Source: Straminergon stramineum (taxonomy: Eukaryota; Streptophyta; Bryopsida; Hypnales; Calliergonaceae). Taken from it: a stretch of 64,000 nucleotides of DNA. Positions 1 to 64,000 of this stretch are shown here, one piece after another (the first letter of the stretch is position 1; each line of letters starts with the position of its first letter). The DNA lies in NCBI GenBank assembly GCA_963920665.1, contig OY987264.1, forward strand, positions 23,044,906 through 23,108,905, read 5' to 3'. The translations under genes were made by a program, and so were the position numbers. The notes below the pieces were generated by a model. The model saw only the letters and a program-made list of their open reading frames with translations, did not search any database and had not been told where the DNA came from.

Positions 1-2002
1 AGAATTAGTTACAAGTTTTCAAAATTAAAATGTACACTATTAGTAATCGATGGTGCATTGAAGAAAGGAAAATGTACCAACCAATCCAACAATTTTGGGG
101 ATTAGAGGACTTTTTAGAACTAAGTTTGTTTCACGACCTCCTACAATCCTACCTTAATAATGGTAGAGCTCATTCCTTGTATTTCCTTGTGAATATTTTT
201 CTTTTTTTGTTGGATATACTAATTGTAAACTGTACCAATCTTTATTTTTCATTTTTTTAAGAAGTGCCAAGACAAACAATCACCAATATTTTTCTAGTGT
301 ATTGAATTTATCTAGATTTAATATTCATTCATTTTTTAATCCAAATTTGGAGATTTTTTCTTTTATTTATGAGTGCAAGTACAAAAAAGATTATCTCCAA
401 AATATTACTTTTCAAGAACTAAAAAGAATAAGAATTCTGAAAATGGTTCAATTTGGCCCTATGGTGTCCTCCAAATGATTCTTTTAGCCAATAGTATGAA
501 TTATTCAAATAGATAATTTATATTGTTGAACAAAAGTATTATATATAAATATTTAAGTGCATCCCTAACAAAAGGCCCTTAATAAAAGATTGACTTTGTA
601 GACATTGAATTTGGTTGAACACTTGAACTTCCATATTTTTCATTTTGTATGTTCTATTCTAGTACCACATCATTTCATCATTTGTATTCATTTCCTATTG
701 TAGAATAGCACAAACTATTGTTACATTTTCATCCAAAATTTAAAATTATTTTTTTGAATTTAAAGTACAATTTTGGTAAATTGTAAAATATAATATGTTA
801 TGCACTTGGGATGTTGTGAAGGTTGCAACTTAGGTTGTATTACTTTACTATTATAGTTACTAGGTGTTCTTGATGGGTACGGGATGCTAGACTATGTAGT
901 AAAAAATTTTAGGGTCTCAAACTTTGACATTTTATAATTGAATTGTCTGAAGTCTTTTCAAATTGAAACTAAAAGGTCTTATAATCTATATCTCATTTCT
1001 AACTCATTTTTGAGAAATTTTATAGTTTAGAATTAATACTTCATCCACTAGCTAATGATGAAAATATGAAATATAGATTCCAAATGTAGACTTTGGAGTT
1101 TGAAAATGGATCAAAATGATCAATTTGGTCAAAAATTATAAAAGAAATTAACAAGTGCTAGCTACTAGCTAATACATTTTCAATTCTCAATTAGAAAAAT
1201 GTCCATAATTTTGTAAAAAGTCTAGAATTAGTTAAATATGTTTTTTATATGCACATCTACGGATCTAATACTTTAAATTGCAAGTTTTCCTTTCAAATTA
1301 TACTTTTTTTGACAAAAATATAGATAGTGTTGTAATTATGGAAGATGTAGACCTACAACAATTATATACTCTTTGTAACCAAAGTTTCAAATTTTTTGAA
1401 TCATTTCTTTTCTATTTAGAATTTTACATGTCATTTTTGGAATGCAATTACACAAGACTGTATATATTAATATATTTGCATAATATCATTTGTATCTAAA
1501 ATTAAAAATTAAAAATATTTATTATTTGACTTCAATAAGAGTTGAAATGACATAAAAAATGATGTATAAAAGTGTCATCATATTCATGTATTATTAGATT
1601 TATAGAGATTTTATTTCTGAAATATAAAAAAAAAAATTCTTTACTATTCATTATTTTTTACATTGGGGCAATTGCAAAAAACACAAGTTCTTTTTTTGTT
1701 TTTTTGTCTCACATGCAATCACAAAATTGTCATTTGCTATGATTTTTGAAGTATGAATTGGGAGAACTTGAATTTTTTTTATTGGAGATGGGTATCTCTA
1801 TTGTAGTCATATACCTTATTTCTTAAGAAAATTAATTAATTTTTTATATTTAAAAGTCTATTTTTCTAATTTATCACAATTTCAAGTTTAGGATTTTTGA
1901 GCACTACAATAAGATGTCCAATTGTTGGGTGCTGTTCTTGCAATCATCCATTGTTGTAAGTTGTAATTTGAGTGTTTACCTTCAAAAAATAAATTTGGAT
2001 TG

Positions 2003-2006
<4 letters not shown>
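1..2006. other. AT-rich intergenic DNA, no gene seen
   Basis: This stretch is very AT-rich with stop codons in all frames at short intervals. The few short open frames are low-complexity and resemble no family I know. I see no inverted-repeat element with clear ends. Confidence 0.6.

Positions 2007-2071
<65 letters not shown>
2007..2071. repeat. (TA)n microsatellite
   Basis: This is an uninterrupted alternating TA tract of about 65 bases. The Tyr/Ile-alternating open frame that crosses it on the minus strand is a by-product of the repeat and not a gene. The tract length may be polymorphic. Confidence 0.97.
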
Positions 2072-2074
<3 letters not shown>

Positions 2075-2689
2075 TTTATCATAGATATATTTTATGGAAT
2101 AAATTATTACAATAGTGTACTCAAGTAAAAACCAAAGATTGATTTCATATCATGTATTTTGAAATGTGGTTTTGAGCTCTTTCCTTTCAATTGCAATACA
2201 AAACTCATTGTTAGGATAATGAAGTTTCCTAAGGTTTATTGAAGCAATGTTGGAGTTCACAGCTAGATCAATTGATTCAATTCCAACTCAAAAAGCATAC
2301 TCTCATACATCCAATATTGGGTTCTTAGAAGTATCAATGGTGAACATTTTAGGGTGGGGAATTTTTTAATAAGTGCTTGGCTTTATGCAATTCCAAATGC
2401 AACTAATTTTGGCCATTTCACTTCAAAAACTCTTAATCTAGCTACTACAGCACTACTGCAAGAATCCCAAAATATAAATAATAGAAAATCAGATACAGCT
2501 TCCATTTGTCTTTCAAGAAAAATTCATTGAAAAATGTTTGGAGGTGGGCAACCCTCCAAAAGACCTTGATCAGCACATGGAAAGGAACGTTGTTTTGCAC
2601 CTCCTACGCCACTTCGTACTCAAAACTAGCTTGAAGTGTGAAGTTTTCGTTACTTTCTAAATTTACACCGAGAGACTCATAGCGAAGCT

Positions 2690-2861
2690 GCATGCTACTC
2701 CCTGCGACTTCTCATGACATCGATCAGCATCAACTTCTACAGAAAATTGCATGCACCAGAAATGAGAGCACATATTCGAACTTAATACAATGTTTACAGA
2801 CCTGTAACTACCACTACCAACTGAGAGTTGACTCTCAATGATTCACTCAGGTTTCAGCCTT
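2690..2861 (-). repeat. Duplicated 3' flank of the F-box family (copy 1)
   Basis: About 100 bases here (roughly 2700-2800) match a block at about 5555-5645. Both contain a CTTCTCA(C/T)GACA...CAGCATCA core followed by an AATGAGAGC motif. Each lies downstream of a minus-strand F-box family member: this one follows the pseudogene ending at 2862, the other follows the gene ending at 6145. It is read as a remnant of a segmental duplication that carried the gene and its 3' flank. Confidence 0.7.
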
Positions 2862-4115
2862 TCAGGGCTTCATATGGAAGCTAGGCCTGTATGCCAATCT
2901 CAAGGTCTTCTCTGTCTTGAGGCCAAATTAAAGCAATGATCTGCGTGGTGCACTCCCGCGACACCACATCATACAAATTAAAGCAGACAATCATCGAACG
3001 ACACCCAGATCACTTTTCCTCATGCCTGGCAGACGAACCAGTTCGTCTGGGCGCAACATTTAGTCGCATCAAACTGCTCTTGCGGGACACAATATCATCT
3101 GCAATCGTGGAACCGGTATCCGCACCACCCCTGCCACCGCCTCTCAGCAGTTGCATGACAAAGAACCCCAGCGGCATATACTCGACGACGAGCTCCTCGA
3201 TCGCCAGACTCGAGATTGAAAGCGCTCGTTCGATTCGCCTCAATCGTCAAAACATCATGCAGCCCTGGCGGGAAAGACTGCCTATGTAAGTCTCCTATGC
3301 ATCCCACGAGCTCCAAGTTCCGGATAATACTGGAGTTGAACGAGAATCGATCGTCCTAGCCCTGCGCTTGGAATTGGATTCTGGAATTTGCGGAGAGTGT
3401 CTTGCGGAGAAGTTGCCATCTGCTAGAGTGAATGTCGACTTCGAAGATGCGGAGAGCAGCATTAGAGGTCACAGGTGATATGAAGACGACGTTCCGGAAC
3501 GCATTGGTACAGGGATCTAAAATAATGTCTGCGAAGAAGTGGCGCCCACAGAAGTGTGTGCTCGACCAGTGATAAAATTATGGCTTCGATCTGTCCTGGT
3601 GATGAAGAGCCCATGGACGAGGTGTTGGAAAACGCAAGGAATTCCAACTGTTGGTTGTGGACAAGTACACGGTCACGAAGTCTTCGAAAGTGAGAATCAC
3701 TTGGTAACTGTTGGCCTCTTCGCGTAGGTCTGGTCATGTGGGTTTGCACACGCTTAATCCTGACAGAGTCCCAGTCAGGCCACCCCATGGGTTGACAAGT
3801 TCCTTCGTCAAGGGGTTGCACACCAGAAGACGACGCCAGTCGCCTGGCGTTCGCAGGAAACACCCTACACGTGGGTACCGTACGCGCGTTGCAGTTCCGA
3901 TTGGAAACTACTATTTTGGGCGGTTCCAAATTAGACCTCTTGATGAGGAGCAGGTCACCTGCGCTGGCAAGTGGCAACGATCGATATAGCCAGGGCAAAT
4001 CGATGAGAGCCATCCCTGTGGCGCATTGGTCAAGGGAGGGAGCGTGAGTGCATCTTCTTGGTGGTGGATCATTGTCTTCATTGACATCAAGCGGAACTGC
4101 AATGACATTGACACA
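2862..4115 (-). pseudogene. F-box-family pseudogene, 5'-truncated and frameshifted
   Basis: Reading the minus strand, pieces of the same protein as the gene at 6145-7878 appear in order but in shifting frames: the ALTLPP segment (about 4050), an LASAGDLLLIKRS segment (about 3960), the block matching LVCNPLT (about 3800), the NSWNCL region (about 3640), ELVG.MGDLY (about 3300), EYMPLGFFVMQL (about 3170) and the family's C-terminal YRPSFHMKP with its TGA at 2862. Several frame changes are needed to join them, so no full product is possible. The N-terminal F-box-like part has no match upstream of about 4115. It lies in the same orientation as the intact gene about 2 kb away, and the 3' flanks also match, so a tandem duplication followed by decay is the simplest explanation. 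The family assignment is firm because it rests on the neighbouring intact paralogues; a role for the remnant is unlikely. Confidence 0.88.
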
Positions 4116-4589
4116 GCTAAGTTAAGTACGTACTCGGGATTCTCGATCTACTGTATGTCCTCGAGAAATCAATGCTCAGTTCTAGTAGACGTTTAGTAGA
4201 GAATGTGATCGAGGTGTTACTAAAGTCTACAATCGATGTCTTTCTGACTTGGAGCAGCATTTTCTTACAAACTCTACCCGGAGATCAGAAAATCGTAAGA
4301 AATTCTTGAGACTCAAGCATGTTACTTCAGTTATCCGGGAACCTTGCAGCGTGCTAGCTAACAACCGACAGAAATTGAAAAGTAACTGGACAGAAGCGCG
4401 CTGTTAGCTTCAAGAAAATCAAATAACTTACAATCTAAGCAAAGCTTAGGCTTGAAAAGCTCGTAGAAGACTGTGAAATCAATTGCGGATTATCTGAGAG
4501 TTGTAGTAAGCTGCTGGAAGGTATATTAGTGTGCCCTCACTGCCCTGTGCTGTTGCCACATTCGAAATAAAAGTAAAAGTAAATTTTAA

Positions 4590-4990
4590 AATAACTCCAA
4601 AATTTATAACTTTCACATCAGAAGGAGTGTAAGGGCTTAATTGTGGTGTGAGAGGTTGTGTTCTTGATATGAATAGAAAGCTTTATGTACAAAGGAGTAC
4701 AAGGGTTTTGTTTTGTGTTGATTGGACATGTGATGTGAAAGTTATGGTATTTCTTGAATAATTTAATTCAATTTTCTAATTTAAAAATAATTCAAAAATT
4801 CATAACTTACATACCGTAGGTCCAAATCACCAAATGCCACAAAATAAAATCCACACACTCCTCCTTACGGAGAGTCAGAGACCTTTCAAGAGGTAACAAG
4901 AACGCAGTCGTGGGACCCATGGTTTCTTAGATCTCAGTGTATCAAACAAACAAACAAAACAAAACAAAACAAAAAATCTCATTAAGGTAT
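4590..4990 (-). repeat. Dispersed repeat R1, copy 1
   Basis: The block contains a TTGCACTCC/ACAAAACAAA-type segment, a TGATACACTGAGATCTAAGAAA-type segment and a run of CAAAA units near 4945-4975. Read on the minus strand, the same order of segments recurs near 41660-42130 and partly near 42235-42360 on the plus strand. No coding capacity is seen. The ends are not defined and the repeat class is unknown. Confidence 0.7.
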
Positions 4991-5019
4991 AGATTGTATG
5001 TGCTAAAAACAAAGAGCAG

Positions 5020-5095
5020 GCTGAAGCTCTCTATACTTGTCCTAGTTTGTGGCTTGGAATTAGACCTTTGTGAAGATATATGTCACAATTTTTGA
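5020..5095. repeat. Short block shared with the 3' flank of the 62.9 kb F-box fragment
   Basis: About 70 bases with a TTAGACCTTTGTGAA.GATATATG core recur at about 62785-62850. There they lie immediately downstream of the stop codon of another F-box family member. The block is therefore probably part of the ancestral 3' flank carried along in duplications. No coding function is visible. Confidence 0.65.
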
Positions 5096-6144
5096 ATTCT
5101 AAGGGATCACCAATTCAACTGACATTCTGCATGCAAATGCAGGTTCCAGGGCACTTGAGGTAACGGCAATGAAAACTGCAACATTCCTCACACTAGATTG
5201 CCAGCTTCTCCAATGCCCACACAGCTACAGCATGATTGTAGGCCACAGTAATGACAGTGTAACTAAATATATCGTACTGTGCCATAAGAACACCAGTACT
5301 AAGAGATTTACAGTCCTTCAAATATCTACAGAATTTGTCCCCAATCCCAGAATTTATCTGAAAGTTGCTAACTTGCCGCAATTATCTGCCACCATTTGGG
5401 ATTTCTGCTCATACAGTGCATGGACAGATGATGGCCATGGGTCCAATCAGGGTTAAAGTAATGTCATACGCAAGGCATGGCTGATATTCAAGATCCACAG
5501 TCCAAAGTCGACCAATGATAAACACAGTCAAACAATTCTATCATAATTTCTTGCAACTTCTCACGACAACGTCAGCATCACGTTCTGCACAAAATTTCAC
5601 GAAAATGAGAGCGCAAACTTCAACAACATTGAGTTCAGCCCTACAAGACTGCAAAACTGCGAACTGAATTAATGTGATTGCCAGCCTTCAGGGTCCCAAC
5701 TCCCAAGCAACTTCATGTGTTGAATTGCTGATTATGCGCAGTGTGCGAATGATTAAGAGTAGCTCCATAGCTAGAATTCCAAATCTAACCTAAGAGTATT
5801 CTTTTCTAGAATACATCAAGAATAGATCAGGGAATAATCAAACAAAAATCAGGAATAATTAATCAGGAAGATCTCAAAACATTTCAAAAATCTCACGTTC
5901 AATTGTCAATCACGCATTTTGCAGGCTGGCTGGACTGATGATGTAGGCATAGCCAGTCATACATAAGCTTGAAGAATCCATGATTATTCACTAACCTTTC
6001 AAGTTTCAAATGACCAAAAACTTAAGAAAAGATTACAATTCTCATGAAAGATGCTCTTGTCGGCATGTATCACCAGCCTCATCACCTTGGTAACTTTGTG
6101 TAATTGCACTCAAAGCTTTCAACTTGGCACTGGTACCCCCAGGT
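5096..6144. other. 3' flanking region between F-box paralogues
   Basis: No convincing gene is present. The interval holds the second copy of the duplicated 3' flank (about 5555-5645). A 95-codon open frame at 5169-5456 has no recognisable motif and no paralogue here, so I do not call it a gene. Confidence 0.55.
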
Positions 6145-7878
6145 TCAGGGCTTCATATGGAAGCTTGGCCTGTAAGCGAGTCTCGCTACATGATTAGCGC
6201 TGTTGTCGCTGCTGCTAACAGGAATCATTTGCGTCGTGGACTTCCGCGACACCACATCGTACGACAGCAGATAGTCCTCATATGACACCCAGATCACGCT
6301 CCCTCGAGCCTCGCAGTTGAACCAATTTGCCACCCCAGAGCGATGCACGTCAGTCTTGCTGTACATTCTCTGCTTGCGAACCATACAATCTCGAAAAGCC
6401 GGTACATTCTGAATTTTTGGAACATCAATCCGCAGAACCGCATGGTCCACCTCGTCCCCTGCTCGCAATTGCATAACATAGAACACCAGGGGCATATACT
6501 TGACTCCCACCTCACGCATCGCCAGCTCCTTCTTTTCCTTGAGCTCCAGCTCGAAACCCCGGGGTCTCTTTCGCTTCAGTCCACGAGTACCAAAGTCGCG
6601 AAGTTCGTTCTGCCAGAGGGGCGTTTGCTCCTGTCCGACAGTCACAACATCGTGCAGCCTAGCCGGAACAACAGCATACAAGTCTCCCATGTATCCCACA
6701 AGCTCCAGGTTGTCAACGATGCCCATGTCAAAGAAGAACAATTCGGGGCAGGGATTCAGGACTGGCAAGTGGAACTTGCGGAGAGTGTACTCGTGGAGAA
6801 GATGCCACGTCCCAGCTTCTGCGTCGACATCGAACAGGCGGAGAGTACCCACTGGGGTTGGTTCGGAGATGGGGTCCATTTCCAAGTCGGCGAAGCCTGC
6901 GTTCGCATTGGCAAGCTGCTGGTGATTTGTTCGTACGTCTGCTAAGTAGATACGCGTATCCACAAGTAAGGCTGCACTGTAATACACCCACGGCTGAAAT
7001 CTTCGACACCAAGGAGGACTCTCCTGGAATCGCAGACAATTCCAACTGTTGGTCGCGGACTTGTAAACCACCACGAAGTTCTGGAGAAGCAGAATCACTT
7101 GGTAACTGCTGGCCTCGTCGTCAACCACCATGCGTACCTGCACGCTCTCATAATACGCAAGTCGCCATAACTGGGACCCCATCTCTTCACAATTCGCTGC
7201 CGGGAGTTCCCTGTATTCTTTCGTCAGCGGGTTGCACACCAGCAGACGAGTCCAGTAAGGGGACACATTCTCCCAATAGTCATATCCATTCGCCGTGCCC
7301 CATTCCGGAGCTGAGGTGTCGGGGACGTAGATTTGGTCTGCAGGCTTGTTCAGTCTAGGGCTGCGGCGTCTAGGGGTCATCTCTTCCAATCTCCTGCTCC
7401 AAATAAGGAGCAGACCACCTTCACTGGCAACAATGTGGTAAAGCTTAAAGCTGGCATAGCGCCAGTTCTGCCGCAAGTAGGTCATGGGAGGAAGGGTGAG
7501 GGCCCTTTCAGTATACGCGTGATCGGCGCTCTCGTGCCAGATTCCGGACCATGTCCAGCAGCGCTCGGGAGGTACAATCTCCCCGGGCTTGGGGATCCAC
7601 CTCTTGGTGATGATCGGGAAGTACCAGTCACGGGAGTCGTTCAGCCTGCGAGCCTTTGCGATGCGGACTTTGTGGCTGGGATTCCACACTGACCATCTTT
7701 CGCAATTCAGCTGAATCAGACGGCGGGCTGGGAGGTGGGGCATCTGGTGCCACACCGTCACGTCGCCGATGGTGGCCAAATCAGCTTCCGAATGAGTCTG
7801 CTCATCAGCTGGGTCATTCATAGTGAGGTCGATGATGTCGCCCAACATTTCGATCTGCCAATCACTAAGAATGTACAT
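6145..7878 (-). CDS. F-box/kelch-like protein (degenerate F-box), 577 aa
   Basis: This is an intact intronless frame whose homologue lies at 12376-14073. Near residues 40-90 there is an F-box-like segment (VWHQMPHLPARRLIQLNC.RW) in which the usual Leu-Pro and Trp positions are kept but the fit is weak. The rest resembles the C-terminal kelch or F-box-associated part of plant F-box proteins: LLVCNPLTKEYRELPAA, then VVVYKSATNSWNCL, LRLFDVDAEAGTW and VIWVSYEDYLLSYDV, ending in the family signature FHMKP. By family, such proteins are substrate receptors of SCF (Skp1-cullin-F-box) ubiquitin ligases; the substrate is unknown and Skp1 binding is inferred. The first ATG gives MYILSDW; an ATG ten codons in (MLGDIIDLT) is an alternative, because similarity to the paralogue becomes clear only after it. 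A strong DPADEQTHSEADLATIGD match follows. No signal peptide or membrane segment is seen. Confidence 0.85.
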   Translation of the reverse strand: MYILSDWQIEMLGDIIDLTMNDPADEQTHSEADLATIGDVTVWHQMPHLPARRLIQLNCERWSVWNPSHKVRIAKARRLNDSRDWYFPIITKRWIPKPGEIVPPERCWTWSGIWHESADHAYTERALTLPPMTYLRQNWRYASFKLYHIVASEGGLLLIWSRRLEEMTPRRRSPRLNKPADQIYVPDTSAPEWGTANGYDYWENVSPYWTRLLVCNPLTKEYRELPAANCEEMGSQLWRLAYYESVQVRMVVDDEASSYQVILLLQNFVVVYKSATNSWNCLRFQESPPWCRRFQPWVYYSAALLVDTRIYLADVRTNHQQLANANAGFADLEMDPISEPTPVGTLRLFDVDAEAGTWHLLHEYTLRKFHLPVLNPCPELFFFDMGIVDNLELVGYMGDLYAVVPARLHDVVTVGQEQTPLWQNELRDFGTRGLKRKRPRGFELELKEKKELAMREVGVKYMPLVFYVMQLRAGDEVDHAVLRIDVPKIQNVPAFRDCMVRKQRMYSKTDVHRSGVANWFNCEARGSVIWVSYEDYLLSYDVVSRKSTTQMIPVSSSDNSANHVARLAYRPSFHMKP

Positions 7879-8950
7879 AAATACAAATCGAAGGGCGTTA
7901 CAACGTTAATGATGGGGTCGAATTCGGCATTTTAGTTTAGGGTTGAGGAGCCAATGGAACCATGCCGAAAAGCCGTGAAGTAGAAAACAGTGCTGGACAA
8001 GGCGAATGTGAACATGCGATGCCATTATTAGTACAGTCCGCAATGCCGTGACTTAGAAGACAGCAGTGGACAAGGCAAAGTGCATGTGAACTTGTGATGC
8101 CAAAAATCGGAGTACAGTCTTGCTAGGGTTCTCTTTTACCGCATCCATCAACTTATGTATCTCTTTTTCTTCCTCACAGTACGTTTTAAAAACTCTAGTC
8201 CCCGATGGTAAGAAAATCATGAGATACTCTCGAGATTTTATCTATCTACACCTGCAGGCAATGGACCTCATTAACTAACTGAAAGGCAGCTTGAAGAAAA
8301 TTAAGCGGAGAAGCTACGAACGAAAGTATGATGGATACTAATCGGGGGTTGAATACATGAGAGAAAAGCAGCGTAGTATCATGCGACGAATGCAAATTAA
8401 CTTGAGTTTCAAAAGAGTATACATTACACTGAATAAATTCTCAGTTACTGCAAATTACCTGCGAGACCCAGTCCATTGCTGCAAGGTAGTTGGACTCGAA
8501 TCCGGAAGTAGGCGAGTTCAATCCTCGGTTACAACGGGAAATGGAAATGTGTCGTACTTCCTGAGAAAAGACGAAAGCACTCGCTCGGCAAGAGGAAGTA
8601 CAACAACTAGTGCGGCTCCCGCAGAGAAATGCAAACTAGAGAAGTTCAGACAACTGGGAATTGATAGAGGATGGGATTGCCTTTACATGCCCCCGGCCCT
8701 GGACGAGGCCTCGGTCTTGGAAAAAATAAAAAACTAGGTTTTGCGATCGCCTCGGGAGGAGGTGAAGGTCCTTCGTCGCCCGTGACTCCGATCCTGGCGT
8801 TTCTTGAGTTTGAATGGCCGTAGCCGCCCGGCGACCGAAGCCGCTGAGAATATGCCAGCTGGTTTTTCAAATTGACTCACTTGCCTGGCGTGCCATTAAC
8901 TAGCAATACCATCATTCTCAAGATTTTCCACAAAATAATGAATACTTAAG
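7879..8950. other. Intergenic region upstream of the minus-strand F-box gene
   Basis: The sequence directly upstream of 7878 should hold the promoter of the F-box gene, but I see no diagnostic element. A GC-rich patch at about 8480-8870 contains open frames on both strands (126 codons plus, 74 codons minus with a Pro-Arg-Gly-rich stretch). Neither resembles a known family. It may be an old exon or a CpG-rich relic. Confidence 0.4.
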
Positions 8951-9204
8951 CTACAGTAAATGGTGAAATTAGGTTGCCCCATACTAGTTTGTCTACATTT
9001 GACACTATAAATATTTACTATTACTCTATAAGAATGCAATACTTTTGAATTAGGTGTTGTTGTAATTGGGACTCATAAACTTCTAGGTGTACAAATAGAA
9101 ATTTCTACAGAAGTTTCTGTTGACTTTGATGGCTTCTAAAGTAACTTTTGGAGGAGTGAGGCAACCTAATTGGTAAGGCAACCCAATTTCAGTATTTAGT
9201 GTAG
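8951..9204. mobile_element. MITE-like element, 254 bp, about 28-bp terminal inverted repeats
   Basis: The left end CTACAGTAAATGGTGAAATT and the complement of the right end, CTACACTAAATACTGAAATT, match over about 28 positions and run on into a shared GGTTGCC block. The interior has no coding capacity. The flanks are TAAG and TAAAG, so a clean target duplication cannot be read. The superfamily is unassigned. Confidence 0.75.
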
Positions 9205-11340
9205 TAAAGTAAAGGGTCTTCTATTACAAATGTGCAGTGCAAAAAATGATTTCCATTGGAGAGATGAAACTGATTATTTATTGAAGCTATAGTCATCTAC
9301 AGATATGGATGGAACATGCAAAATGTGGATTGATGATTTCTTTATTCATTGAAAAGTTTGTACACTCATCCAAAAAAAAAATTAAGGATTTAATTATAGC
9401 AATTTTGTGATTTTATTCATTGAGAATTTAACTATTTAAGGAAAATATATTGCCGAATATTTGAAAATATTGTGTTTAATTTAAGTAAATTTTTTGCCCC
9501 AAGGAATTCAATCTTAGCTCATATAACCTAATGTAGAAGCAAGTTTGTCTAACTACCATCATTGTGTATCGGAGAATCCTTATAATAAAATCACAAAATC
9601 AAGACAATTTTCAACTAAATTTGGATGAAATTCTCATTTCCGCATCACATTATGAACACAAGTAGACAACTAGAAATACACAAGTTACAATCTTCACTCT
9701 AATGCATGCATGGTCCACTTTGATGAGCTTTTGGAATCATAAGGTTGATTTTTCAAGCCTTAGAAGAGACTAGTAAGATGAATAGAAATGACAAGTTCTG
9801 AGCAAATTAGAAATCATTGCCCTTTGAAGTTCGGATGAAGTGTGGTTAGTGTGGTGAAGCACATACGCTTAAAAAGATAATGAAAGCACTCATCTTTGGG
9901 TCTAAATGGCATGAGGATCTAAGTTATAAGTCAAAAGATAATAAGATATGGCTTGTCAAAGTTGGCAATTGGCACTATTCTAGTTGGGAATTCAAGGGGT
10001 AAAATTTGCAAGAGGGGGTCTCGAGAAGAATCCTTAGTCCTATTAGGGCATGGTGCATATGGTTGAAAATCTAAAGAAATATGGATTTTAGAAAGTTAAG
10101 ACTTACAATTTGAACACAAAAATCTTAGTTATGTGCAAGAAGTTATGAAATATGGTGTACAATGATCTTGGTAAAGTCTAAAATTTTATTATAAAAATCT
10201 AGATACTCTAGAAGAATAAGACATACTTCCATCATTTAGATGGGCAATTATAGGAAATTATATATATATATTCTTCTAAATTTTAATTTAAAAAAAATCA
10301 CAATTTGATATTTTGATGTGGTGCATGAGGCAATCACAGGGGTATGATTAAAAAATTTATTTATTTTTGTAGTATTGGCTAGCAAAAAGACAACCCTCTA
10401 AAGAATCCAAATTTTTTCTAATGAATCAACAATGTACAAGTTAGAAAATATAAAAATATTTCAACAAGGTTGTCAAATGTCAATGCTCCCAAATGCTAGA
10501 TGAAAGATTGAAAGTATGGACAATCGAATCAAGTCACTTCCTATTGAAAATATCCATGCTTTCAGTTGCCAAATCTACTTTTTCCTCTAGAATCTTCAAT
10601 TCTTGCACTATCAGTTTATTACTAATTATCAAACAATTCAAGTCCATGACTCCATGTTCAAAACACAAAAAAACTCAATATAAACCATGAAAATCATTTG
10701 CATTGGAAATTTGGGACTACAAGAGAATTTTATGAATTCACCATATATAGAAGAAATGAAACAAAGCTAACAATCTCAATTTACACTACTAGTCTACTAC
10801 ATAGTAAACTCAATTTCATTTTCTCTATGATAAACTCCTAAAATCCCCAAATTTGTAGAGTAGAAGAAACTTTACTTCTTACTTATCACCCAAGAGGCCA
10901 AGATTAGAAAAAAAACTAACTTTCATAATCTAGACAAACAAGGTGTCATATTATGATTCAAGAAATACTACCAAGATTTGGTTGGAATGAATGAAATTCC
11001 TTACATTTATATTTATCAATACAATTGATATATAATATCTAAAATCTTAATTTTAGAAAAAATGTATTTTGGTACTTCCGAAGGTATCAATGCCAAATGC
11101 CGAAACCTTAACTTTGACCATTTTATGCGCAAATCCACTTACAAACTTTGCACATTAATGTTCTCATCTATGTACATTCAAGTATTATCAGCATAATCTG
11201 GAGACATCAAACAAAAATACTCGATTGTAAGTTCCACAAGTATTTTGGTGCAAAGTTTGCACATTTAAATTTTATCTCTATTACTTTAAACCTCAAATTT
11301 CACCAGAGAATGAAATTTTAAAAGTAAAGATTCTAGCCTT
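9205..11340. other. AT-rich intergenic DNA, no gene seen
   Basis: Two kilobases of AT-rich sequence with only short open frames. No domain motif, terminal inverted repeat pair or tandem array was recognised. Sequence composition changes to GC-richer at about 11340. Confidence 0.55.
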
Positions 11341-12375
11341 TTGAAAAAAAGATGTTGAAGGACCGTCTGTTCATCAGGCATCCAAAATAAAGACTCGGTG
11401 GAAGGGTACGGCTGAGGGTTTAAAGACCTCATCTACTTCTCTCCGCTGCAGTTTCACCGAATTCCTCTCGGCTTTGCAGTTGTTGCCGTTGCTGACAGTC
11501 GAGCGCCTACCTTTTCTCTCAAGTCTCAGGCTTCATTAGCGTTAAACTTATTGTCGGACACTGTTCTTTCCGATCCTGCAATTCTCTTGCCGGTGAGGAG
11601 GTGAGCACGGGGTGAGCAATCAGACATGCGCTTTTCTCAAAGGATTGATACCTAGCATAGAATTCTTTCACATTGCAAGAACTGTTTTTACAATCAAGTG
11701 ATCGATCGTTCTAAGTAGTTGCGAAGGCTTCATGATTTTTCGTCGTCCTGCTTCTAACTCTCATGCTTGTAAGTTTCAGGTGTGCGTAGGCTAGGGCTCC
11801 ATCAGCTCATCACCAGCTGTTCACGTCCAACTTGCAGGTGCGGAATATTCTCAAGCATTTCTCGTAATTTCCCTCCGTCGTCGTAGAAAAATTCCCAATT
11901 CTTTCTGGGGTTTGCTCAGGCTGTTGCCTTTCTGGGTATCGGTCCACCGTCACGTAATTTCGGGCAATCTGTTCAGTCGCTGTTGTCGTGAAGGCATTTT
12001 TCGTCTCACTGTTGCATTCTTTACTCTGACCGAGGGAATTAGCCTGCCTTTTCGGTTTAAGAGTAAATTAGTTATATTCGTCTCACACTCTCACGTTTGC
12101 TTCGATCTAGCTCAAGGGTAATTTCTCATTAGTTTCCTGCTTTCGAGTAGAGTTTGCAAAACGATAAGGATCGGAGTACTTAATGCATGCGCATTGGTCG
12201 ATTAACGTAGGAAAGAAGCGAACCCTAAGAAGATTGCGGTAGCATGGATTGCACTACGTTCGCATTCAGTACGGCTAGCTCAACCTTTTCTATGTCTTAT
12301 TGCCAATGCATTGCCGGCCGCACGACTCCTGAACCCTAAGAAGCCGAATTCGATCGACCCTATCAGTACTGACTC
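11340..12375 (+). promoter_or_regulatory. Probable promoter and leader of the plus-strand F-box gene
   Basis: Composition shifts abruptly to GC-richer, with pyrimidine-rich stretches typical of a transcribed leader (about 11420-12120). Possible splice donors (for example GAGGTGAGCACG near 11600) suggest an intron-containing 5' untranslated region. The open frame at 11912-12121 shows no family resemblance. The exact transcription start cannot be read. Confidence 0.4.
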
Positions 12376-14073
12376 TTGTTCATTCCGTGGAATTCACTGG
12401 CAGATATGTCGAACCTGAACGCCAGCATGACTGACCCTGATGAGCAGACTCATCATTCGGAATCGGAGATGGTCACCATCGGCGACTTGGTAGTATGGCA
12501 CCAGATGCCCTTCCTCTCGGTCCGCAAGCTGACTCAACTCAATTGCCCAAGATGGTCAATATGGGATTCTTCCAATATCGCACGCATCGCAAAGGCCCGG
12601 ACGCTGGACGACACCCGAGACTGGTACTTCCCGATTATTGTCAAGAAGGAGAAACTTGTGACCGAGGAAGCACATCCTTCTCTCTCAACACTCTCAGATC
12701 AACTCGAGGAAGATTTATGCTCGCTCCCGGTCAAGGATATATGGTCGTCATGGTCTGGAATCTGGCACTCGAGCGCACAACACGCATCGGAAAGGGCGCA
12801 CCCGCTCCCTCCCATGACACATCTCCCGCACGAATGGCTGAACTTCAGCATCCCTCGAGATGACGTCATTGCCAGCTCAGGCGGCCTGCTCCTGATCAAG
12901 GGCAGGAGTGGCGTTGTCCCGATTCGCCGCAGCAAGCGCCTGAACCCGGTGCTTGCCGATTCCAACCCCTCGTCGATCTCGGACACCACGAAGCTGGCGG
13001 CGGGAACGTCGAATGGGCAGTTAAGGAATCGCACACCGCAGTCCTGGAAGCGCCTGCTGGTTTGCAACCCGCTGACTCGTGAATGCAGAGAACTCCCGGC
13101 AGCTAATTGTCGATTTTTGGGATTAGCGTCGTGGGCGTTTGCCTATCAGAGTGGCGTGCAAGCGTGCCTGGTGGTCAACGAAGACGCCAACTGTTACCAA
13201 GTGATTCTCACTCTCAGCGAAATCGTGGCCGTTTACACGTCCACCACCAACAGCTGGAATTGTTTGCGATTTCCGCAGGAGCGTCCATGGGGTCGACGTG
13301 TTCTCTGGTCACGTTACATGATATTTGTTACATGGGAGTACGTTAGTGCAAGTGCGCATGTGGGTGGGCGTCTCTACTTCGCAGACGTAAAATCCAGAAC
13401 CGAATCCGATGCAGACATGGAGCCCAGCCAGACAGCTATTAACGCCGGTACTCTGCGACTCTTCGAAGTCAACGCAGAAGCAGGGAAATGGCAAGTTGTC
13501 CAGCAGTACACTCTGCGGAAGTTCCATATCCCATCCCTTAAGTATGACGACGAGGAGTTTTCCTATGACATGAGTATATACCCGTTCGTCGAGATCTTGG
13601 AATGTATGGGAGGTATGTACGCGGTCCTTCCTGCAAAGGTTCACGACGCCTGCCTCATCGGAGAGGAGAAACCCCACCGCTGGAAGTCGGAGTCTCTCGA
13701 TAGTGTGGACGAGTTTGGGAGAAAACTTGCTTTCATGCCCCTTTGTTTTTACATCATGCAACTGCAGGGACACGGAGTGGATTGTGGAGTCCTGCGGATC
13801 CAGGTTCCGCTCAACCAAATTGATTATCAGTCTCGCGTTCAGCGTTTGATGTCTATTGCCAAACGACAGCTGAATTTCTTTCGGAACTGGTTCATCTGCG
13901 AAGCGCGAGGCAGCGTGATCTGGGTGGCGTGCGAGGACTATGTGCTGTCGTTCAATGTGGTGTCCGGAGTGTCGCAGACGCAGATCATATCTCTGGACGA
14001 CGGCACTATTAATCAGTTCGGGGAGGAGAAATTGAGATTCGCTTACAGACCTAGCTTGCATATGAAACCGTGA
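12376..14073 (+). CDS. F-box/kelch-like protein (degenerate F-box), 565 aa
   Basis: This is an intact intronless paralogue of the 6145-7878 gene, on the opposite strand, so the two are divergently oriented about 4.5 kb apart. Matching blocks run the whole length: SE.E.VTIGDLVVWHQMPFLSVRKLTQLNC.RW (F-box-like, about residues 33-65), ARTLDDTRDWYFPII, LPPMTHLPHEW, SSGGLLLIKGRS, LLVCNPLTRECRELPAANC, VAVYTSTTNSWNCLRF, GTLRLFEVNAEAGKW, MPLCFYIMQLQG, GSVIWVACEDYVLSFNVVSG and the terminal SLHMKP. A GSTLRLF-type kelch signature and the CNPLT motif are typical of plant F-box C-terminal domains. The predicted role is an SCF substrate receptor. The ATG at 12376 may be extended: an ATG eleven codons later (MSNLNASMTDP) sits nearer the conserved start. 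Intactness in two copies implies that selection has kept the frame. Confidence 0.86.
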   Translation: MFIPWNSLADMSNLNASMTDPDEQTHHSESEMVTIGDLVVWHQMPFLSVRKLTQLNCPRWSIWDSSNIARIAKARTLDDTRDWYFPIIVKKEKLVTEEAHPSLSTLSDQLEEDLCSLPVKDIWSSWSGIWHSSAQHASERAHPLPPMTHLPHEWLNFSIPRDDVIASSGGLLLIKGRSGVVPIRRSKRLNPVLADSNPSSISDTTKLAAGTSNGQLRNRTPQSWKRLLVCNPLTRECRELPAANCRFLGLASWAFAYQSGVQACLVVNEDANCYQVILTLSEIVAVYTSTTNSWNCLRFPQERPWGRRVLWSRYMIFVTWEYVSASAHVGGRLYFADVKSRTESDADMEPSQTAINAGTLRLFEVNAEAGKWQVVQQYTLRKFHIPSLKYDDEEFSYDMSIYPFVEILECMGGMYAVLPAKVHDACLIGEEKPHRWKSESLDSVDEFGRKLAFMPLCFYIMQLQGHGVDCGVLRIQVPLNQIDYQSRVQRLMSIAKRQLNFFRNWFICEARGSVIWVACEDYVLSFNVVSGVSQTQIISLDDGTINQFGEEKLRFAYRPSLHMKP

Positions 14074-14540
14074 AGCGGGTCATTGACCATCGATTGTGGT
14101 CTGACCGTTATTACCCACTGGGATAATTATATAGTTAGTATCGTAACTATAGGACGTCGTCCATGTACGATTTGTAGTTGCAAGTCTGAAACTTGTTACT
14201 GCAGTTCAAGTTTGCGTGCTCAGATTTGCTGCAACATTAGATTTGACGTTTAAGTGTGTTGAATCGCATTTGACTTCTTTATTTATTGGAAAGCAAATAG
14301 AATATATATGGTTCATGGACAGATCGAGTGGACTCGTTGAACATTTGAAATGGATGTATTATTCAATGAATTCTGTTGGCGCGCAATTATTTGTGGTACT
14401 TGATTAATTGGTTCTTTTAACAGACCTTCACATGAATAGCCATAAAATTACCATTTTCACTCTATGTCTCAAATCCCTTCAGCATTCAGACACTAGGGAG
14501 ATCTCTTATATTGTAACAAATATGAGACATGAATACTTAC
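14074..14540. other. 3' flank of the F-box gene, no gene seen
   Basis: AT-rich sequence following the stop at 14073. It presumably includes the 3' untranslated region, but no unambiguous polyadenylation signal can be chosen. It ends where the relic of the GHKL ATPase gene begins. Confidence 0.5.
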
Positions 14541-17500
14541 TCCTCGAGCATGTGGAAGCAATGGACCAAGACTACGAATAGCCCGGCGAGAAAAGCTTTC
14601 AAAATTTTCCATACAATCTGAGTCTTCTTCCTTCAGTTGGTCAATAATATCATCAATTTCTTCTCTTCCCTGTTTACCAAGACAACAGCATCAGACAAAT
14701 AAGTAACAGGCACAAAAAACAAGAGCTTCAAATTGTGTCGATAGTCAAGTCTTCAAGAAAATATCGTCAATTTTCACAACAAAACTTGGTAGTGCTTCCG
14801 AGAATGAATGTATGTTACCTGGATAATAGGAAAGTAATGGTCAACAAGTGATGTGTGCAGTTACCTTATCAAATCTGTCTCCTGCATGCTCTAAACATAC
14901 CAAAAACCATCATAAATCTTTGCATCGATCAACTGTGGCAAGCATAGAGAAATGAAGTAACAACTCGGTCTTCACTCAAATGTGATCAATGAACGAATCA
15001 GGAATGCTGAAGATCAATAATCGTCTGCTCCAGAACTTTGAAATTACATCATTTGGGATGTTTGAGCGCAATCAGTGGCTAGCTAGTCAGACCCTGTGGA
15101 CTCTGGGACTTATACAACATTTTCAAAGAAGGAATCGAAAGGAAACTACCTGATATATCCATATCTTTGAGTTTGGAAAACTCAAAGATAACTACAAACA
15201 GATCTCCACGACCTGAATGAAAATGAGAGTGAGTCACCTCACCACCCAGTACCCCCGCCAGATCTTCACCGTTAACCTGCACTCTAAGCATGACACCTCA
15301 GAGCTACAAATTTAAGTGCATTTAAGGATAACAACAATGGTACAATAAGAATAAAGAGAATGGTTTTATTGTAGTGACTTTCTCACCCAAATTTCAACAG
15401 GCCTGGTAGTGGAAGTCTCACCATATCCTTCATCATACTGCACCAGATACGGAACCACATTCATGAATCGTACATAGGTCCAAATGCAAGCGACAGCAGA
15501 AACATGTAAAAAGAGACAACATTAGCGAAACGAATTTCCCTGTATATACGGGAAATAGTAATCTTTCAGCTTACGCTCCACCTCCTCAACCCTCCACGTT
15601 GAGTCGTTGACACTTTACGATTCAAATCGGAAATCTCTAGTAGCAACCCATAGTATCAGTATCATTTCGAAACAAGCAGTGGGCAAAAGAGCAAAAAACG
15701 TCTGCTGTAAACAACTGAAATCGCTTTCTGTATTAGCTACCTCTTTTCGATTGGGATTTGAAATTAAGCTGAATTTCTCATTGAAGGTGGCAGTTGAAAA
15801 CATTTGATCCTTACAAATGCAAGTGAAAATTAATCCTACATCGTGTTTAACACTGTCTGAGTCGAATAGACCCAAATTGCTTCTGTACTGAGCAGTTTAC
15901 CTTTGTGAAGCTTCCATGCGGAGACCATTGAAGCTCCTGTTTTGTTGAGGGACGAACTCACTTCCCGTCTATGCATATGACAAAATGCATTGGCATTCCA
16001 AGTCTTAGGTCTGTCACATATTATCACTGGAGAATTTGTTCGATGGGTTCAAACTTGGTAACGTCCAAAAGGATAAATCAGGTACCTTCCACATGCAGTC
16101 CACACGCTCCTAGATTTCATAGTTGCTGTCAAAGACTTTCTGCCTGAATGCAAAATAGCTACCTCCTGCGACCTCTCTGTTTTCAACGAGACTGTTATGC
16201 TTCTGTGAAAGCAGATTCATGTGAAATGATGGATCATTCTCAAGGAAAACTAATATTAGACCACTTCAATAACCCTAGGAATTATAGATAACCACGACGT
16301 ATTGTGAGAAAGAAAGCAAATATGGAAGTGCAACAGTCTAAACTTCCTCGTCTAAATAGTGCAACAAAATTGTGACAGACAATAACTGGTGACACAGTGA
16401 CAGTCAATAGCTGAGATCCTATCAAGTAAGAACAGGAAAAAAGCTGTTGGACAGTGTCCTCAGAAAGACACCAGAGTTCCAGTGTGATACATTACTGAAC
16501 GCATTCAGTCTTCAACCACATTTTGAAAGATGCGCACAAATGCATTAAGTCTTCGGATTCAGATTCAAGAAGCTTGGCGACCACATCAGCTCCATTGGCA
16601 AATGAAAACTTGCCAAGGTGAAACCCAGCTGAAATTCCTCCAAAGTCCAAATCAGTACACTCCAAAGTTGGGCTCCATATTAAATCACAAAAAATCAATG
16701 AATGATGCTCAATTCATTTCTTTTGAACAAACTCGGCATTTTCTTAGCAAACACTCGTGCAACTCGTACGTAAGTAGTCGACAGTTTGACAAACAAATAC
16801 TAGCAAAACACCTATTTCCAAATTAGGTTCTTGGAAATATAGAAGACGCTTGTAATTACTGGAACTATAGCTAGGTACATCATCTCAAAATATTCCTTTA
16901 CTAGAGTAACGTCCATTCACAAAGCTAATGTCAATAAAATAGACCTTTTACATCTATTTCTAGATTATGTAAAATTAGTGCTGACTTCATAGCTGCCAAT
17001 GTAGTGCCAAGTTAATCAAGTTGATGCCAATGACAGTAACATGAAATTAACACCAATTGCTATACGCCAACATTAAGGTTCACGACATTAATGCAACATG
17101 AGGACTATATGAGTCTAATGCCTATTAACTGAACATCAAGAAATTTGTGGGGGAGGAGGGTCATTTGTATTGTTCGAAAACTCACGCATTGTAAGCTGAA
17201 AAAAACATTAAAAAACATTACAAATTTCCCACCTTCAGGTATAGAGGATCTCCACCAGTCGCCTCGGGTTCAACGTGCGGTTGGTCGAGGATTCTAAAGT
17301 TCCTCTGTACAATGAGGTCAATCTGTTATTGTTTCGGGAAAACTGACAATTTCAAAATTAAGAAGTATAAACAACTGTAGTTTGCTGGAAACCGACAAAC
17401 ATGAGCTTAATGCTTACCATTTTGCAATACAGTTGTCAGGGGTACCATCCATCCCTTTGCTTGTGTCGTATATGCTGATGGTCCCATTCTTGTGGTCGAG

Positions 17501-17690
17501 GTTCACACTGCCAAGCAATTTTTTGAATTGTCAATCTCCTCAAGAGAAAAATTTCCTCAGTAAGATTTCCTCTTCTTCAAAAGAAGGCTCACAAGAGAGC
17601 GGTACCAGATGAGACGTTGTTTTCTAGTTTGCAGTTGATACACGGCTTGCAATGAACTGTCCTGTTGGCAAAAGTACTCTTCATTCATCA
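14541..17690 (-). pseudogene. GMI1/SMCHD1-like GHKL ATPase gene relic (N-terminal part only)
   Basis: Minus-strand exon-like blocks translate, in order, into parts of the plant SMC-hinge protein family typified by Arabidopsis GMI1. 17690-17590 has EEYF...DSSLQAVY (GHKL N-box region, with Ser where Asn is expected). 17545-17418 has SVNLDHKNGTISIYDTSKGMDG, the GHKL G1-like box, ending CIAKW at a GTAAGC donor. 17324-17233 has GTLESSTNRT and GGDPLYLK in two different frames. 16680-16500 has PNFGVY, then a stop and frame change into DFGGISAGFHLGK. 15968-15901 is a short exon. 15475-15387 has VRFMNVVPYLVQYDE. 15300-15150 has QVNGEDLAGVLGGEVTHSHFHS. 14669-14541 has ENFESFSRRAIRSLGPLLPHAR. Several junctions keep canonical splice sites. 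The family's products use ATP and a C-terminal SMC hinge in DNA repair or chromatin silencing; the hinge half is absent here. At least two frame breaks make it a pseudogene. Family identification is from remembered motifs, not a search. Confidence 0.75.
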
Positions 17691-17699
17691 CTTTGAACC

Positions 17700-18570
17700 A
17701 TTTTGTTGCGAGACAGTCATACCAAAGAGAAACCGAAGTTTAAATCGTCCAGGTAATTCAGATCTATCAAAAATTAATGAAATACTGTACCAATTCATCC
17801 GCTCACACTGAAATCAAAGTATAATCTTGTGGCAAGACCACCAACATGTGGAGTTCCGGTGCCACAATCCAAAAACCCTAAGTACACACATTAATCTCCA
17901 ACGTCAGAGATGTCACAAAACTGATGTCAAATTAAATATTACTGTGGAACAACCTTCAAAGTTTACATGTCCACTTTGCATATGTAAAAATGCTTAAAGT
18001 GGCGCATATGGTATCCTCAAATTTAGTGGTTCATAACTGAGAACCAAAATTGAGAGGCTTAAGAATGCAGTGACTCACCGGATGAGCGTGTATGAGCATG
18101 TACCGTATCCCGGTTCAAATCTTGCCAAATATAGTCATGTGATAAAACAGAGTTAGATATCTTCTAAATCCAGTACTCAAAAGATACAAAGACGTTCACC
18201 ATCTAGAGTAACGGTTTAGGGTGAAAAGAAAAACACGTTGGTAAGCAAAATCCCAACCCACATTGAGAAGAAGAACCTTAGTTCCCAGCTTTCGACTCAT
18301 AGCTTGATGCGAATATCTTGGAAAGGTCTCCCTTGGAAGTCTCGAACCTTCATCACACCACACCATGACTACGCGTCTACGCACTACATTGGCTCTACCA
18401 CACCTGCCCATGGGACGGACGCAACTGTCTCTCAGATGTGAAGAACTCATTGCGAGTGAGTGCAGCAAAATATCTTCCCCGCTGTTGCTGACGACGCCAT
18501 GGCTACAACAACCTAAATGAAATGCAAGAGCTCCAGATCGCTATCGCTTAAAAGGAAACGGGCGTTAGGG
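17700..18570 (-). other. Possible 5' region of the GHKL relic; unassigned 90-codon open frame
   Basis: A GC-richer block at 18196-18468 on the minus strand gives a 90-codon open frame starting MLHSLAMSSSHLRDSC with many Arg and Val residues. It lies upstream of the GHKL relic in the same orientation, so it could be its leader or first exon. I recognise no motif in it. Confidence 0.3.
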
Positions 18571-19029
18571 ATCAACGGAATGTATTCCATAATTCCAAGA
18601 ACAATTCCTAAATGAAAGAACAAAAATGGATAAATCTTTGGACATGTTGTGTCGACTGTGCAATCACCTGTCTAAAAGAAATCCAAGTTTTAGGATGTTT
18701 AAGTTGACAGATTTTTTTGGACAACCAATGTACCAACCCTTGTATTTATGCCAACAATGAAACATCTTCAATGACAATATATGTTACATTGGATGGCATT
18801 GTTGCCATAAAAACACGGTTGTTACATTGGATGTCCAAAAACTCCATCAACTTAGACATGGAATTCTTCTAGTGTTCTATGAAAATCTGGAAATTTGAGT
18901 TGCATTACAAAGTCCAACTATTCTACCAGTTACCAAAAAGGATGATAAGCTACCTCAATTCTTTCACCAAACAACCCACCATCCTCCTACTAATTGAACT
19001 CAATACTACACCAACTAGTCTAAGTTTAG

Positions 19030-19519
19030 GTATGCAATTGAGAAATGTCAATCCTAATGGTTGTAATAAACAATCTACACCCAAAATTCTTATTTTTTTT
19101 CAAAAATACTAGAAATCAAATTAAATAAAGGACTTCCAAGTTTATCTTAGAGTAGAAATTCCATAACTATCCGCAAACCAAAACTCTTCATAACTTTCAT
19201 TTCATTAATCAAAATGGAATGATTCAAAGAATAAAAGCTTTTCATGTATATATAAATCTAGAAAATCAATTTCCAATTTTTATTTTTTTAAAAAGAAATT
19301 TTCTAAGCTAACTAGGTTGCCCACAAAACAATGAAAACTACATATGATACATTAGCTTCTTAATCATGTAGTTAAAAGTTTTGAAAATTTTTGGGCCTTA
19401 AAGCTACTCCCTGGGTACATGTTGTCTGAAAATTTCAAAGAAAATAGTAAAAATTCCATTCATAGTGAGGTGCCCAAAATCACTGTATTTCTAATAAACG
19501 CAATTTAAGGCTTTAGGGG
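19030..19519 (+). mobile_element. TTAA-flanked element, family A, 5'-truncated copy
   Basis: This region matches the 3' part of the complete family A element at 56322-57972, including the shared segments around GGAATGATTCAAAG and the segment before the end. The right terminus reads CTTTAGGGG followed by TTAA (19520-19523). The left end is lost at about 19030. No coding capacity is seen. Confidence 0.75.
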
Positions 19520-19726
19520 TTAAGAATGACTTGCTCCATAATTGCACTAGCTCTATTTTCTCCACAATGTTTAGTCATTTTGCAGTCATAAGTGCAACTG
19601 GAGGATGAAGAGGTAATGAAGTGCAAGATTCATCTCCTATATTTCATTCACAACTTTGTCAACATTTTGACATGGAAATTAGAAAATCCAGTGTAGAGGC
19701 TATAGTAAAAAATAAATAAAAAACAA

Positions 19727-20165
19727 GTAGATCGATGTCGTTTATTGTAATCACACTTCACTCCAACACAACTAGAAAATGACTCCAATGTCCCTCACAA
19801 ATGCCTTCTAGGAAGCTTCACATGCTTAGAAGGTTGATGTGTCCACATGGCCTCTTCACCTTACTCTCATAAGATTGCATTGAGAAAAAGAGAGAGGCCA
19901 CAATCATTATATTAAGTAGAAAACAGTCATACTTTGTAACTAGAGTTCACTTCAATGTGACTAGAAAATGACTATGGATTCACTTACACGCATCTTCCAG
20001 GAAGTTTTTCATAATTGAAGTGGACACTTGTCCTCTAATATGTCTATTTAGTAGATTCACATTCTTTTCTTATGGTTGCATTAGGTAGAAGAAAAAAGAG
20101 ATAGTCAAATATGAATAAGATGCAATCATCCCTTTACATCAATACTCACTACAATGCAACTTCAA
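19727..20165. repeat. Diverged tandem repeat, about 190-bp unit
   Basis: Two adjacent units (about 19727-19914 and 19915-20110) share a CACTTCA...ACTAGAAAATGACT block, a CTTC(T/C)AGGAAG block and a GATTGCATT(A/G)AG-type block. A partial third unit follows and is interrupted by the element at 20169. No coding capacity was found. Confidence 0.65.
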
Positions 20166-20168
20166 AAC

Positions 20169-20419
20169 ACTATAACAAAACATGGTAAAAAAAAACTATA
20201 GTCAAAATCGACTACAGTTCTTCTTGCTACGTTTTTGTGCATGTGTGTGTAGTGGGTTGTTAGCTACTTTTGCAATTTCCCACTGCAATTTGGGGAATTT
20301 GGGGGCATGAAATTGCAAAAAATGTTGGCTGCACATGTAGTGGGCGTGCACAAAAACGTGGCAAAAAGAACCCTAGTCGATTTTGACTACAAGTTTTTTT
20401 TACCATGTTTTGTTATAGT
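20169..20419. mobile_element. MITE with long (about 75 bp) terminal inverted repeats
   Basis: Both ends begin ACTATAACAAAACATGG and the inverted repeats continue through a TAGTCAAAATCGACTA block to an ACGTTTTTGTGCA block. The short interior contains a smaller inverted pair around TGAAATTGCAAAA. It can fold into a near-complete hairpin. On the left the base before the repeat is C, giving CACTA, but the other side lacks it, so superfamily assignment stays open. Confidence 0.88.
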
Positions 20420-22920
20420 AAAATGATTGAAGGTTGACTTATACTCTCCTTCCTAGAAACTAGACATTGGAATGCTATTGAATGAAGCATCAATGAAAGC
20501 TAGAATGAAAACCACTTTTGTCCACAAATTCCCATTCGTTTAGTCATGCTCTAGTTGATGTGGACTTAGAAGTACGATGTGGACATACAAAGTCTATTAT
20601 GGATGGCATGAAGTTGTAGAGAAGTTGTAAAATAAATTATTGCTTGTTGAAAACAATTGAAGGTCAAATCATAAACAACCAATGACTCCCATGTTTAGAA
20701 ATTTCCAATATATTTAATTTGGAGTGGGTTTATTATACTATTTTACTAGGAATACTGTTCTTTTGGATTTTGGGGCATGAAAATGAAAGTCATATAGTAG
20801 TTATAAAAAAACAACTAACACACTTTAGAGGGGGGGTCTAGGGTTTAGGGTGGTGGCAATTTTGGAGGTTAGAGTGGTAGCAGTTTAGGATTTAGGGTAG
20901 TGATAGCTTTAGGGTTCAAAGCCCACTTGCATTAGAGTCATCTTGTAGTGTTTCATAGTCATTTTAGACTTTAGAGTTCTAAACTAGTCATTTGTACTAC
21001 TAGTAGTTGCACTTGTAGTAGTTTGGCCCTATAATGAAGGCAATGGCTAGGGTTCCACATGGCATGCAATCATGTAGTCACTACTATTTGAAGTTCTCAA
21101 TGGTACTGATTTTGTCTCTCTCACTTTGAAATGAAGGAAACCCTAATTTCCCACCTCATTTCGTGTGTTTTCCATGCTCTTGCAAACTTTGCTTGGTGAG
21201 TTTCTCTTTTTGTGCATCAACTTGCTTTCCTTGTCAACAATTTGAACTCTTTTTTTTTGCCTTCTTGCCTTCCTACTTTGTAGTAGAGAATTTATAGCAA
21301 GATGGATGCATAGGAGACCCACTTCTTCCATTCCATTTCCCTCACTGCTTGTCGATTAAGTAGTAAAATTTTTGCAAGGGGTGTGAGGTAGTTGATGCTT
21401 AAGTTAAGTGAAATAGGTATACACTTCTAACTTACATTAGATTTTTTGAGTTTTGATTCTTCAAGGTATTAGGGGATTTTGGTTTGTTGCTAGGAGGATG
21501 CATGAAGAGATCAAGTTACTTGTTTTTTATTGATCTTTTTGCAATCTACTGCTAAAAATGACATGGATGGCCTTGCCACTTCTTCAAATTCATTGTTTAT
21601 ATGTTTTACTTTTAATTTGGTTATGGATGATTCCTCACTTGATGTGGCATTGATATTCTAAATTAAAGATATGGGCAAGAGAAAGTAAAGGACATTGTAG
21701 GCACAAATGTTGAGAGTTGTTATCAAGTAGGACAATAGTTGTAGACAACAAATATAAAGTTGTTTGTACAATTAGAGTTTAGTCATAGATTACCATTACT
21801 TATTGTAGAGTTGAAGTGAAGTTGCAATTAGTTGGGTTTAGAAGTCATCATGCACTGACATAGATGCTAGATAGAAGACATGCAAAAGTTGGATAGCAAT
21901 CAAGAAAATTATGCAAGAAGTACAAAAAGTCTTCAAGTTGATGTGTCCTTTGGGAAGTTGGTGGTGTACAGAAGGTAGGGAGTAGTATATTTGCCATTGT
22001 AGTTGTTAACACAATTAATCTTACAATTGTGAATGTCTTTCTGCAAGTGGATTGTTATTCATCCTTTGCTCAAGAAACTACCTATGTTTTTTCCTCATAT
22101 CAATACAAATACTTGGCATCATGTTAAACCGCAAATGAGAATGGTCATTGTCTGGACTAAATGCATGAGGACATCTATGTAATGCGTAACTGATGAAATA
22201 CATTGGCCACAAAGTCATGTGGATGTTGTATCGTTGGTGTCTTAGTCATATGTAAATAACAAATCAATCATGGAATTCGACTAATAGATGCTTGCTTCCA
22301 TTTGTATATCTAAACCTTCATTCAACTAAAACAATTTTACTTCCTAGCAATTACAGAGGCAATTAATTTTCACTGTGGTTCTTTTTTACCACTTTTTGTT
22401 TTAGTGCACTCATCTTTGACCATGTCCAAATCAATGACTTGTTGAGAACTCTAAGTGTATTGCAAAATGACTTATGGATGACTACTTTGAATAAAAAGCA
22501 CCTCTACAAATATAGGAAAATCATGTCCTATATCAACAAATGCCACGTGTACAAAAGTGGGCCCCATAAACCATTGTGCAAACATCGTTGTCACTCAAAA
22601 ATGATTCGCCATGTCACTGTCCATGTCAAATGCTACTTGACACATCCGTTGATGATTAGAAGAACACAATGGAAGCCTTCGCTACATCATTGTCCACATT
22701 AGAAGCATTCACAAATGTGCCACAACACATCAACTACTAACTGGGCGGACACAGTGGATGCTCTCACCACATGTGTAGATGAATAGATTTGCCATGTCAC
22801 CACTATTTCTACCTCACTTGACACATATATTTTTTTCATCCTTTGTACATCCAAGATAGAAATGGATGGTGATACTAAAAATAGAAGTCATTTAGAAACG
22901 ACTTGTCCACAATGACTCCA
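20420..22920. other. Repeat-rich intergenic DNA, no gene seen
   Basis: Open frames are short and of low complexity. A degenerate TTTAGGG-rich patch lies at about 20825-20905. Around 22560-22820 a CGCCATGTCAC...CTTGACACAT motif occurs twice about 190 bases apart, which hints at another decayed tandem repeat. Confidence 0.5.
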
Positions 22921-23014
22921 AGGCCCTTAAGTCATTTCATAATCACTTGAGTCCAGAATGATTGCTGAAAAGTCAATCTTGCAAGTCATTTTTGTCCTCA
23001 TTTTTTTTGTAGTG
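22860..23014. mobile_element. Possible right end of a CACTA-like transposon
   Basis: The segment ends in TTTTTTGTAGTG, the complement of CACTACAAAAAA, a usual CACTA terminus. Just inside are four copies of an AGTCATTT or AATGACT motif, resembling the subterminal repeats of that superfamily. No matching left end was found, so the element is either truncated or longer than I could trace. Confidence 0.5.
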
Positions 23015-25924
23015 CTCCATCTGCAAATCTACAAATTCTTTCTTGATCTCCATCACTTATATCTCCACATGATTGTCAACCCACCTATTCTTCAATGTTA
23101 CTTCCACTACCCCCAACAATAGCAAAAAGAGCTAATAGGTAGAGCAAGGACTTAGACATTGGTTTAGTCTTGAATTCAACACCAAACTTCCTTGCTGAAA
23201 TCCCTCATAAGGTTGTAGAAATTCTAGGCCAAACAACATCTATTCCATCTCCAAGATCTTCCACGCCAAAGCTTTAAGAGAAAAAGTTACGAAAAAACTT
23301 TTGGAAAGCCATTACTACAATATTTAACTGCACTTCACTTAAATTAACACTTCAAAAATGAAAAACAAGTTGAAGAGTATCTCGTCGAATACGGATACCT
23401 TGTTGCCATTCCTTAGTGCCTTCAAGTCTTGGCACCTTCATCCAATGTCTTCAACCACACGAAGAACCTTCATCACTTGGACAAACACCAAACAAATTAT
23501 TCACAAGGCACGATTATTCAAGTGAGCATTACTAATTAACAATATATGAGATTGTATAATGGAGTTTGCATTTTTCTTTCCATCATATGCACTCACATTT
23601 TAATTGAGACCCCTAGGGATTGGCCATCATTGCCAATAGGGACATATCCTAGAGCGTAAGGATCATGTCTGCAAAAAAATAATTTGACAGCATGTTCATC
23701 AACTAGACAGATTGGCCATCCATTAGAGAAAATTTCGACTCTCCACAAGGCTATTTAGAATTGTTAGAAGGGACCCCAACATTACTTTCTTTTTGCCTAC
23801 GCACAAACTTTTCCCCTATTTTTGCTAATCAATGTATTGCCAATTGTTAGAGCATTGGTACTTGAGCATTGGTACACAAGTAGTTTAATGGAGGAGGGTT
23901 GTGGCAACTACAATTTTATATTCAAAAGAGAGTAGCAAATTAAGATATACTCCCTTTCATTCGAGATATTCACACAAGGTGAACCTTTTTTTTGTCAGAG
24001 ATTCTATTCTTTCAATAGCCCTACATGGCTCTTGAAATAGAGTAGCTTGTCAACCCTTAGCAAGCCTCCAGAGACTCCAATTAAAATTTCTCTAATGCCA
24101 AAAAAATTTAAAAGACTTGATCTAGACAAACAAGCACAAAACAAAATTTGACAAACATAATCATGACAAACACTAGGATTGAATCTTGACGTTATGACAA
24201 ACATTTTGATGTCCAGACATAACATGATACTAAAATCCTTATTGTGAAGTATTTCTAAATACCTACTACATAAGCAAATGTGAAATGGGGCTAATTCAAT
24301 CTCCATTAGAAGAGATTTGAAGCCTCTTAAAGACTTCAAGTTCCCGAACAATGGAGAGCTTTGGGATCCTTGCCACATCACTTGTCTAACCTAGCTACAT
24401 TAGATAATATTATTTAATAAAAAAATTAATCATTATTTTTAGATAAAATGATTTTTCATTTTTTCATTATTTTTTTAATATTTAATAATTTGACAGCATT
24501 ACCCTTGTTCACAACAAGGGGAACAACCCTGAAACAATCTTTTGGAGGCTTCAAATACCCAGTAATGAATTGACCCATCTGATAGGAGAAGGGAAAAAGA
24601 GTAGACGAAGCCTTAGTCTGCCTGCCCCTCACGAATGATAAAGAAATGCATGGTTATCAATACTTACACTCGATCATCTACTAATCCATTACTCTCTCTA
24701 ACTAATGTAGCTTAGTTTTGAAGAGAAGTTCATCATATATTGAGTTCATTGTGTTGTCCTTTTTTTAGAGTTTAGAATGATTGATTTTGACTATTATGTG
24801 CAATGTGCAATTTGTAGAGCATTTGGTATGGACTACTTGTTAGTTGTAGTTTAGAGGATGCAAACTCTCTTGGTTGGGGTAGGAATGGTAGCTCTTGATA
24901 TAGACCTAGAGCTATGAGAGTTGTTCAATTCTACACTAGAAAATTTAGATCAACTACCTAAATCCCAAAATGACAAAGTTGTTCCTATCTCACTTGATCT
25001 TTCCATGAGTTTCCAACCTTCCTTGATATTGATGCATTCCATGATAGGAAAATTTGTTATAAAGTGATACCTAAGTACTAAAAGACAAATCACTAAAGAA
25101 TTGCAATCATGTGAGTTGTAGTGTGGCTTTAATGTCTATTGTTGTAGCTCATTACAAAATCCTTTATAAAAATTGATTTTACAAACCACTCTATTATATT
25201 ATTTATCAAGAATATATCCCAATTGCAAGCAAATCAAGACTCTTTATAACATTTATATTACTAAATGATTGAGATAGAATGATCAAAGTTTTCTATATAG
25301 ACATGAAAATAATTTGTGAAGAAAAAAATTGAAAATTGAACTTATTATTCAAAATATCAAATGAAATAATAATTATATTTCCATAAAGCTTATACATTAC
25401 CTTAGCTTTATTTTTTAAAAGTATTCAAAAAATTACAATACAATTTCATAATGTTGACACCAATTTCATAATCCACATCATAAGATCTTGCCCAAAATTC
25501 TAAAAATCCATTCCATGACTTTGAACTTTTAGTGTTTAATTTTGCATTAGAGAAATTCTAGACTCTCTAGAGGGCCATTTCTTTGTTGTTCAAATGTGCA
25601 AATACAACAAAAAAACAATGAAAATAATTTGAAAAATTTGAAAAAATTAATGTACCATGTAATTGCCTCAAGTGCCATGTCAAATTGCGATTATAACTAT
25701 TTTTATTTTTTATATTTGCACATCTACATGATGTATCTGAGTCCTCTAGAGAGTTTAGATTTTCTATAATGCCAATATCATAGGCAATATGAGGCTCAAT
25801 TTAGTCTATAGCATTAGTTTCATTTTGAATAAGGTCCTACTCAAATATCCTCTCATAGAGCTTTTGTCAATGCAAAGCCTCCTCTATAGTCTACTTTAAA
25901 GCCAACAAAATTGATGCTAAAAGC
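23015..25924. other. AT-rich intergenic DNA, no gene called
   Basis: No gene can be supported. A 125-codon minus-strand open frame at 24004-24381 has a few leucine-rich-looking segments (NLKSLRGFKSLL) but no repeat periodicity, so it is not called. Confidence 0.5.
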
Positions 25925-25928
25925 TTAA

Positions 25929-26850
25929 CCCCTAAAGGACCTTATGCATTTTGGGGTTGCATAGTAATTTGGGGCAGGTACGTGTGACTAAAGATTTCCA
26001 TATTTTTTGCCCAAATTTTAAGAGAAGGTGGGGACAAGGAATATCTTTCATATGCACTAGATTTCATGACATTTGAAAATGTGATTCAAAAGTTAAGGCC
26101 TAGTATGTTACTTGTTTTCATAAATGGGCAGTCCAGGCACATTAGAAAAAAAACTTTTTTCCAAAAGAAAATTTGAAATTGGTTTTCTGGAGTTATGTAT
26201 CCGTGAAAAGCTTTGAATCATTCCATTTTGATCAATGAGTCAAAAGTTATGAGGACTTTTTGTTTGCAAGCAGTTATGGATTCTCTTCTCTAAAATAAAC
26301 TATGAAGTCCTTTATTTTACTCAATTTTCAATATTGTTTGAAAAAAATAAAATCATAGGATGTAGATTGCTTATTACAACATTGAAACCATTGGTATTGG
26401 CATTTTTCAATTCCATAATTAAATTCTTTAACAATTTAGTATATTGAATCATTCTCTACTACTATCTACTTACTATTTTTCCTATATGTTGTACAATTCC
26501 AAATGATTTGAAAATTTTCAAGCATATGACCAACTTTTCTAGGAAAAAGAATCTAAAGAATCACCACCATTTTGGCCATCTTTTCATAGAAAAGTGAGCT
26601 TGTTAAGTGCAACTACCCAATTTTTTGGAGGACAAAAAAATGATTTCTATGAATTTGAATGTTTATATCTTGCAATCTATGATGAGGAAATTTCTCAAAA
26701 TTTTATAACATGTTTCTAAGTCATCATACTATAAGATTCTATGGTTATATGTGTCAAAAAAAGTTTTTTTTCAAAAATTTGGTACTTCTACTAGAAATGG
26801 CAGTTTTGGAACATTTTTGGTGAAAACATAGTCATAGAACATGCGTAAAG
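25929..26850 (-). mobile_element. TTAA-flanked element, family A, inverted copy
   Basis: The left terminus is CCCCTAAAGGACC directly after TTAA (25925-25928). The body is the reverse complement of the family A element at 56322-57972, but without the 731-bp insertion found there. The right end (about 26841-26850) has decayed, and the expected GTTCCATGAC...TTAGGGG ending is only partly recognisable. No coding capacity was seen. Confidence 0.82.
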
Positions 26851-28829
26851 ATCTAGAAAGTGGCTATGCATGATTAAACATTCCTTGTTTTTATTGAGGA
26901 AATGGATGACTTTCATCAAATTCCTTTTTGGAGGCTTCCTTCAATGCATATGTAGTACTTGGAAGTAGACCCCTCCTCAATGATTTACTACATAATTTTC
27001 TAGAAAAAAAGATGTTAGACTTTACAAATCACAAAAGATTCCTTTCTACTATAATTTGAAATTCCTAACTCCTTTTTTTATTGATTTGAATTTTAGAAAA
27101 TGAATTGATCAATTCTAAATTTGATTCCAAATTTCCAAATAATAAAATTGAAGCTTACTTAATCCAATTTAGAACTACTCTAATTGAGAAATTTTGAAAA
27201 TTCCTAAAATTGAATATTTTATTTTCATTTTGAATTTTGGACCTATAATTATGGTCTATTGTAATTATAAAATGATATGAAAATTTGGCTTGTGCCATCA
27301 TGTTCTATACTATCCTACATGAAAGTCAAATTCAATGTAAATTAAGTTGTTTTGTAAATAGTGCCACATGGCATCTAGTGATTGGTACAATGTAACATGG
27401 ACTTGTCAAAATCTAAAGTGGAAACACCATTTTGGTAACTCTCTACCATATCTAAACTTCACATAATGTATAATATACACCCATGGTAAAAATTTATTTT
27501 ATTTTTGGCACAAGAGGGGTGCAAGGCCCAATGGAATTAAAAATGAAAATAAAATACAATCCCACCTTGGCTAAGAGATTTCAAGCCATGGCCCATTGAC
27601 CCAATTCAAATAAATTTCCTATGCAATGAAAAAAACCATTCAACTTCCAAGATTACTTGAAGGGTTGCAAAAAAAAAATTTAAGTGAAATAACATTTAAT
27701 AATTGTAAAATAATTTCTTAATAAAAAATGAATTGCCAATATAACCCTTCTAATTTTAAATGATTATGATGCTGAAATATGCTAAAGGTGACTTTAGGCT
27801 ACAATATATATTTTCTTCATGGAAATTAAGATCTATTTTGTTTCAATTGGATAAATGATGAAAAAGCTACAGAGCATCTTGTTTTGCAAGCAATCAAAGC
27901 ATCATCTTGAAAACAAAATGTGTTAGAATTGTTTTTGAGCTCAATGTTCACATTTTTCAAAATAAAACTTAAAAAGATCGATAGGGTTAACTTAGATTGT
28001 TAAAACAATCTCATTGTTTGGATTAGAGTGTTTCAATTCCATTTCATAGCTATTAATGATTTAGTTTCTCTCTCTATCTTGTATCTACTTCTACTTAATA
28101 TTTTTTGAAGAATAAAAATTATATTACATTATTTTTATTTTTATTTCTAGACTCTCATATCAATTATTCATGATAAAAAAATTTTAATTCAAAATCTGAA
28201 ATGCAAAAATTTTAAGTTCAAAGGATTCAAAGTCTTATAGACTAGTTTACTACAGTGTCATAAAAAACTTTTTCTCTTCACTTTGAACCCAAATACCTTG
28301 CGACATATGCAGCCAAAGTTTCTGAATTTTTTTCTGCACATTCTCATTCTAGTCTAAATTAAGTCCACCACATGTCTATGGTACCAAGCAGGGCTTTTTT
28401 TGGGACTAGTGTCCCCTATGATGGCTTCATTGCACAGGCCAGATTTTCGAGGGCCAGATTCACAGTGGTCAGATTTTGACAAATCTGGCGAAATTTCACC
28501 AAAAAAAACCCCTAGTACCAAGTGCTACTGTGAATTTTTCAAAATTTTGAAGTTTATTTCATATTTGATTTGAATTTTTGGTTCCTATTTTGGTCAAAAA
28601 TTCACAATAATTTCAAATTTTCACAATAGAATATGAAGATTTCTATAACTTATAGAGTACAGAAGATTTCTTATCAAAAAAATTCTTTAAAAAAATTTCA
28701 TACAAATTTAGTTGCAAAATGGACCATACAGAGTGAAGGATTGTGAATATTGACCACAGTCAGAGGCTCCGTCCTGTAAGGGTTAATGATTTGAACCTTA
28801 CATCAATAATAGAACACAAATCTGGTATC
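26851..28829. other. AT-rich intergenic DNA with small repeats, no gene seen
   Basis: No gene. A small inverted repeat (about 28379-28520) encloses three tandem copies of a CAGATTTT-type motif. A GTAAGGG end followed by TTAA lies at 28780-28785, possibly the right end of another TTAA-type element whose left end I could not find. Confidence 0.5.
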
Positions 28830-28839
28830 AGTGTTTATT

Positions 28840-29900
28840 TGTAGAATCATTATCAACGCTCGTTTACTGGAACATAATTTGCCAAAATTCAGATCCCAAA
28901 ATGACAGGAGCAAACCGGGCTCTAGCACACCATGGGGCATCTGCAAACTTCCTGAATCATCGTTGTCATGTGATATGACTCATCCTGACCTCCTCACTTT
29001 TATGGATTATGCCAATCTTCGAGCACTGACCTCTTGTTGAAAACTTTGTGAGCTCTCGTTCAAGTCCAGTGAAGACCGACTGCAGAAATATTTAAAGATG
29101 TTTAGTTGTCCTCAATGCAATAAAGATTTGAGGAAGGCGAGGGCAATTGGAGACCCAAATTTGTACTGCTGAAGGTCTTCGTTTTTGAGGCAAACGATTC
29201 ACGTACCATGGAATTCGTGAGTGTTTCTGCCAAGTAATTGATTTTCTCGATTTACTGAAATGATACTTGAGCTGACGCTATCATCTGACTGTAGAGGCAC
29301 TCACTTTGAAACAGGAGCACAATTGCATTTCTCGAGTGAGTGGAAATCACTCAGCGACAGACTGAATGATAACATCGCGTACCAAAAAAAATATCTTCCT
29401 TGGATCACATCCTGACGGTCATGTGGACCGACATACGTATAATCGTTGATAACTTCCTATCAAACTGCACGAATTTCCAAGAGATGTAATCATCCCAGGT
29501 TTCCCAGACGGACACAGAGCTTACCACCATCGTGTACAGCTCTTCAGCAAACAGAGAATATGACAGAAATGAAGTCAAACCAAAACTAGGCTGCAAAGGA
29601 AACATACATAAAACAAAGTCATCGAAACCTCAAGCATTACTCACGGAGAACGAAAGCCTTGTATAATCGAGGAGAAGGAATTATTCTTGAGTCATGCATA
29701 TATTATATTACCGAAATTTAACTTTCACCATAGGTAAACAGCGACATAGAAGTGATGAACATTTGCATTCATCTCGAAGAAGCAAAGCTTGCATTTGAAA
29801 ATTCTAACCAGAGCTAACGGCATGTGTGATTGCAAAATGAAGTTCGGTCTGCCCACAGAGATTCAAATCAAAATTCTCAGCAGGCACTTTTGAAAGCAAG
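28840..29900 (-). other. Possible exons of an unidentified minus-strand gene or relic
   Basis: The region is GC-richer than its surroundings and contains minus-strand blocks that look spliced. About 29895-29825 reads AENFDLNLCGQTELHFAITH followed by a GT donor. About 29593-29530 follows a TTTCCTTTGCAG acceptor, reads SFGLTSFLSYSLFAEELYTM and is followed by GTAAGC. About 29190-29110 gives FASKTKTFSSTNLGLQLP. I do not recognise the family. No start codon and no continuous frame can be assembled, so this may be a pseudogene. It lies just downstream of the tetraspanin gene on the same strand, but nothing links them. Confidence 0.35.
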
Positions 29901-30093
29901 ATTATAGCTACAGATGACTAGAGATAAACTACATCAAGGCTGTCTCCGGTTCCATCTCTTCAGTGGGGTTCGAGTTCATTTCATCTTGTTCTGTACATAC
30001 CCTACAGAATTCTTCTGTATTCACAAAAGATATACACCAGCTCTGGTGAATACCTTCACTTGCCCGAGTTCAATTGATAGATACCTCCAGAGC

Positions 30094-31038
30094 TTACGGG
30101 TAACCCTTCGAATACCCCTCCCTCTTGCTGTTTCTATACGCGCAACATCCACAGGAATACACGACGATGAGGAACACCAGCACAATAATGTTGGCAATCG
30201 CAACTTTACGCCAGTTCGACTTCACGTTCTGCAGCACTCCTCCGCGGCAAGAGTTGCAATCCGTACACAACACTGTCGAATTATTATTCCACGTTAAGCA
30301 ATCCGGGTCGGTACCAATTGAAGTTCCACTCCACGTAATAGGATTCACGTACGTGTAACCGCAGGACGTAGGTGGCTTGCAGCATCCAGACTGTCGAGGA
30401 GAAACAGAGCAAACGAAGTTAAGAAACGAAGTTGGACATGTTGCCTTCGCCTCACTAACAATTGTAAACGAGCTAAAAAGTTGCACAAACTTCGATCGAC
30501 AAAATCAGTTGGAGATAAAATTCTGGAAAAGAAAACGTACCTCAAGGGGAGTAAGAGATGCTTTGTCGAAAAGGGTCTCGCTTGCGTACTTCTTGCTCAA
30601 ATCGTTGCACACCTTGGAATCGGCTATGCAACTCTTGATCTTGGCCCAGTAAGTAGGATCGTCTACCCTTTTTTGCAACCACTTGGAATAATCACCCAGT
30701 TTGTACTCCTTGTATCCTTTCCCAGAGACCGCATTTCCCGCACCCGGATTGGTCACCACAAACGCGAAAATGGTGAAGCAGAAGAGAAGGAGGATCAGGA
30801 GGAACATCACGATGAGGTAGAGCAACATGAGGAACCTCTTGTCGCACCACGCACCAATCATCCCGGCTAGGGACATCAGCAAGATGAACACTCCGATCGC
30901 GATTATCGGATATTGCAAGAAACGTACACACACGGTATCGTGCGTTTTCGAGAGCCATACTCCGAAGGCAATGATCGGGATGGACAATATGAACGTCGCA
31001 AGATTCAGAAACCCGGTTAACATATTACTGCACCCCAT
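30094..31038 (-). CDS. Plant-type tetraspanin, 264 aa, two exons
   Basis: Exon 1 is 31038-30541 (166 codons) and exon 2 is 30390-30094 (98 codons plus stop). The 150-bp intron between them has a GTACGT donor and a TCGACAG acceptor in phase 0. The protein has four membrane segments (about residues 8-28, 43-63, 68-95 and 226-247), a short first loop and a large extracellular loop. That loop has the plant signature GCCKPP (about residues 168-173), several further cysteines (CGYTY, DCLTW, CTDCNSC) and NNNST glycosylation sites. The segments EYKLGDYSKWLQKRV and WAKIKSCI are typical of the TET family. The short tail ends SKGYP. Tetraspanins organise membrane microdomains at the plasma membrane and in vesicles, and several act in plant development. 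The start ATG has a good context (GCC before, GGG after). It is an ordinary, intact gene. Confidence 0.95.
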
Positions 31039-31850
31039 GGCTGGCGCTCTACCAAATCTTCAAAACCCACTTTCTCAAACTCACTATCTCAAATCACCTT
31101 CTGCACACAACAACCATTGCACCTCAGCCTCTTGTCCAACCAAGCAAACAATTCCATAAGAAAAAACGAAAACTCTCCCCCCGAGCATCACTCCTGCAAA
31201 GCCACAGTCAAACTGAACAAGAACAAAAAACAGAGCACCAACACTCAGCTTCCATATCCTCAAAAACTTCACGTGACATGCCTTCCAACCACTATTCCCA
31301 AACCCACTCACTCAAATCACCTTCCGCATAACCACCATTGCTTCTCAGCCATTGTCACCAAAACACCAAACTCTCCCACAACAAGAAAAAGCCCCCTCCG
31401 ACATGACTACCCCAAATCTAACCATGACTTCCCCAAATTGAACGATGAAAAATACAGAACAAACAACATGTCTTCAAAAACACTCCAACGTACCTTCAAA
31501 AATAACGTAGCTTCAACCCAAAACCTCTTCCTTAAACCCAATTTCGAGCTCTTTGCAGCAAGCGCACAGATACCCAACATCCGAAACCCGAGCTCCAACA
31601 GCGTATAAGAGCACTCTGCAGATTTGCAAACCGACGACGGAAACTCTGCTCACCCAATTACGTTGAACACCGCGGTAGCTACGACTCCAACCATCACACG
31701 GAGTGCAAAGGACTTGGTCAGTCGGTCGAACACAATCCAGATCCCTAATCACATCCTCAATTAAGTCCAACACTTCGAAAACGCGTTATCCACAGTCGAT
31801 CTTCAACAGATACCTTTAGATCAGATCCCGGAACGATACGAGGTCCAGAT
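31039..31850 (-). promoter_or_regulatory. Probable 5' leader and promoter of the tetraspanin gene
   Basis: This region is GC-richer and, on the plus strand, CA-rich. A segment of about 55 bases near 31065-31120 (CTCAAATCACCTTC.GCA) recurs at about 31290-31345, so part of the leader is duplicated. No TATA element is obvious. Long open frames on both strands reflect composition and carry no motif. Confidence 0.4.
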
Positions 31851-33581
31851 GTCTGTCGGGGGTTTGGGTACCCCGTTTGGGACACCGATGTTGAGGAAAC
31901 GTGGTTTGAATAGATACCCGCGTCCCCAGGGATGGGTAGTTGATCTAGTCCGTGCGTACTATCAGGTGGGTCTGATCCGACGGTCGAAGACGTTCCGATG
32001 GTCGTGCTTGGGGGGAACTGTGGCGGGGTTGCGAGAAATACGGCAGGGGTTAGGGGGCCGCGTGAGAACGGTGGTGGGGCTTTCGGGAATTAGTATAATA
32101 AACAAATCTAATCTTTTATTTTTTATTTTTTTATTTTTTTAATATTTTTTGGGGACCCAAATTGAACTCCCCGCCTATCAACTTAAATCATCATCCGTTG
32201 ATACTTGGGGTAGTTTATGAACTTCCTGGAATTTTCGTCATCGTGTTTTGGGTCCACTTTATTGGTAATTATTTAGCCTGCATGTGCGGATATCATGCCA
32301 TTCACAACAGTAAGCTTATTTCTACTTTGATATTTTTATTATTGGCTCTTGGTTGAACTTTGAAGGGTAGTTAGTCTGCTCTTAAAAGCGATTTTTTTTT
32401 GACACAAGCGTGTTGAAGAACACACTACGATGGTTTCCGTCAGGGAGAAAGGCTGATTTCACGTCAGGTAAACTAACCTGTCACACGACCTTTTAAGAGC
32501 TGATTGCAATTGGGGGGAAGGGAAACTCCTTGAAACAATTTTTAATACGTTATCCTAGGAAGAAAAATGGAATTGGCATCTGACCCAAGTCATTTTATAT
32601 TTTGTGGACCTTTGCGGAATTAGTAACAAATTTTTGAAGTTGAAACACAATGGTCACTATATAGCAACCACCTCTTGAAATGTACACAATATTGGTACAT
32701 AAAAAGAAAAATGTACCTCTTTGTGAGTGGTCATTTTTAGAGCAGGGTTGCTTGTAGACTGAGCACCCTACCTTAGCTTAGAGAATCGCCACCCCTAAGT
32801 CTATACATAGACGGGACAACAAGGAAAGAGAGTGGATTCCATGTCCCCTCCCCCCACACACACCCACACACCATGGCATTGGGAGCAAAATTTTGGCCAC
32901 TATGTGCACTAAATTTTGCTTGTGGTACCTCAACTTTGTTGGATGGTTTATTTTTCATTGAGCCTAGAGTTGATTGATTTATGCTTAGGCAAAAGTCTTC
33001 AATGTAGTGAAAATTTGAATTCAATTTTTTTTATAAAGAACTACAACTATAATTACTACGCCCAAATCCAACAATGACATAGAGGAAGGAACTCAAGTTT
33101 GCCAGTCTACACTAGGGGATCCTTGGCTCGTCCAACCCGGAATAGTAGTTGAATCCACCATTCGTGGTATGCAATGGGGGTTCGGCCACCCCACAATAGG
33201 TGATGCTTTTAGGGCCCCTATAGACTACATCCCAAGTCCTTGCTTTCTAAGCTCCATTTGAGCCAAATCTCAATTTTCTTGGGTTGTCGAGGTTGAATAA
33301 AAATTAAATGTGGGATTTAGGGCATAGATTCAAACCAAACAATGCTAGTTATTTAGTCTACACCTTTTGCAGTATTGCAATGTGGGTGCTCTTAGTTGTT
33401 GCACTATAGGATCCTTTAGAATTGTTAGTAATTACTTTAACATCGTGTAACTTCAATAAGCAATGGTCTTCCCCATGTTGGAAAGGAATTAAACATATGC
33501 TTTGTTAGATAACTAGGAGGGACTTATCCATTAATGAATGAATGGATTCAAGGATGGGTGGTGGTTGAGGAGTCACAGTAG
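31851..33581. other. Intergenic DNA, no gene seen
   Basis: A GC-rich patch to about 32095 gives way to AT-rich DNA. A weak inverted pair (GCTCTTAAAAG at about 32369 and its complement at about 32495) could be a small decayed element. The open frames at 31849-32142 and 32162-32356 show no motif. Confidence 0.5.
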
Positions 33582-33585
33582 TTAA

Positions 33586-33640
33586 CCCCTAAAGGACAAT
33601 TGTTCATTGAACAGACAATTGAAAATCCAAGTAGGTTCCT
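33586..33640. mobile_element. Left end of a TTAA-type element (partner end not found)
   Basis: CCCCTAAAGGACAATTG starts directly after TTAA (33582-33585), the same terminus as the family A and 71-bp elements here. No matching right terminus is evident before the next complete element at 34533, so the copy is truncated or its far end has decayed. Confidence 0.5.
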
Positions 33641-34532
33641 ATAAAATCAATTTTGGTTAGATGTTCTTCAAATTTTGACAAGTGGTGAACGTGTATCTCC
33701 TAAGTGGGAATATAATTTTTTTTTTCAAATAGGTGCTTGGATCAAAAGTTAAGATGCTTTGAACTTTTTAGGCAACTTGGGCAGCATGTGCAAAACACCT
33801 CCTCCACCTTTGAAATTTGGAAAGCATGTAACTCTCATTATACAAGGAGCAAATGTAAAAAAACCTAACATTGCATAGTGTAAAAACTTCATTCTAGGAG
33901 TTAAAGGCTTCTTGCCCTCTTGGTCAAGGTTGAAAAAAAACCCTTCTTTCTCTAACTTCAAATGTTATAATCTTTCAATCCATGCGGTCAAAGTTTCTGA
34001 AAAAATTTCCACACATTCCCACAGAGGTCTAGTATAAATTTGTATGTTTGAATTTTGAAAAAAAAACCTTTGTTTTGTTTTTATCTCATTGTCCTAAGAA
34101 GTGGCAGTTTTTCACAATTTATGCCCGAAATATGCCTCTGGTCTTTCGGGCCAGTTAAGACAATTTGATTTGCTGGTCCATCCCTTTGAAGAACATCTGA
34201 CCAAAATTTGCAAGATTTGATTCGCTGGTCCATCCCTTTTTCAAGGATGCAAAAAGGACCCCTGCCTCATTGGTAAACAATGATACCTTTCCTTACCCCT
34301 TTAGGTCTCCAATGTCCTCCGGTGGATTCTGGAATGGACCTTTATTTTTGTTGACTGTTAGTTCCACCTGCTCCCACTTGAATCTGTGATAAACTGACAA
34401 CAAATTGAAAAGCTGTGACGAGGCTACAACAGACAAGACGACGCTAACTTATCTGCTCAGCATTCCGCTTCATGTGGGGAAACTCAGTCTGAGGACGGAC
34501 GGACGGACGGACTCACTCTTACGTTATAGTAA

Positions 34533-34759
34533 CCCCTAAACGACGCGGCAGACGTTTTTTGTCCGATGAACGTCAAGTTCTGTAGGACAGAATTGCAACT
34601 ATTTATTTTCAGAATTAGGGGTAGAATTAGGGGTGGAAAGGGGAGATCTTCTGTAATAGTTTGACTCCCAATGAGTATTTTTAATTTTTTTTTAAGTGGA
34701 TGATGTCACACAGTTTCAAAATGGTTGATTTTCACAGTCACCAACCACGCATTAAAGGG
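34533..34759. mobile_element. TTAA-type element, family D, 227 bp (copy 2)
   Basis: The left end CCCCTAAACGACGCGG follows GTAA (one mismatch from TTAA). The right end TTAAAGGG is followed by TTAA (34760-34763). The interior shares the GGGGAGATCTTCT and GATGATGTCACA blocks with the copy at 56095-56317. The left 45 bases also match the complement of the right end of the element at 37435-37804 (GACGTTTTTTGTCCGATGAA). A short GGAC tandem array lies just outside the left end. No coding capacity. Confidence 0.8.
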
Positions 34760-35354
34760 TTAATTTAGTCACTGCTGGAATTGGATGGAGGTGGGGCCCA
34801 AGCATTCATGCAAGACATTAAATCCTCCATTCGAACTCAATCTTGTAGGGTAATTTTGTGGGTTATCTGGGGATAAAAGTTAAAAATATCCCCTATTTTG
34901 AACTGTATTGAGGGTATGTTCTAGACCTCCACAAGCCAATTTGGGGTCTCTAATTACAAATATGAATTCAGAATTTGCCAAAAAAAATAATGTGAAAAAA
35001 TTAAAAAATTCCTGCATTTTTCCCAAGGTAAATCTGCCTCTACAGGGCTTAGTTTGAATGGAAGACTTAACATCCTCCAGCATCCATTGTGTGTAACAGT
35101 GAACTAGAAGTTTATGGGGTGACTTAGCTTTTGGCCCTTCTTTTCACATGTCATGAGGCGGTTCTGTTCCCATTATCATTTGGTTGTTGCCTAAGCTTAG
35201 TCATTTAATTCAGTTAAACAACACCTAATATTTGTTTGGCATTATGGTCATTCTCCTTCAGTTTATAAAAGCAATTAGTGGAAAAAATTGACAAATAAAA
35301 TAGCAACTCAGTTCAAATACTTTGTACTCAGTTGAAGGCAATTCATCAAATTAA

Positions 35355-35749
35355 CCCATTAAGGTCTCTTTGAAATTGACAATTTTTCATTGGTAGTTAG
35401 AATTTTAGAATGAATTTGAGGTTGAATTGAAGAGGATGGGTGTGGGGAATTTGTAAATGAATGTATAGGGACAAAGGTCTGGAAATTTTGTGTTGGCATG
35501 TGGTTTAGGGGTTGTAAAACAGACAAAATACCAACTGAAAATATGCAAATCAATGCTCGAATCTAAATAATTGGGAACTATCAATTGTCCAAAAATGTGT
35601 TGCAAAGCTCTAAGCATTCATATGCTTCTTTCAATCAAGATAATTAGATCTTCCAAATTCATCTTAGTTTGGTATTTTTTTTATCATGTTCAGCCTAGGA
35701 CTAGAAAATGTCTTATTTGCCTCGAGAATCGACCATGGTCCTTAATGGG
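35355..35749. mobile_element. TTAA-flanked element, family F, 395 bp
   Basis: The ends are CCCATTAAGG and its complement CCTTAATGGG, a perfect 10-bp pair, placed directly between TTAA copies at 35351-35354 and 35750-35753. The right subterminal part holds a GACCATGGTC palindrome. There is no coding capacity. Confidence 0.85.
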
Positions 35750-35753
35750 TTAA

Positions 35754-37430
35754 GGCAATTTGCACACTATCATATTTGACTAGCATGTTTGGCTTAAATT
35801 AATTAAAAAATGCTAAATTTTCTTGCTAATTGTGGGACCAGAAAAATTAATCTACCTATAAATGTAAAGATGATTTGTTGAAAATTCAAAGAATGCAACA
35901 ACAATCCATTGAGTCAAATACCAATCTACCATCAAGAAATTTTTTGATGGAAAAATGAAGGAATTTGTTCATTGACATTTAATGAAAATGAAGAGGGAAG
36001 ACGTTGTTTTTTTCTAAATAAAATCCATTGTTGATCATGAATCCTTAAATAATAAGGGACTAGTTGAAGATGAAAGTTTGCCAGCTCATTTTTAACAATG
36101 TAGGAATTGCATTCAAAGGAGATCTTTAGACCTCATTTGAACATAGTAGAATAACTTTTTCCAAGAACCTTTGATCTATGAAAAATTGGGAAATCAAACT
36201 AAGTTTTATCTATAACAAACCTATTTGTGATTTTGAGGCTCCACAAAAAAGTCATGGATAAAAGTCAAAGCTCTAGGATGTTTGAAAATGTTAAAGAAAA
36301 TGTCCCTTCCAACCCTTTTCAAAACTTTGTCTATAACTTTTGATTGAAGGCTTGAAATCTCAAATCGTTTTTGGGAAATGAAAGTCATCTTGATTTTCTA
36401 CATTAACTTACTTAGATCTAAGTTTTTCAAAAAAATTAATTTCACTATGCCTAAATGAAGTCTAAAATTATACTTTGAACACAATTCTTGCTTTTGACTT
36501 AACTATGAACAATTCATCTTCTACCAATCCTAATTTGCATATCCCACATGCGTTGTTTTGCCTCCTATCACCCCACTTGTATAAACAGCTTATCCCTTCA
36601 TGTGAAGACATTCACAAGTAATTGCTTTTGAAGCTATTGTAGACAATTGCTAGATATTTTTGTATTTCTTGAATTCAATGTTGAATTTTGAATACAAGAA
36701 CCAATTCTAATTGGCTATACCCTTGGGCTACTCAACTAATAATTGACGAGAGCTCACATGGGGCAATTAATATATGCTTGTTCTTTATGGAGAAAGGATG
36801 AAAAATTGTTGTTTCTTCTTCATAAGCCGTTCATCTCCTATATTCCTAGTTTTTGTTTGATTATACAACCTAATATATTGAAATTAAGATGGTAATTTCT
36901 AAATTTTCATCGAACTAATTTTCTACTAGCTACTAAATCTCCCCATTCATGGGTATGTGACCTTTATTATAGTAGAACTGCCCATTACCAACCACTTAAA
37001 CATTTTGTGCATGATCTGAAGTAATGTAAGCAATGCAAATTTTCTACCATGTAGAACAATAGAAATCATGGGTGTTGTCAAACTTTCATAATTTTTTTTT
37101 CTTAAATTGAAATTGTTATGAATTTCAGAAGTCTAAAGTTGACCTGCACCCATCTCCAACATGTAGAGTTTTTCATAACTGCTCATGCAAAGACTAATTT
37201 GGCTTTCAAAACCAAGCACATGTGTTCTTGACTTTGATGGCTAAAAGATGGTCAGTAACCAAGAAACTAATGGTTAAAAATCAATCATATCTCTTTTGAA
37301 TTTCCTAATACCTATATATTGGCCATGGGACTTGGTTGGTAATGGGTGGTTCTACCACACCGTATTTTGTACAGGAAATATTGCTGATGGAGTGTTCCCA
37401 ATTCTTATCAAATTACTGCACGTAAATTAT
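35754..37430. other. AT-rich intergenic DNA, no gene seen
   Basis: Only short open frames are present. No domain motif, inverted-repeat pair or tandem array was recognised. Confidence 0.5.
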
Positions 37431-37434
37431 TTAA

Positions 37435-37804
37435 CCCCTAAACGATAGACTGGTCCCCACAAGGAAAAGGTGGGCTGAGTATTGTTCATTGTGCACTGAC
37501 CGTGGGAGAGAAACACGTTCATGAACAGTACCAAAGAAAGGGGAACTCTCGTTGCCCTCATGGAAATTGTAGGAGGGCAATCTATGACCTAACACCATGC
37601 ACGGGTATTCCTGTGTTCTGTCCTCCATGTCTATGCTCCCTAAAATTATGAATGCATCCAAATGACAGTATTTTTGGCCTTGCAAGATGTAGCACGTCTC
37701 CACAATTGTGTTAAAAAAATGGATGAAAAAATGCATTCCTACTTCCTACAAATTACTTTCTTGTTATTCATCGGATGAAAAACGTCCGCATCGGCGTTTG
37801 TGGG
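37435..37804. mobile_element. TTAA-flanked element, family E, 370 bp
   Basis: The left end CCCCTAAACG and the right end CGTTTGTGGG form imperfect inverted repeats. They lie exactly between TTAA copies at 37431-37434 and 37805-37808. The right subterminal block (GGATGAAAAACGTCCGC) is shared, inverted, with the left end of family D. The interior is GC-richer than the flanks but carries no recognisable protein. Confidence 0.85.
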
Positions 37805-38254
37805 TTAACTTAGTACAGTACATGAGGGCTACAGTACTCCATTGAACTCCACTTCAAACCACCTTCTGAAGGGTACATCTTTAGAAGGTGTTTAGTTACT
37901 GCAGAAGTAGAAGCGGAAGCAATTTGACTCCAATTCTGCAAACGCTTGTACACGGTACTCTTTTTCATTCACATTATTAATAGTATGACTTTTTCAACAC
38001 ATGGATTGAAACACTTTTACAACATTCATGCTCAAGTTGCTTGCTAAGTTAGTGGCTCTTGTTGACTTCGTAGTGGAGGCGAGTCCATTCATTCTTTCAT
38101 TTACACCTAACAGTTAAGCCCTTCGGAAATGATGTAAATAAATAAAACTTTGACAGGTCTATTTGAGATGCAATCGAAGGATCTTATACTGAACTCAGGT
38201 GGGTGAGTTGTGAGAAATTTTCATGAATAATGAACTCATGGATTCAATGATTAA

Positions 38255-38473
38255 GGTAAGAGCACCCAATGGTGTCCTTGTACCCAATTGTGTCAGATTC
38301 TACATAGCATAATCATTTCAGGTTGTAAATGTAAGTAGCCAGTACATATAGCTTATTTTTTTGACCTAAAATGATAAGAGGTCTACAGTCTAGTTACATT
38401 TATGTTCTAGAATGAATTCCTGACGTAAAATCTGACGCAATTGGATATAGGGATGCCATTGGGTGCTCTTACC
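38255..38473. mobile_element. MITE, 219 bp, about 45-bp terminal inverted repeats, TTAA flanks
   Basis: The left end GGTAAGAGCACCCAATGG and the right end CCATTGGGTGCTCTTACC are perfectly complementary for 18 bases, and pairing continues to an AATTG.GTCAGATT block. The element lies exactly between TTAA copies at 38251-38254 and 38474-38477. The terminal sequence differs from the CCC-type elements, so it is either a different TTAA-targeting family or a Harbinger-type MITE whose TAA/TTA duplication happens to give TTAA on both sides. Confidence 0.88.
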
Positions 38474-38477
38474 TTAA

Positions 38478-41400
38478 ATATAGCATTTAAAGTAGAAATC
38501 CAGATTTTTTCAGATTTTTTCTCTAACTATAGTAAGGTGAGTACACCCCAAAGTGCCACTAATTGGTACTGTGTCTAGTTACTATTATTAGGCTATTCAA
38601 AATTTCATATTGTCTTGTTGACAAGTAAAAGGTTCCAAGGCACCAAAGAACTTGCCATTAGGATACAGTTTGCAAAAGTTATGGAGGGTCAAAGGTTGTT
38701 TCTAAAAACTTTTCTTCCATATAGGTACATAATTGATTTTGGAGATGTACATAGTCTGAAGATGACGATTTAAGATCAAGTGCCATTTTGAAAGTGCCTA
38801 CCATAGACTTTGACATTCAACATATAATGATGCAAGAGAGCTAAAAATTGAGAAACTGTGTTCAAGTGAAATGTGATTGAGTCCCCCTCCAAATGACATG
38901 GGTGTTTTTCAATTTTAGAGATGTCAGAAGCTACCAATTTGGGGGGGATTGACCATAAGTGAAAATGAGTTTTTTTTCTAACTTCATGCTTATAAAAGAG
39001 TAGTACACAAATTATTTATGAAAATATGTGGATTCCAAGATTATAATGTTTAAAGTTGAAAAAAAACTTGTTCACAATATAGTATACTAGGGTTAGTAGA
39101 ATTCAAGCCCTCTTGGAGTGAGATTTTAGCCTCCATATCATTAAGTACTATGCTTTGTTAGGTACTGACATGCAAAATTTTAGAAGTAAATAAGGGATCC
39201 ATCATACTCTAAATCTCCTTGGACACAAGATGGTGAGAGAGGAGGTCACCTAAATTAGCAATAGCCTAGCCAAATTTTGATGATTTCTTCTATAGTGAAG
39301 AATTTTTTTTTGAAATCCGAATAGTATAAATATACAATAGATCCAAACATATAGAATATGTGGGAAAAAATTTCAAAACTTTGACTATGCAAATTGCAAG
39401 ATTGAATTGTTTGCAATTTGAAAAACATCATTATTTTTTCAAACTTGCCCATCTAGGGTAGCAAAAATTTTGATTGCTCTAGGAGTGAGATTTTTGTATT
39501 CTTGACGATTGCATACTATATAATATGAGGTACACACATGCCAAAATTTAGAAGTATAAAAGGGATTTAGCAAAAGATGTCCAAACTTCCCAATATTTTC
39601 CTATCAACATTATTTTTTATCTAAAAATAAAATAAAATATATATAGAGTTTGCCAAAGCTTATTTTTTTTAAAATAAATGAAAATTTGGTAGGGAGGTGT
39701 TGACCTATTTTCTTCACTTTTGGTAGTTGAAAGGATCCATAGTAAATGCTTTATGGGTATATATAGATCTAATCAATTAGAATCTAGGTTAAATAAAAAT
39801 AAAAAAATAATTTGATATCTAGTTTTGGTCTTCAAATACAAAAAAACTTGTAATAAATTCACCAACACCAAGATGCCCCAAAAACCAAAGACCCACTTTG
39901 GACTTCAAGGGTTGATGATTTCCTAATCATGTATTTTGTGTTAAATAACAATTGGAGGAGTCATGGATATGCATTTCCACATTTTCTCTCTAGAAAAACA
40001 AGAAATGTAGCCTCCACATATTCTTAATTTCCATATTCAATAAATCAATTAAAATCCAATTTTGTAAACATTGAAGACAAAAAGGAAACACAATAATTTT
40101 GCTTTGGAACTAAATACAAAAGAACTTGTCACCTAGTTCTTTATTCTTGTCCTAAGAATTATAAAAGTTGAAGAAAATAAGGTAAATTTAATATTGACCT
40201 TTTTGTTAAAATCAAGAAGCAATCTTTCTATATTCATACCAAAAATGTACAATGTTTGAACATTGGATCTCAAGGTTGATTTTGAACATGCTATTCATAA
40301 GCACCTAAATTTTTGTCACTTAATTTCCAAAATATAAATGCAAAGATGTATATAGATGTATATTTCAAATGCCACCAAGCCCCATGAAAAGCCAAGAAGA
40401 TTTAATAAGAATAAATATGAATCTATAAACAATGACTTGTGTTGATGCTTTTAGAAGTATATTTTGTAAGAATTTTTTTTTAAATCCAATAGATTCATTG
40501 AAATATCTAGTGTTGTTAATTAATGATGGTAATAGAATTTGAATAAAATTTTGGTCCACTTTGCATAGTTAAATGGACTTGAAAAATAGATCATGTTAAG
40601 GCCTACATTTTAAAGTGGCCTTAACCCCTCAAGGATTAAGAGATCACAATGTATCCTTTTAAAATTTTCAATGACAAATTATAAGTAGGGTGAAACAAAT
40701 CTCAACTTTTTGTAAAGTAGGATCTTGTAGAGTAACTAGTTGACATACTTGATGCATTTTCCAATTTTCAAAATTTAAATGTGAGAATTATATAAAAATT
40801 TCCTTAGGAAATGTTGTCTAATAAAACTGCAAGAAAAACTAATTTTTTTCCAATGAAAAGAATAGTAGGGATGGAATAGAACATTTTCTTGGACATTTTT
40901 GGTCTTGATCCTATACAAACAAATTGGGTATGAAGAATTTATTTTCAAAGTTTTAGCAATTGTAAAAATACAAGGCTCAATTTGGTTAAGTGAAGAACAC
41001 AAAATAATCAGAATGATTCCAATTTTTTTGAAGATGTTCCAAATAACATACTAATAATATCAATTATCAAATTTCAAAATTGATGCATATATAAAAAGTT
41101 AAATTTTGTTAGGATCCAATTTGATCAATTTAGGCTTTTTACTCTTTCTCCTTAAAAATGTGTATAAATTTGAGATATTTATGTTCTTTTCTTTAAAATT
41201 AAAAGATATTTTCCATGTGGGGTAGCTTCATGAAATTTTTCAATACTTCATTCTCACTTATCTTCAAGCCAGAGGTAACTTATCCTTCTTCTCTTCAAAT
41301 CATGCAAAGAAAATCCCAAACTTCCAAATGTACACAATGTGCTTGTAAAGCAACAAGCAGATACATCTTGAAAATTACAAAACAAAGGCTAAATATGGAA

Positions 41401-41520
41401 TTGTCACAACATTAAAAATACAGATAAATATGGATAAGAGAGAGCACCAAGATGGCAATCACTTACAATCCAATGAAGCACTGTCAATATTTCAATATTC
41501 ACCCATCTTTTTGGCCCAAC
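38478..41520. other. AT-rich intergenic DNA, no gene seen
   Basis: Three kilobases without a supportable gene. A TTAA followed by CCCCTCAAGG at 40621-40634 and a CAAGGG followed by TTGA at 39906-39915 look like isolated termini of TTAA-type elements, but they do not pair. Confidence 0.5.
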
Positions 41521-41649
41521 AAATGCTATATTGTTCTAATCATGCCGATTTTTTCATCCAAAATTGACAACTTCATTCATATTATAAACAAAAATGTACA
41601 AATTTTGACAAAAAAGGACTAATTTTATTTGGTGAAAGTTGGTAGAAAA

Positions 41650-42200
41650 TCTATGCCTCAAGGTAGGTTGTTTGTTTGTTTGATACACTGAGATATAAGA
41701 AATCATAGAGTGTTTGGCGGCGCTCTTGATACCACTCAAAAGCTCTTGGCAAGGAGGGGTGCCTGGACTTTCAAAGTGTGAAAGTGTTGAATTTCAAATT
41801 TTTCTATGAATCGAAAAATGAAATGAAATTACATTTAATTTTGAAAAATCCATAACGCCACAAAACAAAAGCCCTTGCATTCCTTTGTACATAGAGTTTT
41901 CTCTTCATGCCAATTTTGTGGTGTTTGGACCTACATTGTGAAAGGTATGGATTTTAAAAATTAAACAATTAAATTAAATTGTCTTCTATTTTGGAAAATC
42001 ATAAATTTTACATCACATATCCAAATGCTACAAAACAAAGACCTTGCACTCTTTTATGCCTAGAGCTTTTTATTCCTACCACAAGCGCAACCTCTCACAC
42101 CGCAACAAAGCCCTTGCACTCCTTGGTGCATAAAAAATATTCAATTTTGGAGTTTTTTAAAATGAAAAATGAAAAATGAAAAAATGATTTTTACTTTTAT
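41650..42200 (+). repeat. Dispersed repeat R1, copy 2
   Basis: It shares with 4590-4990 (inverted) the segments GTTTGTTTGTTTGATACACT, a CACAAAACAAA.CCTTGCA block and CACATATCCAAATGC. Within this copy the CCTTGCA(C/T)TCCTT motif occurs three times (about 41873, 42043, 42113), which suggests internal tandem structure. No coding capacity. Confidence 0.65.
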
Positions 42201-42234
42201 TTTAACTATGGCAACGACATAGGGCATACTAGTT

Positions 42235-42480
42235 TATATCTTAAATTAGGTTGTTTGTTTTGTTTGTTATGGTGAGATCTCTTGGACCGTGTGTCCCTAA
42301 ATTGGGTTCTTCGTACCGTCAGAAAGCCCTTAGCTAAAGGAGGGGTGCATGGGCTATGTTTCATGGTGTTTTGACTCACGATAGAAAATATATTGAATCT
42401 CGAAGTTTTTATGAATTGATAAATTAGAAGATTCCTTGTACTTTCATTTTGGCTGTAGCAACGGCACATGGCAGACTACT
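42235..42480 (+). repeat. Dispersed repeat R1, partial copy 3
   Basis: It starts with a GTTGTTTGTTTTGTTTGTTA segment, then GAGATCTCTTGGACC, and continues with a GCCCTTAGCTAAAGGAGGGGTGCATGG segment like that near 41740. It directly follows copy 2 in the same orientation, so a local tandem duplication is likely. Confidence 0.55.
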
Positions 42481-43100
42481 TTATTTTGAAACCATCGTGC
42501 AATTTAACCCCGTTGGAGAGGAAAAAAAGACAGTGTTGCCGTCATGCATTTCAATGTTGACTGAACCCCAGTAACGTATACTTGGGACTTTCACTCGATG
42601 TAAGCTTACTGTACCAAGCGACCTTCCACACTCTAGTCGGCATTCGGCAAGAGGTCCATCTACAAGAAATATACTGGATATGGGCGACAGATGATCCCTA
42701 CCTTGACATTCGAGTTGAAAATGTTTGCGATTTGGAAATGAGACAGCTGCTTCCGTCGTTTGAATCATTGATGTTGGGTCCAAGTCGTCACACGCAACAA
42801 TAATGTCGTGGCGAAATTCCTGTGCAGATGGAGGCTATTCCTGCCAGAAATTCGGTCACTTCTCCTCAAAACCGGTACTACTAGGGCTCAGATGTTACCT
42901 CCGTCTAAGATAAAACATCCGCAAAGTTTCAAAGGACAAGATGAAATTTCAGGAATTCTCGGTTGCCCCACACCGACAGTTCCACGAGGCCTCGTGGAAG
43001 AAATCACTGAACCTTGGAAGAAGAACTGAAGGAGAACTGGATCCGGCAGTTCGTGACACCATACGCGGATTTGTTGGTTTTCTTTGAGCATCTGGACGTT
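42481..43100 (-). other. Possible coding relic, family not recognised
   Basis: The block is GC-richer than its surroundings and open over long stretches on both strands. On the minus strand 42783-42481 gives 100 codons with beta-strand-like text (IFLVDGPLAECRLECG, VKVPSIRYWGSVNIEM), preceded by another open stretch (43091-42888, GTVGVGQPRIPEISSCPLKL). The pieces are in different frames with stops between them. I recognise no domain. It could be an exon or a decayed gene. Confidence 0.3.
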
Positions 43101-44873
43101 TAATTATCTTGGGGGAGTTTTGACACTAACTTATGTTCCAAGTCTCAACTTTCTAAGTCCTGGTGCAAGGCCATTTCGGGGTTGTAGAAGGTGATTAAAA
43201 AGTAAGAAATGTGGGATTTGGGACTCATATGTAGTGTGAAGGCTGAAGTTCCAACTCTTGTCTCTTGTAATATATTAAATAGCAATCAAGTGATCAAAAA
43301 TGGTCAAGAAGTCAAAAAGTTGTCTATAGAGCACTTTTAGCATCAAAATTTGCATTGGACAGTTTTGGAAGAAAAATTCAGCCTACAAGGATGCCTTATG
43401 TGCTATTTTCTCTTCATTTTATATTTCAAAAATTTGTTGGGATTAGAAGCTCAATTGGGTTTCTATTTTGGTAGACCCCATTTGGCCTACAAGTCCCACT
43501 TCTTTGGTGCCAAAACTTCCAAAAAATATTGCCATGTAGGCATTTGGGAATGATAGTGTGGGACTTGAAAATTGGGACATAGTGTGAATTGTGAAGCCTA
43601 AAGCCCTTGTTTTTAATTCTCTATCAATCAAAGTTTGAAAATTATATGGGATTTGGGATTTGGGATATACTAATGTGAAATGGCCCTTACTCTTCAATTG
43701 CAAAGACCTAACTAAAGTTCCCAAATTTGTGCATTAGAATTGATGGAGGCATTATTAGACCCTAAATGATCTATAATACATTTCATTTCTTGGCATTTCA
43801 AGTGTAGTTTTGAACATGATAATTATGGTGTAGAGTTTGATTTTTTGGAGTCAAATTGAGATTATTACTCTATCAAGAAGGCATGAGTACAAAAATGATC
43901 ACAAATTTGCAAATCTATTAAACATTATAATATGTGTGTTACAATTCTCTTTTATGCTTGAAAGTGGCAAGGACTACAACGACTTTCTAGTGTCGCCAAA
44001 TGCAGAAAGCTTACTCAAACGCTGCTCAATTGTTTTTGCACACTACATACCTACGGTGTCAGTGTCGATGTCTATGATGGTTTGCTCCTTCAATATCCAA
44101 AATTTCCAAAAACATTTGAGAGTAGGTGGCTCCAAAAACGCTACTTCCGCTATGCAAATGGAAACCACTCTTAGGTGACTCATCCTTGTTACAAGACAAC
44201 ATTGCTTCACACATGCCCTTGAATTGGTAGTCAATCATTGCAGGATATCCACTCAGCAAATCACGGCAATATTGGTCACCAGTGGCCTAGTGGTGAGGTT
44301 GGTTAGGGGAGGAACACGTGAAACAGACACTTATTAGAGATGACATGATCATGAGGGTTTGTGTAGAAAAAAATGTTGTCTACGGGTTAAGAAATGGTTT
44401 AGGAAACCAACAAAATTGGTTTTGTATTTTTTTGAGCTTGTATGAATATTATATAAACTTTTGAAAACAACTTCATAGATGCACCTATTGTGGACACTAT
44501 CTTAACATTAAAGCAGGCACAAAAACATCCAAAAGCAACACACTCTAAACTCAAATCAAGTGCTAGTGATTGGCTACTTCTTGAAAGAGTGGCAAATTCT
44601 TGGAACCCGACCTATCTACTTTAGAAACCCACTTGTCTACTTTGGGTCCACGAGCCCTTGGATTTAGGTTGTTTTTTAGGTGTCTATGAACAACTTGTGT
44701 TACATTTGCGTGCTTCTACCTTACTTCCTCCGGAAATTTGAGGCTATGAGTGTCTCAGTCGATCACATTGAAGTCTTACTCCATCAACGTTGAACAATGC
44801 ATCGTAGCTCTAAACTGCCCATTCTATCCACAACTCTCAACCACACCATCACAAGCACAACGGTCAAGAAAAC
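43101..44873. other. AT-rich intergenic DNA, no gene seen
   Basis: No supportable gene is present. At about 44270-44290 a TGGCCTAGTGGTGAGG string resembles the A box of tRNA-derived SINEs, but no B box follows. Confidence 0.45.
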
Positions 44874-44875
44874 TA

Positions 44876-44905
44876 CTCCCTCCATCCCAAATTGATATTC
44901 TTATT
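44876..44905 (+). mobile_element. Stowaway-like terminus (single end)
   Basis: CTCCCTCCATCCCAAATTG directly follows TA (44874-44875). This is the usual start of Stowaway MITEs of the Tc1/mariner superfamily. No complementary right end was found within several hundred bases, so the copy is truncated or the match is chance. Confidence 0.4.
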
Positions 44906-47719
44906 TAACAAAAAGATCCGGATTAAGGCTAAAAATAACATTTTAAAGACCCATTTCATGCTATAAGTAGAGTTTGGTGCACTCCTAGCATCCTAGAAAA
45001 TTTGAGTTTCAGAGCCCTTTTCAAAGTATAGTTTTGGAGTATTGAAAAGTGAAAGTTTGGGGGCATTTTCAAAGAGCACCAATGGGCATTTAATTGTTGA
45101 GTGTGAGGTTGTCATTTTATGGGCATTTTAGCTCCATAAGGTTTCAATACTCCAAAACCCATTGCTTTTCATTCCTTGAAATAGCAACTAAACGTTAGGT
45201 GAGTGAAAAAGTCACAAACGACATAAGGTAGGGTTGACTTGGCTACTAACACTAAATCATTTTAAGTAAAAAGTGACATTGGTCTGGATCTCTGGAATGA
45301 AAAACAATGGGGTTTGTTGTAGTGCTTACTTGACAAAGTTGAAATTAGTGAAGTAGTCTAGAAGAACAAGATTTTTGAATCATAGATAATTGTGAATTTC
45401 TTTGAATTGGGGAGATTCTAACGTCAAAAAGTGTAACATACATCATGGCATTTTTTAGATCCAAATCCAAACACCTTTGGGGAATCAAAGCTAGAATCAG
45501 AATAATGGATCATGCTTTTTACAATGAATCAAGACATGTCAAACCCTAAGGTTGAATTTACACCAAAAACAAGAGGGCCAAAAAATTATGAAGTCTCCCT
45601 CTCCAAGCCTCTCATTTGCCATAGTTGAGAATTACTCCTTTGGATTGGTGTAAACCACTAAGAAGGTATGATATTGCAAAAATAAAAATAAGAATAAAAA
45701 TAGCCTTCTTTTTTATAGCAAGGACCCTTGCAGGCTTTCAATTTGACATACTTCCATGAGGTGAATTTGACTATAATTTTGTGTCTCAAAAGTTGAGGAA
45801 TTTTTTGCCACATAGGAAAAAAGTGCATTCCACATCATTGAATCTTCCTGGAGATCTTTGACCTCTCATTTCATGTTGTAAATCCATTTTTCAAGAACTT
45901 CTTTAGTTTATTGTAGCCAATCAGCGCCTATTTTTTTCCCTCACCTTTGGATCTAGTATGAACTAAGCCCAAGTACAACACTAAACTAAAGTTTGTAATT
46001 GTTTCTATTGACTTCACTATGGCCCTTTGGTGAATTCCTTCACATTGTCTCTCTTGTATGTGAGTGTGCATTGCTATTCTATTCTTCCTATGCTAAGCAA
46101 TGTAGCCAAAATGAACTTGATGTCAAGAAAAGTGATGTGTTATGGTCCCTTGTACATTTCAAAATCAATGATGAAAAGTTTTCAAATCTACTAAATAAAC
46201 AACTTCTCAATTGAGAATGTTAACTTTTTATTTTAAAAAAATAGAATAGCCTTTCATTTCTATACAACAACAAAGAATACAACAGAAAATTGGGGAACTA
46301 ATTGGGGATCTAAGGAATTGGAGGAAGTTTGGATGGAAGAAAAGTGCTAATTTCTACCAAGGTAAGTGATTGCCATCGAAACAAAAGGCATTTGGACATA
46401 CCAAATTGAAGAGAATTCCTCACTAATCTCAACTACCTATGCTTGTCACTATGATTATCATAGAACTTAAGAAGAAAGTTCTTCCTAGCCATTCTTGCAT
46501 GGATAGTGTGTTGCCAAACCAAGTGGCAAATTTGAAGAACATAGATGACCTTAGAATGTGGCCTTTTACATCAATTCATAATGAAAATTAGGTACCTACA
46601 AAATTCATTTGGTTTTACAACTAGAAGAAAGGAGAATCAAAGTTGCTAATCATGCCATGGTTCAATTTTGAAAGTAGGGGCATTTGACCGACATTTTACA
46701 AGAGAGGCCTATAGCAGACCCAACTTCTCTACTACATTAACCTCTAAAGTCTCATTGCCCCTTTGATAAACGAAATGGATTTTCGGTAGGCTTGTATAGT
46801 CTCAAATTTTGTCATGATATTTTGAAACTTTTTTCAAGATAGAAAAATGTATTAGCCTTTTGGAAATATAATTTTTATTTCAATTTGTGTGTAGAAGCAA
46901 AAGTTATGCCATCCTAAGGAAAATTTTTAACTTGTCAAACAACAACAGAAATCCACAAAAAATTGAAATAGAAAATATATTCTTTTATTTCTCATAGACT
47001 ATATTTTGTCTATGTGGAGAGCTTTGATTCATTCCATTTGGAATAGTTCACTTTTAGAGTTTTCTAAATAGACATTCCATCCCTTGAACTACTTAGAATA
47101 GAGCACATCTCTAGAGAAGAACTTTGCATATGTTTGTGACATTGATAATAATTTAGGGGCATGGTCCTAGTTTGGAAGTCCCGAGCGATTCAAACCTGCA
47201 ATAGGCTAGGGTCTCTCCTGCAATTAGGGGACTTCTTGCAGACTTCAAATTTTTTTTGGAAGTCCATAGGACTTCTAAGAAAATTTGAAGTCTAATTAGA
47301 GCCAATTCTACTGTGAAGCTCCCTTTTGTTTTGCAGTTTTTTGGAGCACTTTTAGCAAAATTTTTTTTGTAGTTTTTTTTGTAGGCTTAACAGAGGCCCA
47401 ACTTTAACTCACATGGGTTGATTTTTCAGGGATTATTGCCACTGTAGAGAGTTCTGTGCATTTTCAGGCCAAAAGAAGACGTTTCGCAGTTGTTCCCTGT
47501 TTTGGAAACCAGACACAATTTTGTTGAATATTTAAATACTGAAAATATTAATAAATTTTAAATTTTAAAATCTTTAAATTTTTTTAAAACATTATTAAAA
47601 TATCAATTAAAAAAATATTGTTTGACGTGGCCAAACACCAGCCATGTTAGATTGTTGATGTGGTACAATTCCCAAAGTTCTCCAAAGTCCCGAAACTCGA
47701 GGGACTCACCTCAATTTCA
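44906..47719. other. AT-rich intergenic DNA, no gene seen
   Basis: Short open frames only. A CCTCTAAAGTCTC string directly after TTAA (46731-46734) looks like the left end of a TTAA-type element. It is followed at about 47020 by a CTTTGATTCATTCCATTT segment related to family A, so a strongly decayed copy may lie here. Confidence 0.45.
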
Positions 47720-47722
47720 TCT

Positions 47723-48921
47723 CACTATAAGAAAAATGCGTTTTTGGTGTTGTTTCCAAAAAATGCAACATGTTTTATCAAACACCCTATATTGGATGAT
47801 AAATGTCTACAGGAATGTAAATTTGGTTTGATGTTGAGGAAAATGTAAGTGGCTAAGTTGGAAAACAAATAGATGTCACTTTAGATGGACATGTTCTTAA
47901 TGATGTTAGAAAAAACATGGTCATGTTTTCTTGTGATGTCCCAAAAAATATAGATTGTCACGTCAGTAAGTAGCTCTATTTTGACTTCTAGTAAGTTAGT
48001 AAAATTACTATGGTCTATGGTAAAACTTTGATCATATATGAAAACTTTAGGGTAAGGGCAACCACATGGTATGCTTTGAGAAAAAAGGAAAATGGTTGGA
48101 TGTGCATCATGGATGAAAAGAGATGGTCTTTATAAATGTGGGGTAGTAGGAAGTGAAACAATCCATATGGGATATGGAAAACAAGAATTGTGTTTCATAT
48201 AAGATGTCTGAAATAACATCCAAATGTCTAAAACAACATGTAGACATCTAAAACAATATTGACATGTACAATGATCAAGTTCCTATATTCTAATTATCCC
48301 ATATCTTTTGTCTCACCATGGACTGATAATGGATATAAATATGATGCTTTTATCCTTCATTCTCACTAACTTTCAAAGTAGTAATTTGTTCATTTTACTA
48401 TCAAAAAGTCTCTTGATGGTAGATGGTTAGTTTTTTGTAATTCATTTTTAATTCAATAATTTTTTTTTTGTTTTTATTTTATTTTTTATTGATCTTTCCT
48501 TATGAATAGGATATGCAGTAGTTGGTGTCTTCCAAAATGTCTAATTTGAAGTTTAATAAAGCAACACCAAAATTTTTTAAGAACATAAAAGTTTGTTGAC
48601 AAGGCTTGCCATGTTACTTTTCCCACCACCATGTTAGATGCCACATTAGAGATGGGCAAGATGAAAAAAAACACCATGTGGCTCTCATTGCCCATGTGGT
48701 GCTTATATGTCATCCACATGGCACATTTGGGTGAGCTTGAAAGGCCACATTATTTGTGATGTTAGAAAAAATCAAGCTCAAAACGGATGTTTTTTTCTAT
48801 GTTTTTGGCCTGTCGATTATAATGAATTTTAGGTGACATCACAGATGATTACTTCCATGTCAAAGTCAACGTCCCATTACATTTTTTATGACGTCCAAAA
48901 AAACTCGGGTTTCTTATAGTG
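47723..48921. mobile_element. CACTA-like transposon, non-autonomous, 1199 bp, TCT target duplication
   Basis: The left end CACTATAAGAAAAATGCG and the right end TTTCTTATAGTG are inverted repeats of 12 perfect bases beginning CACTA. They are flanked by the direct repeat TCT (47720-47722 and 48922-48924), the 3-bp duplication expected of the CACTA (En/Spm) superfamily. Inside are repeated GATGT(C/T), ACATCTAAAACAA and CATGTGG motifs and no transposase, so movement would need enzymes supplied elsewhere. Confidence 0.88.
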
Positions 48922-49539
48922 TCTAATGGAGATGTGAGATGAAGATGAAGAGAGAAAAATTAGAAGCAAAAAAGAGTGATGGATATAGGTAGAGATGCAT
49001 GAACAAGGGATATAGAGCTATTCTTTATCTAAGAAAAGACACTTTCTTCTCTACTTCTCACCTCTCTTTCTAGAGAATGCTCACTATGATGTGCAATTGG
49101 AGCAAAAACTTCTCCAAGATCTACAACAACGGATTCTTATACAAATAAGAAAACTTTGGTGGATTTGTACAATTTTTGTAGAGATATTTGCAATAGAGTT
49201 CAACAACAAGAAGTGAGAAAGATAGATGGAGTAGGCAAGATAGGAAGGTATGAAACTCATAAAGCACTCATCTAAGTGCTAGTTTGCCTTTTTCATGCAT
49301 TTTCTTCTATGGAAATATTTTTAGCTTATTATTTAGACAAAGAGAATTAGATGCAAATGTAACACTAGTGGTTTCATATTTTTCAAAGCATTATCGAATT
49401 AGCTAGTTATGAATTTTCAAACAAGTTGTGTCATAGGCCCCCTATTTATGACCCTAGGAGTTTTCCATAAATTGTTTACTTACAACTTGTAAAGAGAAAT
49501 GGAGAAAGTAAGGACAATGATTGGCTCTTGCAATAAATT

Positions 49540-50155
49540 TTTTTTCTTGATCCATTTAATGAATATGGAGGACAATTTAAAGACCATCTCATGTCCATTT
49601 TAGAGCTAATTATAGGGGTGATTCCAAATACTTGAGTGGATTTTGAGCCTCCTACCTTAGAGGTTAATAAGAGAAAGTTTAGAAAGAGGAAGTACAATAG
49701 AGGAGCAAGAAGAGATGGACAATGGGTGTTTAGAGGGGTTGAGAGAGGGAATGTAGGATCCATATTTGGGGCTACAATTTCTAATAGAACCAAAGGAACC
49801 CTAACAAACCTATTGTAGGAGCATGCTTAGAGAGGCACAACAATCATCAAGTAATTGTTGGAGGGCATATGACACTACTTGCTTGAATCAATTAGGCTAT
49901 GAGCACCTCATAGTGAATCACTCCCAATTTTTGAAAAAATCCTATTAGTGGAGCTTATCCAAATTCTATAGAAAGAACTTGGAGTATGTCAAGAAATCAT
50001 TGAGGACTAGTGCACTCAAATGCCTTCTGGATACCTACATGAGTGAGTTTATGTGGAAAAGAAAGATTGTGAATGGAGGAAATAGAGATGTTTTCTTGAC
50101 TTTTTGTGAGCATGTTGCTCAATACCACCTTGATGTAGTACTTATAGAGGAGTAG
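49540..50155 (+). pseudogene. Merlin (IS1016/ISXO2-like) transposase pseudogene
   Basis: In one main frame the plus strand reads EVNKRKFRKRKYNRGARRDG, then QWVFRGVERG, the hallmark DDE-core segment of the ISXO2-like (IS1595/Merlin) transposases. After interruptions by stop codons it continues, one frame over, with LGYEHLIVNHSQF, then KSLRTSALKCLLDTYMSEFM and DVFLTFCEHVAQYHLDVVLI, ending at the stop near 50155. The order and spacing fit the family's C-terminal half. The first catalytic Asp is replaced (EVN for EVD), and the second catalytic segment (expected SDxW) reads IIK-stop. There are at least five in-frame stops and one frameshift, so it is dead. The upstream DNA-binding part is only faintly visible (HLMSILELIIG). 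Terminal inverted repeats of the parent element were not found. Confidence 0.85.
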
Positions 50156-50842
50156 AATCAACAATGGAAACCTAATTATTTATTGTCAAGTCTCTACTTG
50201 TTTGAAGTCTCACTAATACGATTTTAGTTACCTACTACCTGATTTTTCTCAAGGGGCTATTATTTGAATTGCTAGGATCCCACACACTAAGATTGTGCCA
50301 ATTTTGAAAATTTGTTGTATAATTTCCATGGAATTTCTTTCTTAATCATGATTTTCCATCACTCATTAACTTTTTTGTCTTTTAGCTTGCTTTCAATGAA
50401 TTTTACTTCAATTGTCCAATTTTCAAATCCAATTTTTGTTGTGTCTATCAAAAGAGTTTTTTGATGAGCTTCCAATGATAATTCTGATTTTACACCAATA
50501 AAAAATAAGAATATTTTAATGAGTCATTTAGAGTGTTGCATTGATGGTGCCCTTACCTTGAATCCAACACTAACAAAGCTTAAAAGTTTGGTGTTCTTTG
50601 GCACTGGAGCGGGTCCTCTTATTAGCCAGGTCATGAAGAAAGCCATGAAGAATCGAGGGTGACGATTCAATTCATTCGCGTAACGAGAATATGAGCTTTG
50701 GTAACTTTCATTCATCCATGATCACGGATCTACTAGGGCAAGGAGCCGCAGTCATTCTTTCCTCTTTCAAGCTTGCCAGCCTCACGCCGGAGCTGTGCTC
50801 GCCCCTCCGCCGTGCTGATCGCTCTACTCGTCGCCAGCAACC
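50156..50842 (+). promoter_or_regulatory. Upstream region and 5' leader of RPS4
   Basis: From about 50640 the sequence becomes GC-richer. A pyrimidine tract (CATTCTTTCCTCTTTC, about 50752-50767) lies about 75 bases before the start codon, as is common at ribosomal-protein transcription starts. The exact start site and any TATA element cannot be determined. Confidence 0.4.
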
Positions 50843-52845
50843 ATGGTGAGCTCGCCCGTCTTCTACAGATTCGTCACTACACTAAGTTTTTTTCAGCGTT
50901 TTTTCCAGCGTGTTTGGAAACTCTTGGTCTGTCTTTTGGTCACGGGACGTTTTTAGGGTTTGAATAGCTTGGGGCGTATTCGTGCGTGTTTTGTGAGTGA
51001 AAGACGATGCCTCTGCTTCTACTTGCATTGCGCGCAAGCCGTTCCTTCACAGATGGACAGTTTGGCGATTTGAACGTGCGAGTGTTTCGGCCCTCAGCGT
51101 TGCTCTTTTTGGTCCTTGACAGGCTCGCGGTTTGAAGAAGCATTTGAAGAGGCTCAATGCTCCCAGGCATTGGATGCTTGACAAGTTGGGCGGTGCCTTT
51201 GTAAGTTTGCCTTCTGACCTAATTTTTAGGTTTTATTTTCTACCAGAAGTCTAGGGTTTTATAAGTAACGTAACCGAAATGATCAAATATTTTAGAATGA
51301 TACTTACTTTACTCTCTTCCCTGGTACTTTCGAGAACTCTCGCTTGTCAATCTTCTTGCCCGTGGATTTCTTTGTAGTGAACAGTTCACGTGTTGATATT
51401 CCGATATGCAGTTTAGGGTTTTCTAGTGCGACTTCTTCACTAACTAAATTTTTAAGTGTCATTCGATTAGTCTATCAAAATTTAAAGCTTTGGACTACGA
51501 CTTAGTATTTGTTATGTCTATTTGATTTCAGGCCCCCAAGCCATCTCCAGGACCCCACAAGGAGAGGGAATGCTTGCCCTTGGTGGTGATGTTGAGGAAC
51601 AGGCTGAAATATGCGTTGACTTACCGTGAAGTGGTTGCAATTGTCATGCAACGCCTTATTTCCATCGATGGAAAGGTCCGCACTGATAAGTGCTACCCTG
51701 CCGGGTTTATGGGTAAGTTTGTTTTTCCGTCCTTTCTGCGTTTGCTTCCGTGGGCTGTTTTCTCTTCTCATCAATAATTTAGGGTTTGGCATTGTCGGTA
51801 ATTATTCACTTAGTATAGGGGTTCTATCTCAGTGTAGTGTTGGATGAATCGTTGATGAGATTTCTTCTCTTATTCATATTATCTCTGTATTCCTACCAAA
51901 TCTTTCTGATCGTCTCGTTTCTTTTGACCAGATGTGATATCTATTGCGAAGACAAACGAGAACTTCCGTTTGTTGTACGACAACAAAGGTCGCTTTACCC
52001 TACACCACATCAGCGCTGAGGAGGCTAAGGTATGTACTTTATTGAGGCTCTTAATGCATCCAATTTGAGTAAATTTTAGTCCTCGAGACCATCGTCGCTT
52101 TGTCAGGGCTCTTTTTGGATTTGGCATTCTGGTGTTGTAAATCTTTCTTTGCCACGGGTTATGGTTTTAGCAAAATTCCAGTTTGCAATTATAAGCCTAT
52201 TTCATCTGAATCTCGGGTTTTAAGTTAGTGAGTTCTAAATTGTAATTTTAGGAATCGCTTCAATCATCTAAATGTATATTCGATTCTTGCAGTACAAGTT
52301 GTGCAAGGTCAGGGCCGCTCAATTTGGAGACAAGGGCGTCCCACACATCACCACTTTCGATGGTCGCACCATTAGGTTTGGACATCGTTAACTTTACGCT
52401 CTTTTGACCTGCATGTGCTGTTTGATGTTCTTCAGTGGACTTCTTTCTGAAGTTCTTTATTTGATAACTTTTTTGACGTAAATCTCTGATTGACAGGTAC
52501 CCAGACCCCCTTATCAAGGCCAACGACACCATCAAGATCAACCTGGAGACCGGAAAGGTGGTGGAGTTCATCAAGTTCGACATTGGCAACATCGTCATGG
52601 TGACCGGTGGTCGTAACAGAGGGCGCATTGGTGTGATTCAGCATCGTGAGAAGCACAAAGGCAGCTTCGACATCATCCATGTGACCGATGCTACCGGGCA
52701 GCAGTTTGCCACTCGTATGGGGAACGTGTTCACTGTGGGACAGGGTGCCAAACCCTGGGTCACCTTGCCTCGCGGCAAGGGTATCAAGCTCTCCATTGTT
52801 GAGGAGGCGAAGAAACGTACCCAGGCCCTCAAGGCTGCCGCCTAG
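50843..52845 (+). CDS. 40S ribosomal protein S4 (eS4), 263 aa, six exons
   Basis: Exons are 50843-50845, 51123-51200, 51532-51712, 51932-52029, 52293-52375 and 52497-52845; every junction has GT donor and AG acceptor bases and the frame is kept. The first coding exon is the ATG alone, and translation continues [20 protein letters not shown]. Domains in order: RS4 N-terminal segment (about residues 3-39), S4 RNA-binding fold (about 42-105, with [17 protein letters not shown] and [17 protein letters not shown]), the central eS4 domain ([20 protein letters not shown]) and a KOW motif ([20 protein letters not shown]). The length is typical of plants. The product is part of the small subunit near its rRNA-binding body. 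Four telo-box motifs (TAGGGTTT) lie in the introns at 50954, 51252, 51414 and 51780. The gene looks fully functional. Confidence 0.97.
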
Positions 52846-53182
52846 ATGTAGTAGTGTGGGGCTTTTCTGCGGTTCTAGTGTTTCCATTTATGGCGCAGGC
52901 CTTGTGTATGATCATTGGAAAGAAAGTCACATTTCTCATTCGCGTGTAGACGTTGTGTTTTTACACTCAAGCTGACCAGCCGAGCCATGTGTTTCAGAGT
53001 TCTTTGGGTACCTGGATTGCTGTCATGATCACCTGCACGGGTAGTGAATCACGAAAGGTCTCTTGTAGTCACCCTGCGCATGAATGTCTCCTATTCCCAC
53101 TATTCTTCCATGTATTGTTTTCTACGCAATTTTGTGATCCATTTTCCATCTTCTAATTGCTGGATCTTGTACGTAACTTCAA
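52846..53182 (+). other. 3' flank of RPS4
   Basis: This holds the 3' untranslated region of RPS4. The open frames here on both strands have no motif. It ends at the first TTAA-type element of the following cluster. Confidence 0.5.
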
Positions 53183-53631
53183 CCCCTAGATGCCCAAATG
53201 CCGAAGGCCTGTTTCTAGCTTCTTGGAATTTGCTTTAAATTCGACAAAAAGGCAGCATTTTGATGATTTTAATCAGTTTATTTGGAATTGCAACAGTACA
53301 AATTCGAATTAGACAAGTTACACATGGGACAAAAAAAGAGGACAATATTATTTATAGGTTGAAAGATTATAATGCTTGATCATATAGGTGTTAAAACTGT
53401 GAAAGTGATATGAAGTCTTTTGATCACATGTTTTTTCACATGTCAAACGTTATCCCCTCAAAGCTGGAGGTCTTTTTGAGTTCAAAAAGATCATTGCTTT
53501 TGAAGCGTTATGAATCTAAATTTTACCAGGTTATAGAGATCTCAACTGTACAATCTTATAGTGTACATGTTGCAAATGATGTGAATCAAATTTGGAGTGA
53601 TTTGACTACATAAATTGCATGACTATAATTT
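53183..53631 (-). mobile_element. TTAA-type element, family B, diverged or truncated copy
   Basis: It starts CCCCTAGATGCCCAAATGCC after TCAA and matches the left 240 bases of the complete family B element at 58238-58875 (GCTTCTTG.AATTTGCT, GAAAGATTATAATG.TTGATCAT). Beyond about 53440 the match fades, and no right terminus can be assigned before the next copy begins. Confidence 0.6.
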
Positions 53632-53635
53632 AAAA

Positions 53636-54272
53636 CCCCTAAATGCCCAAGGCACCAGATTTCGGTGTTTTGAAAACTTTGAAGTTAAGTAGAACTCAAC
53701 CAAATTGCTATTATTATTAGTTTATATTTTTGAAAAACTCTTTTTGAAGTCCAGTTTTAGGATCAAAAAGCTGATCTTAAAAATGAAGGATCACAATTTT
53801 TCTATTCAAGATTTTGTGCAAGGATGCCCATTGCAATCTTGACTTCTCATAGTGTTGAGGGCTCTTGGAAATGAGCCTCAAATACACTAGATCTTGGAGG
53901 AAAAATCACTCTAGAAATTCATTTAAAAAAATTATAGAATAGATTTTGAAAAACCATAAATTGATTGAGGTTGTACATGCTAGGCCTTGTAACCTCATAT
54001 TTTTTTAGTGACCAACTTTTTAGAGTTAACATGCAAACATAGAATTGAAAAATTTTCATATTTTTAACACCCTCATGATCAAACATTATAATTTTTCAAT
54101 CTATAAGTGATATTGTTATGTTTTCTTTTCCTATGTGATCTCTAACATGTCTAGTTTGAATTTGTATGGTTACAATACAAAAGAAATTGGTACAACTTAT
54201 GAAAATATTGACTTTTTGTTCAATTTAGAGCAAATTTCAAGAAGCTTCTAATAGGCCTTGGGCATTTAGGGG
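53636..54272 (+). mobile_element. TTAA-type element, family B, 637 bp (copy 2)
   Basis: The ends CCCCTAAATGCCCAAGGC and GCCTTGGGCATTTAGGGG are 18-base perfect inverted repeats. TTAA follows on the right (54273-54276); on the left the flank has become AAAA. It is the reverse complement of the copy at 58238-58875 over its full length. No protein is encoded. Confidence 0.88.
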
Positions 54273-54567
54273 TTAAGTGTTGGAAAAGGATGCGGAAATT
54301 TTCCTAGAAACACATTTGGAGGTGAAATTTGATTTCTAAACCTACTCAAATGAAAAAACTTTAAACTACAAAGTGATTCAAAATCAGCATTCAAACACAT
54401 TGGTGAAAGAAAATATCATTCAATTGATTCATTGTGCTTGCAAAATGGCTTTGAAATGTCAAAAAATAGCAAGAAAAGTTGGAAAAAAATACATGTAAGG
54501 TTAAACCTCCTTCTTCTAAGATAATTCTCATTCACTCATATCTTCTTGGATTGATATGGAATTTTAA

Positions 54568-55378
54568 CCCCTAACTGCCCAAGCGACCATATATGGTCGA
54601 TTTGAAATTTTAGGCTCTTTTAGGGATGGGCAGTTAAATTCCTGTGACCAGTTAAAAAAATTTTAGGGGCAGTTTCAAGGATTAACTACTAAAATTTTTT
54701 ATTTTTCACGGAAAAAGGTAAATATTTGATTTTTGAGAGGTCCTCAAAGGCATATATTTATCATAGAGGAAAAATAAAGCTTGCAAATTTTACTTGATTT
54801 CTTAGCTTTGAGCAAAGCTTGCCAATTTCACTTATTTTAGATCTAAAAAATTTTACTTATACATTTGTTTTGAAAATGGTCCTAGTGGAAGGAGTAAAGT
54901 GTTTTTATGATTTTCACCATTGAAAATTTTTACATGCAAATCTTGATTTAGAGTTAATTGCGATTTCTATTTATAAAAAGAATTGCATTTCAACAATTAC
55001 AAGGTGGATTGTATTATGAGTTTGATAACTCTTCATTCAAACTTAAGGTTTTTGGAAGTGCATTTTAGAGTGCTGACACAATTTTTAGTTTGTCTTGTCA
55101 CCTTCAATCCCAAAATATTCTTATATACAAATTTCTGAAACATTGTGGAGAGGGGTAGTATACTAAAAATAGGAAGTATACAATTCTCTTGTTATAATCT
55201 CACAACTTCTATGCAATTCTGCACTCAAAATTGGTATGCATACTAATAAGCAAGTTCTTTAGACATCCATATGATTAGATTTTGAAAAAAAACATTTTTT
55301 TTTCACTTGGGATAACTATAAGTCTGTGCTCTTTTTTCATTGTCAAAACACAGTTGGAAAGGCTTGGATATTTAGGGA
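54568..55378. mobile_element. TTAA-flanked element, family H, 811 bp (ends tentative)
   Basis: The left end CCCCTAACTGCCCAAGCGACC follows TTAA (54564-54567). The right end GGCTTGGATATTTAGGGA precedes TTAA (55379-55382). The last 290 bases match 59545-59821. A GGGCAG followed by TTAA near 54640 could instead be the right end of a mini-element of about 75 bp sharing the same left end. A perfect palindrome CGACCATATATGGTCG lies near the left end. Confidence 0.55.
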
Positions 55379-55382
55379 TTAA

Positions 55383-55954
55383 ACACACAAATTAGACTAG
55401 TATGTGCAACTTTTCCAGAAAAAATCATTAGAAATGGACACTATATGAAGAAGAAAAAAGTCACTGATGTTCATTCTAAAACAAAAATGTTTGGATTTGG
55501 GTTTGGATTTTGAACTTTGAATTGCTCCCACACATTCAAAACAACTTGGATTGACATACATTTTTTACCACGGTAACTAGATTTCAAGGAAAAAAGAACA
55601 CAACAAGTTTTATTGAAAACTAACATTTTATGAAGGAGATTCAAGCCCCCAAAGTTTCAGCCATTAAATGCATTTTGGTGATCTCAAATTCAACCTATGC
55701 ACTTTGATTGGCTTCCGAAGACTTAGTACCTCTTCGATTATTCTGAACATATTACCACAAAAACTAGAAGAGAGCGCACATTTTCCAACAATTTTTATTG
55801 AATTTAGACATCGGATGCTAAAGTTACGACACTTTGAATTGGACTTGAAACTATGTGCATCACAAAGTTTTGAACTTGCGGTTTGTCAACAATTACCATG
55901 TGGTTATTGTTGTTTCATGGGTTTGCACGTTAATATACAATTGAGTGCATCATT
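55383..55954. other. Intergenic DNA, no gene called
   Basis: A 96-codon plus-strand open frame (55668-55958) is the longest here. It has no recognisable motif, and its composition suits chance. Confidence 0.4.
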
Positions 55955-56049
55955 ATGATGCATTACTTTACAATTTATCGCATTATTGCAATGCACCATT
56001 GTAGGTAATGCATTGTAATAGTGCGATAACTTGTAAAGTAATGCATCAT
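55955..56049. mobile_element. Palindromic fold-back repeat, 95 bp
   Basis: ATGATGCATTACTTTACAA on the left and its complement on the right enclose further pairing around TATCGCA(T/C)TATT. The whole segment could form a long hairpin. It is probably a fold-back MITE. No target duplication is clear. Confidence 0.75.
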
Positions 56050-56094
56050 TCATTTGAATGACTTGTTTCAGGGCTCTAGAATAGTGATGTTTAA

Positions 56095-56317
56095 CCCATA
56101 AACATCAACATGGACATTTAGTGTTTGATGGATGATAGAGTATCTTTCTATGATTGATAGAAATGCAAATATTCATCCTTGGAATTTTTGTGTGGAAAGG
56201 AGAGATCTTCTATAGTAGTATGACCTCCAATGTGCATTTTTTATTTTTTTAAAGTAGATGATGTCACATGGTTCTGAAAGGGATGATTTCCATGGATAGT
56301 AGTGTGTCCTTTAAAGA
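56095..56317. mobile_element. TTAA-flanked element, family D, 223 bp (copy 1)
   Basis: The left end CCCATAAACATC follows TTAA (56091-56094). The right end TCCTTTAAAGA precedes TTAA (56318-56321). The interior matches the family D copy at 34533-34759 (GGAAAGG.GAGATCTTCT, GATGATGTCACA). The TTAA on its right is also the left flank of the family A element that follows immediately. Confidence 0.8.
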
Positions 56318-56321
56318 TTAA

Positions 56322-57972
56322 CCCCTAAAGTTCCATGACTATGTTTTCACCAAAATTGCTCCAAAACTGCCATTTTTCGTACAAGTACTAAAGTTTTGAA
56401 AAAAATAATTTTTTGACACATGTAACCATAGGATCTTGTAGTATACTAGTTTGAAAAGACGTGAAAAAAAATCCAAAAATTTTCACCATGTGGATGGCAA
56501 GATATAAGCATGCAAATTCATTGAAATCATTTTTTGGGCCTTGTGGAAAATAGGGTAGCTGCACTTCATAAGCTCACTTTTCTAAGAAAAAATGTCTGAA
56601 ATGGTGGTGCATCTTTGGATTCTTTTTCCTAGACAAGTTGTCCACATGCTTGAAAAATTTCAAATCATTTGGAATTGTACAACATATAGGAAAAAATAGT
56701 AAGTAGGCAATAGTAGAGAATGATTCAAAATACTAAATTGTTAAGAACTTAATTGGATGATTGCAAGAAACACTTGTCCTATTTGTTGAGTTTTCAATAG
56801 TACTCATGATTTTTTCGGGAGTACTTTAAAATTAGAAAAATAATTTTTAAATTTCTTAAAAACATGAATAATGTATATACCTTTAAGATGAAGGTACCCG
56901 TGGATGGAATTACATAGAAAAATTCTCTAAGTAGGAGAACTAGAAAAGTGCCAAATCTTAAGAAAATACATACCTTGATGTTTTAATTAGGAAAAAATAG
57001 TAAAAATTAAAAAATACACAAAATAAAAATTGGCCATTTGTAACAACTTTATGGAGGTGGCCATTCACCATAAGAAACACCAAAATAATATTTTATATGT
57101 TTCAAAATGCAAGCAAAAAGAAGCTCACTTTGTAGACTTCCACACCACATAAAATTACTTATTTTAAAAATTCATTTGGACATTAGCTATAAGTCTACTA
57201 GAAGACCATCTCCTCAAAATTTCAGCTCAAAATTCCTTTATTTGGGTTCTAAATAGTACTAAAAACCTCCACATTGGCAAGTGTGACATTAAATTGGGCT
57301 CTATTTTTGGATAGTATATTATTTTTGAAAATTATTAAAAAATTAGGCAAGTTCTATAATAGTCATGAGTACCTTTCTTGTAAATCTTAAATCATTTGGA
57401 GTCAAAACACAAAAGTTATGGCCAAAAATCATATCAATATGCAATATGTGACGCAAAATAGGACATGTGTTTCTTGCAATCACCCAATTATGAAATTGAA
57501 AAATGCCAATCCCAATGGTTGCAATGTTTTAATAAACAATCTACATCCAATGATTTAAAAAAAAAATTTTAAATTGATTAAGATAAAGGATTTTAAAGTT
57601 TATTTTAGTGTAGGGAATCCATAACTACCCACAAACAAAAAATCCTCATAACTTTTGACTCATTGATCAAAATGGAATGATTCAAAGCTTTCCACATATA
57701 TATAACTTTAGAAAACCAATTTCAAATTCTTGTTTATGAAAAAAGTGATTTTTTCTAATTTGCCTGGACTACCCATTTACAAAAGAAAGTAACATATTAG
57801 GCCATAACTTTTGACTCATATTTTCAAATGTCATAAAATTTAGTGCAGGAGAAAGATATTCTTCATCCCCACCTTCTCTTAAAATTTGGGCAAAAAATAT
57901 AGAATTCTCCAATGACATGTACCTGCCCAAAATTTCTATGTAGCCAAAAAATACATGTTGGTACTTTATGGG
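56322..57972 (+). mobile_element. TTAA-flanked element, family A, 1651 bp with a nested insertion
   Basis: The left end CCCCTAAAGTTCC and the complement of the right end, CCCATAAAGTACC, form imperfect inverted repeats. They lie between TTAA at 56318-56321 and 57973-57976. Without the nested 731-bp element the unit would be about 920 bp, matching the inverted copy at 25929-26850. A third, truncated copy is at 19030-19519. No transposase is encoded, so the family is non-autonomous. Confidence 0.88.
56755..57485. mobile_element. Nested 731-bp element with AATT target duplication
   Basis: The ends GG(A/G)TGATTGCAAGAAACAC form inverted repeats of about 30 bases, continuing as (A/T)TGTCCTATTT. AATT occurs directly on both sides (56751-56754 and 57486-57489). 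The uninterrupted family A copy at 25929-26850 has a single AATT at the same place, which supports a 4-bp duplication. No coding capacity. The superfamily is not assigned. Confidence 0.88.
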
Positions 57973-58237
57973 TTAAGGGACCAGATGTCAAATATATTGG
58001 ACTTGTTTAGATTTGAGGTTTTAGCTTTTTGTCTAGAACCGTGTTTCTTTTCACTGGAATCTGCATGCCAACCATCTAACAAATTCGAGGTTGTTCATAG
58101 AACTTGTAGCTTGTGTACCTTCATTGCTCAAGTAACTATTTTAGGGTCCTAATGAAGTCCCTAGAAATGAGGCCACATTTTTTGGACTTAAGGTTTTAGT
58201 TGGTTACTAGGTTGTATGGTTTTATTAGAGTTGTTAA

Positions 58238-58875
58238 CCCCTAAATGCCCAAGGCATGTTTGGAGCTTCTTGAAATTTGCTCTAAATTGAACTAAAGTCA
58301 ACATTTTCATAAGTTGCACTAATTTTTTTTGAATTGTAACCATACAAATTCAAACTAGACATGTTAGGGATCACATAGGAAAAGAAAACATAACAATATC
58401 ACTTACAGATTGAAAGATTATAATGTTTGATCATGAGGGTGTAAAAACTTTGAAAAAAAATTTCAATTCATTTTTTGCATGTCAACTCTAAAAAGTTGGT
58501 CACTAAAAGAATATGAGGTTATAGGACCTATCATGCACAACCCCAATCAATTTATGGTTATTCAAAATCTTTTCTATGATTTTTTAAAATGAATTTCTAA
58601 TGTGATTTTGCCTCTAAGATGTAGTGTATTTGAGGCTCATTTCCAAGAGCTTGCAACACTACGGGAAGTCAAGATTGCACTGGATATTCTTGCACAAAAT
58701 CTTCAATAGAAAAATCATAATCCTTCATTTTTAAGATCAGCTTTTTGATCCTAAAACTAGACTTCAAAAAGAATTCTCCAGAAATATAAACCACTAATAA
58801 TAGCAATTTGGTCAGGTTTTACTTAACTTCAAAGTTTTCCAAACACCACATTTGGATGCCTTGGGCATTTAGGGG
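58238..58875 (-). mobile_element. TTAA-flanked element, family B, 638 bp (copy 1)
   Basis: The ends CCCCTAAATGCCCAAGGCAT and the exact complement form perfect 20-base inverted repeats directly between TTAA copies at 58234-58237 and 58876-58879. It is nearly the same length as the inverted copy at 53636-54272. No coding capacity. Its good ends suggest it is one of the younger copies here. Confidence 0.93.
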
Positions 58876-59205
58876 TTAAATATGACTCGTATCATCTTTG
58901 CGGACTACGGTCTTGGTTTATACTAGGGCTTGTCCATGCATGCTCAAAAGATGTTGCTCATAGATGGTACATCTTCTTGTTTGGGGATGGGCAGGTGCGG
59001 ATCAAGTCGATCTTGATTGATTATGTATGTCAACCCTGGATTTGGTGGAGAGAGCTTCATTGAAATGCAAGTCAAGAAAATCGCCGATCTTAGGAGAATG
59101 TGTGCGGAGAAGGTGAGTATTTCCTAACCTTCCTGTTGGAAGTAGATTTATTTCTTCTCTATGACAAAATGAATATTGTATTATGTATCGCTAGTTGCAC
59201 ATTAA

Positions 59206-59276
59206 CTCCTAAAGGACCGAGGGTGCAAAAAATAGTGTTGTAGAAGCCACATGGTGGCCTTATGGTCCTTTAAGGG
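59206..59276. mobile_element. TTAA-flanked mini-element, family G, 71 bp
   Basis: The ends CTCCTAAAGGACC and the complement of GGTCCTTTAAGGG pair over 13 bases. The element lies between TTAA copies at 59202-59205 and 59277-59280. Its terminus is close to those of family A and the 33586 end. It lies inside an intron of the RPE pseudogene. Confidence 0.85.
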
Positions 59277-59544
59277 TTAAGGACTTGAGGAAGGAACCTT
59301 GTATACTAGTATTCGATTTCTTCTTTTAGACTTGATGCTTTGAAGACCATGTATGATAAATGGAGACCCCGATTCGTATTTCAATGTGGTCTTCGAAGAT
59401 CCTCTTAAACCATAGTGGAGCAAGTAGGTTTGGGAACAACTGTGAGGCCTTGCAGGCATTCTAGCTTGGGATTTAATAAAAAACTTAAGCAAGAAAGTCT
59501 TGTTTTCATAGGTGAACTTTGATACGTAAGGTGGATTGCCCTAG

Positions 59545-59821
59545 AATTGTCATAAACTCTTATGTGCAAATTTCTGAAACATTGTGGGGAGGGGCAACAT
59601 ATTAAAAATAGAAAAATTGACATTTCTCTTGTTATAATCTCACAACTTCTATTCAATTTTGCACTCAATATTGGTGTTCACGTTAGTAAGCAAGCTCTTT
59701 AAACATCCATAGGGTTAGATTTTGAAAAAAACCCAACAATTTGTATCATTGGAGATAATTGTAAGCCCATGTCTTTTTTTCATAGTCAAAATATAGTTGG
59801 AAAGGCTTGGGCATTTAGGGA
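59545..59821. mobile_element. Family H fragment
   Basis: It matches the last 290 bases of the element at 54568-55378, including AAATTTCTGAAACATTGTGG, CTTGTTATAATCTCACAACT and the terminal GGCATTTAGGGATTA. The left part is absent. It lies within the enlarged intron of the RPE pseudogene. Confidence 0.7.
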
Positions 59822-61399
59822 TTACGTTGATTTTCATATGCACTCAAAATTATAATCAAAGGTTATTTTCTATTTGACTTATAGTAGGAAAAACATATAT
59901 TTTCAAAAACTATTATATTCTTTTGGAGAATTTTTATAGTTTTTATGATATTTTGAAGTTAGCACTGGAAGATGATCTTCTAGTGTCATTTAGGTTCCTT
60001 GAATTTTCTTCAAAAAGACTCAAAAGCATTCACTATGTAGATAGTCATGTGTTGCGAAAGGTATCCACGAACTAGGGGAAAGTGAGATAGAAGAATACAT
60101 ATAAACCTACAATGATTGCCACATTTTAAATTAAAGATATTCACCATGCCAATTTTAGGTCATGTTGAATTGTTAATGACTCCTACGTGACATACACTTC
60201 TATGGATTTTTTGGGGGGGCCTTAGCATCTACTTAGCAACTTCCTAGATGTTACTTTTAACACTACGGAGGTGTCAAGACTAAATTAAAGAAATGTTGTT
60301 TAAAATGTTGCTTCCATATTGCTACCAATTTAGGTATGGTTGGAATGTTGCTTTTGCAACATTTGCATCTTGCATTGGGAACATCTATCCCCATATCATA
60401 TGGAATGTTCCTAATGAATATCAATAATTGTAGAATTGTTTGTTCCATAGATAATAATAGTTTTTTATGGAGTAGTTAGAATGAAAATAATTTATTGTTT
60501 CCATATTACACAATATAATAAATGGTATTATACATCTATATATGATATATGGAGTTCTATAATGTACAAAGAGCAATACAATTTAATCCTTAGTGAATTC
60601 TAGATTAAAATTTCATACAATTTATATACCTTATCTCCTCCTCTACCTTGACTAAGATTATGGACAATGGCTTCACTTGGGAACAAATGTGAGAACATTG
60701 AAAACATTGAAGTACCGTGTAATTCTTGATCTGTTGAACATTGTTCTTTCAAGGGACGTTGCAGTCGTTGCCTATGAATGTTGTTTCTTATTGAAACATG
60801 GTTTAGAAGAGGAAACATGGCTTGATAAACGTTGATTAGGCCTCCAAATGATAATCCAGGACGGTAACGGAATTCGATACCTGTACCTTAGAACGTAGAT
60901 TCTGCTTATGTAGGACCTCAATACCACCCTCTTCGTACACTTATTCGGTATCAATTTGTGATTCAAGGCGTGAATCCTTGGATTGAGGCGGACGGTGGTG
61001 TCACCCCAAAGAATGCTTACAAGATAAATTACAGTTTCAGATCATCTTGTTACTTTCTTTGTATCAGACCTACCGAGGGGATAGGCTCATATCTCTTGTA
61101 CTAATATAACCGTGGCTCATTTTTTTCAGGTTATCGAGGCTGGAGCAAATGCGCTTGTCGCAAGATCTGCTGTCTTTGGAGCCAAGAGCTATGTAGAGGG
61201 TAAGTTTAAAAAACGCAGTTTCAAGGAGATTTGCTCGCAGATTGACTGCTGTCTTTAGTTGTGGTTTTGTATTCCTAAAATACTTTCATTATTGATTGTA
61301 CACTTCCTTCTGATGGACATTGTAATTCTTGAACTTTTGCAGCTATCAGTGGAATCAAAGCCAGCTACTGTGGCAGCTTAGACTTGATTAATTCGGTTT

Positions 61400-62784
61400 C
61401 TATAATGACTATGAGATAAAGGTTTTTGTTGCTGGCAAACATCAGTGTTGGGGTGGATAGTCCAACCTAGAGTTTTGTAGCATTTTACCCCTGCAGCCAT
61501 GGTCTTGACACCGTTGGCTTGTTGAGATAGTTTGGGTAGGAATATCGGTAATCTCAATCCAGGACAGATTTGCCTTTATTCTTCTGTAAGTCTGAAGTTT
61601 TTTATTCCAGATTTTCTCATTCTACAATGTAAGCACTTTTAGAGCAATCATCTTGCTTTCATTAGTTTTTGGATATAGGTCATGGAAAATGGTGCTTCAG
61701 TGAAAATGAGTGTTGCATTTTATGAAAAAACAGAATTATGCAACGTTCATTACAAGATAATGTATTCAGCTGCTATTTGCCTGCATTGTAACTTGTAATT
61801 TGTAACGCCGTCTACAGATTGATTATTTTTGTAAACCATTACCCTCTTTAATCTAATTATTCTTGTTGTATTCTTAAAGTTATCAATCGATTCTCTGAAA
61901 ACTTGATCCATCCATTTTAATTCATTTCCGTGATCCTTGCTGTTTATTATGGATGAATCGTCAACTTTTTTCAACTTTTTTGCAATATTGAACGCCAAAA
62001 TTCGTGTTGAAAGCTCTGGACTGACACAAAATTAATTTTGAAAATACATAGATGCAAAGTACCGTAAAAGTGCAGTTTGCGTACATGGATGTAGAAAATG
62101 GATCCGAGTGCACCGTACGCCATCATGTAGTTGAACTTCAAAAATTCATAGAGTATCAAAAAAACTTCTGAAAATTACCAAATTTCTTTTGAAAATTCAC
62201 GAATTTGAATTTGCGATGTGCTTGAAAGAGCCTCATGATTGGATTGATTCCATCCCAAAGTATGTTGAATTGCTTTTAGAGTAGGTTACTGGACAGGGGG
62301 TACTTCCACTTTAGCAGTGTAGCTTAGCAAAAACTCACGATTGGAGGCATCCAAAATGCCGATCTTTGAAAATTTTGAAGATAGAATCCATAGTTAATAT
62401 CCAGTTCGTGATGATTGAGTAGGATGCACTAGGCTATTCTAAAAATGGAACCTGGACACAAGGGACATTTGTCCAATTTCCAACACAGGGAGCTCATATT
62501 GAATCCCTGTGTGAAAAATGTGATTTGGTGTGGGACACTGGGACCATCTACCCTGTGTGTCCCGATTATACTCACTGGAGATCCATCATGAGTTGCCTGC
62601 ACTACAGGAAGCAGCCGCTGCAACACATCATCAATTATTTGTGCAATGGGTTGTAGCGGTTCAGTACTTTGCTGACAATTTATATATAACGTCAATTATT
62701 CTTTACTTTGGTGATATTCCACTACGTTGGTGGCTTGGCGCAGTCCAGGCCGCCTGGCCGCGCGACCTGAAACCAAAATCTACA
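61400..62784. other. Intergenic DNA, no gene seen
   Basis: This follows the RPE relic and probably includes its old 3' region. Open frames of 60-136 codons at 61750-62940 on both strands show no motif. GC content rises towards the F-box exon. Confidence 0.5.
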
Positions 62785-62850
62785 CAGGCTGTCCTACTTT
62801 GTGGCCTGATATTAGACCTTTGTGAAAGATATATGACAAAATTTTTGGTT
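62785..62850. repeat. Duplicated F-box 3' flank block (second copy)
   Basis: About 65 bases with the TTAGACCTTTGTGAAAGATATATG core match 5020-5095. It lies 20-85 bases downstream of the stop codon of the F-box exon at 62870. It is probably part of the ancestral 3' untranslated region of the family. Confidence 0.65.
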
Positions 62851-62869
62851 TCTCCTCTACGTGCGCAAA

Positions 62870-63484
62870 CTAGGGCTTCATATGGAAGCTCGGCCGATAT
62901 GCAAACCTCATGGTTTCTTCAGTCCAGTTCACCGGAATGACCTGCGTCCGCGTCTGCCCTGAGACCACATCATACTGCAAGAGATAGTCTTCACAGCTCA
63001 CCCAAATGACGCTGCCCTTCCCTACGCAGCTGAACCAGTTCGACCCTGAACCAGGAGCGCTCTCCGGCTTGGTCTTGTCGAACAAATTCTGTCGGCGAGA
63101 CTTATAATCCCACCCGGTGGCGGTGGGTTCCAGTTCGATACGCAGCACGCCATTCAATAAGTTGTCTCCCTGCAATTGAAAAATGTAGAATTGAAGAGGC
63201 ATGTACTTGAGGTCCAGCGGCGAATAGTTCGACCAGCGGATGGGTCGGTCACTGGTATCGTCCTCCAATGGATGCAAAAACTGGTCAAGTCTTGCGGGAA
63301 TCACTGCGTAGATGTGGCCCATGCATTCCACAAGCTCCAAGTTCTGGAGGTCGATCAAGTCCTCGAAGTCCTCGTTGCGGTCGTTGCCTGTCACATCGAT
63401 AATTGGAATCCAATCCTTAAACTTGCGCAACGGGAAATTGTGGTATCGTTTCCAGTCCCCAGCTTCGATGTCGATTTCAAAGAC
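62870..63484 (-). CDS. F-box/kelch-like protein, last exon (partial)
   Basis: The frame encodes the C-terminal about 204 residues of the same family as the genes at 6145 and 12376: VFEIDIEAGDWKRYHNFPLR, ELVECMGHIYAVIPARL, LKYMPLQFYIFQLQGD, GSVIWVSCEDYLLQYDVVSG and the final YRPSFHMKP. It begins at a good 3' splice site (CCCCACAG before GTCTTT), whereas the two complete paralogues run without an intron at this position. The upstream exon is not within the 516 bases that remain on this side of the window, so either the intron is longer or the 5' part is missing. The exon itself has no stop or frameshift. The predicted role is the substrate-recognition half of an SCF receptor. Confidence 0.8.
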   Translation of the reverse strand, partial: VFEIDIEAGDWKRYHNFPLRKFKDWIPIIDVTGNDRNEDFEDLIDLQNLELVECMGHIYAVIPARLDQFLHPLEDDTSDRPIRWSNYSPLDLKYMPLQFYIFQLQGDNLLNGVLRIELEPTATGWDYKSRRQNLFDKTKPESAPGSGSNWFSCVGKGSVIWVSCEDYLLQYDVVSGQTRTQVIPVNWTEETMRFAYRPSFHMKP

Positions 63485-64000
63485 CTGTGGGGACAAGAAG
63501 ATAAAAATATGACAAAGATAAGCACAGCTAGTACGTCAGTTGCACTAAACGGATATTTCGTTAAAACGGCGGTATTCCACAAACTTGGCACTTTGAGGTT
63601 CAGATAGTGCGGTCTGAAATGTATACCAGTCCTAGAAAATAAATGGAAAAATGGCGTATGAATACCGCCATTTTAAAGAAATATCTACTACTATATTTTA
63701 AATACTTCGATTAAGATATACCTAACTGGACATACTGATCGCTTCAAGGTACCGATTAAAGAAAAAACAGTAACCTGCACACTGACATGGAGAAAAACTA
63801 TATATTTATCCTTGTTCCCGGCCTTCCTTGCTATCAGAAATTTTGCAGATGATATTGCACTAGGAAATGGTAAAATTAAATCCGTGGCCCAAATTTTCCG
63901 CTTGGCTTTACGTGGCCTTGATGACGTGGAAACCAGAAATGTATTGATTGCGAATCGAATTGAAATTGCCATACCTGGAGAACTCCGGCAGTGAGTGGGT
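63485..64000. other. Probable intron or flank of the F-box exon; unassigned frames at the edge
   Basis: No match to the N-terminal part of the F-box family is visible. A plus-strand frame at 63812-63994 reads protein-like (AQIFRLALRGLDDVETRNVL) but has no recognised motif and runs close to the window edge. Confidence 0.35.
63565..63672. mobile_element. Small inverted-repeat element, 108 bp, TTAA flanks
   Basis: AAAACGGCGGTATTC on the left and GAATACCGCCATTTT on the right pair with one mismatch. TTAA lies at both borders (63561-63564 and 63673-63676). It may be another TTAA-targeting MITE within the F-box intron, although its terminal bases differ from the CCC-type families. Confidence 0.6.

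What the first reader, a model, noticed from the sequence alone, without database searches (positions are those of the whole stretch)
34533..59276. Several families of non-autonomous elements bounded by CCC(C/A)TAAA ends and TTAA: a piggyBac-like (or Kolobok-like) population in a plant
Seen: elements of 1651, 638, 637, 395, 370, 227, 223 and 71 bp whose inverted ends begin CCCCTAAA, CCCATAAA, CCCATTAAGG or CTCCTAAAGG, and which sit directly between TTAA tetranucleotides (35355-35749, 37435-37804, 56095-56317, 56322-57972, 58238-58875 and 59206-59276 on both sides; others on one side). Known: TTAA target duplications mark piggyBac and Kolobok, and piggyBac ends usually begin CCC. Inference: one transposase source has mobilised unrelated interiors that share only the termini. 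To my knowledge such elements are poorly documented in plants, and the autonomous partner is not in this window.
Basis: partly seen in the sequence, partly recalled or inferred. Interest (0 to 1): 0.85.

Follow-up and report, generated by a model that had tools for sequence, protein, structure and literature searches.

The report
Many piggyBac transposons in probable moss
The window, probably from a moss, holds about a dozen short mobile DNA elements that insert at the sequence TTAA, and the same genome contains matching piggyBac transposase genes and many thousands of such element ends, so a transposon family best known from animals has flourished in a plant.

Summary
Confirmed and extended. 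All eight reported elements exist where stated; 14 of their 16 flanking tetramers are TTAA, and the most over-represented 10-mers of the window are pieces of TTAACCCCTAAA. I add one complete element (54568-55378, 811 bp), some diverged or truncated copies and several single ends. The window's own genome is held (326 Mb; host probably a moss). It has 118 matches to the piggyBac transposase family PF13843 (0 of 14 control genomes) and 22,935 exact TTAACCCCTAAA against 147 for the reversed control. A candidate autonomous partner exists: a 6,284-bp element between TTAAs, ends CCCCTAAAGTTCC/CCCCTAAAGGACCA, with a 906-codon open frame and the DDD residues of piggyBac; the 1651-bp window element shares its outer 381 and 200 bp. 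Homologous empty sites carry one TTAA or a near variant. So piggyBac, not Kolobok. "One transposase source" is too simple: the eight transposases examined fall in four places of one well-supported group whose other members are unnamed environmental proteins. New member of a known kind, notable for host, scale and apparently recent activity. My searches showed no report of natural piggyBac elements in mosses.

The parts
34533..34759 (.). E4, 227-bp non-autonomous element; GTAA left, TTAA right
   Evidence: 68% identical to E8; five full-length hits in fetched loci, two of them (L022, L023) the same place
35355..35749 (.). E5, 395-bp element, 10-bp perfect inverted ends CCCATTAAGG, TTAA both sides
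   Evidence: no copy among the loci held
37435..37804 (.). E6, 370-bp element, TTAA both sides; right end shares 45 bp with left end of E4
   Evidence: one partial match elsewhere, seen in two overlapping loci
53636..54272 (.). E7, 637-bp element, AAAA left, TTAA right; 89.8% identical to E10 in opposite orientation
   Evidence: homologous uninterrupted region in L071, tetramer there diverged
54568..55378 (.).
   Evidence: empty site with one TTAA in L071 and one TTAG in L014; second right end at 59821
56095..56317 (.). E8, 223-bp element; its right TTAA is also the left TTAA of E9
56322..57972 (.). E9, 1651-bp element, TTAA both sides; outer parts related to the autonomous 6,284-bp element, its middle of about 1.07 kb not matched to it
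   Evidence: first 381 bp 66% and last about 200 bp 76% identical to the L070 element
58238..58875 (.). E10, 638-bp element, 20-bp perfect inverted ends, TTAA both sides; high-copy family
   Evidence: 40 scored copies (itself included) of 3,380 candidates, all about full length; 25 of 25 with both ends located have TTAA both sides
59206..59276 (.). E11, 71-bp element, TTAA both sides
   Evidence: no copy among the loci held
25929..26848 (.). E2, about 920-bp relative of E9; the 25929 end is intact beside TTAA, the last ~8 bases of the other end are diverged (end approximate)
   Evidence: L015, L017 and L032 match it over 1-906 at 73-74% and have TTAA both sides
19007..19519 (.). E1, truncated relative of E9/E2; right end intact beside TTAA (left limit approximate)
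33586..34150 (+). E3, left end and adjoining part of a further element; right end not found, so the end given is only how far a copy matches
   Evidence: 64% match to 46741-46929 starting exactly at TTAA; 73% to L052 over 1-565
46741..47047 (+). E12, left end and adjoining part; right end not found
   Evidence: L031 and others over 1-307
53183..53404 (+). E13, left part of an older copy of the E10 family, flank TCAA
   Evidence: 77% to E10; flank
59558..59821 (.). right part of a second E14-family copy, flank GTAA

Best explanation
These are non-autonomous piggyBac transposons of a plant, probably a moss. piggyBac-type DDD transposases encoded elsewhere in the same genome recognise ends that begin CCCCTAAAGGACCA or variants, cut the element out and paste it into TTAA, which is thereby duplicated. 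Shown here: matching ends, TTAA on both sides of many independent copies, single TTAA or near-variant tetramers at homologous empty sites, elements with transposase frames on the same large contigs, and window elements that share the outer parts of one of them. Inferred: that these transposases move the short families in trans, the chemistry (as known for the cabbage-looper enzyme), and recent activity.
For: Ends and flanks. Independent insertions: E7 and E10 are 89.8% identical inside, 15 of 56 and 17 of 56 bases outside; 25 of 25 E10-family copies with both ends located have TTAA on both sides and different outer flanks. Scale: 11,474 + 11,461 exact TTAACCCCTAAA against 57 + 90 for the reversed control. 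Empty sites: E14 against L071 (TTAA) and L014 (TTAG), L047 against L065 (TTAA), L067 against L038 (TTAA). Shared tetramer: E8-TTAA-E9, and an E4-type copy-TTAA-E10-type copy in L040, so TTAA is not owned by the element. Transposase: 118 PF13843 matches on contigs C1-C11; L070 element 6,284 bp and L073 element 6,037 bp between TTAAs with CCCCTAAAG-type ends; the L070 protein matches solved piggyBat and T. ni piggyBac, with Asp at the three positions of the triad (D268/D346/D447 recalled, positions counted by hand on the printed alignment).
Against: Of seven transposase loci fetched at 9 kb, both ends were found in three (L070, L072, L073); L069 has one end (the other lay outside my stretch), L071 and L075 only a candidate left end, L074 none that is clear. 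E5 and E11 have no copy, and E6 only one partial match, in the loci held; genome searches for E6 and E9 did not complete. E9's middle does not match the autonomous element. Empty sites at L066, L052 and L047/L048 have tetramers one base off TTAA; at E7 and L046 the tetramer is too diverged. TTAA is a palindrome, so sequence alone cannot exclude a TA duplication with TTAA preference; the transposase evidence does that indirectly.
Confidence: 0.95

Rival explanations
1. Kolobok-type elements, which also duplicate TTAA.
For: Same target tetramer (PMC9587614 passages).
Against: Kolobok ends are 5'-RR...YY-3'; here 5'-CC...GG-3'. Elements with these ends encode PF13843 transposase. No Kolobok transposase was searched for in the genome.
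Confidence: 0.02
2. Tc1/mariner-type elements with a TA duplication (element A-CCC...GGG-T), or PIF/Harbinger elements with TTA/TAA, that happen to sit in TTAA.
For: The palindrome T-TA-A makes the products look the same; E4 has GTAA on one side.
Against: The outermost T is kept in 14 of 16 ends of the window's eight reported elements (P about 6e-6 at background) and on both sides of 25 of 25 E10 copies; GTAA, TCAA and TTAG are also listed among variant duplications of animal piggyBac (PMC10813416 passages).
Confidence: 0.02
3. Interstitial telomere units (CCCTAAA) inserted at repaired breaks.
For: The end resembles the plant telomere unit; CCCTAAACCC occurs once in the window.
Against: CCCTAAACCCTAAA occurs nowhere in the window; elements are two-ended, recur at fixed family sizes and are flanked by TTAA.
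Confidence: 0.005
4. A single transposase family mobilised all of them.
For: Window ends share 7 to 13 of the first 14 bases with the right end of the L070 element; two transposase lineages carry the same CCCCTAAAGGACCA end.
Against: The eight transposases examined fall in four places of the tree. L072 has CCCCTCAACGCCC ends; E10 ends match its left end and the L070 right end equally (12 of 14 each).
Confidence: 0.2

Closest known systems
piggyBac superfamily (PF13843 DDE_Tnp_1_7; T. ni piggyBac 6x67, bat piggyBat 9c0f)
   Same: TTAA target duplication, CCC ends, DDD transposase with the three Asp aligned, PF13843 match at E 2.3e-78.
   Different: Host is a plant, probably a moss. The transposases form a separate group (100/100) with only unnamed environmental proteins; the first named relative is a beetle protein at 32% identity. 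L070 element 6.3 kb, L073 6.0 kb, L072 5.1 kb.
piggyBac MITEs reported for angiosperms
   Same: Short elements grouped by ends and duplications; a review lists PiggyBac among seven angiosperm MITE superfamilies (PMC10004981 passage).
   Different: Here the transposase is found in the same genome; whether it was in those cases I did not see.
PiggyBac repeats in the fern Ceratopteris
   Same: PiggyBac label in a seedless plant: 1,230 repeats (PMC6890710 table passage).
   Different: What I saw there is a repeat-annotation count of 122 kb in all.
Kolobok superfamily
   Same: TTAA duplication.
   Different: Ends and transposase differ.

Membership tests
piggyBac | TTAA target-site duplication | tested here: met
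piggyBac | 5'-CC...GG-3' ends, mostly CCC | tested here: met
   (in the window E8R, E11L, E12L and E14R depart by one or two bases); definition from passages of PMC10045372 and PMC10813416
piggyBac | PF13843 transposase in elements with these ends | tested here: met
   L070, L072, L073 of seven loci fetched
piggyBac | DDD catalytic triad | tested here: met
   alignment of the L070 protein to 6x67; residue numbers recalled and counted by hand; other copies not checked
piggyBac | seamless excision | not testable with these tools
   needs an assay; homologous empty sites show pre-insertion, not excision
Kolobok | 5'-RR...YY-3' ends | tested here: not met
Tc1/mariner or PIF/Harbinger | TA or TTA/TAA duplication with free outer bases | tested here: not met
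   outer T kept in 14 of 16 window ends and on both sides of 25 of 25 copies; palindrome leaves a formal ambiguity
MITE / non-autonomous derivative | no transposase inside, ends shared with an autonomous element | tested here: met
   longest open stretch 103 aa in the seven elements measured; E9 outer parts against L070; no Pfam match for one E6 and one E9 frame

The most novel reading that the evidence does not exclude
Mosses carry their own old, diverse group of piggyBac transposases, separate from the animal and fungal ones, of which at least one lineage moved very recently (four near-identical transposase copies, three of them without an internal stop in the domain) and which has seeded more than ten thousand element copies or remnants in one plant genome.
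Probability: 0.5. Interest if true: 0.75.

Novelty: new member of a known kind. Interest (0 to 1): 0.66.

Why it matters
[quoted passage not shown] Here an exact 12-base end occurs once per about 14 kb of a 326-Mb plant genome, with candidate autonomous partners and nearly identical transposase copies. It would give plant biology a native piggyBac system and make testable how the superfamily came to land plants. It also suggests that users of piggyBac as a marker-excision tool in plants check for related endogenous transposases.

Tried and rejected
Kolobok, mariner/Harbinger and telomere readings were rejected as listed under rivals. Exact scans for TTAACCCCTAAATGCCCAAGGC in prokaryote and viral contigs found nothing. 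The Rfam scan of the window found nothing at gathering score. Pfam scans of window frames found no transposase: 10 chosen frames of the 231 stop-to-stop frames of 60 aa or more, and four larger reading frames. Literature: ten searches, several of which listed only part of the papers found (one search listed 25 of 1,871, 30 of 288). Among the papers I opened, the one on a moss genome used only the word piggybacking (PMC10619864). Two papers sought by DOI were not held, so 'no report found' rests on listings and passages of open-licence texts only. A homology search with a window F-box-like protein gave only two unnamed hits and did not sharpen the host. I considered typing a known piggyBac transposase as a query and did not.
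Full report
What is in the window. The reported elements are real and exactly placed. Of the 16 tetramers beside the eight two-ended elements, 14 are TTAA, one GTAA, one AAAA. Aligning 22 ends (these 16 and six further ends; one of the six, E13, was set off by one base in that table) gives TTAA|CCCCTAAAGGACCA, with 0.24 bit or less at the flank positions beyond TTAA. A count of all 10-mers in the 64 kb puts TAACCCCTAA (10 seen, 0.1 expected), AACCCCTAAA (11, 0.21) and TAGGGGTTAA (9, 0.1) on top. A matrix of the ends, scored with each element left out, gives 12.4 to 23.5 bits for the 16 ends; at scores above 12 there are 28 sites against a mean of 2.55 (most 8) in 20 simulated sequences. Against this, a blind scan for any 4-mer with inverted ends directly inside gave TTAA 7 pairs but AATT 7 and TTTT 6 as well, and only three of the seven TTAA pairs are CCC elements; an earlier version ranked TTAA fourth with 12, behind TTTT, AAAA and AATT. 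That test alone does not single out TTAA; the other tetramers' pairs were not examined one by one.

Elements as insertions. E7 and E10 are 570 of 635 bases identical inside, while outside TTAA only 15 of 56 and 17 of 56 bases agree. Self-comparison of the window shows relatives of E9 at 25924-26840 and 19007-19524; at the intact end of each the match stops at TTAA, the other end of each is diverged or lost. E8 and E9 share one TTAA between them, and in L040 an E4-type copy and an E10-type copy do the same: two elements, three tetramers, so TTAA is not part of the element.

The genome. After many unanswered requests, the genome search placed the window at G000:C2:23044906-23108905 in a 326,016,511-base assembly of 59 contigs. 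TTAACCCCTAAA occurs 11,474 + 11,461 times, against 57 + 90 for the same letters read backwards. E10 as query had 3,380 first-look candidates, of which 40 were scored, all covering position 1 or 2 to 638, at 92-94% apart from itself. Of the 30 loci returned for it, a strict pattern found both ends in 25 (one of them E10 itself); all 25 have TTAA on both sides with different outer flanks; in the other five the strict pattern missed the left end. For the first 30 loci of the end pattern (all near the start of contig C1), a partner end with 12 or more of 20 matching bases was found within 1.5 kb in 15; 11 of these 15 partners have TTAA, four do not; 10 of the 15 sizes fall at 635-638 (seven) or 905-926 bp (three). 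Six elements of 905-946 bp picked from that listing have TTAA on both sides (three of the six were below the 12-of-20 cut).

Empty sites. Joining the flanks of 40 copies and comparing them with all sequence held gave homologous uninterrupted sites. At E14/L071, L047/L065 and L067/L038 the empty site has exactly one TTAA; E14/L014 has TTAG, L047/L048 GTAA, L066/L014 and L066/L032 TTGA, L052/L060 and L052/window TCAA; the L046 (two pairings) and E7 sites are too diverged at the tetramer. Eleven pairings were inspected; many weaker spanning hits were not, and some hits there are an element's own locus. These are homologous repeats, not alleles.

The autonomous partner. PF13843 has 118 matches on contigs C1-C11 and none in 14 control genomes; 116 of 473 candidates were scored, so the count is a lower bound, though at least two pairs of matches are halves of one gene; by my count of the table 14 of the 118 have no stop inside. 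The nearest lies about 260 kb beyond the window's right end (C2:23368882-23370249). L070 holds a 6,284-bp element (2158-8441) between TTAAs with ends CCCCTAAAGTTCCT and CCCCTAAAGGACCA and a 906-codon open frame; L069 holds a second copy 95% identical over the stretch fetched. The protein from its first Met (798 aa) matches PF13843 at 2.3e-78, piggyBat 9c0f at 1.2e-24 and T. ni piggyBac 6x67 at 7.7e-21; Asp is aligned to D268, D346 and D447 of the latter (numbering of the triad recalled). E9 aligns to its first 381 bp (66%) and last 200 bp (76%); the middle of E9, about 1.07 kb, has no match to it. E2 aligns to both outer parts (64% and 72%), E1 only to the right part (63%). L073 holds a 6,037-bp element with identical 14-bp ends CCCCTAAAGGACCA and a transposase of another lineage that carries a stop. 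L072 holds a 5,117-bp element with ends CCCCTCAACGCCCA/CCCCTCAACGCCCC. Ends were not found on both sides in L069 (cut by my stretch), L071, L074 and L075.

Relationships. In a tree of 90 rows (eight own, 82 of the 88 hits long enough), the eight own sequences and 37 unnamed hits form one group with 100/100 support on a stem of 0.63; the own sequences need at least four changes of label and sit in four places; L002, L003, L005 and L006 are almost identical (branches 0.0084 or less). The tree is midpoint-rooted and sampled around one query, so it does not tell horizontal from vertical origin, and that the unnamed proteins are from mosses is a guess.

Host. The tetraspanin of the window has unnamed hits up to 94%. 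By score the best named hits are Ceratodon purpureus (255 bits, 69%), Sphagnum (247, 66%) and Physcomitrium (240, 63%), then the lycophyte Diphasiastrum (224, 61%) and seed plants (217 or less); over shorter stretches single seed plants reach 68%. A moss is therefore probable, not proved; the species is unknown.

Literature. Passages read: piggyBac is said to occur in animals, fungi, protists and occasionally plants such as red algae (PMC12732532); PiggyBac is among the MITE superfamilies listed for angiosperms (PMC10004981); 1,230 PiggyBac repeats are tabulated in the C-fern (PMC6890710); T. ni piggyBac had yet to be tested in Physcomitrella in 2017 (PMC5505980). No paper on natural piggyBac elements in mosses appeared in the listings, in an open-licence library only.

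Mechanism and limits. Shown: ends, target, empty sites, transposases in elements with matching ends, window elements sharing the outer parts of one. Inferred: mobilisation in trans, hairpin and seamless chemistry, and recent activity (from near-identity of transposase copies).

Noticed in passing
window 38255-38473: 219-bp fold-back element with 14-bp perfect ends GGTAAGAGCACCCA between TTAAs; its 5'-GG ends differ from the piggyBac set (Kolobok-like, or TA/TTA-type). No copy in the loci held.
   Followed up: partly
window 2861-3840, 6145-7878, 12376-14073, 62870-63496: Four diverged copies of one gene family; one (6145-7878) is weakly like KIB1-4 propeller proteins, below the curated cut-off. 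For 12376-14073 only two homologues (58% and 39%, both unnamed) were found among 6,828 candidates.
   Followed up: partly
window 52477-52842: Exon of a 40S ribosomal protein S4 gene; the old element copy E13 starts about 340 bp after its stop.
   Followed up: no
window 59206-59276: A complete element of only 71 bp, perhaps near the shortest that two transposase-bound ends could allow; may be an internal deletion after insertion.
   Followed up: no
window 18695-18859, 20169-20419, 25541-25775, 36057-36530, 55955-56049: Further fold-back repeats, probably other MITE families; the flanks printed at the match limits show no TTAA pair.
   Followed up: no
window 26241, 36333, 38673, 46898, 57410, 57648, 57804: ATAACTTTTG occurs 7 times against 0.5 expected, in both orientations, some inside E2, E12 and E9.
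   Followed up: no
L027 2301-2545: A copy of the E14 family carries a nested insertion of about 235 bp with inverted ends that do not begin CCC.
   Followed up: partly
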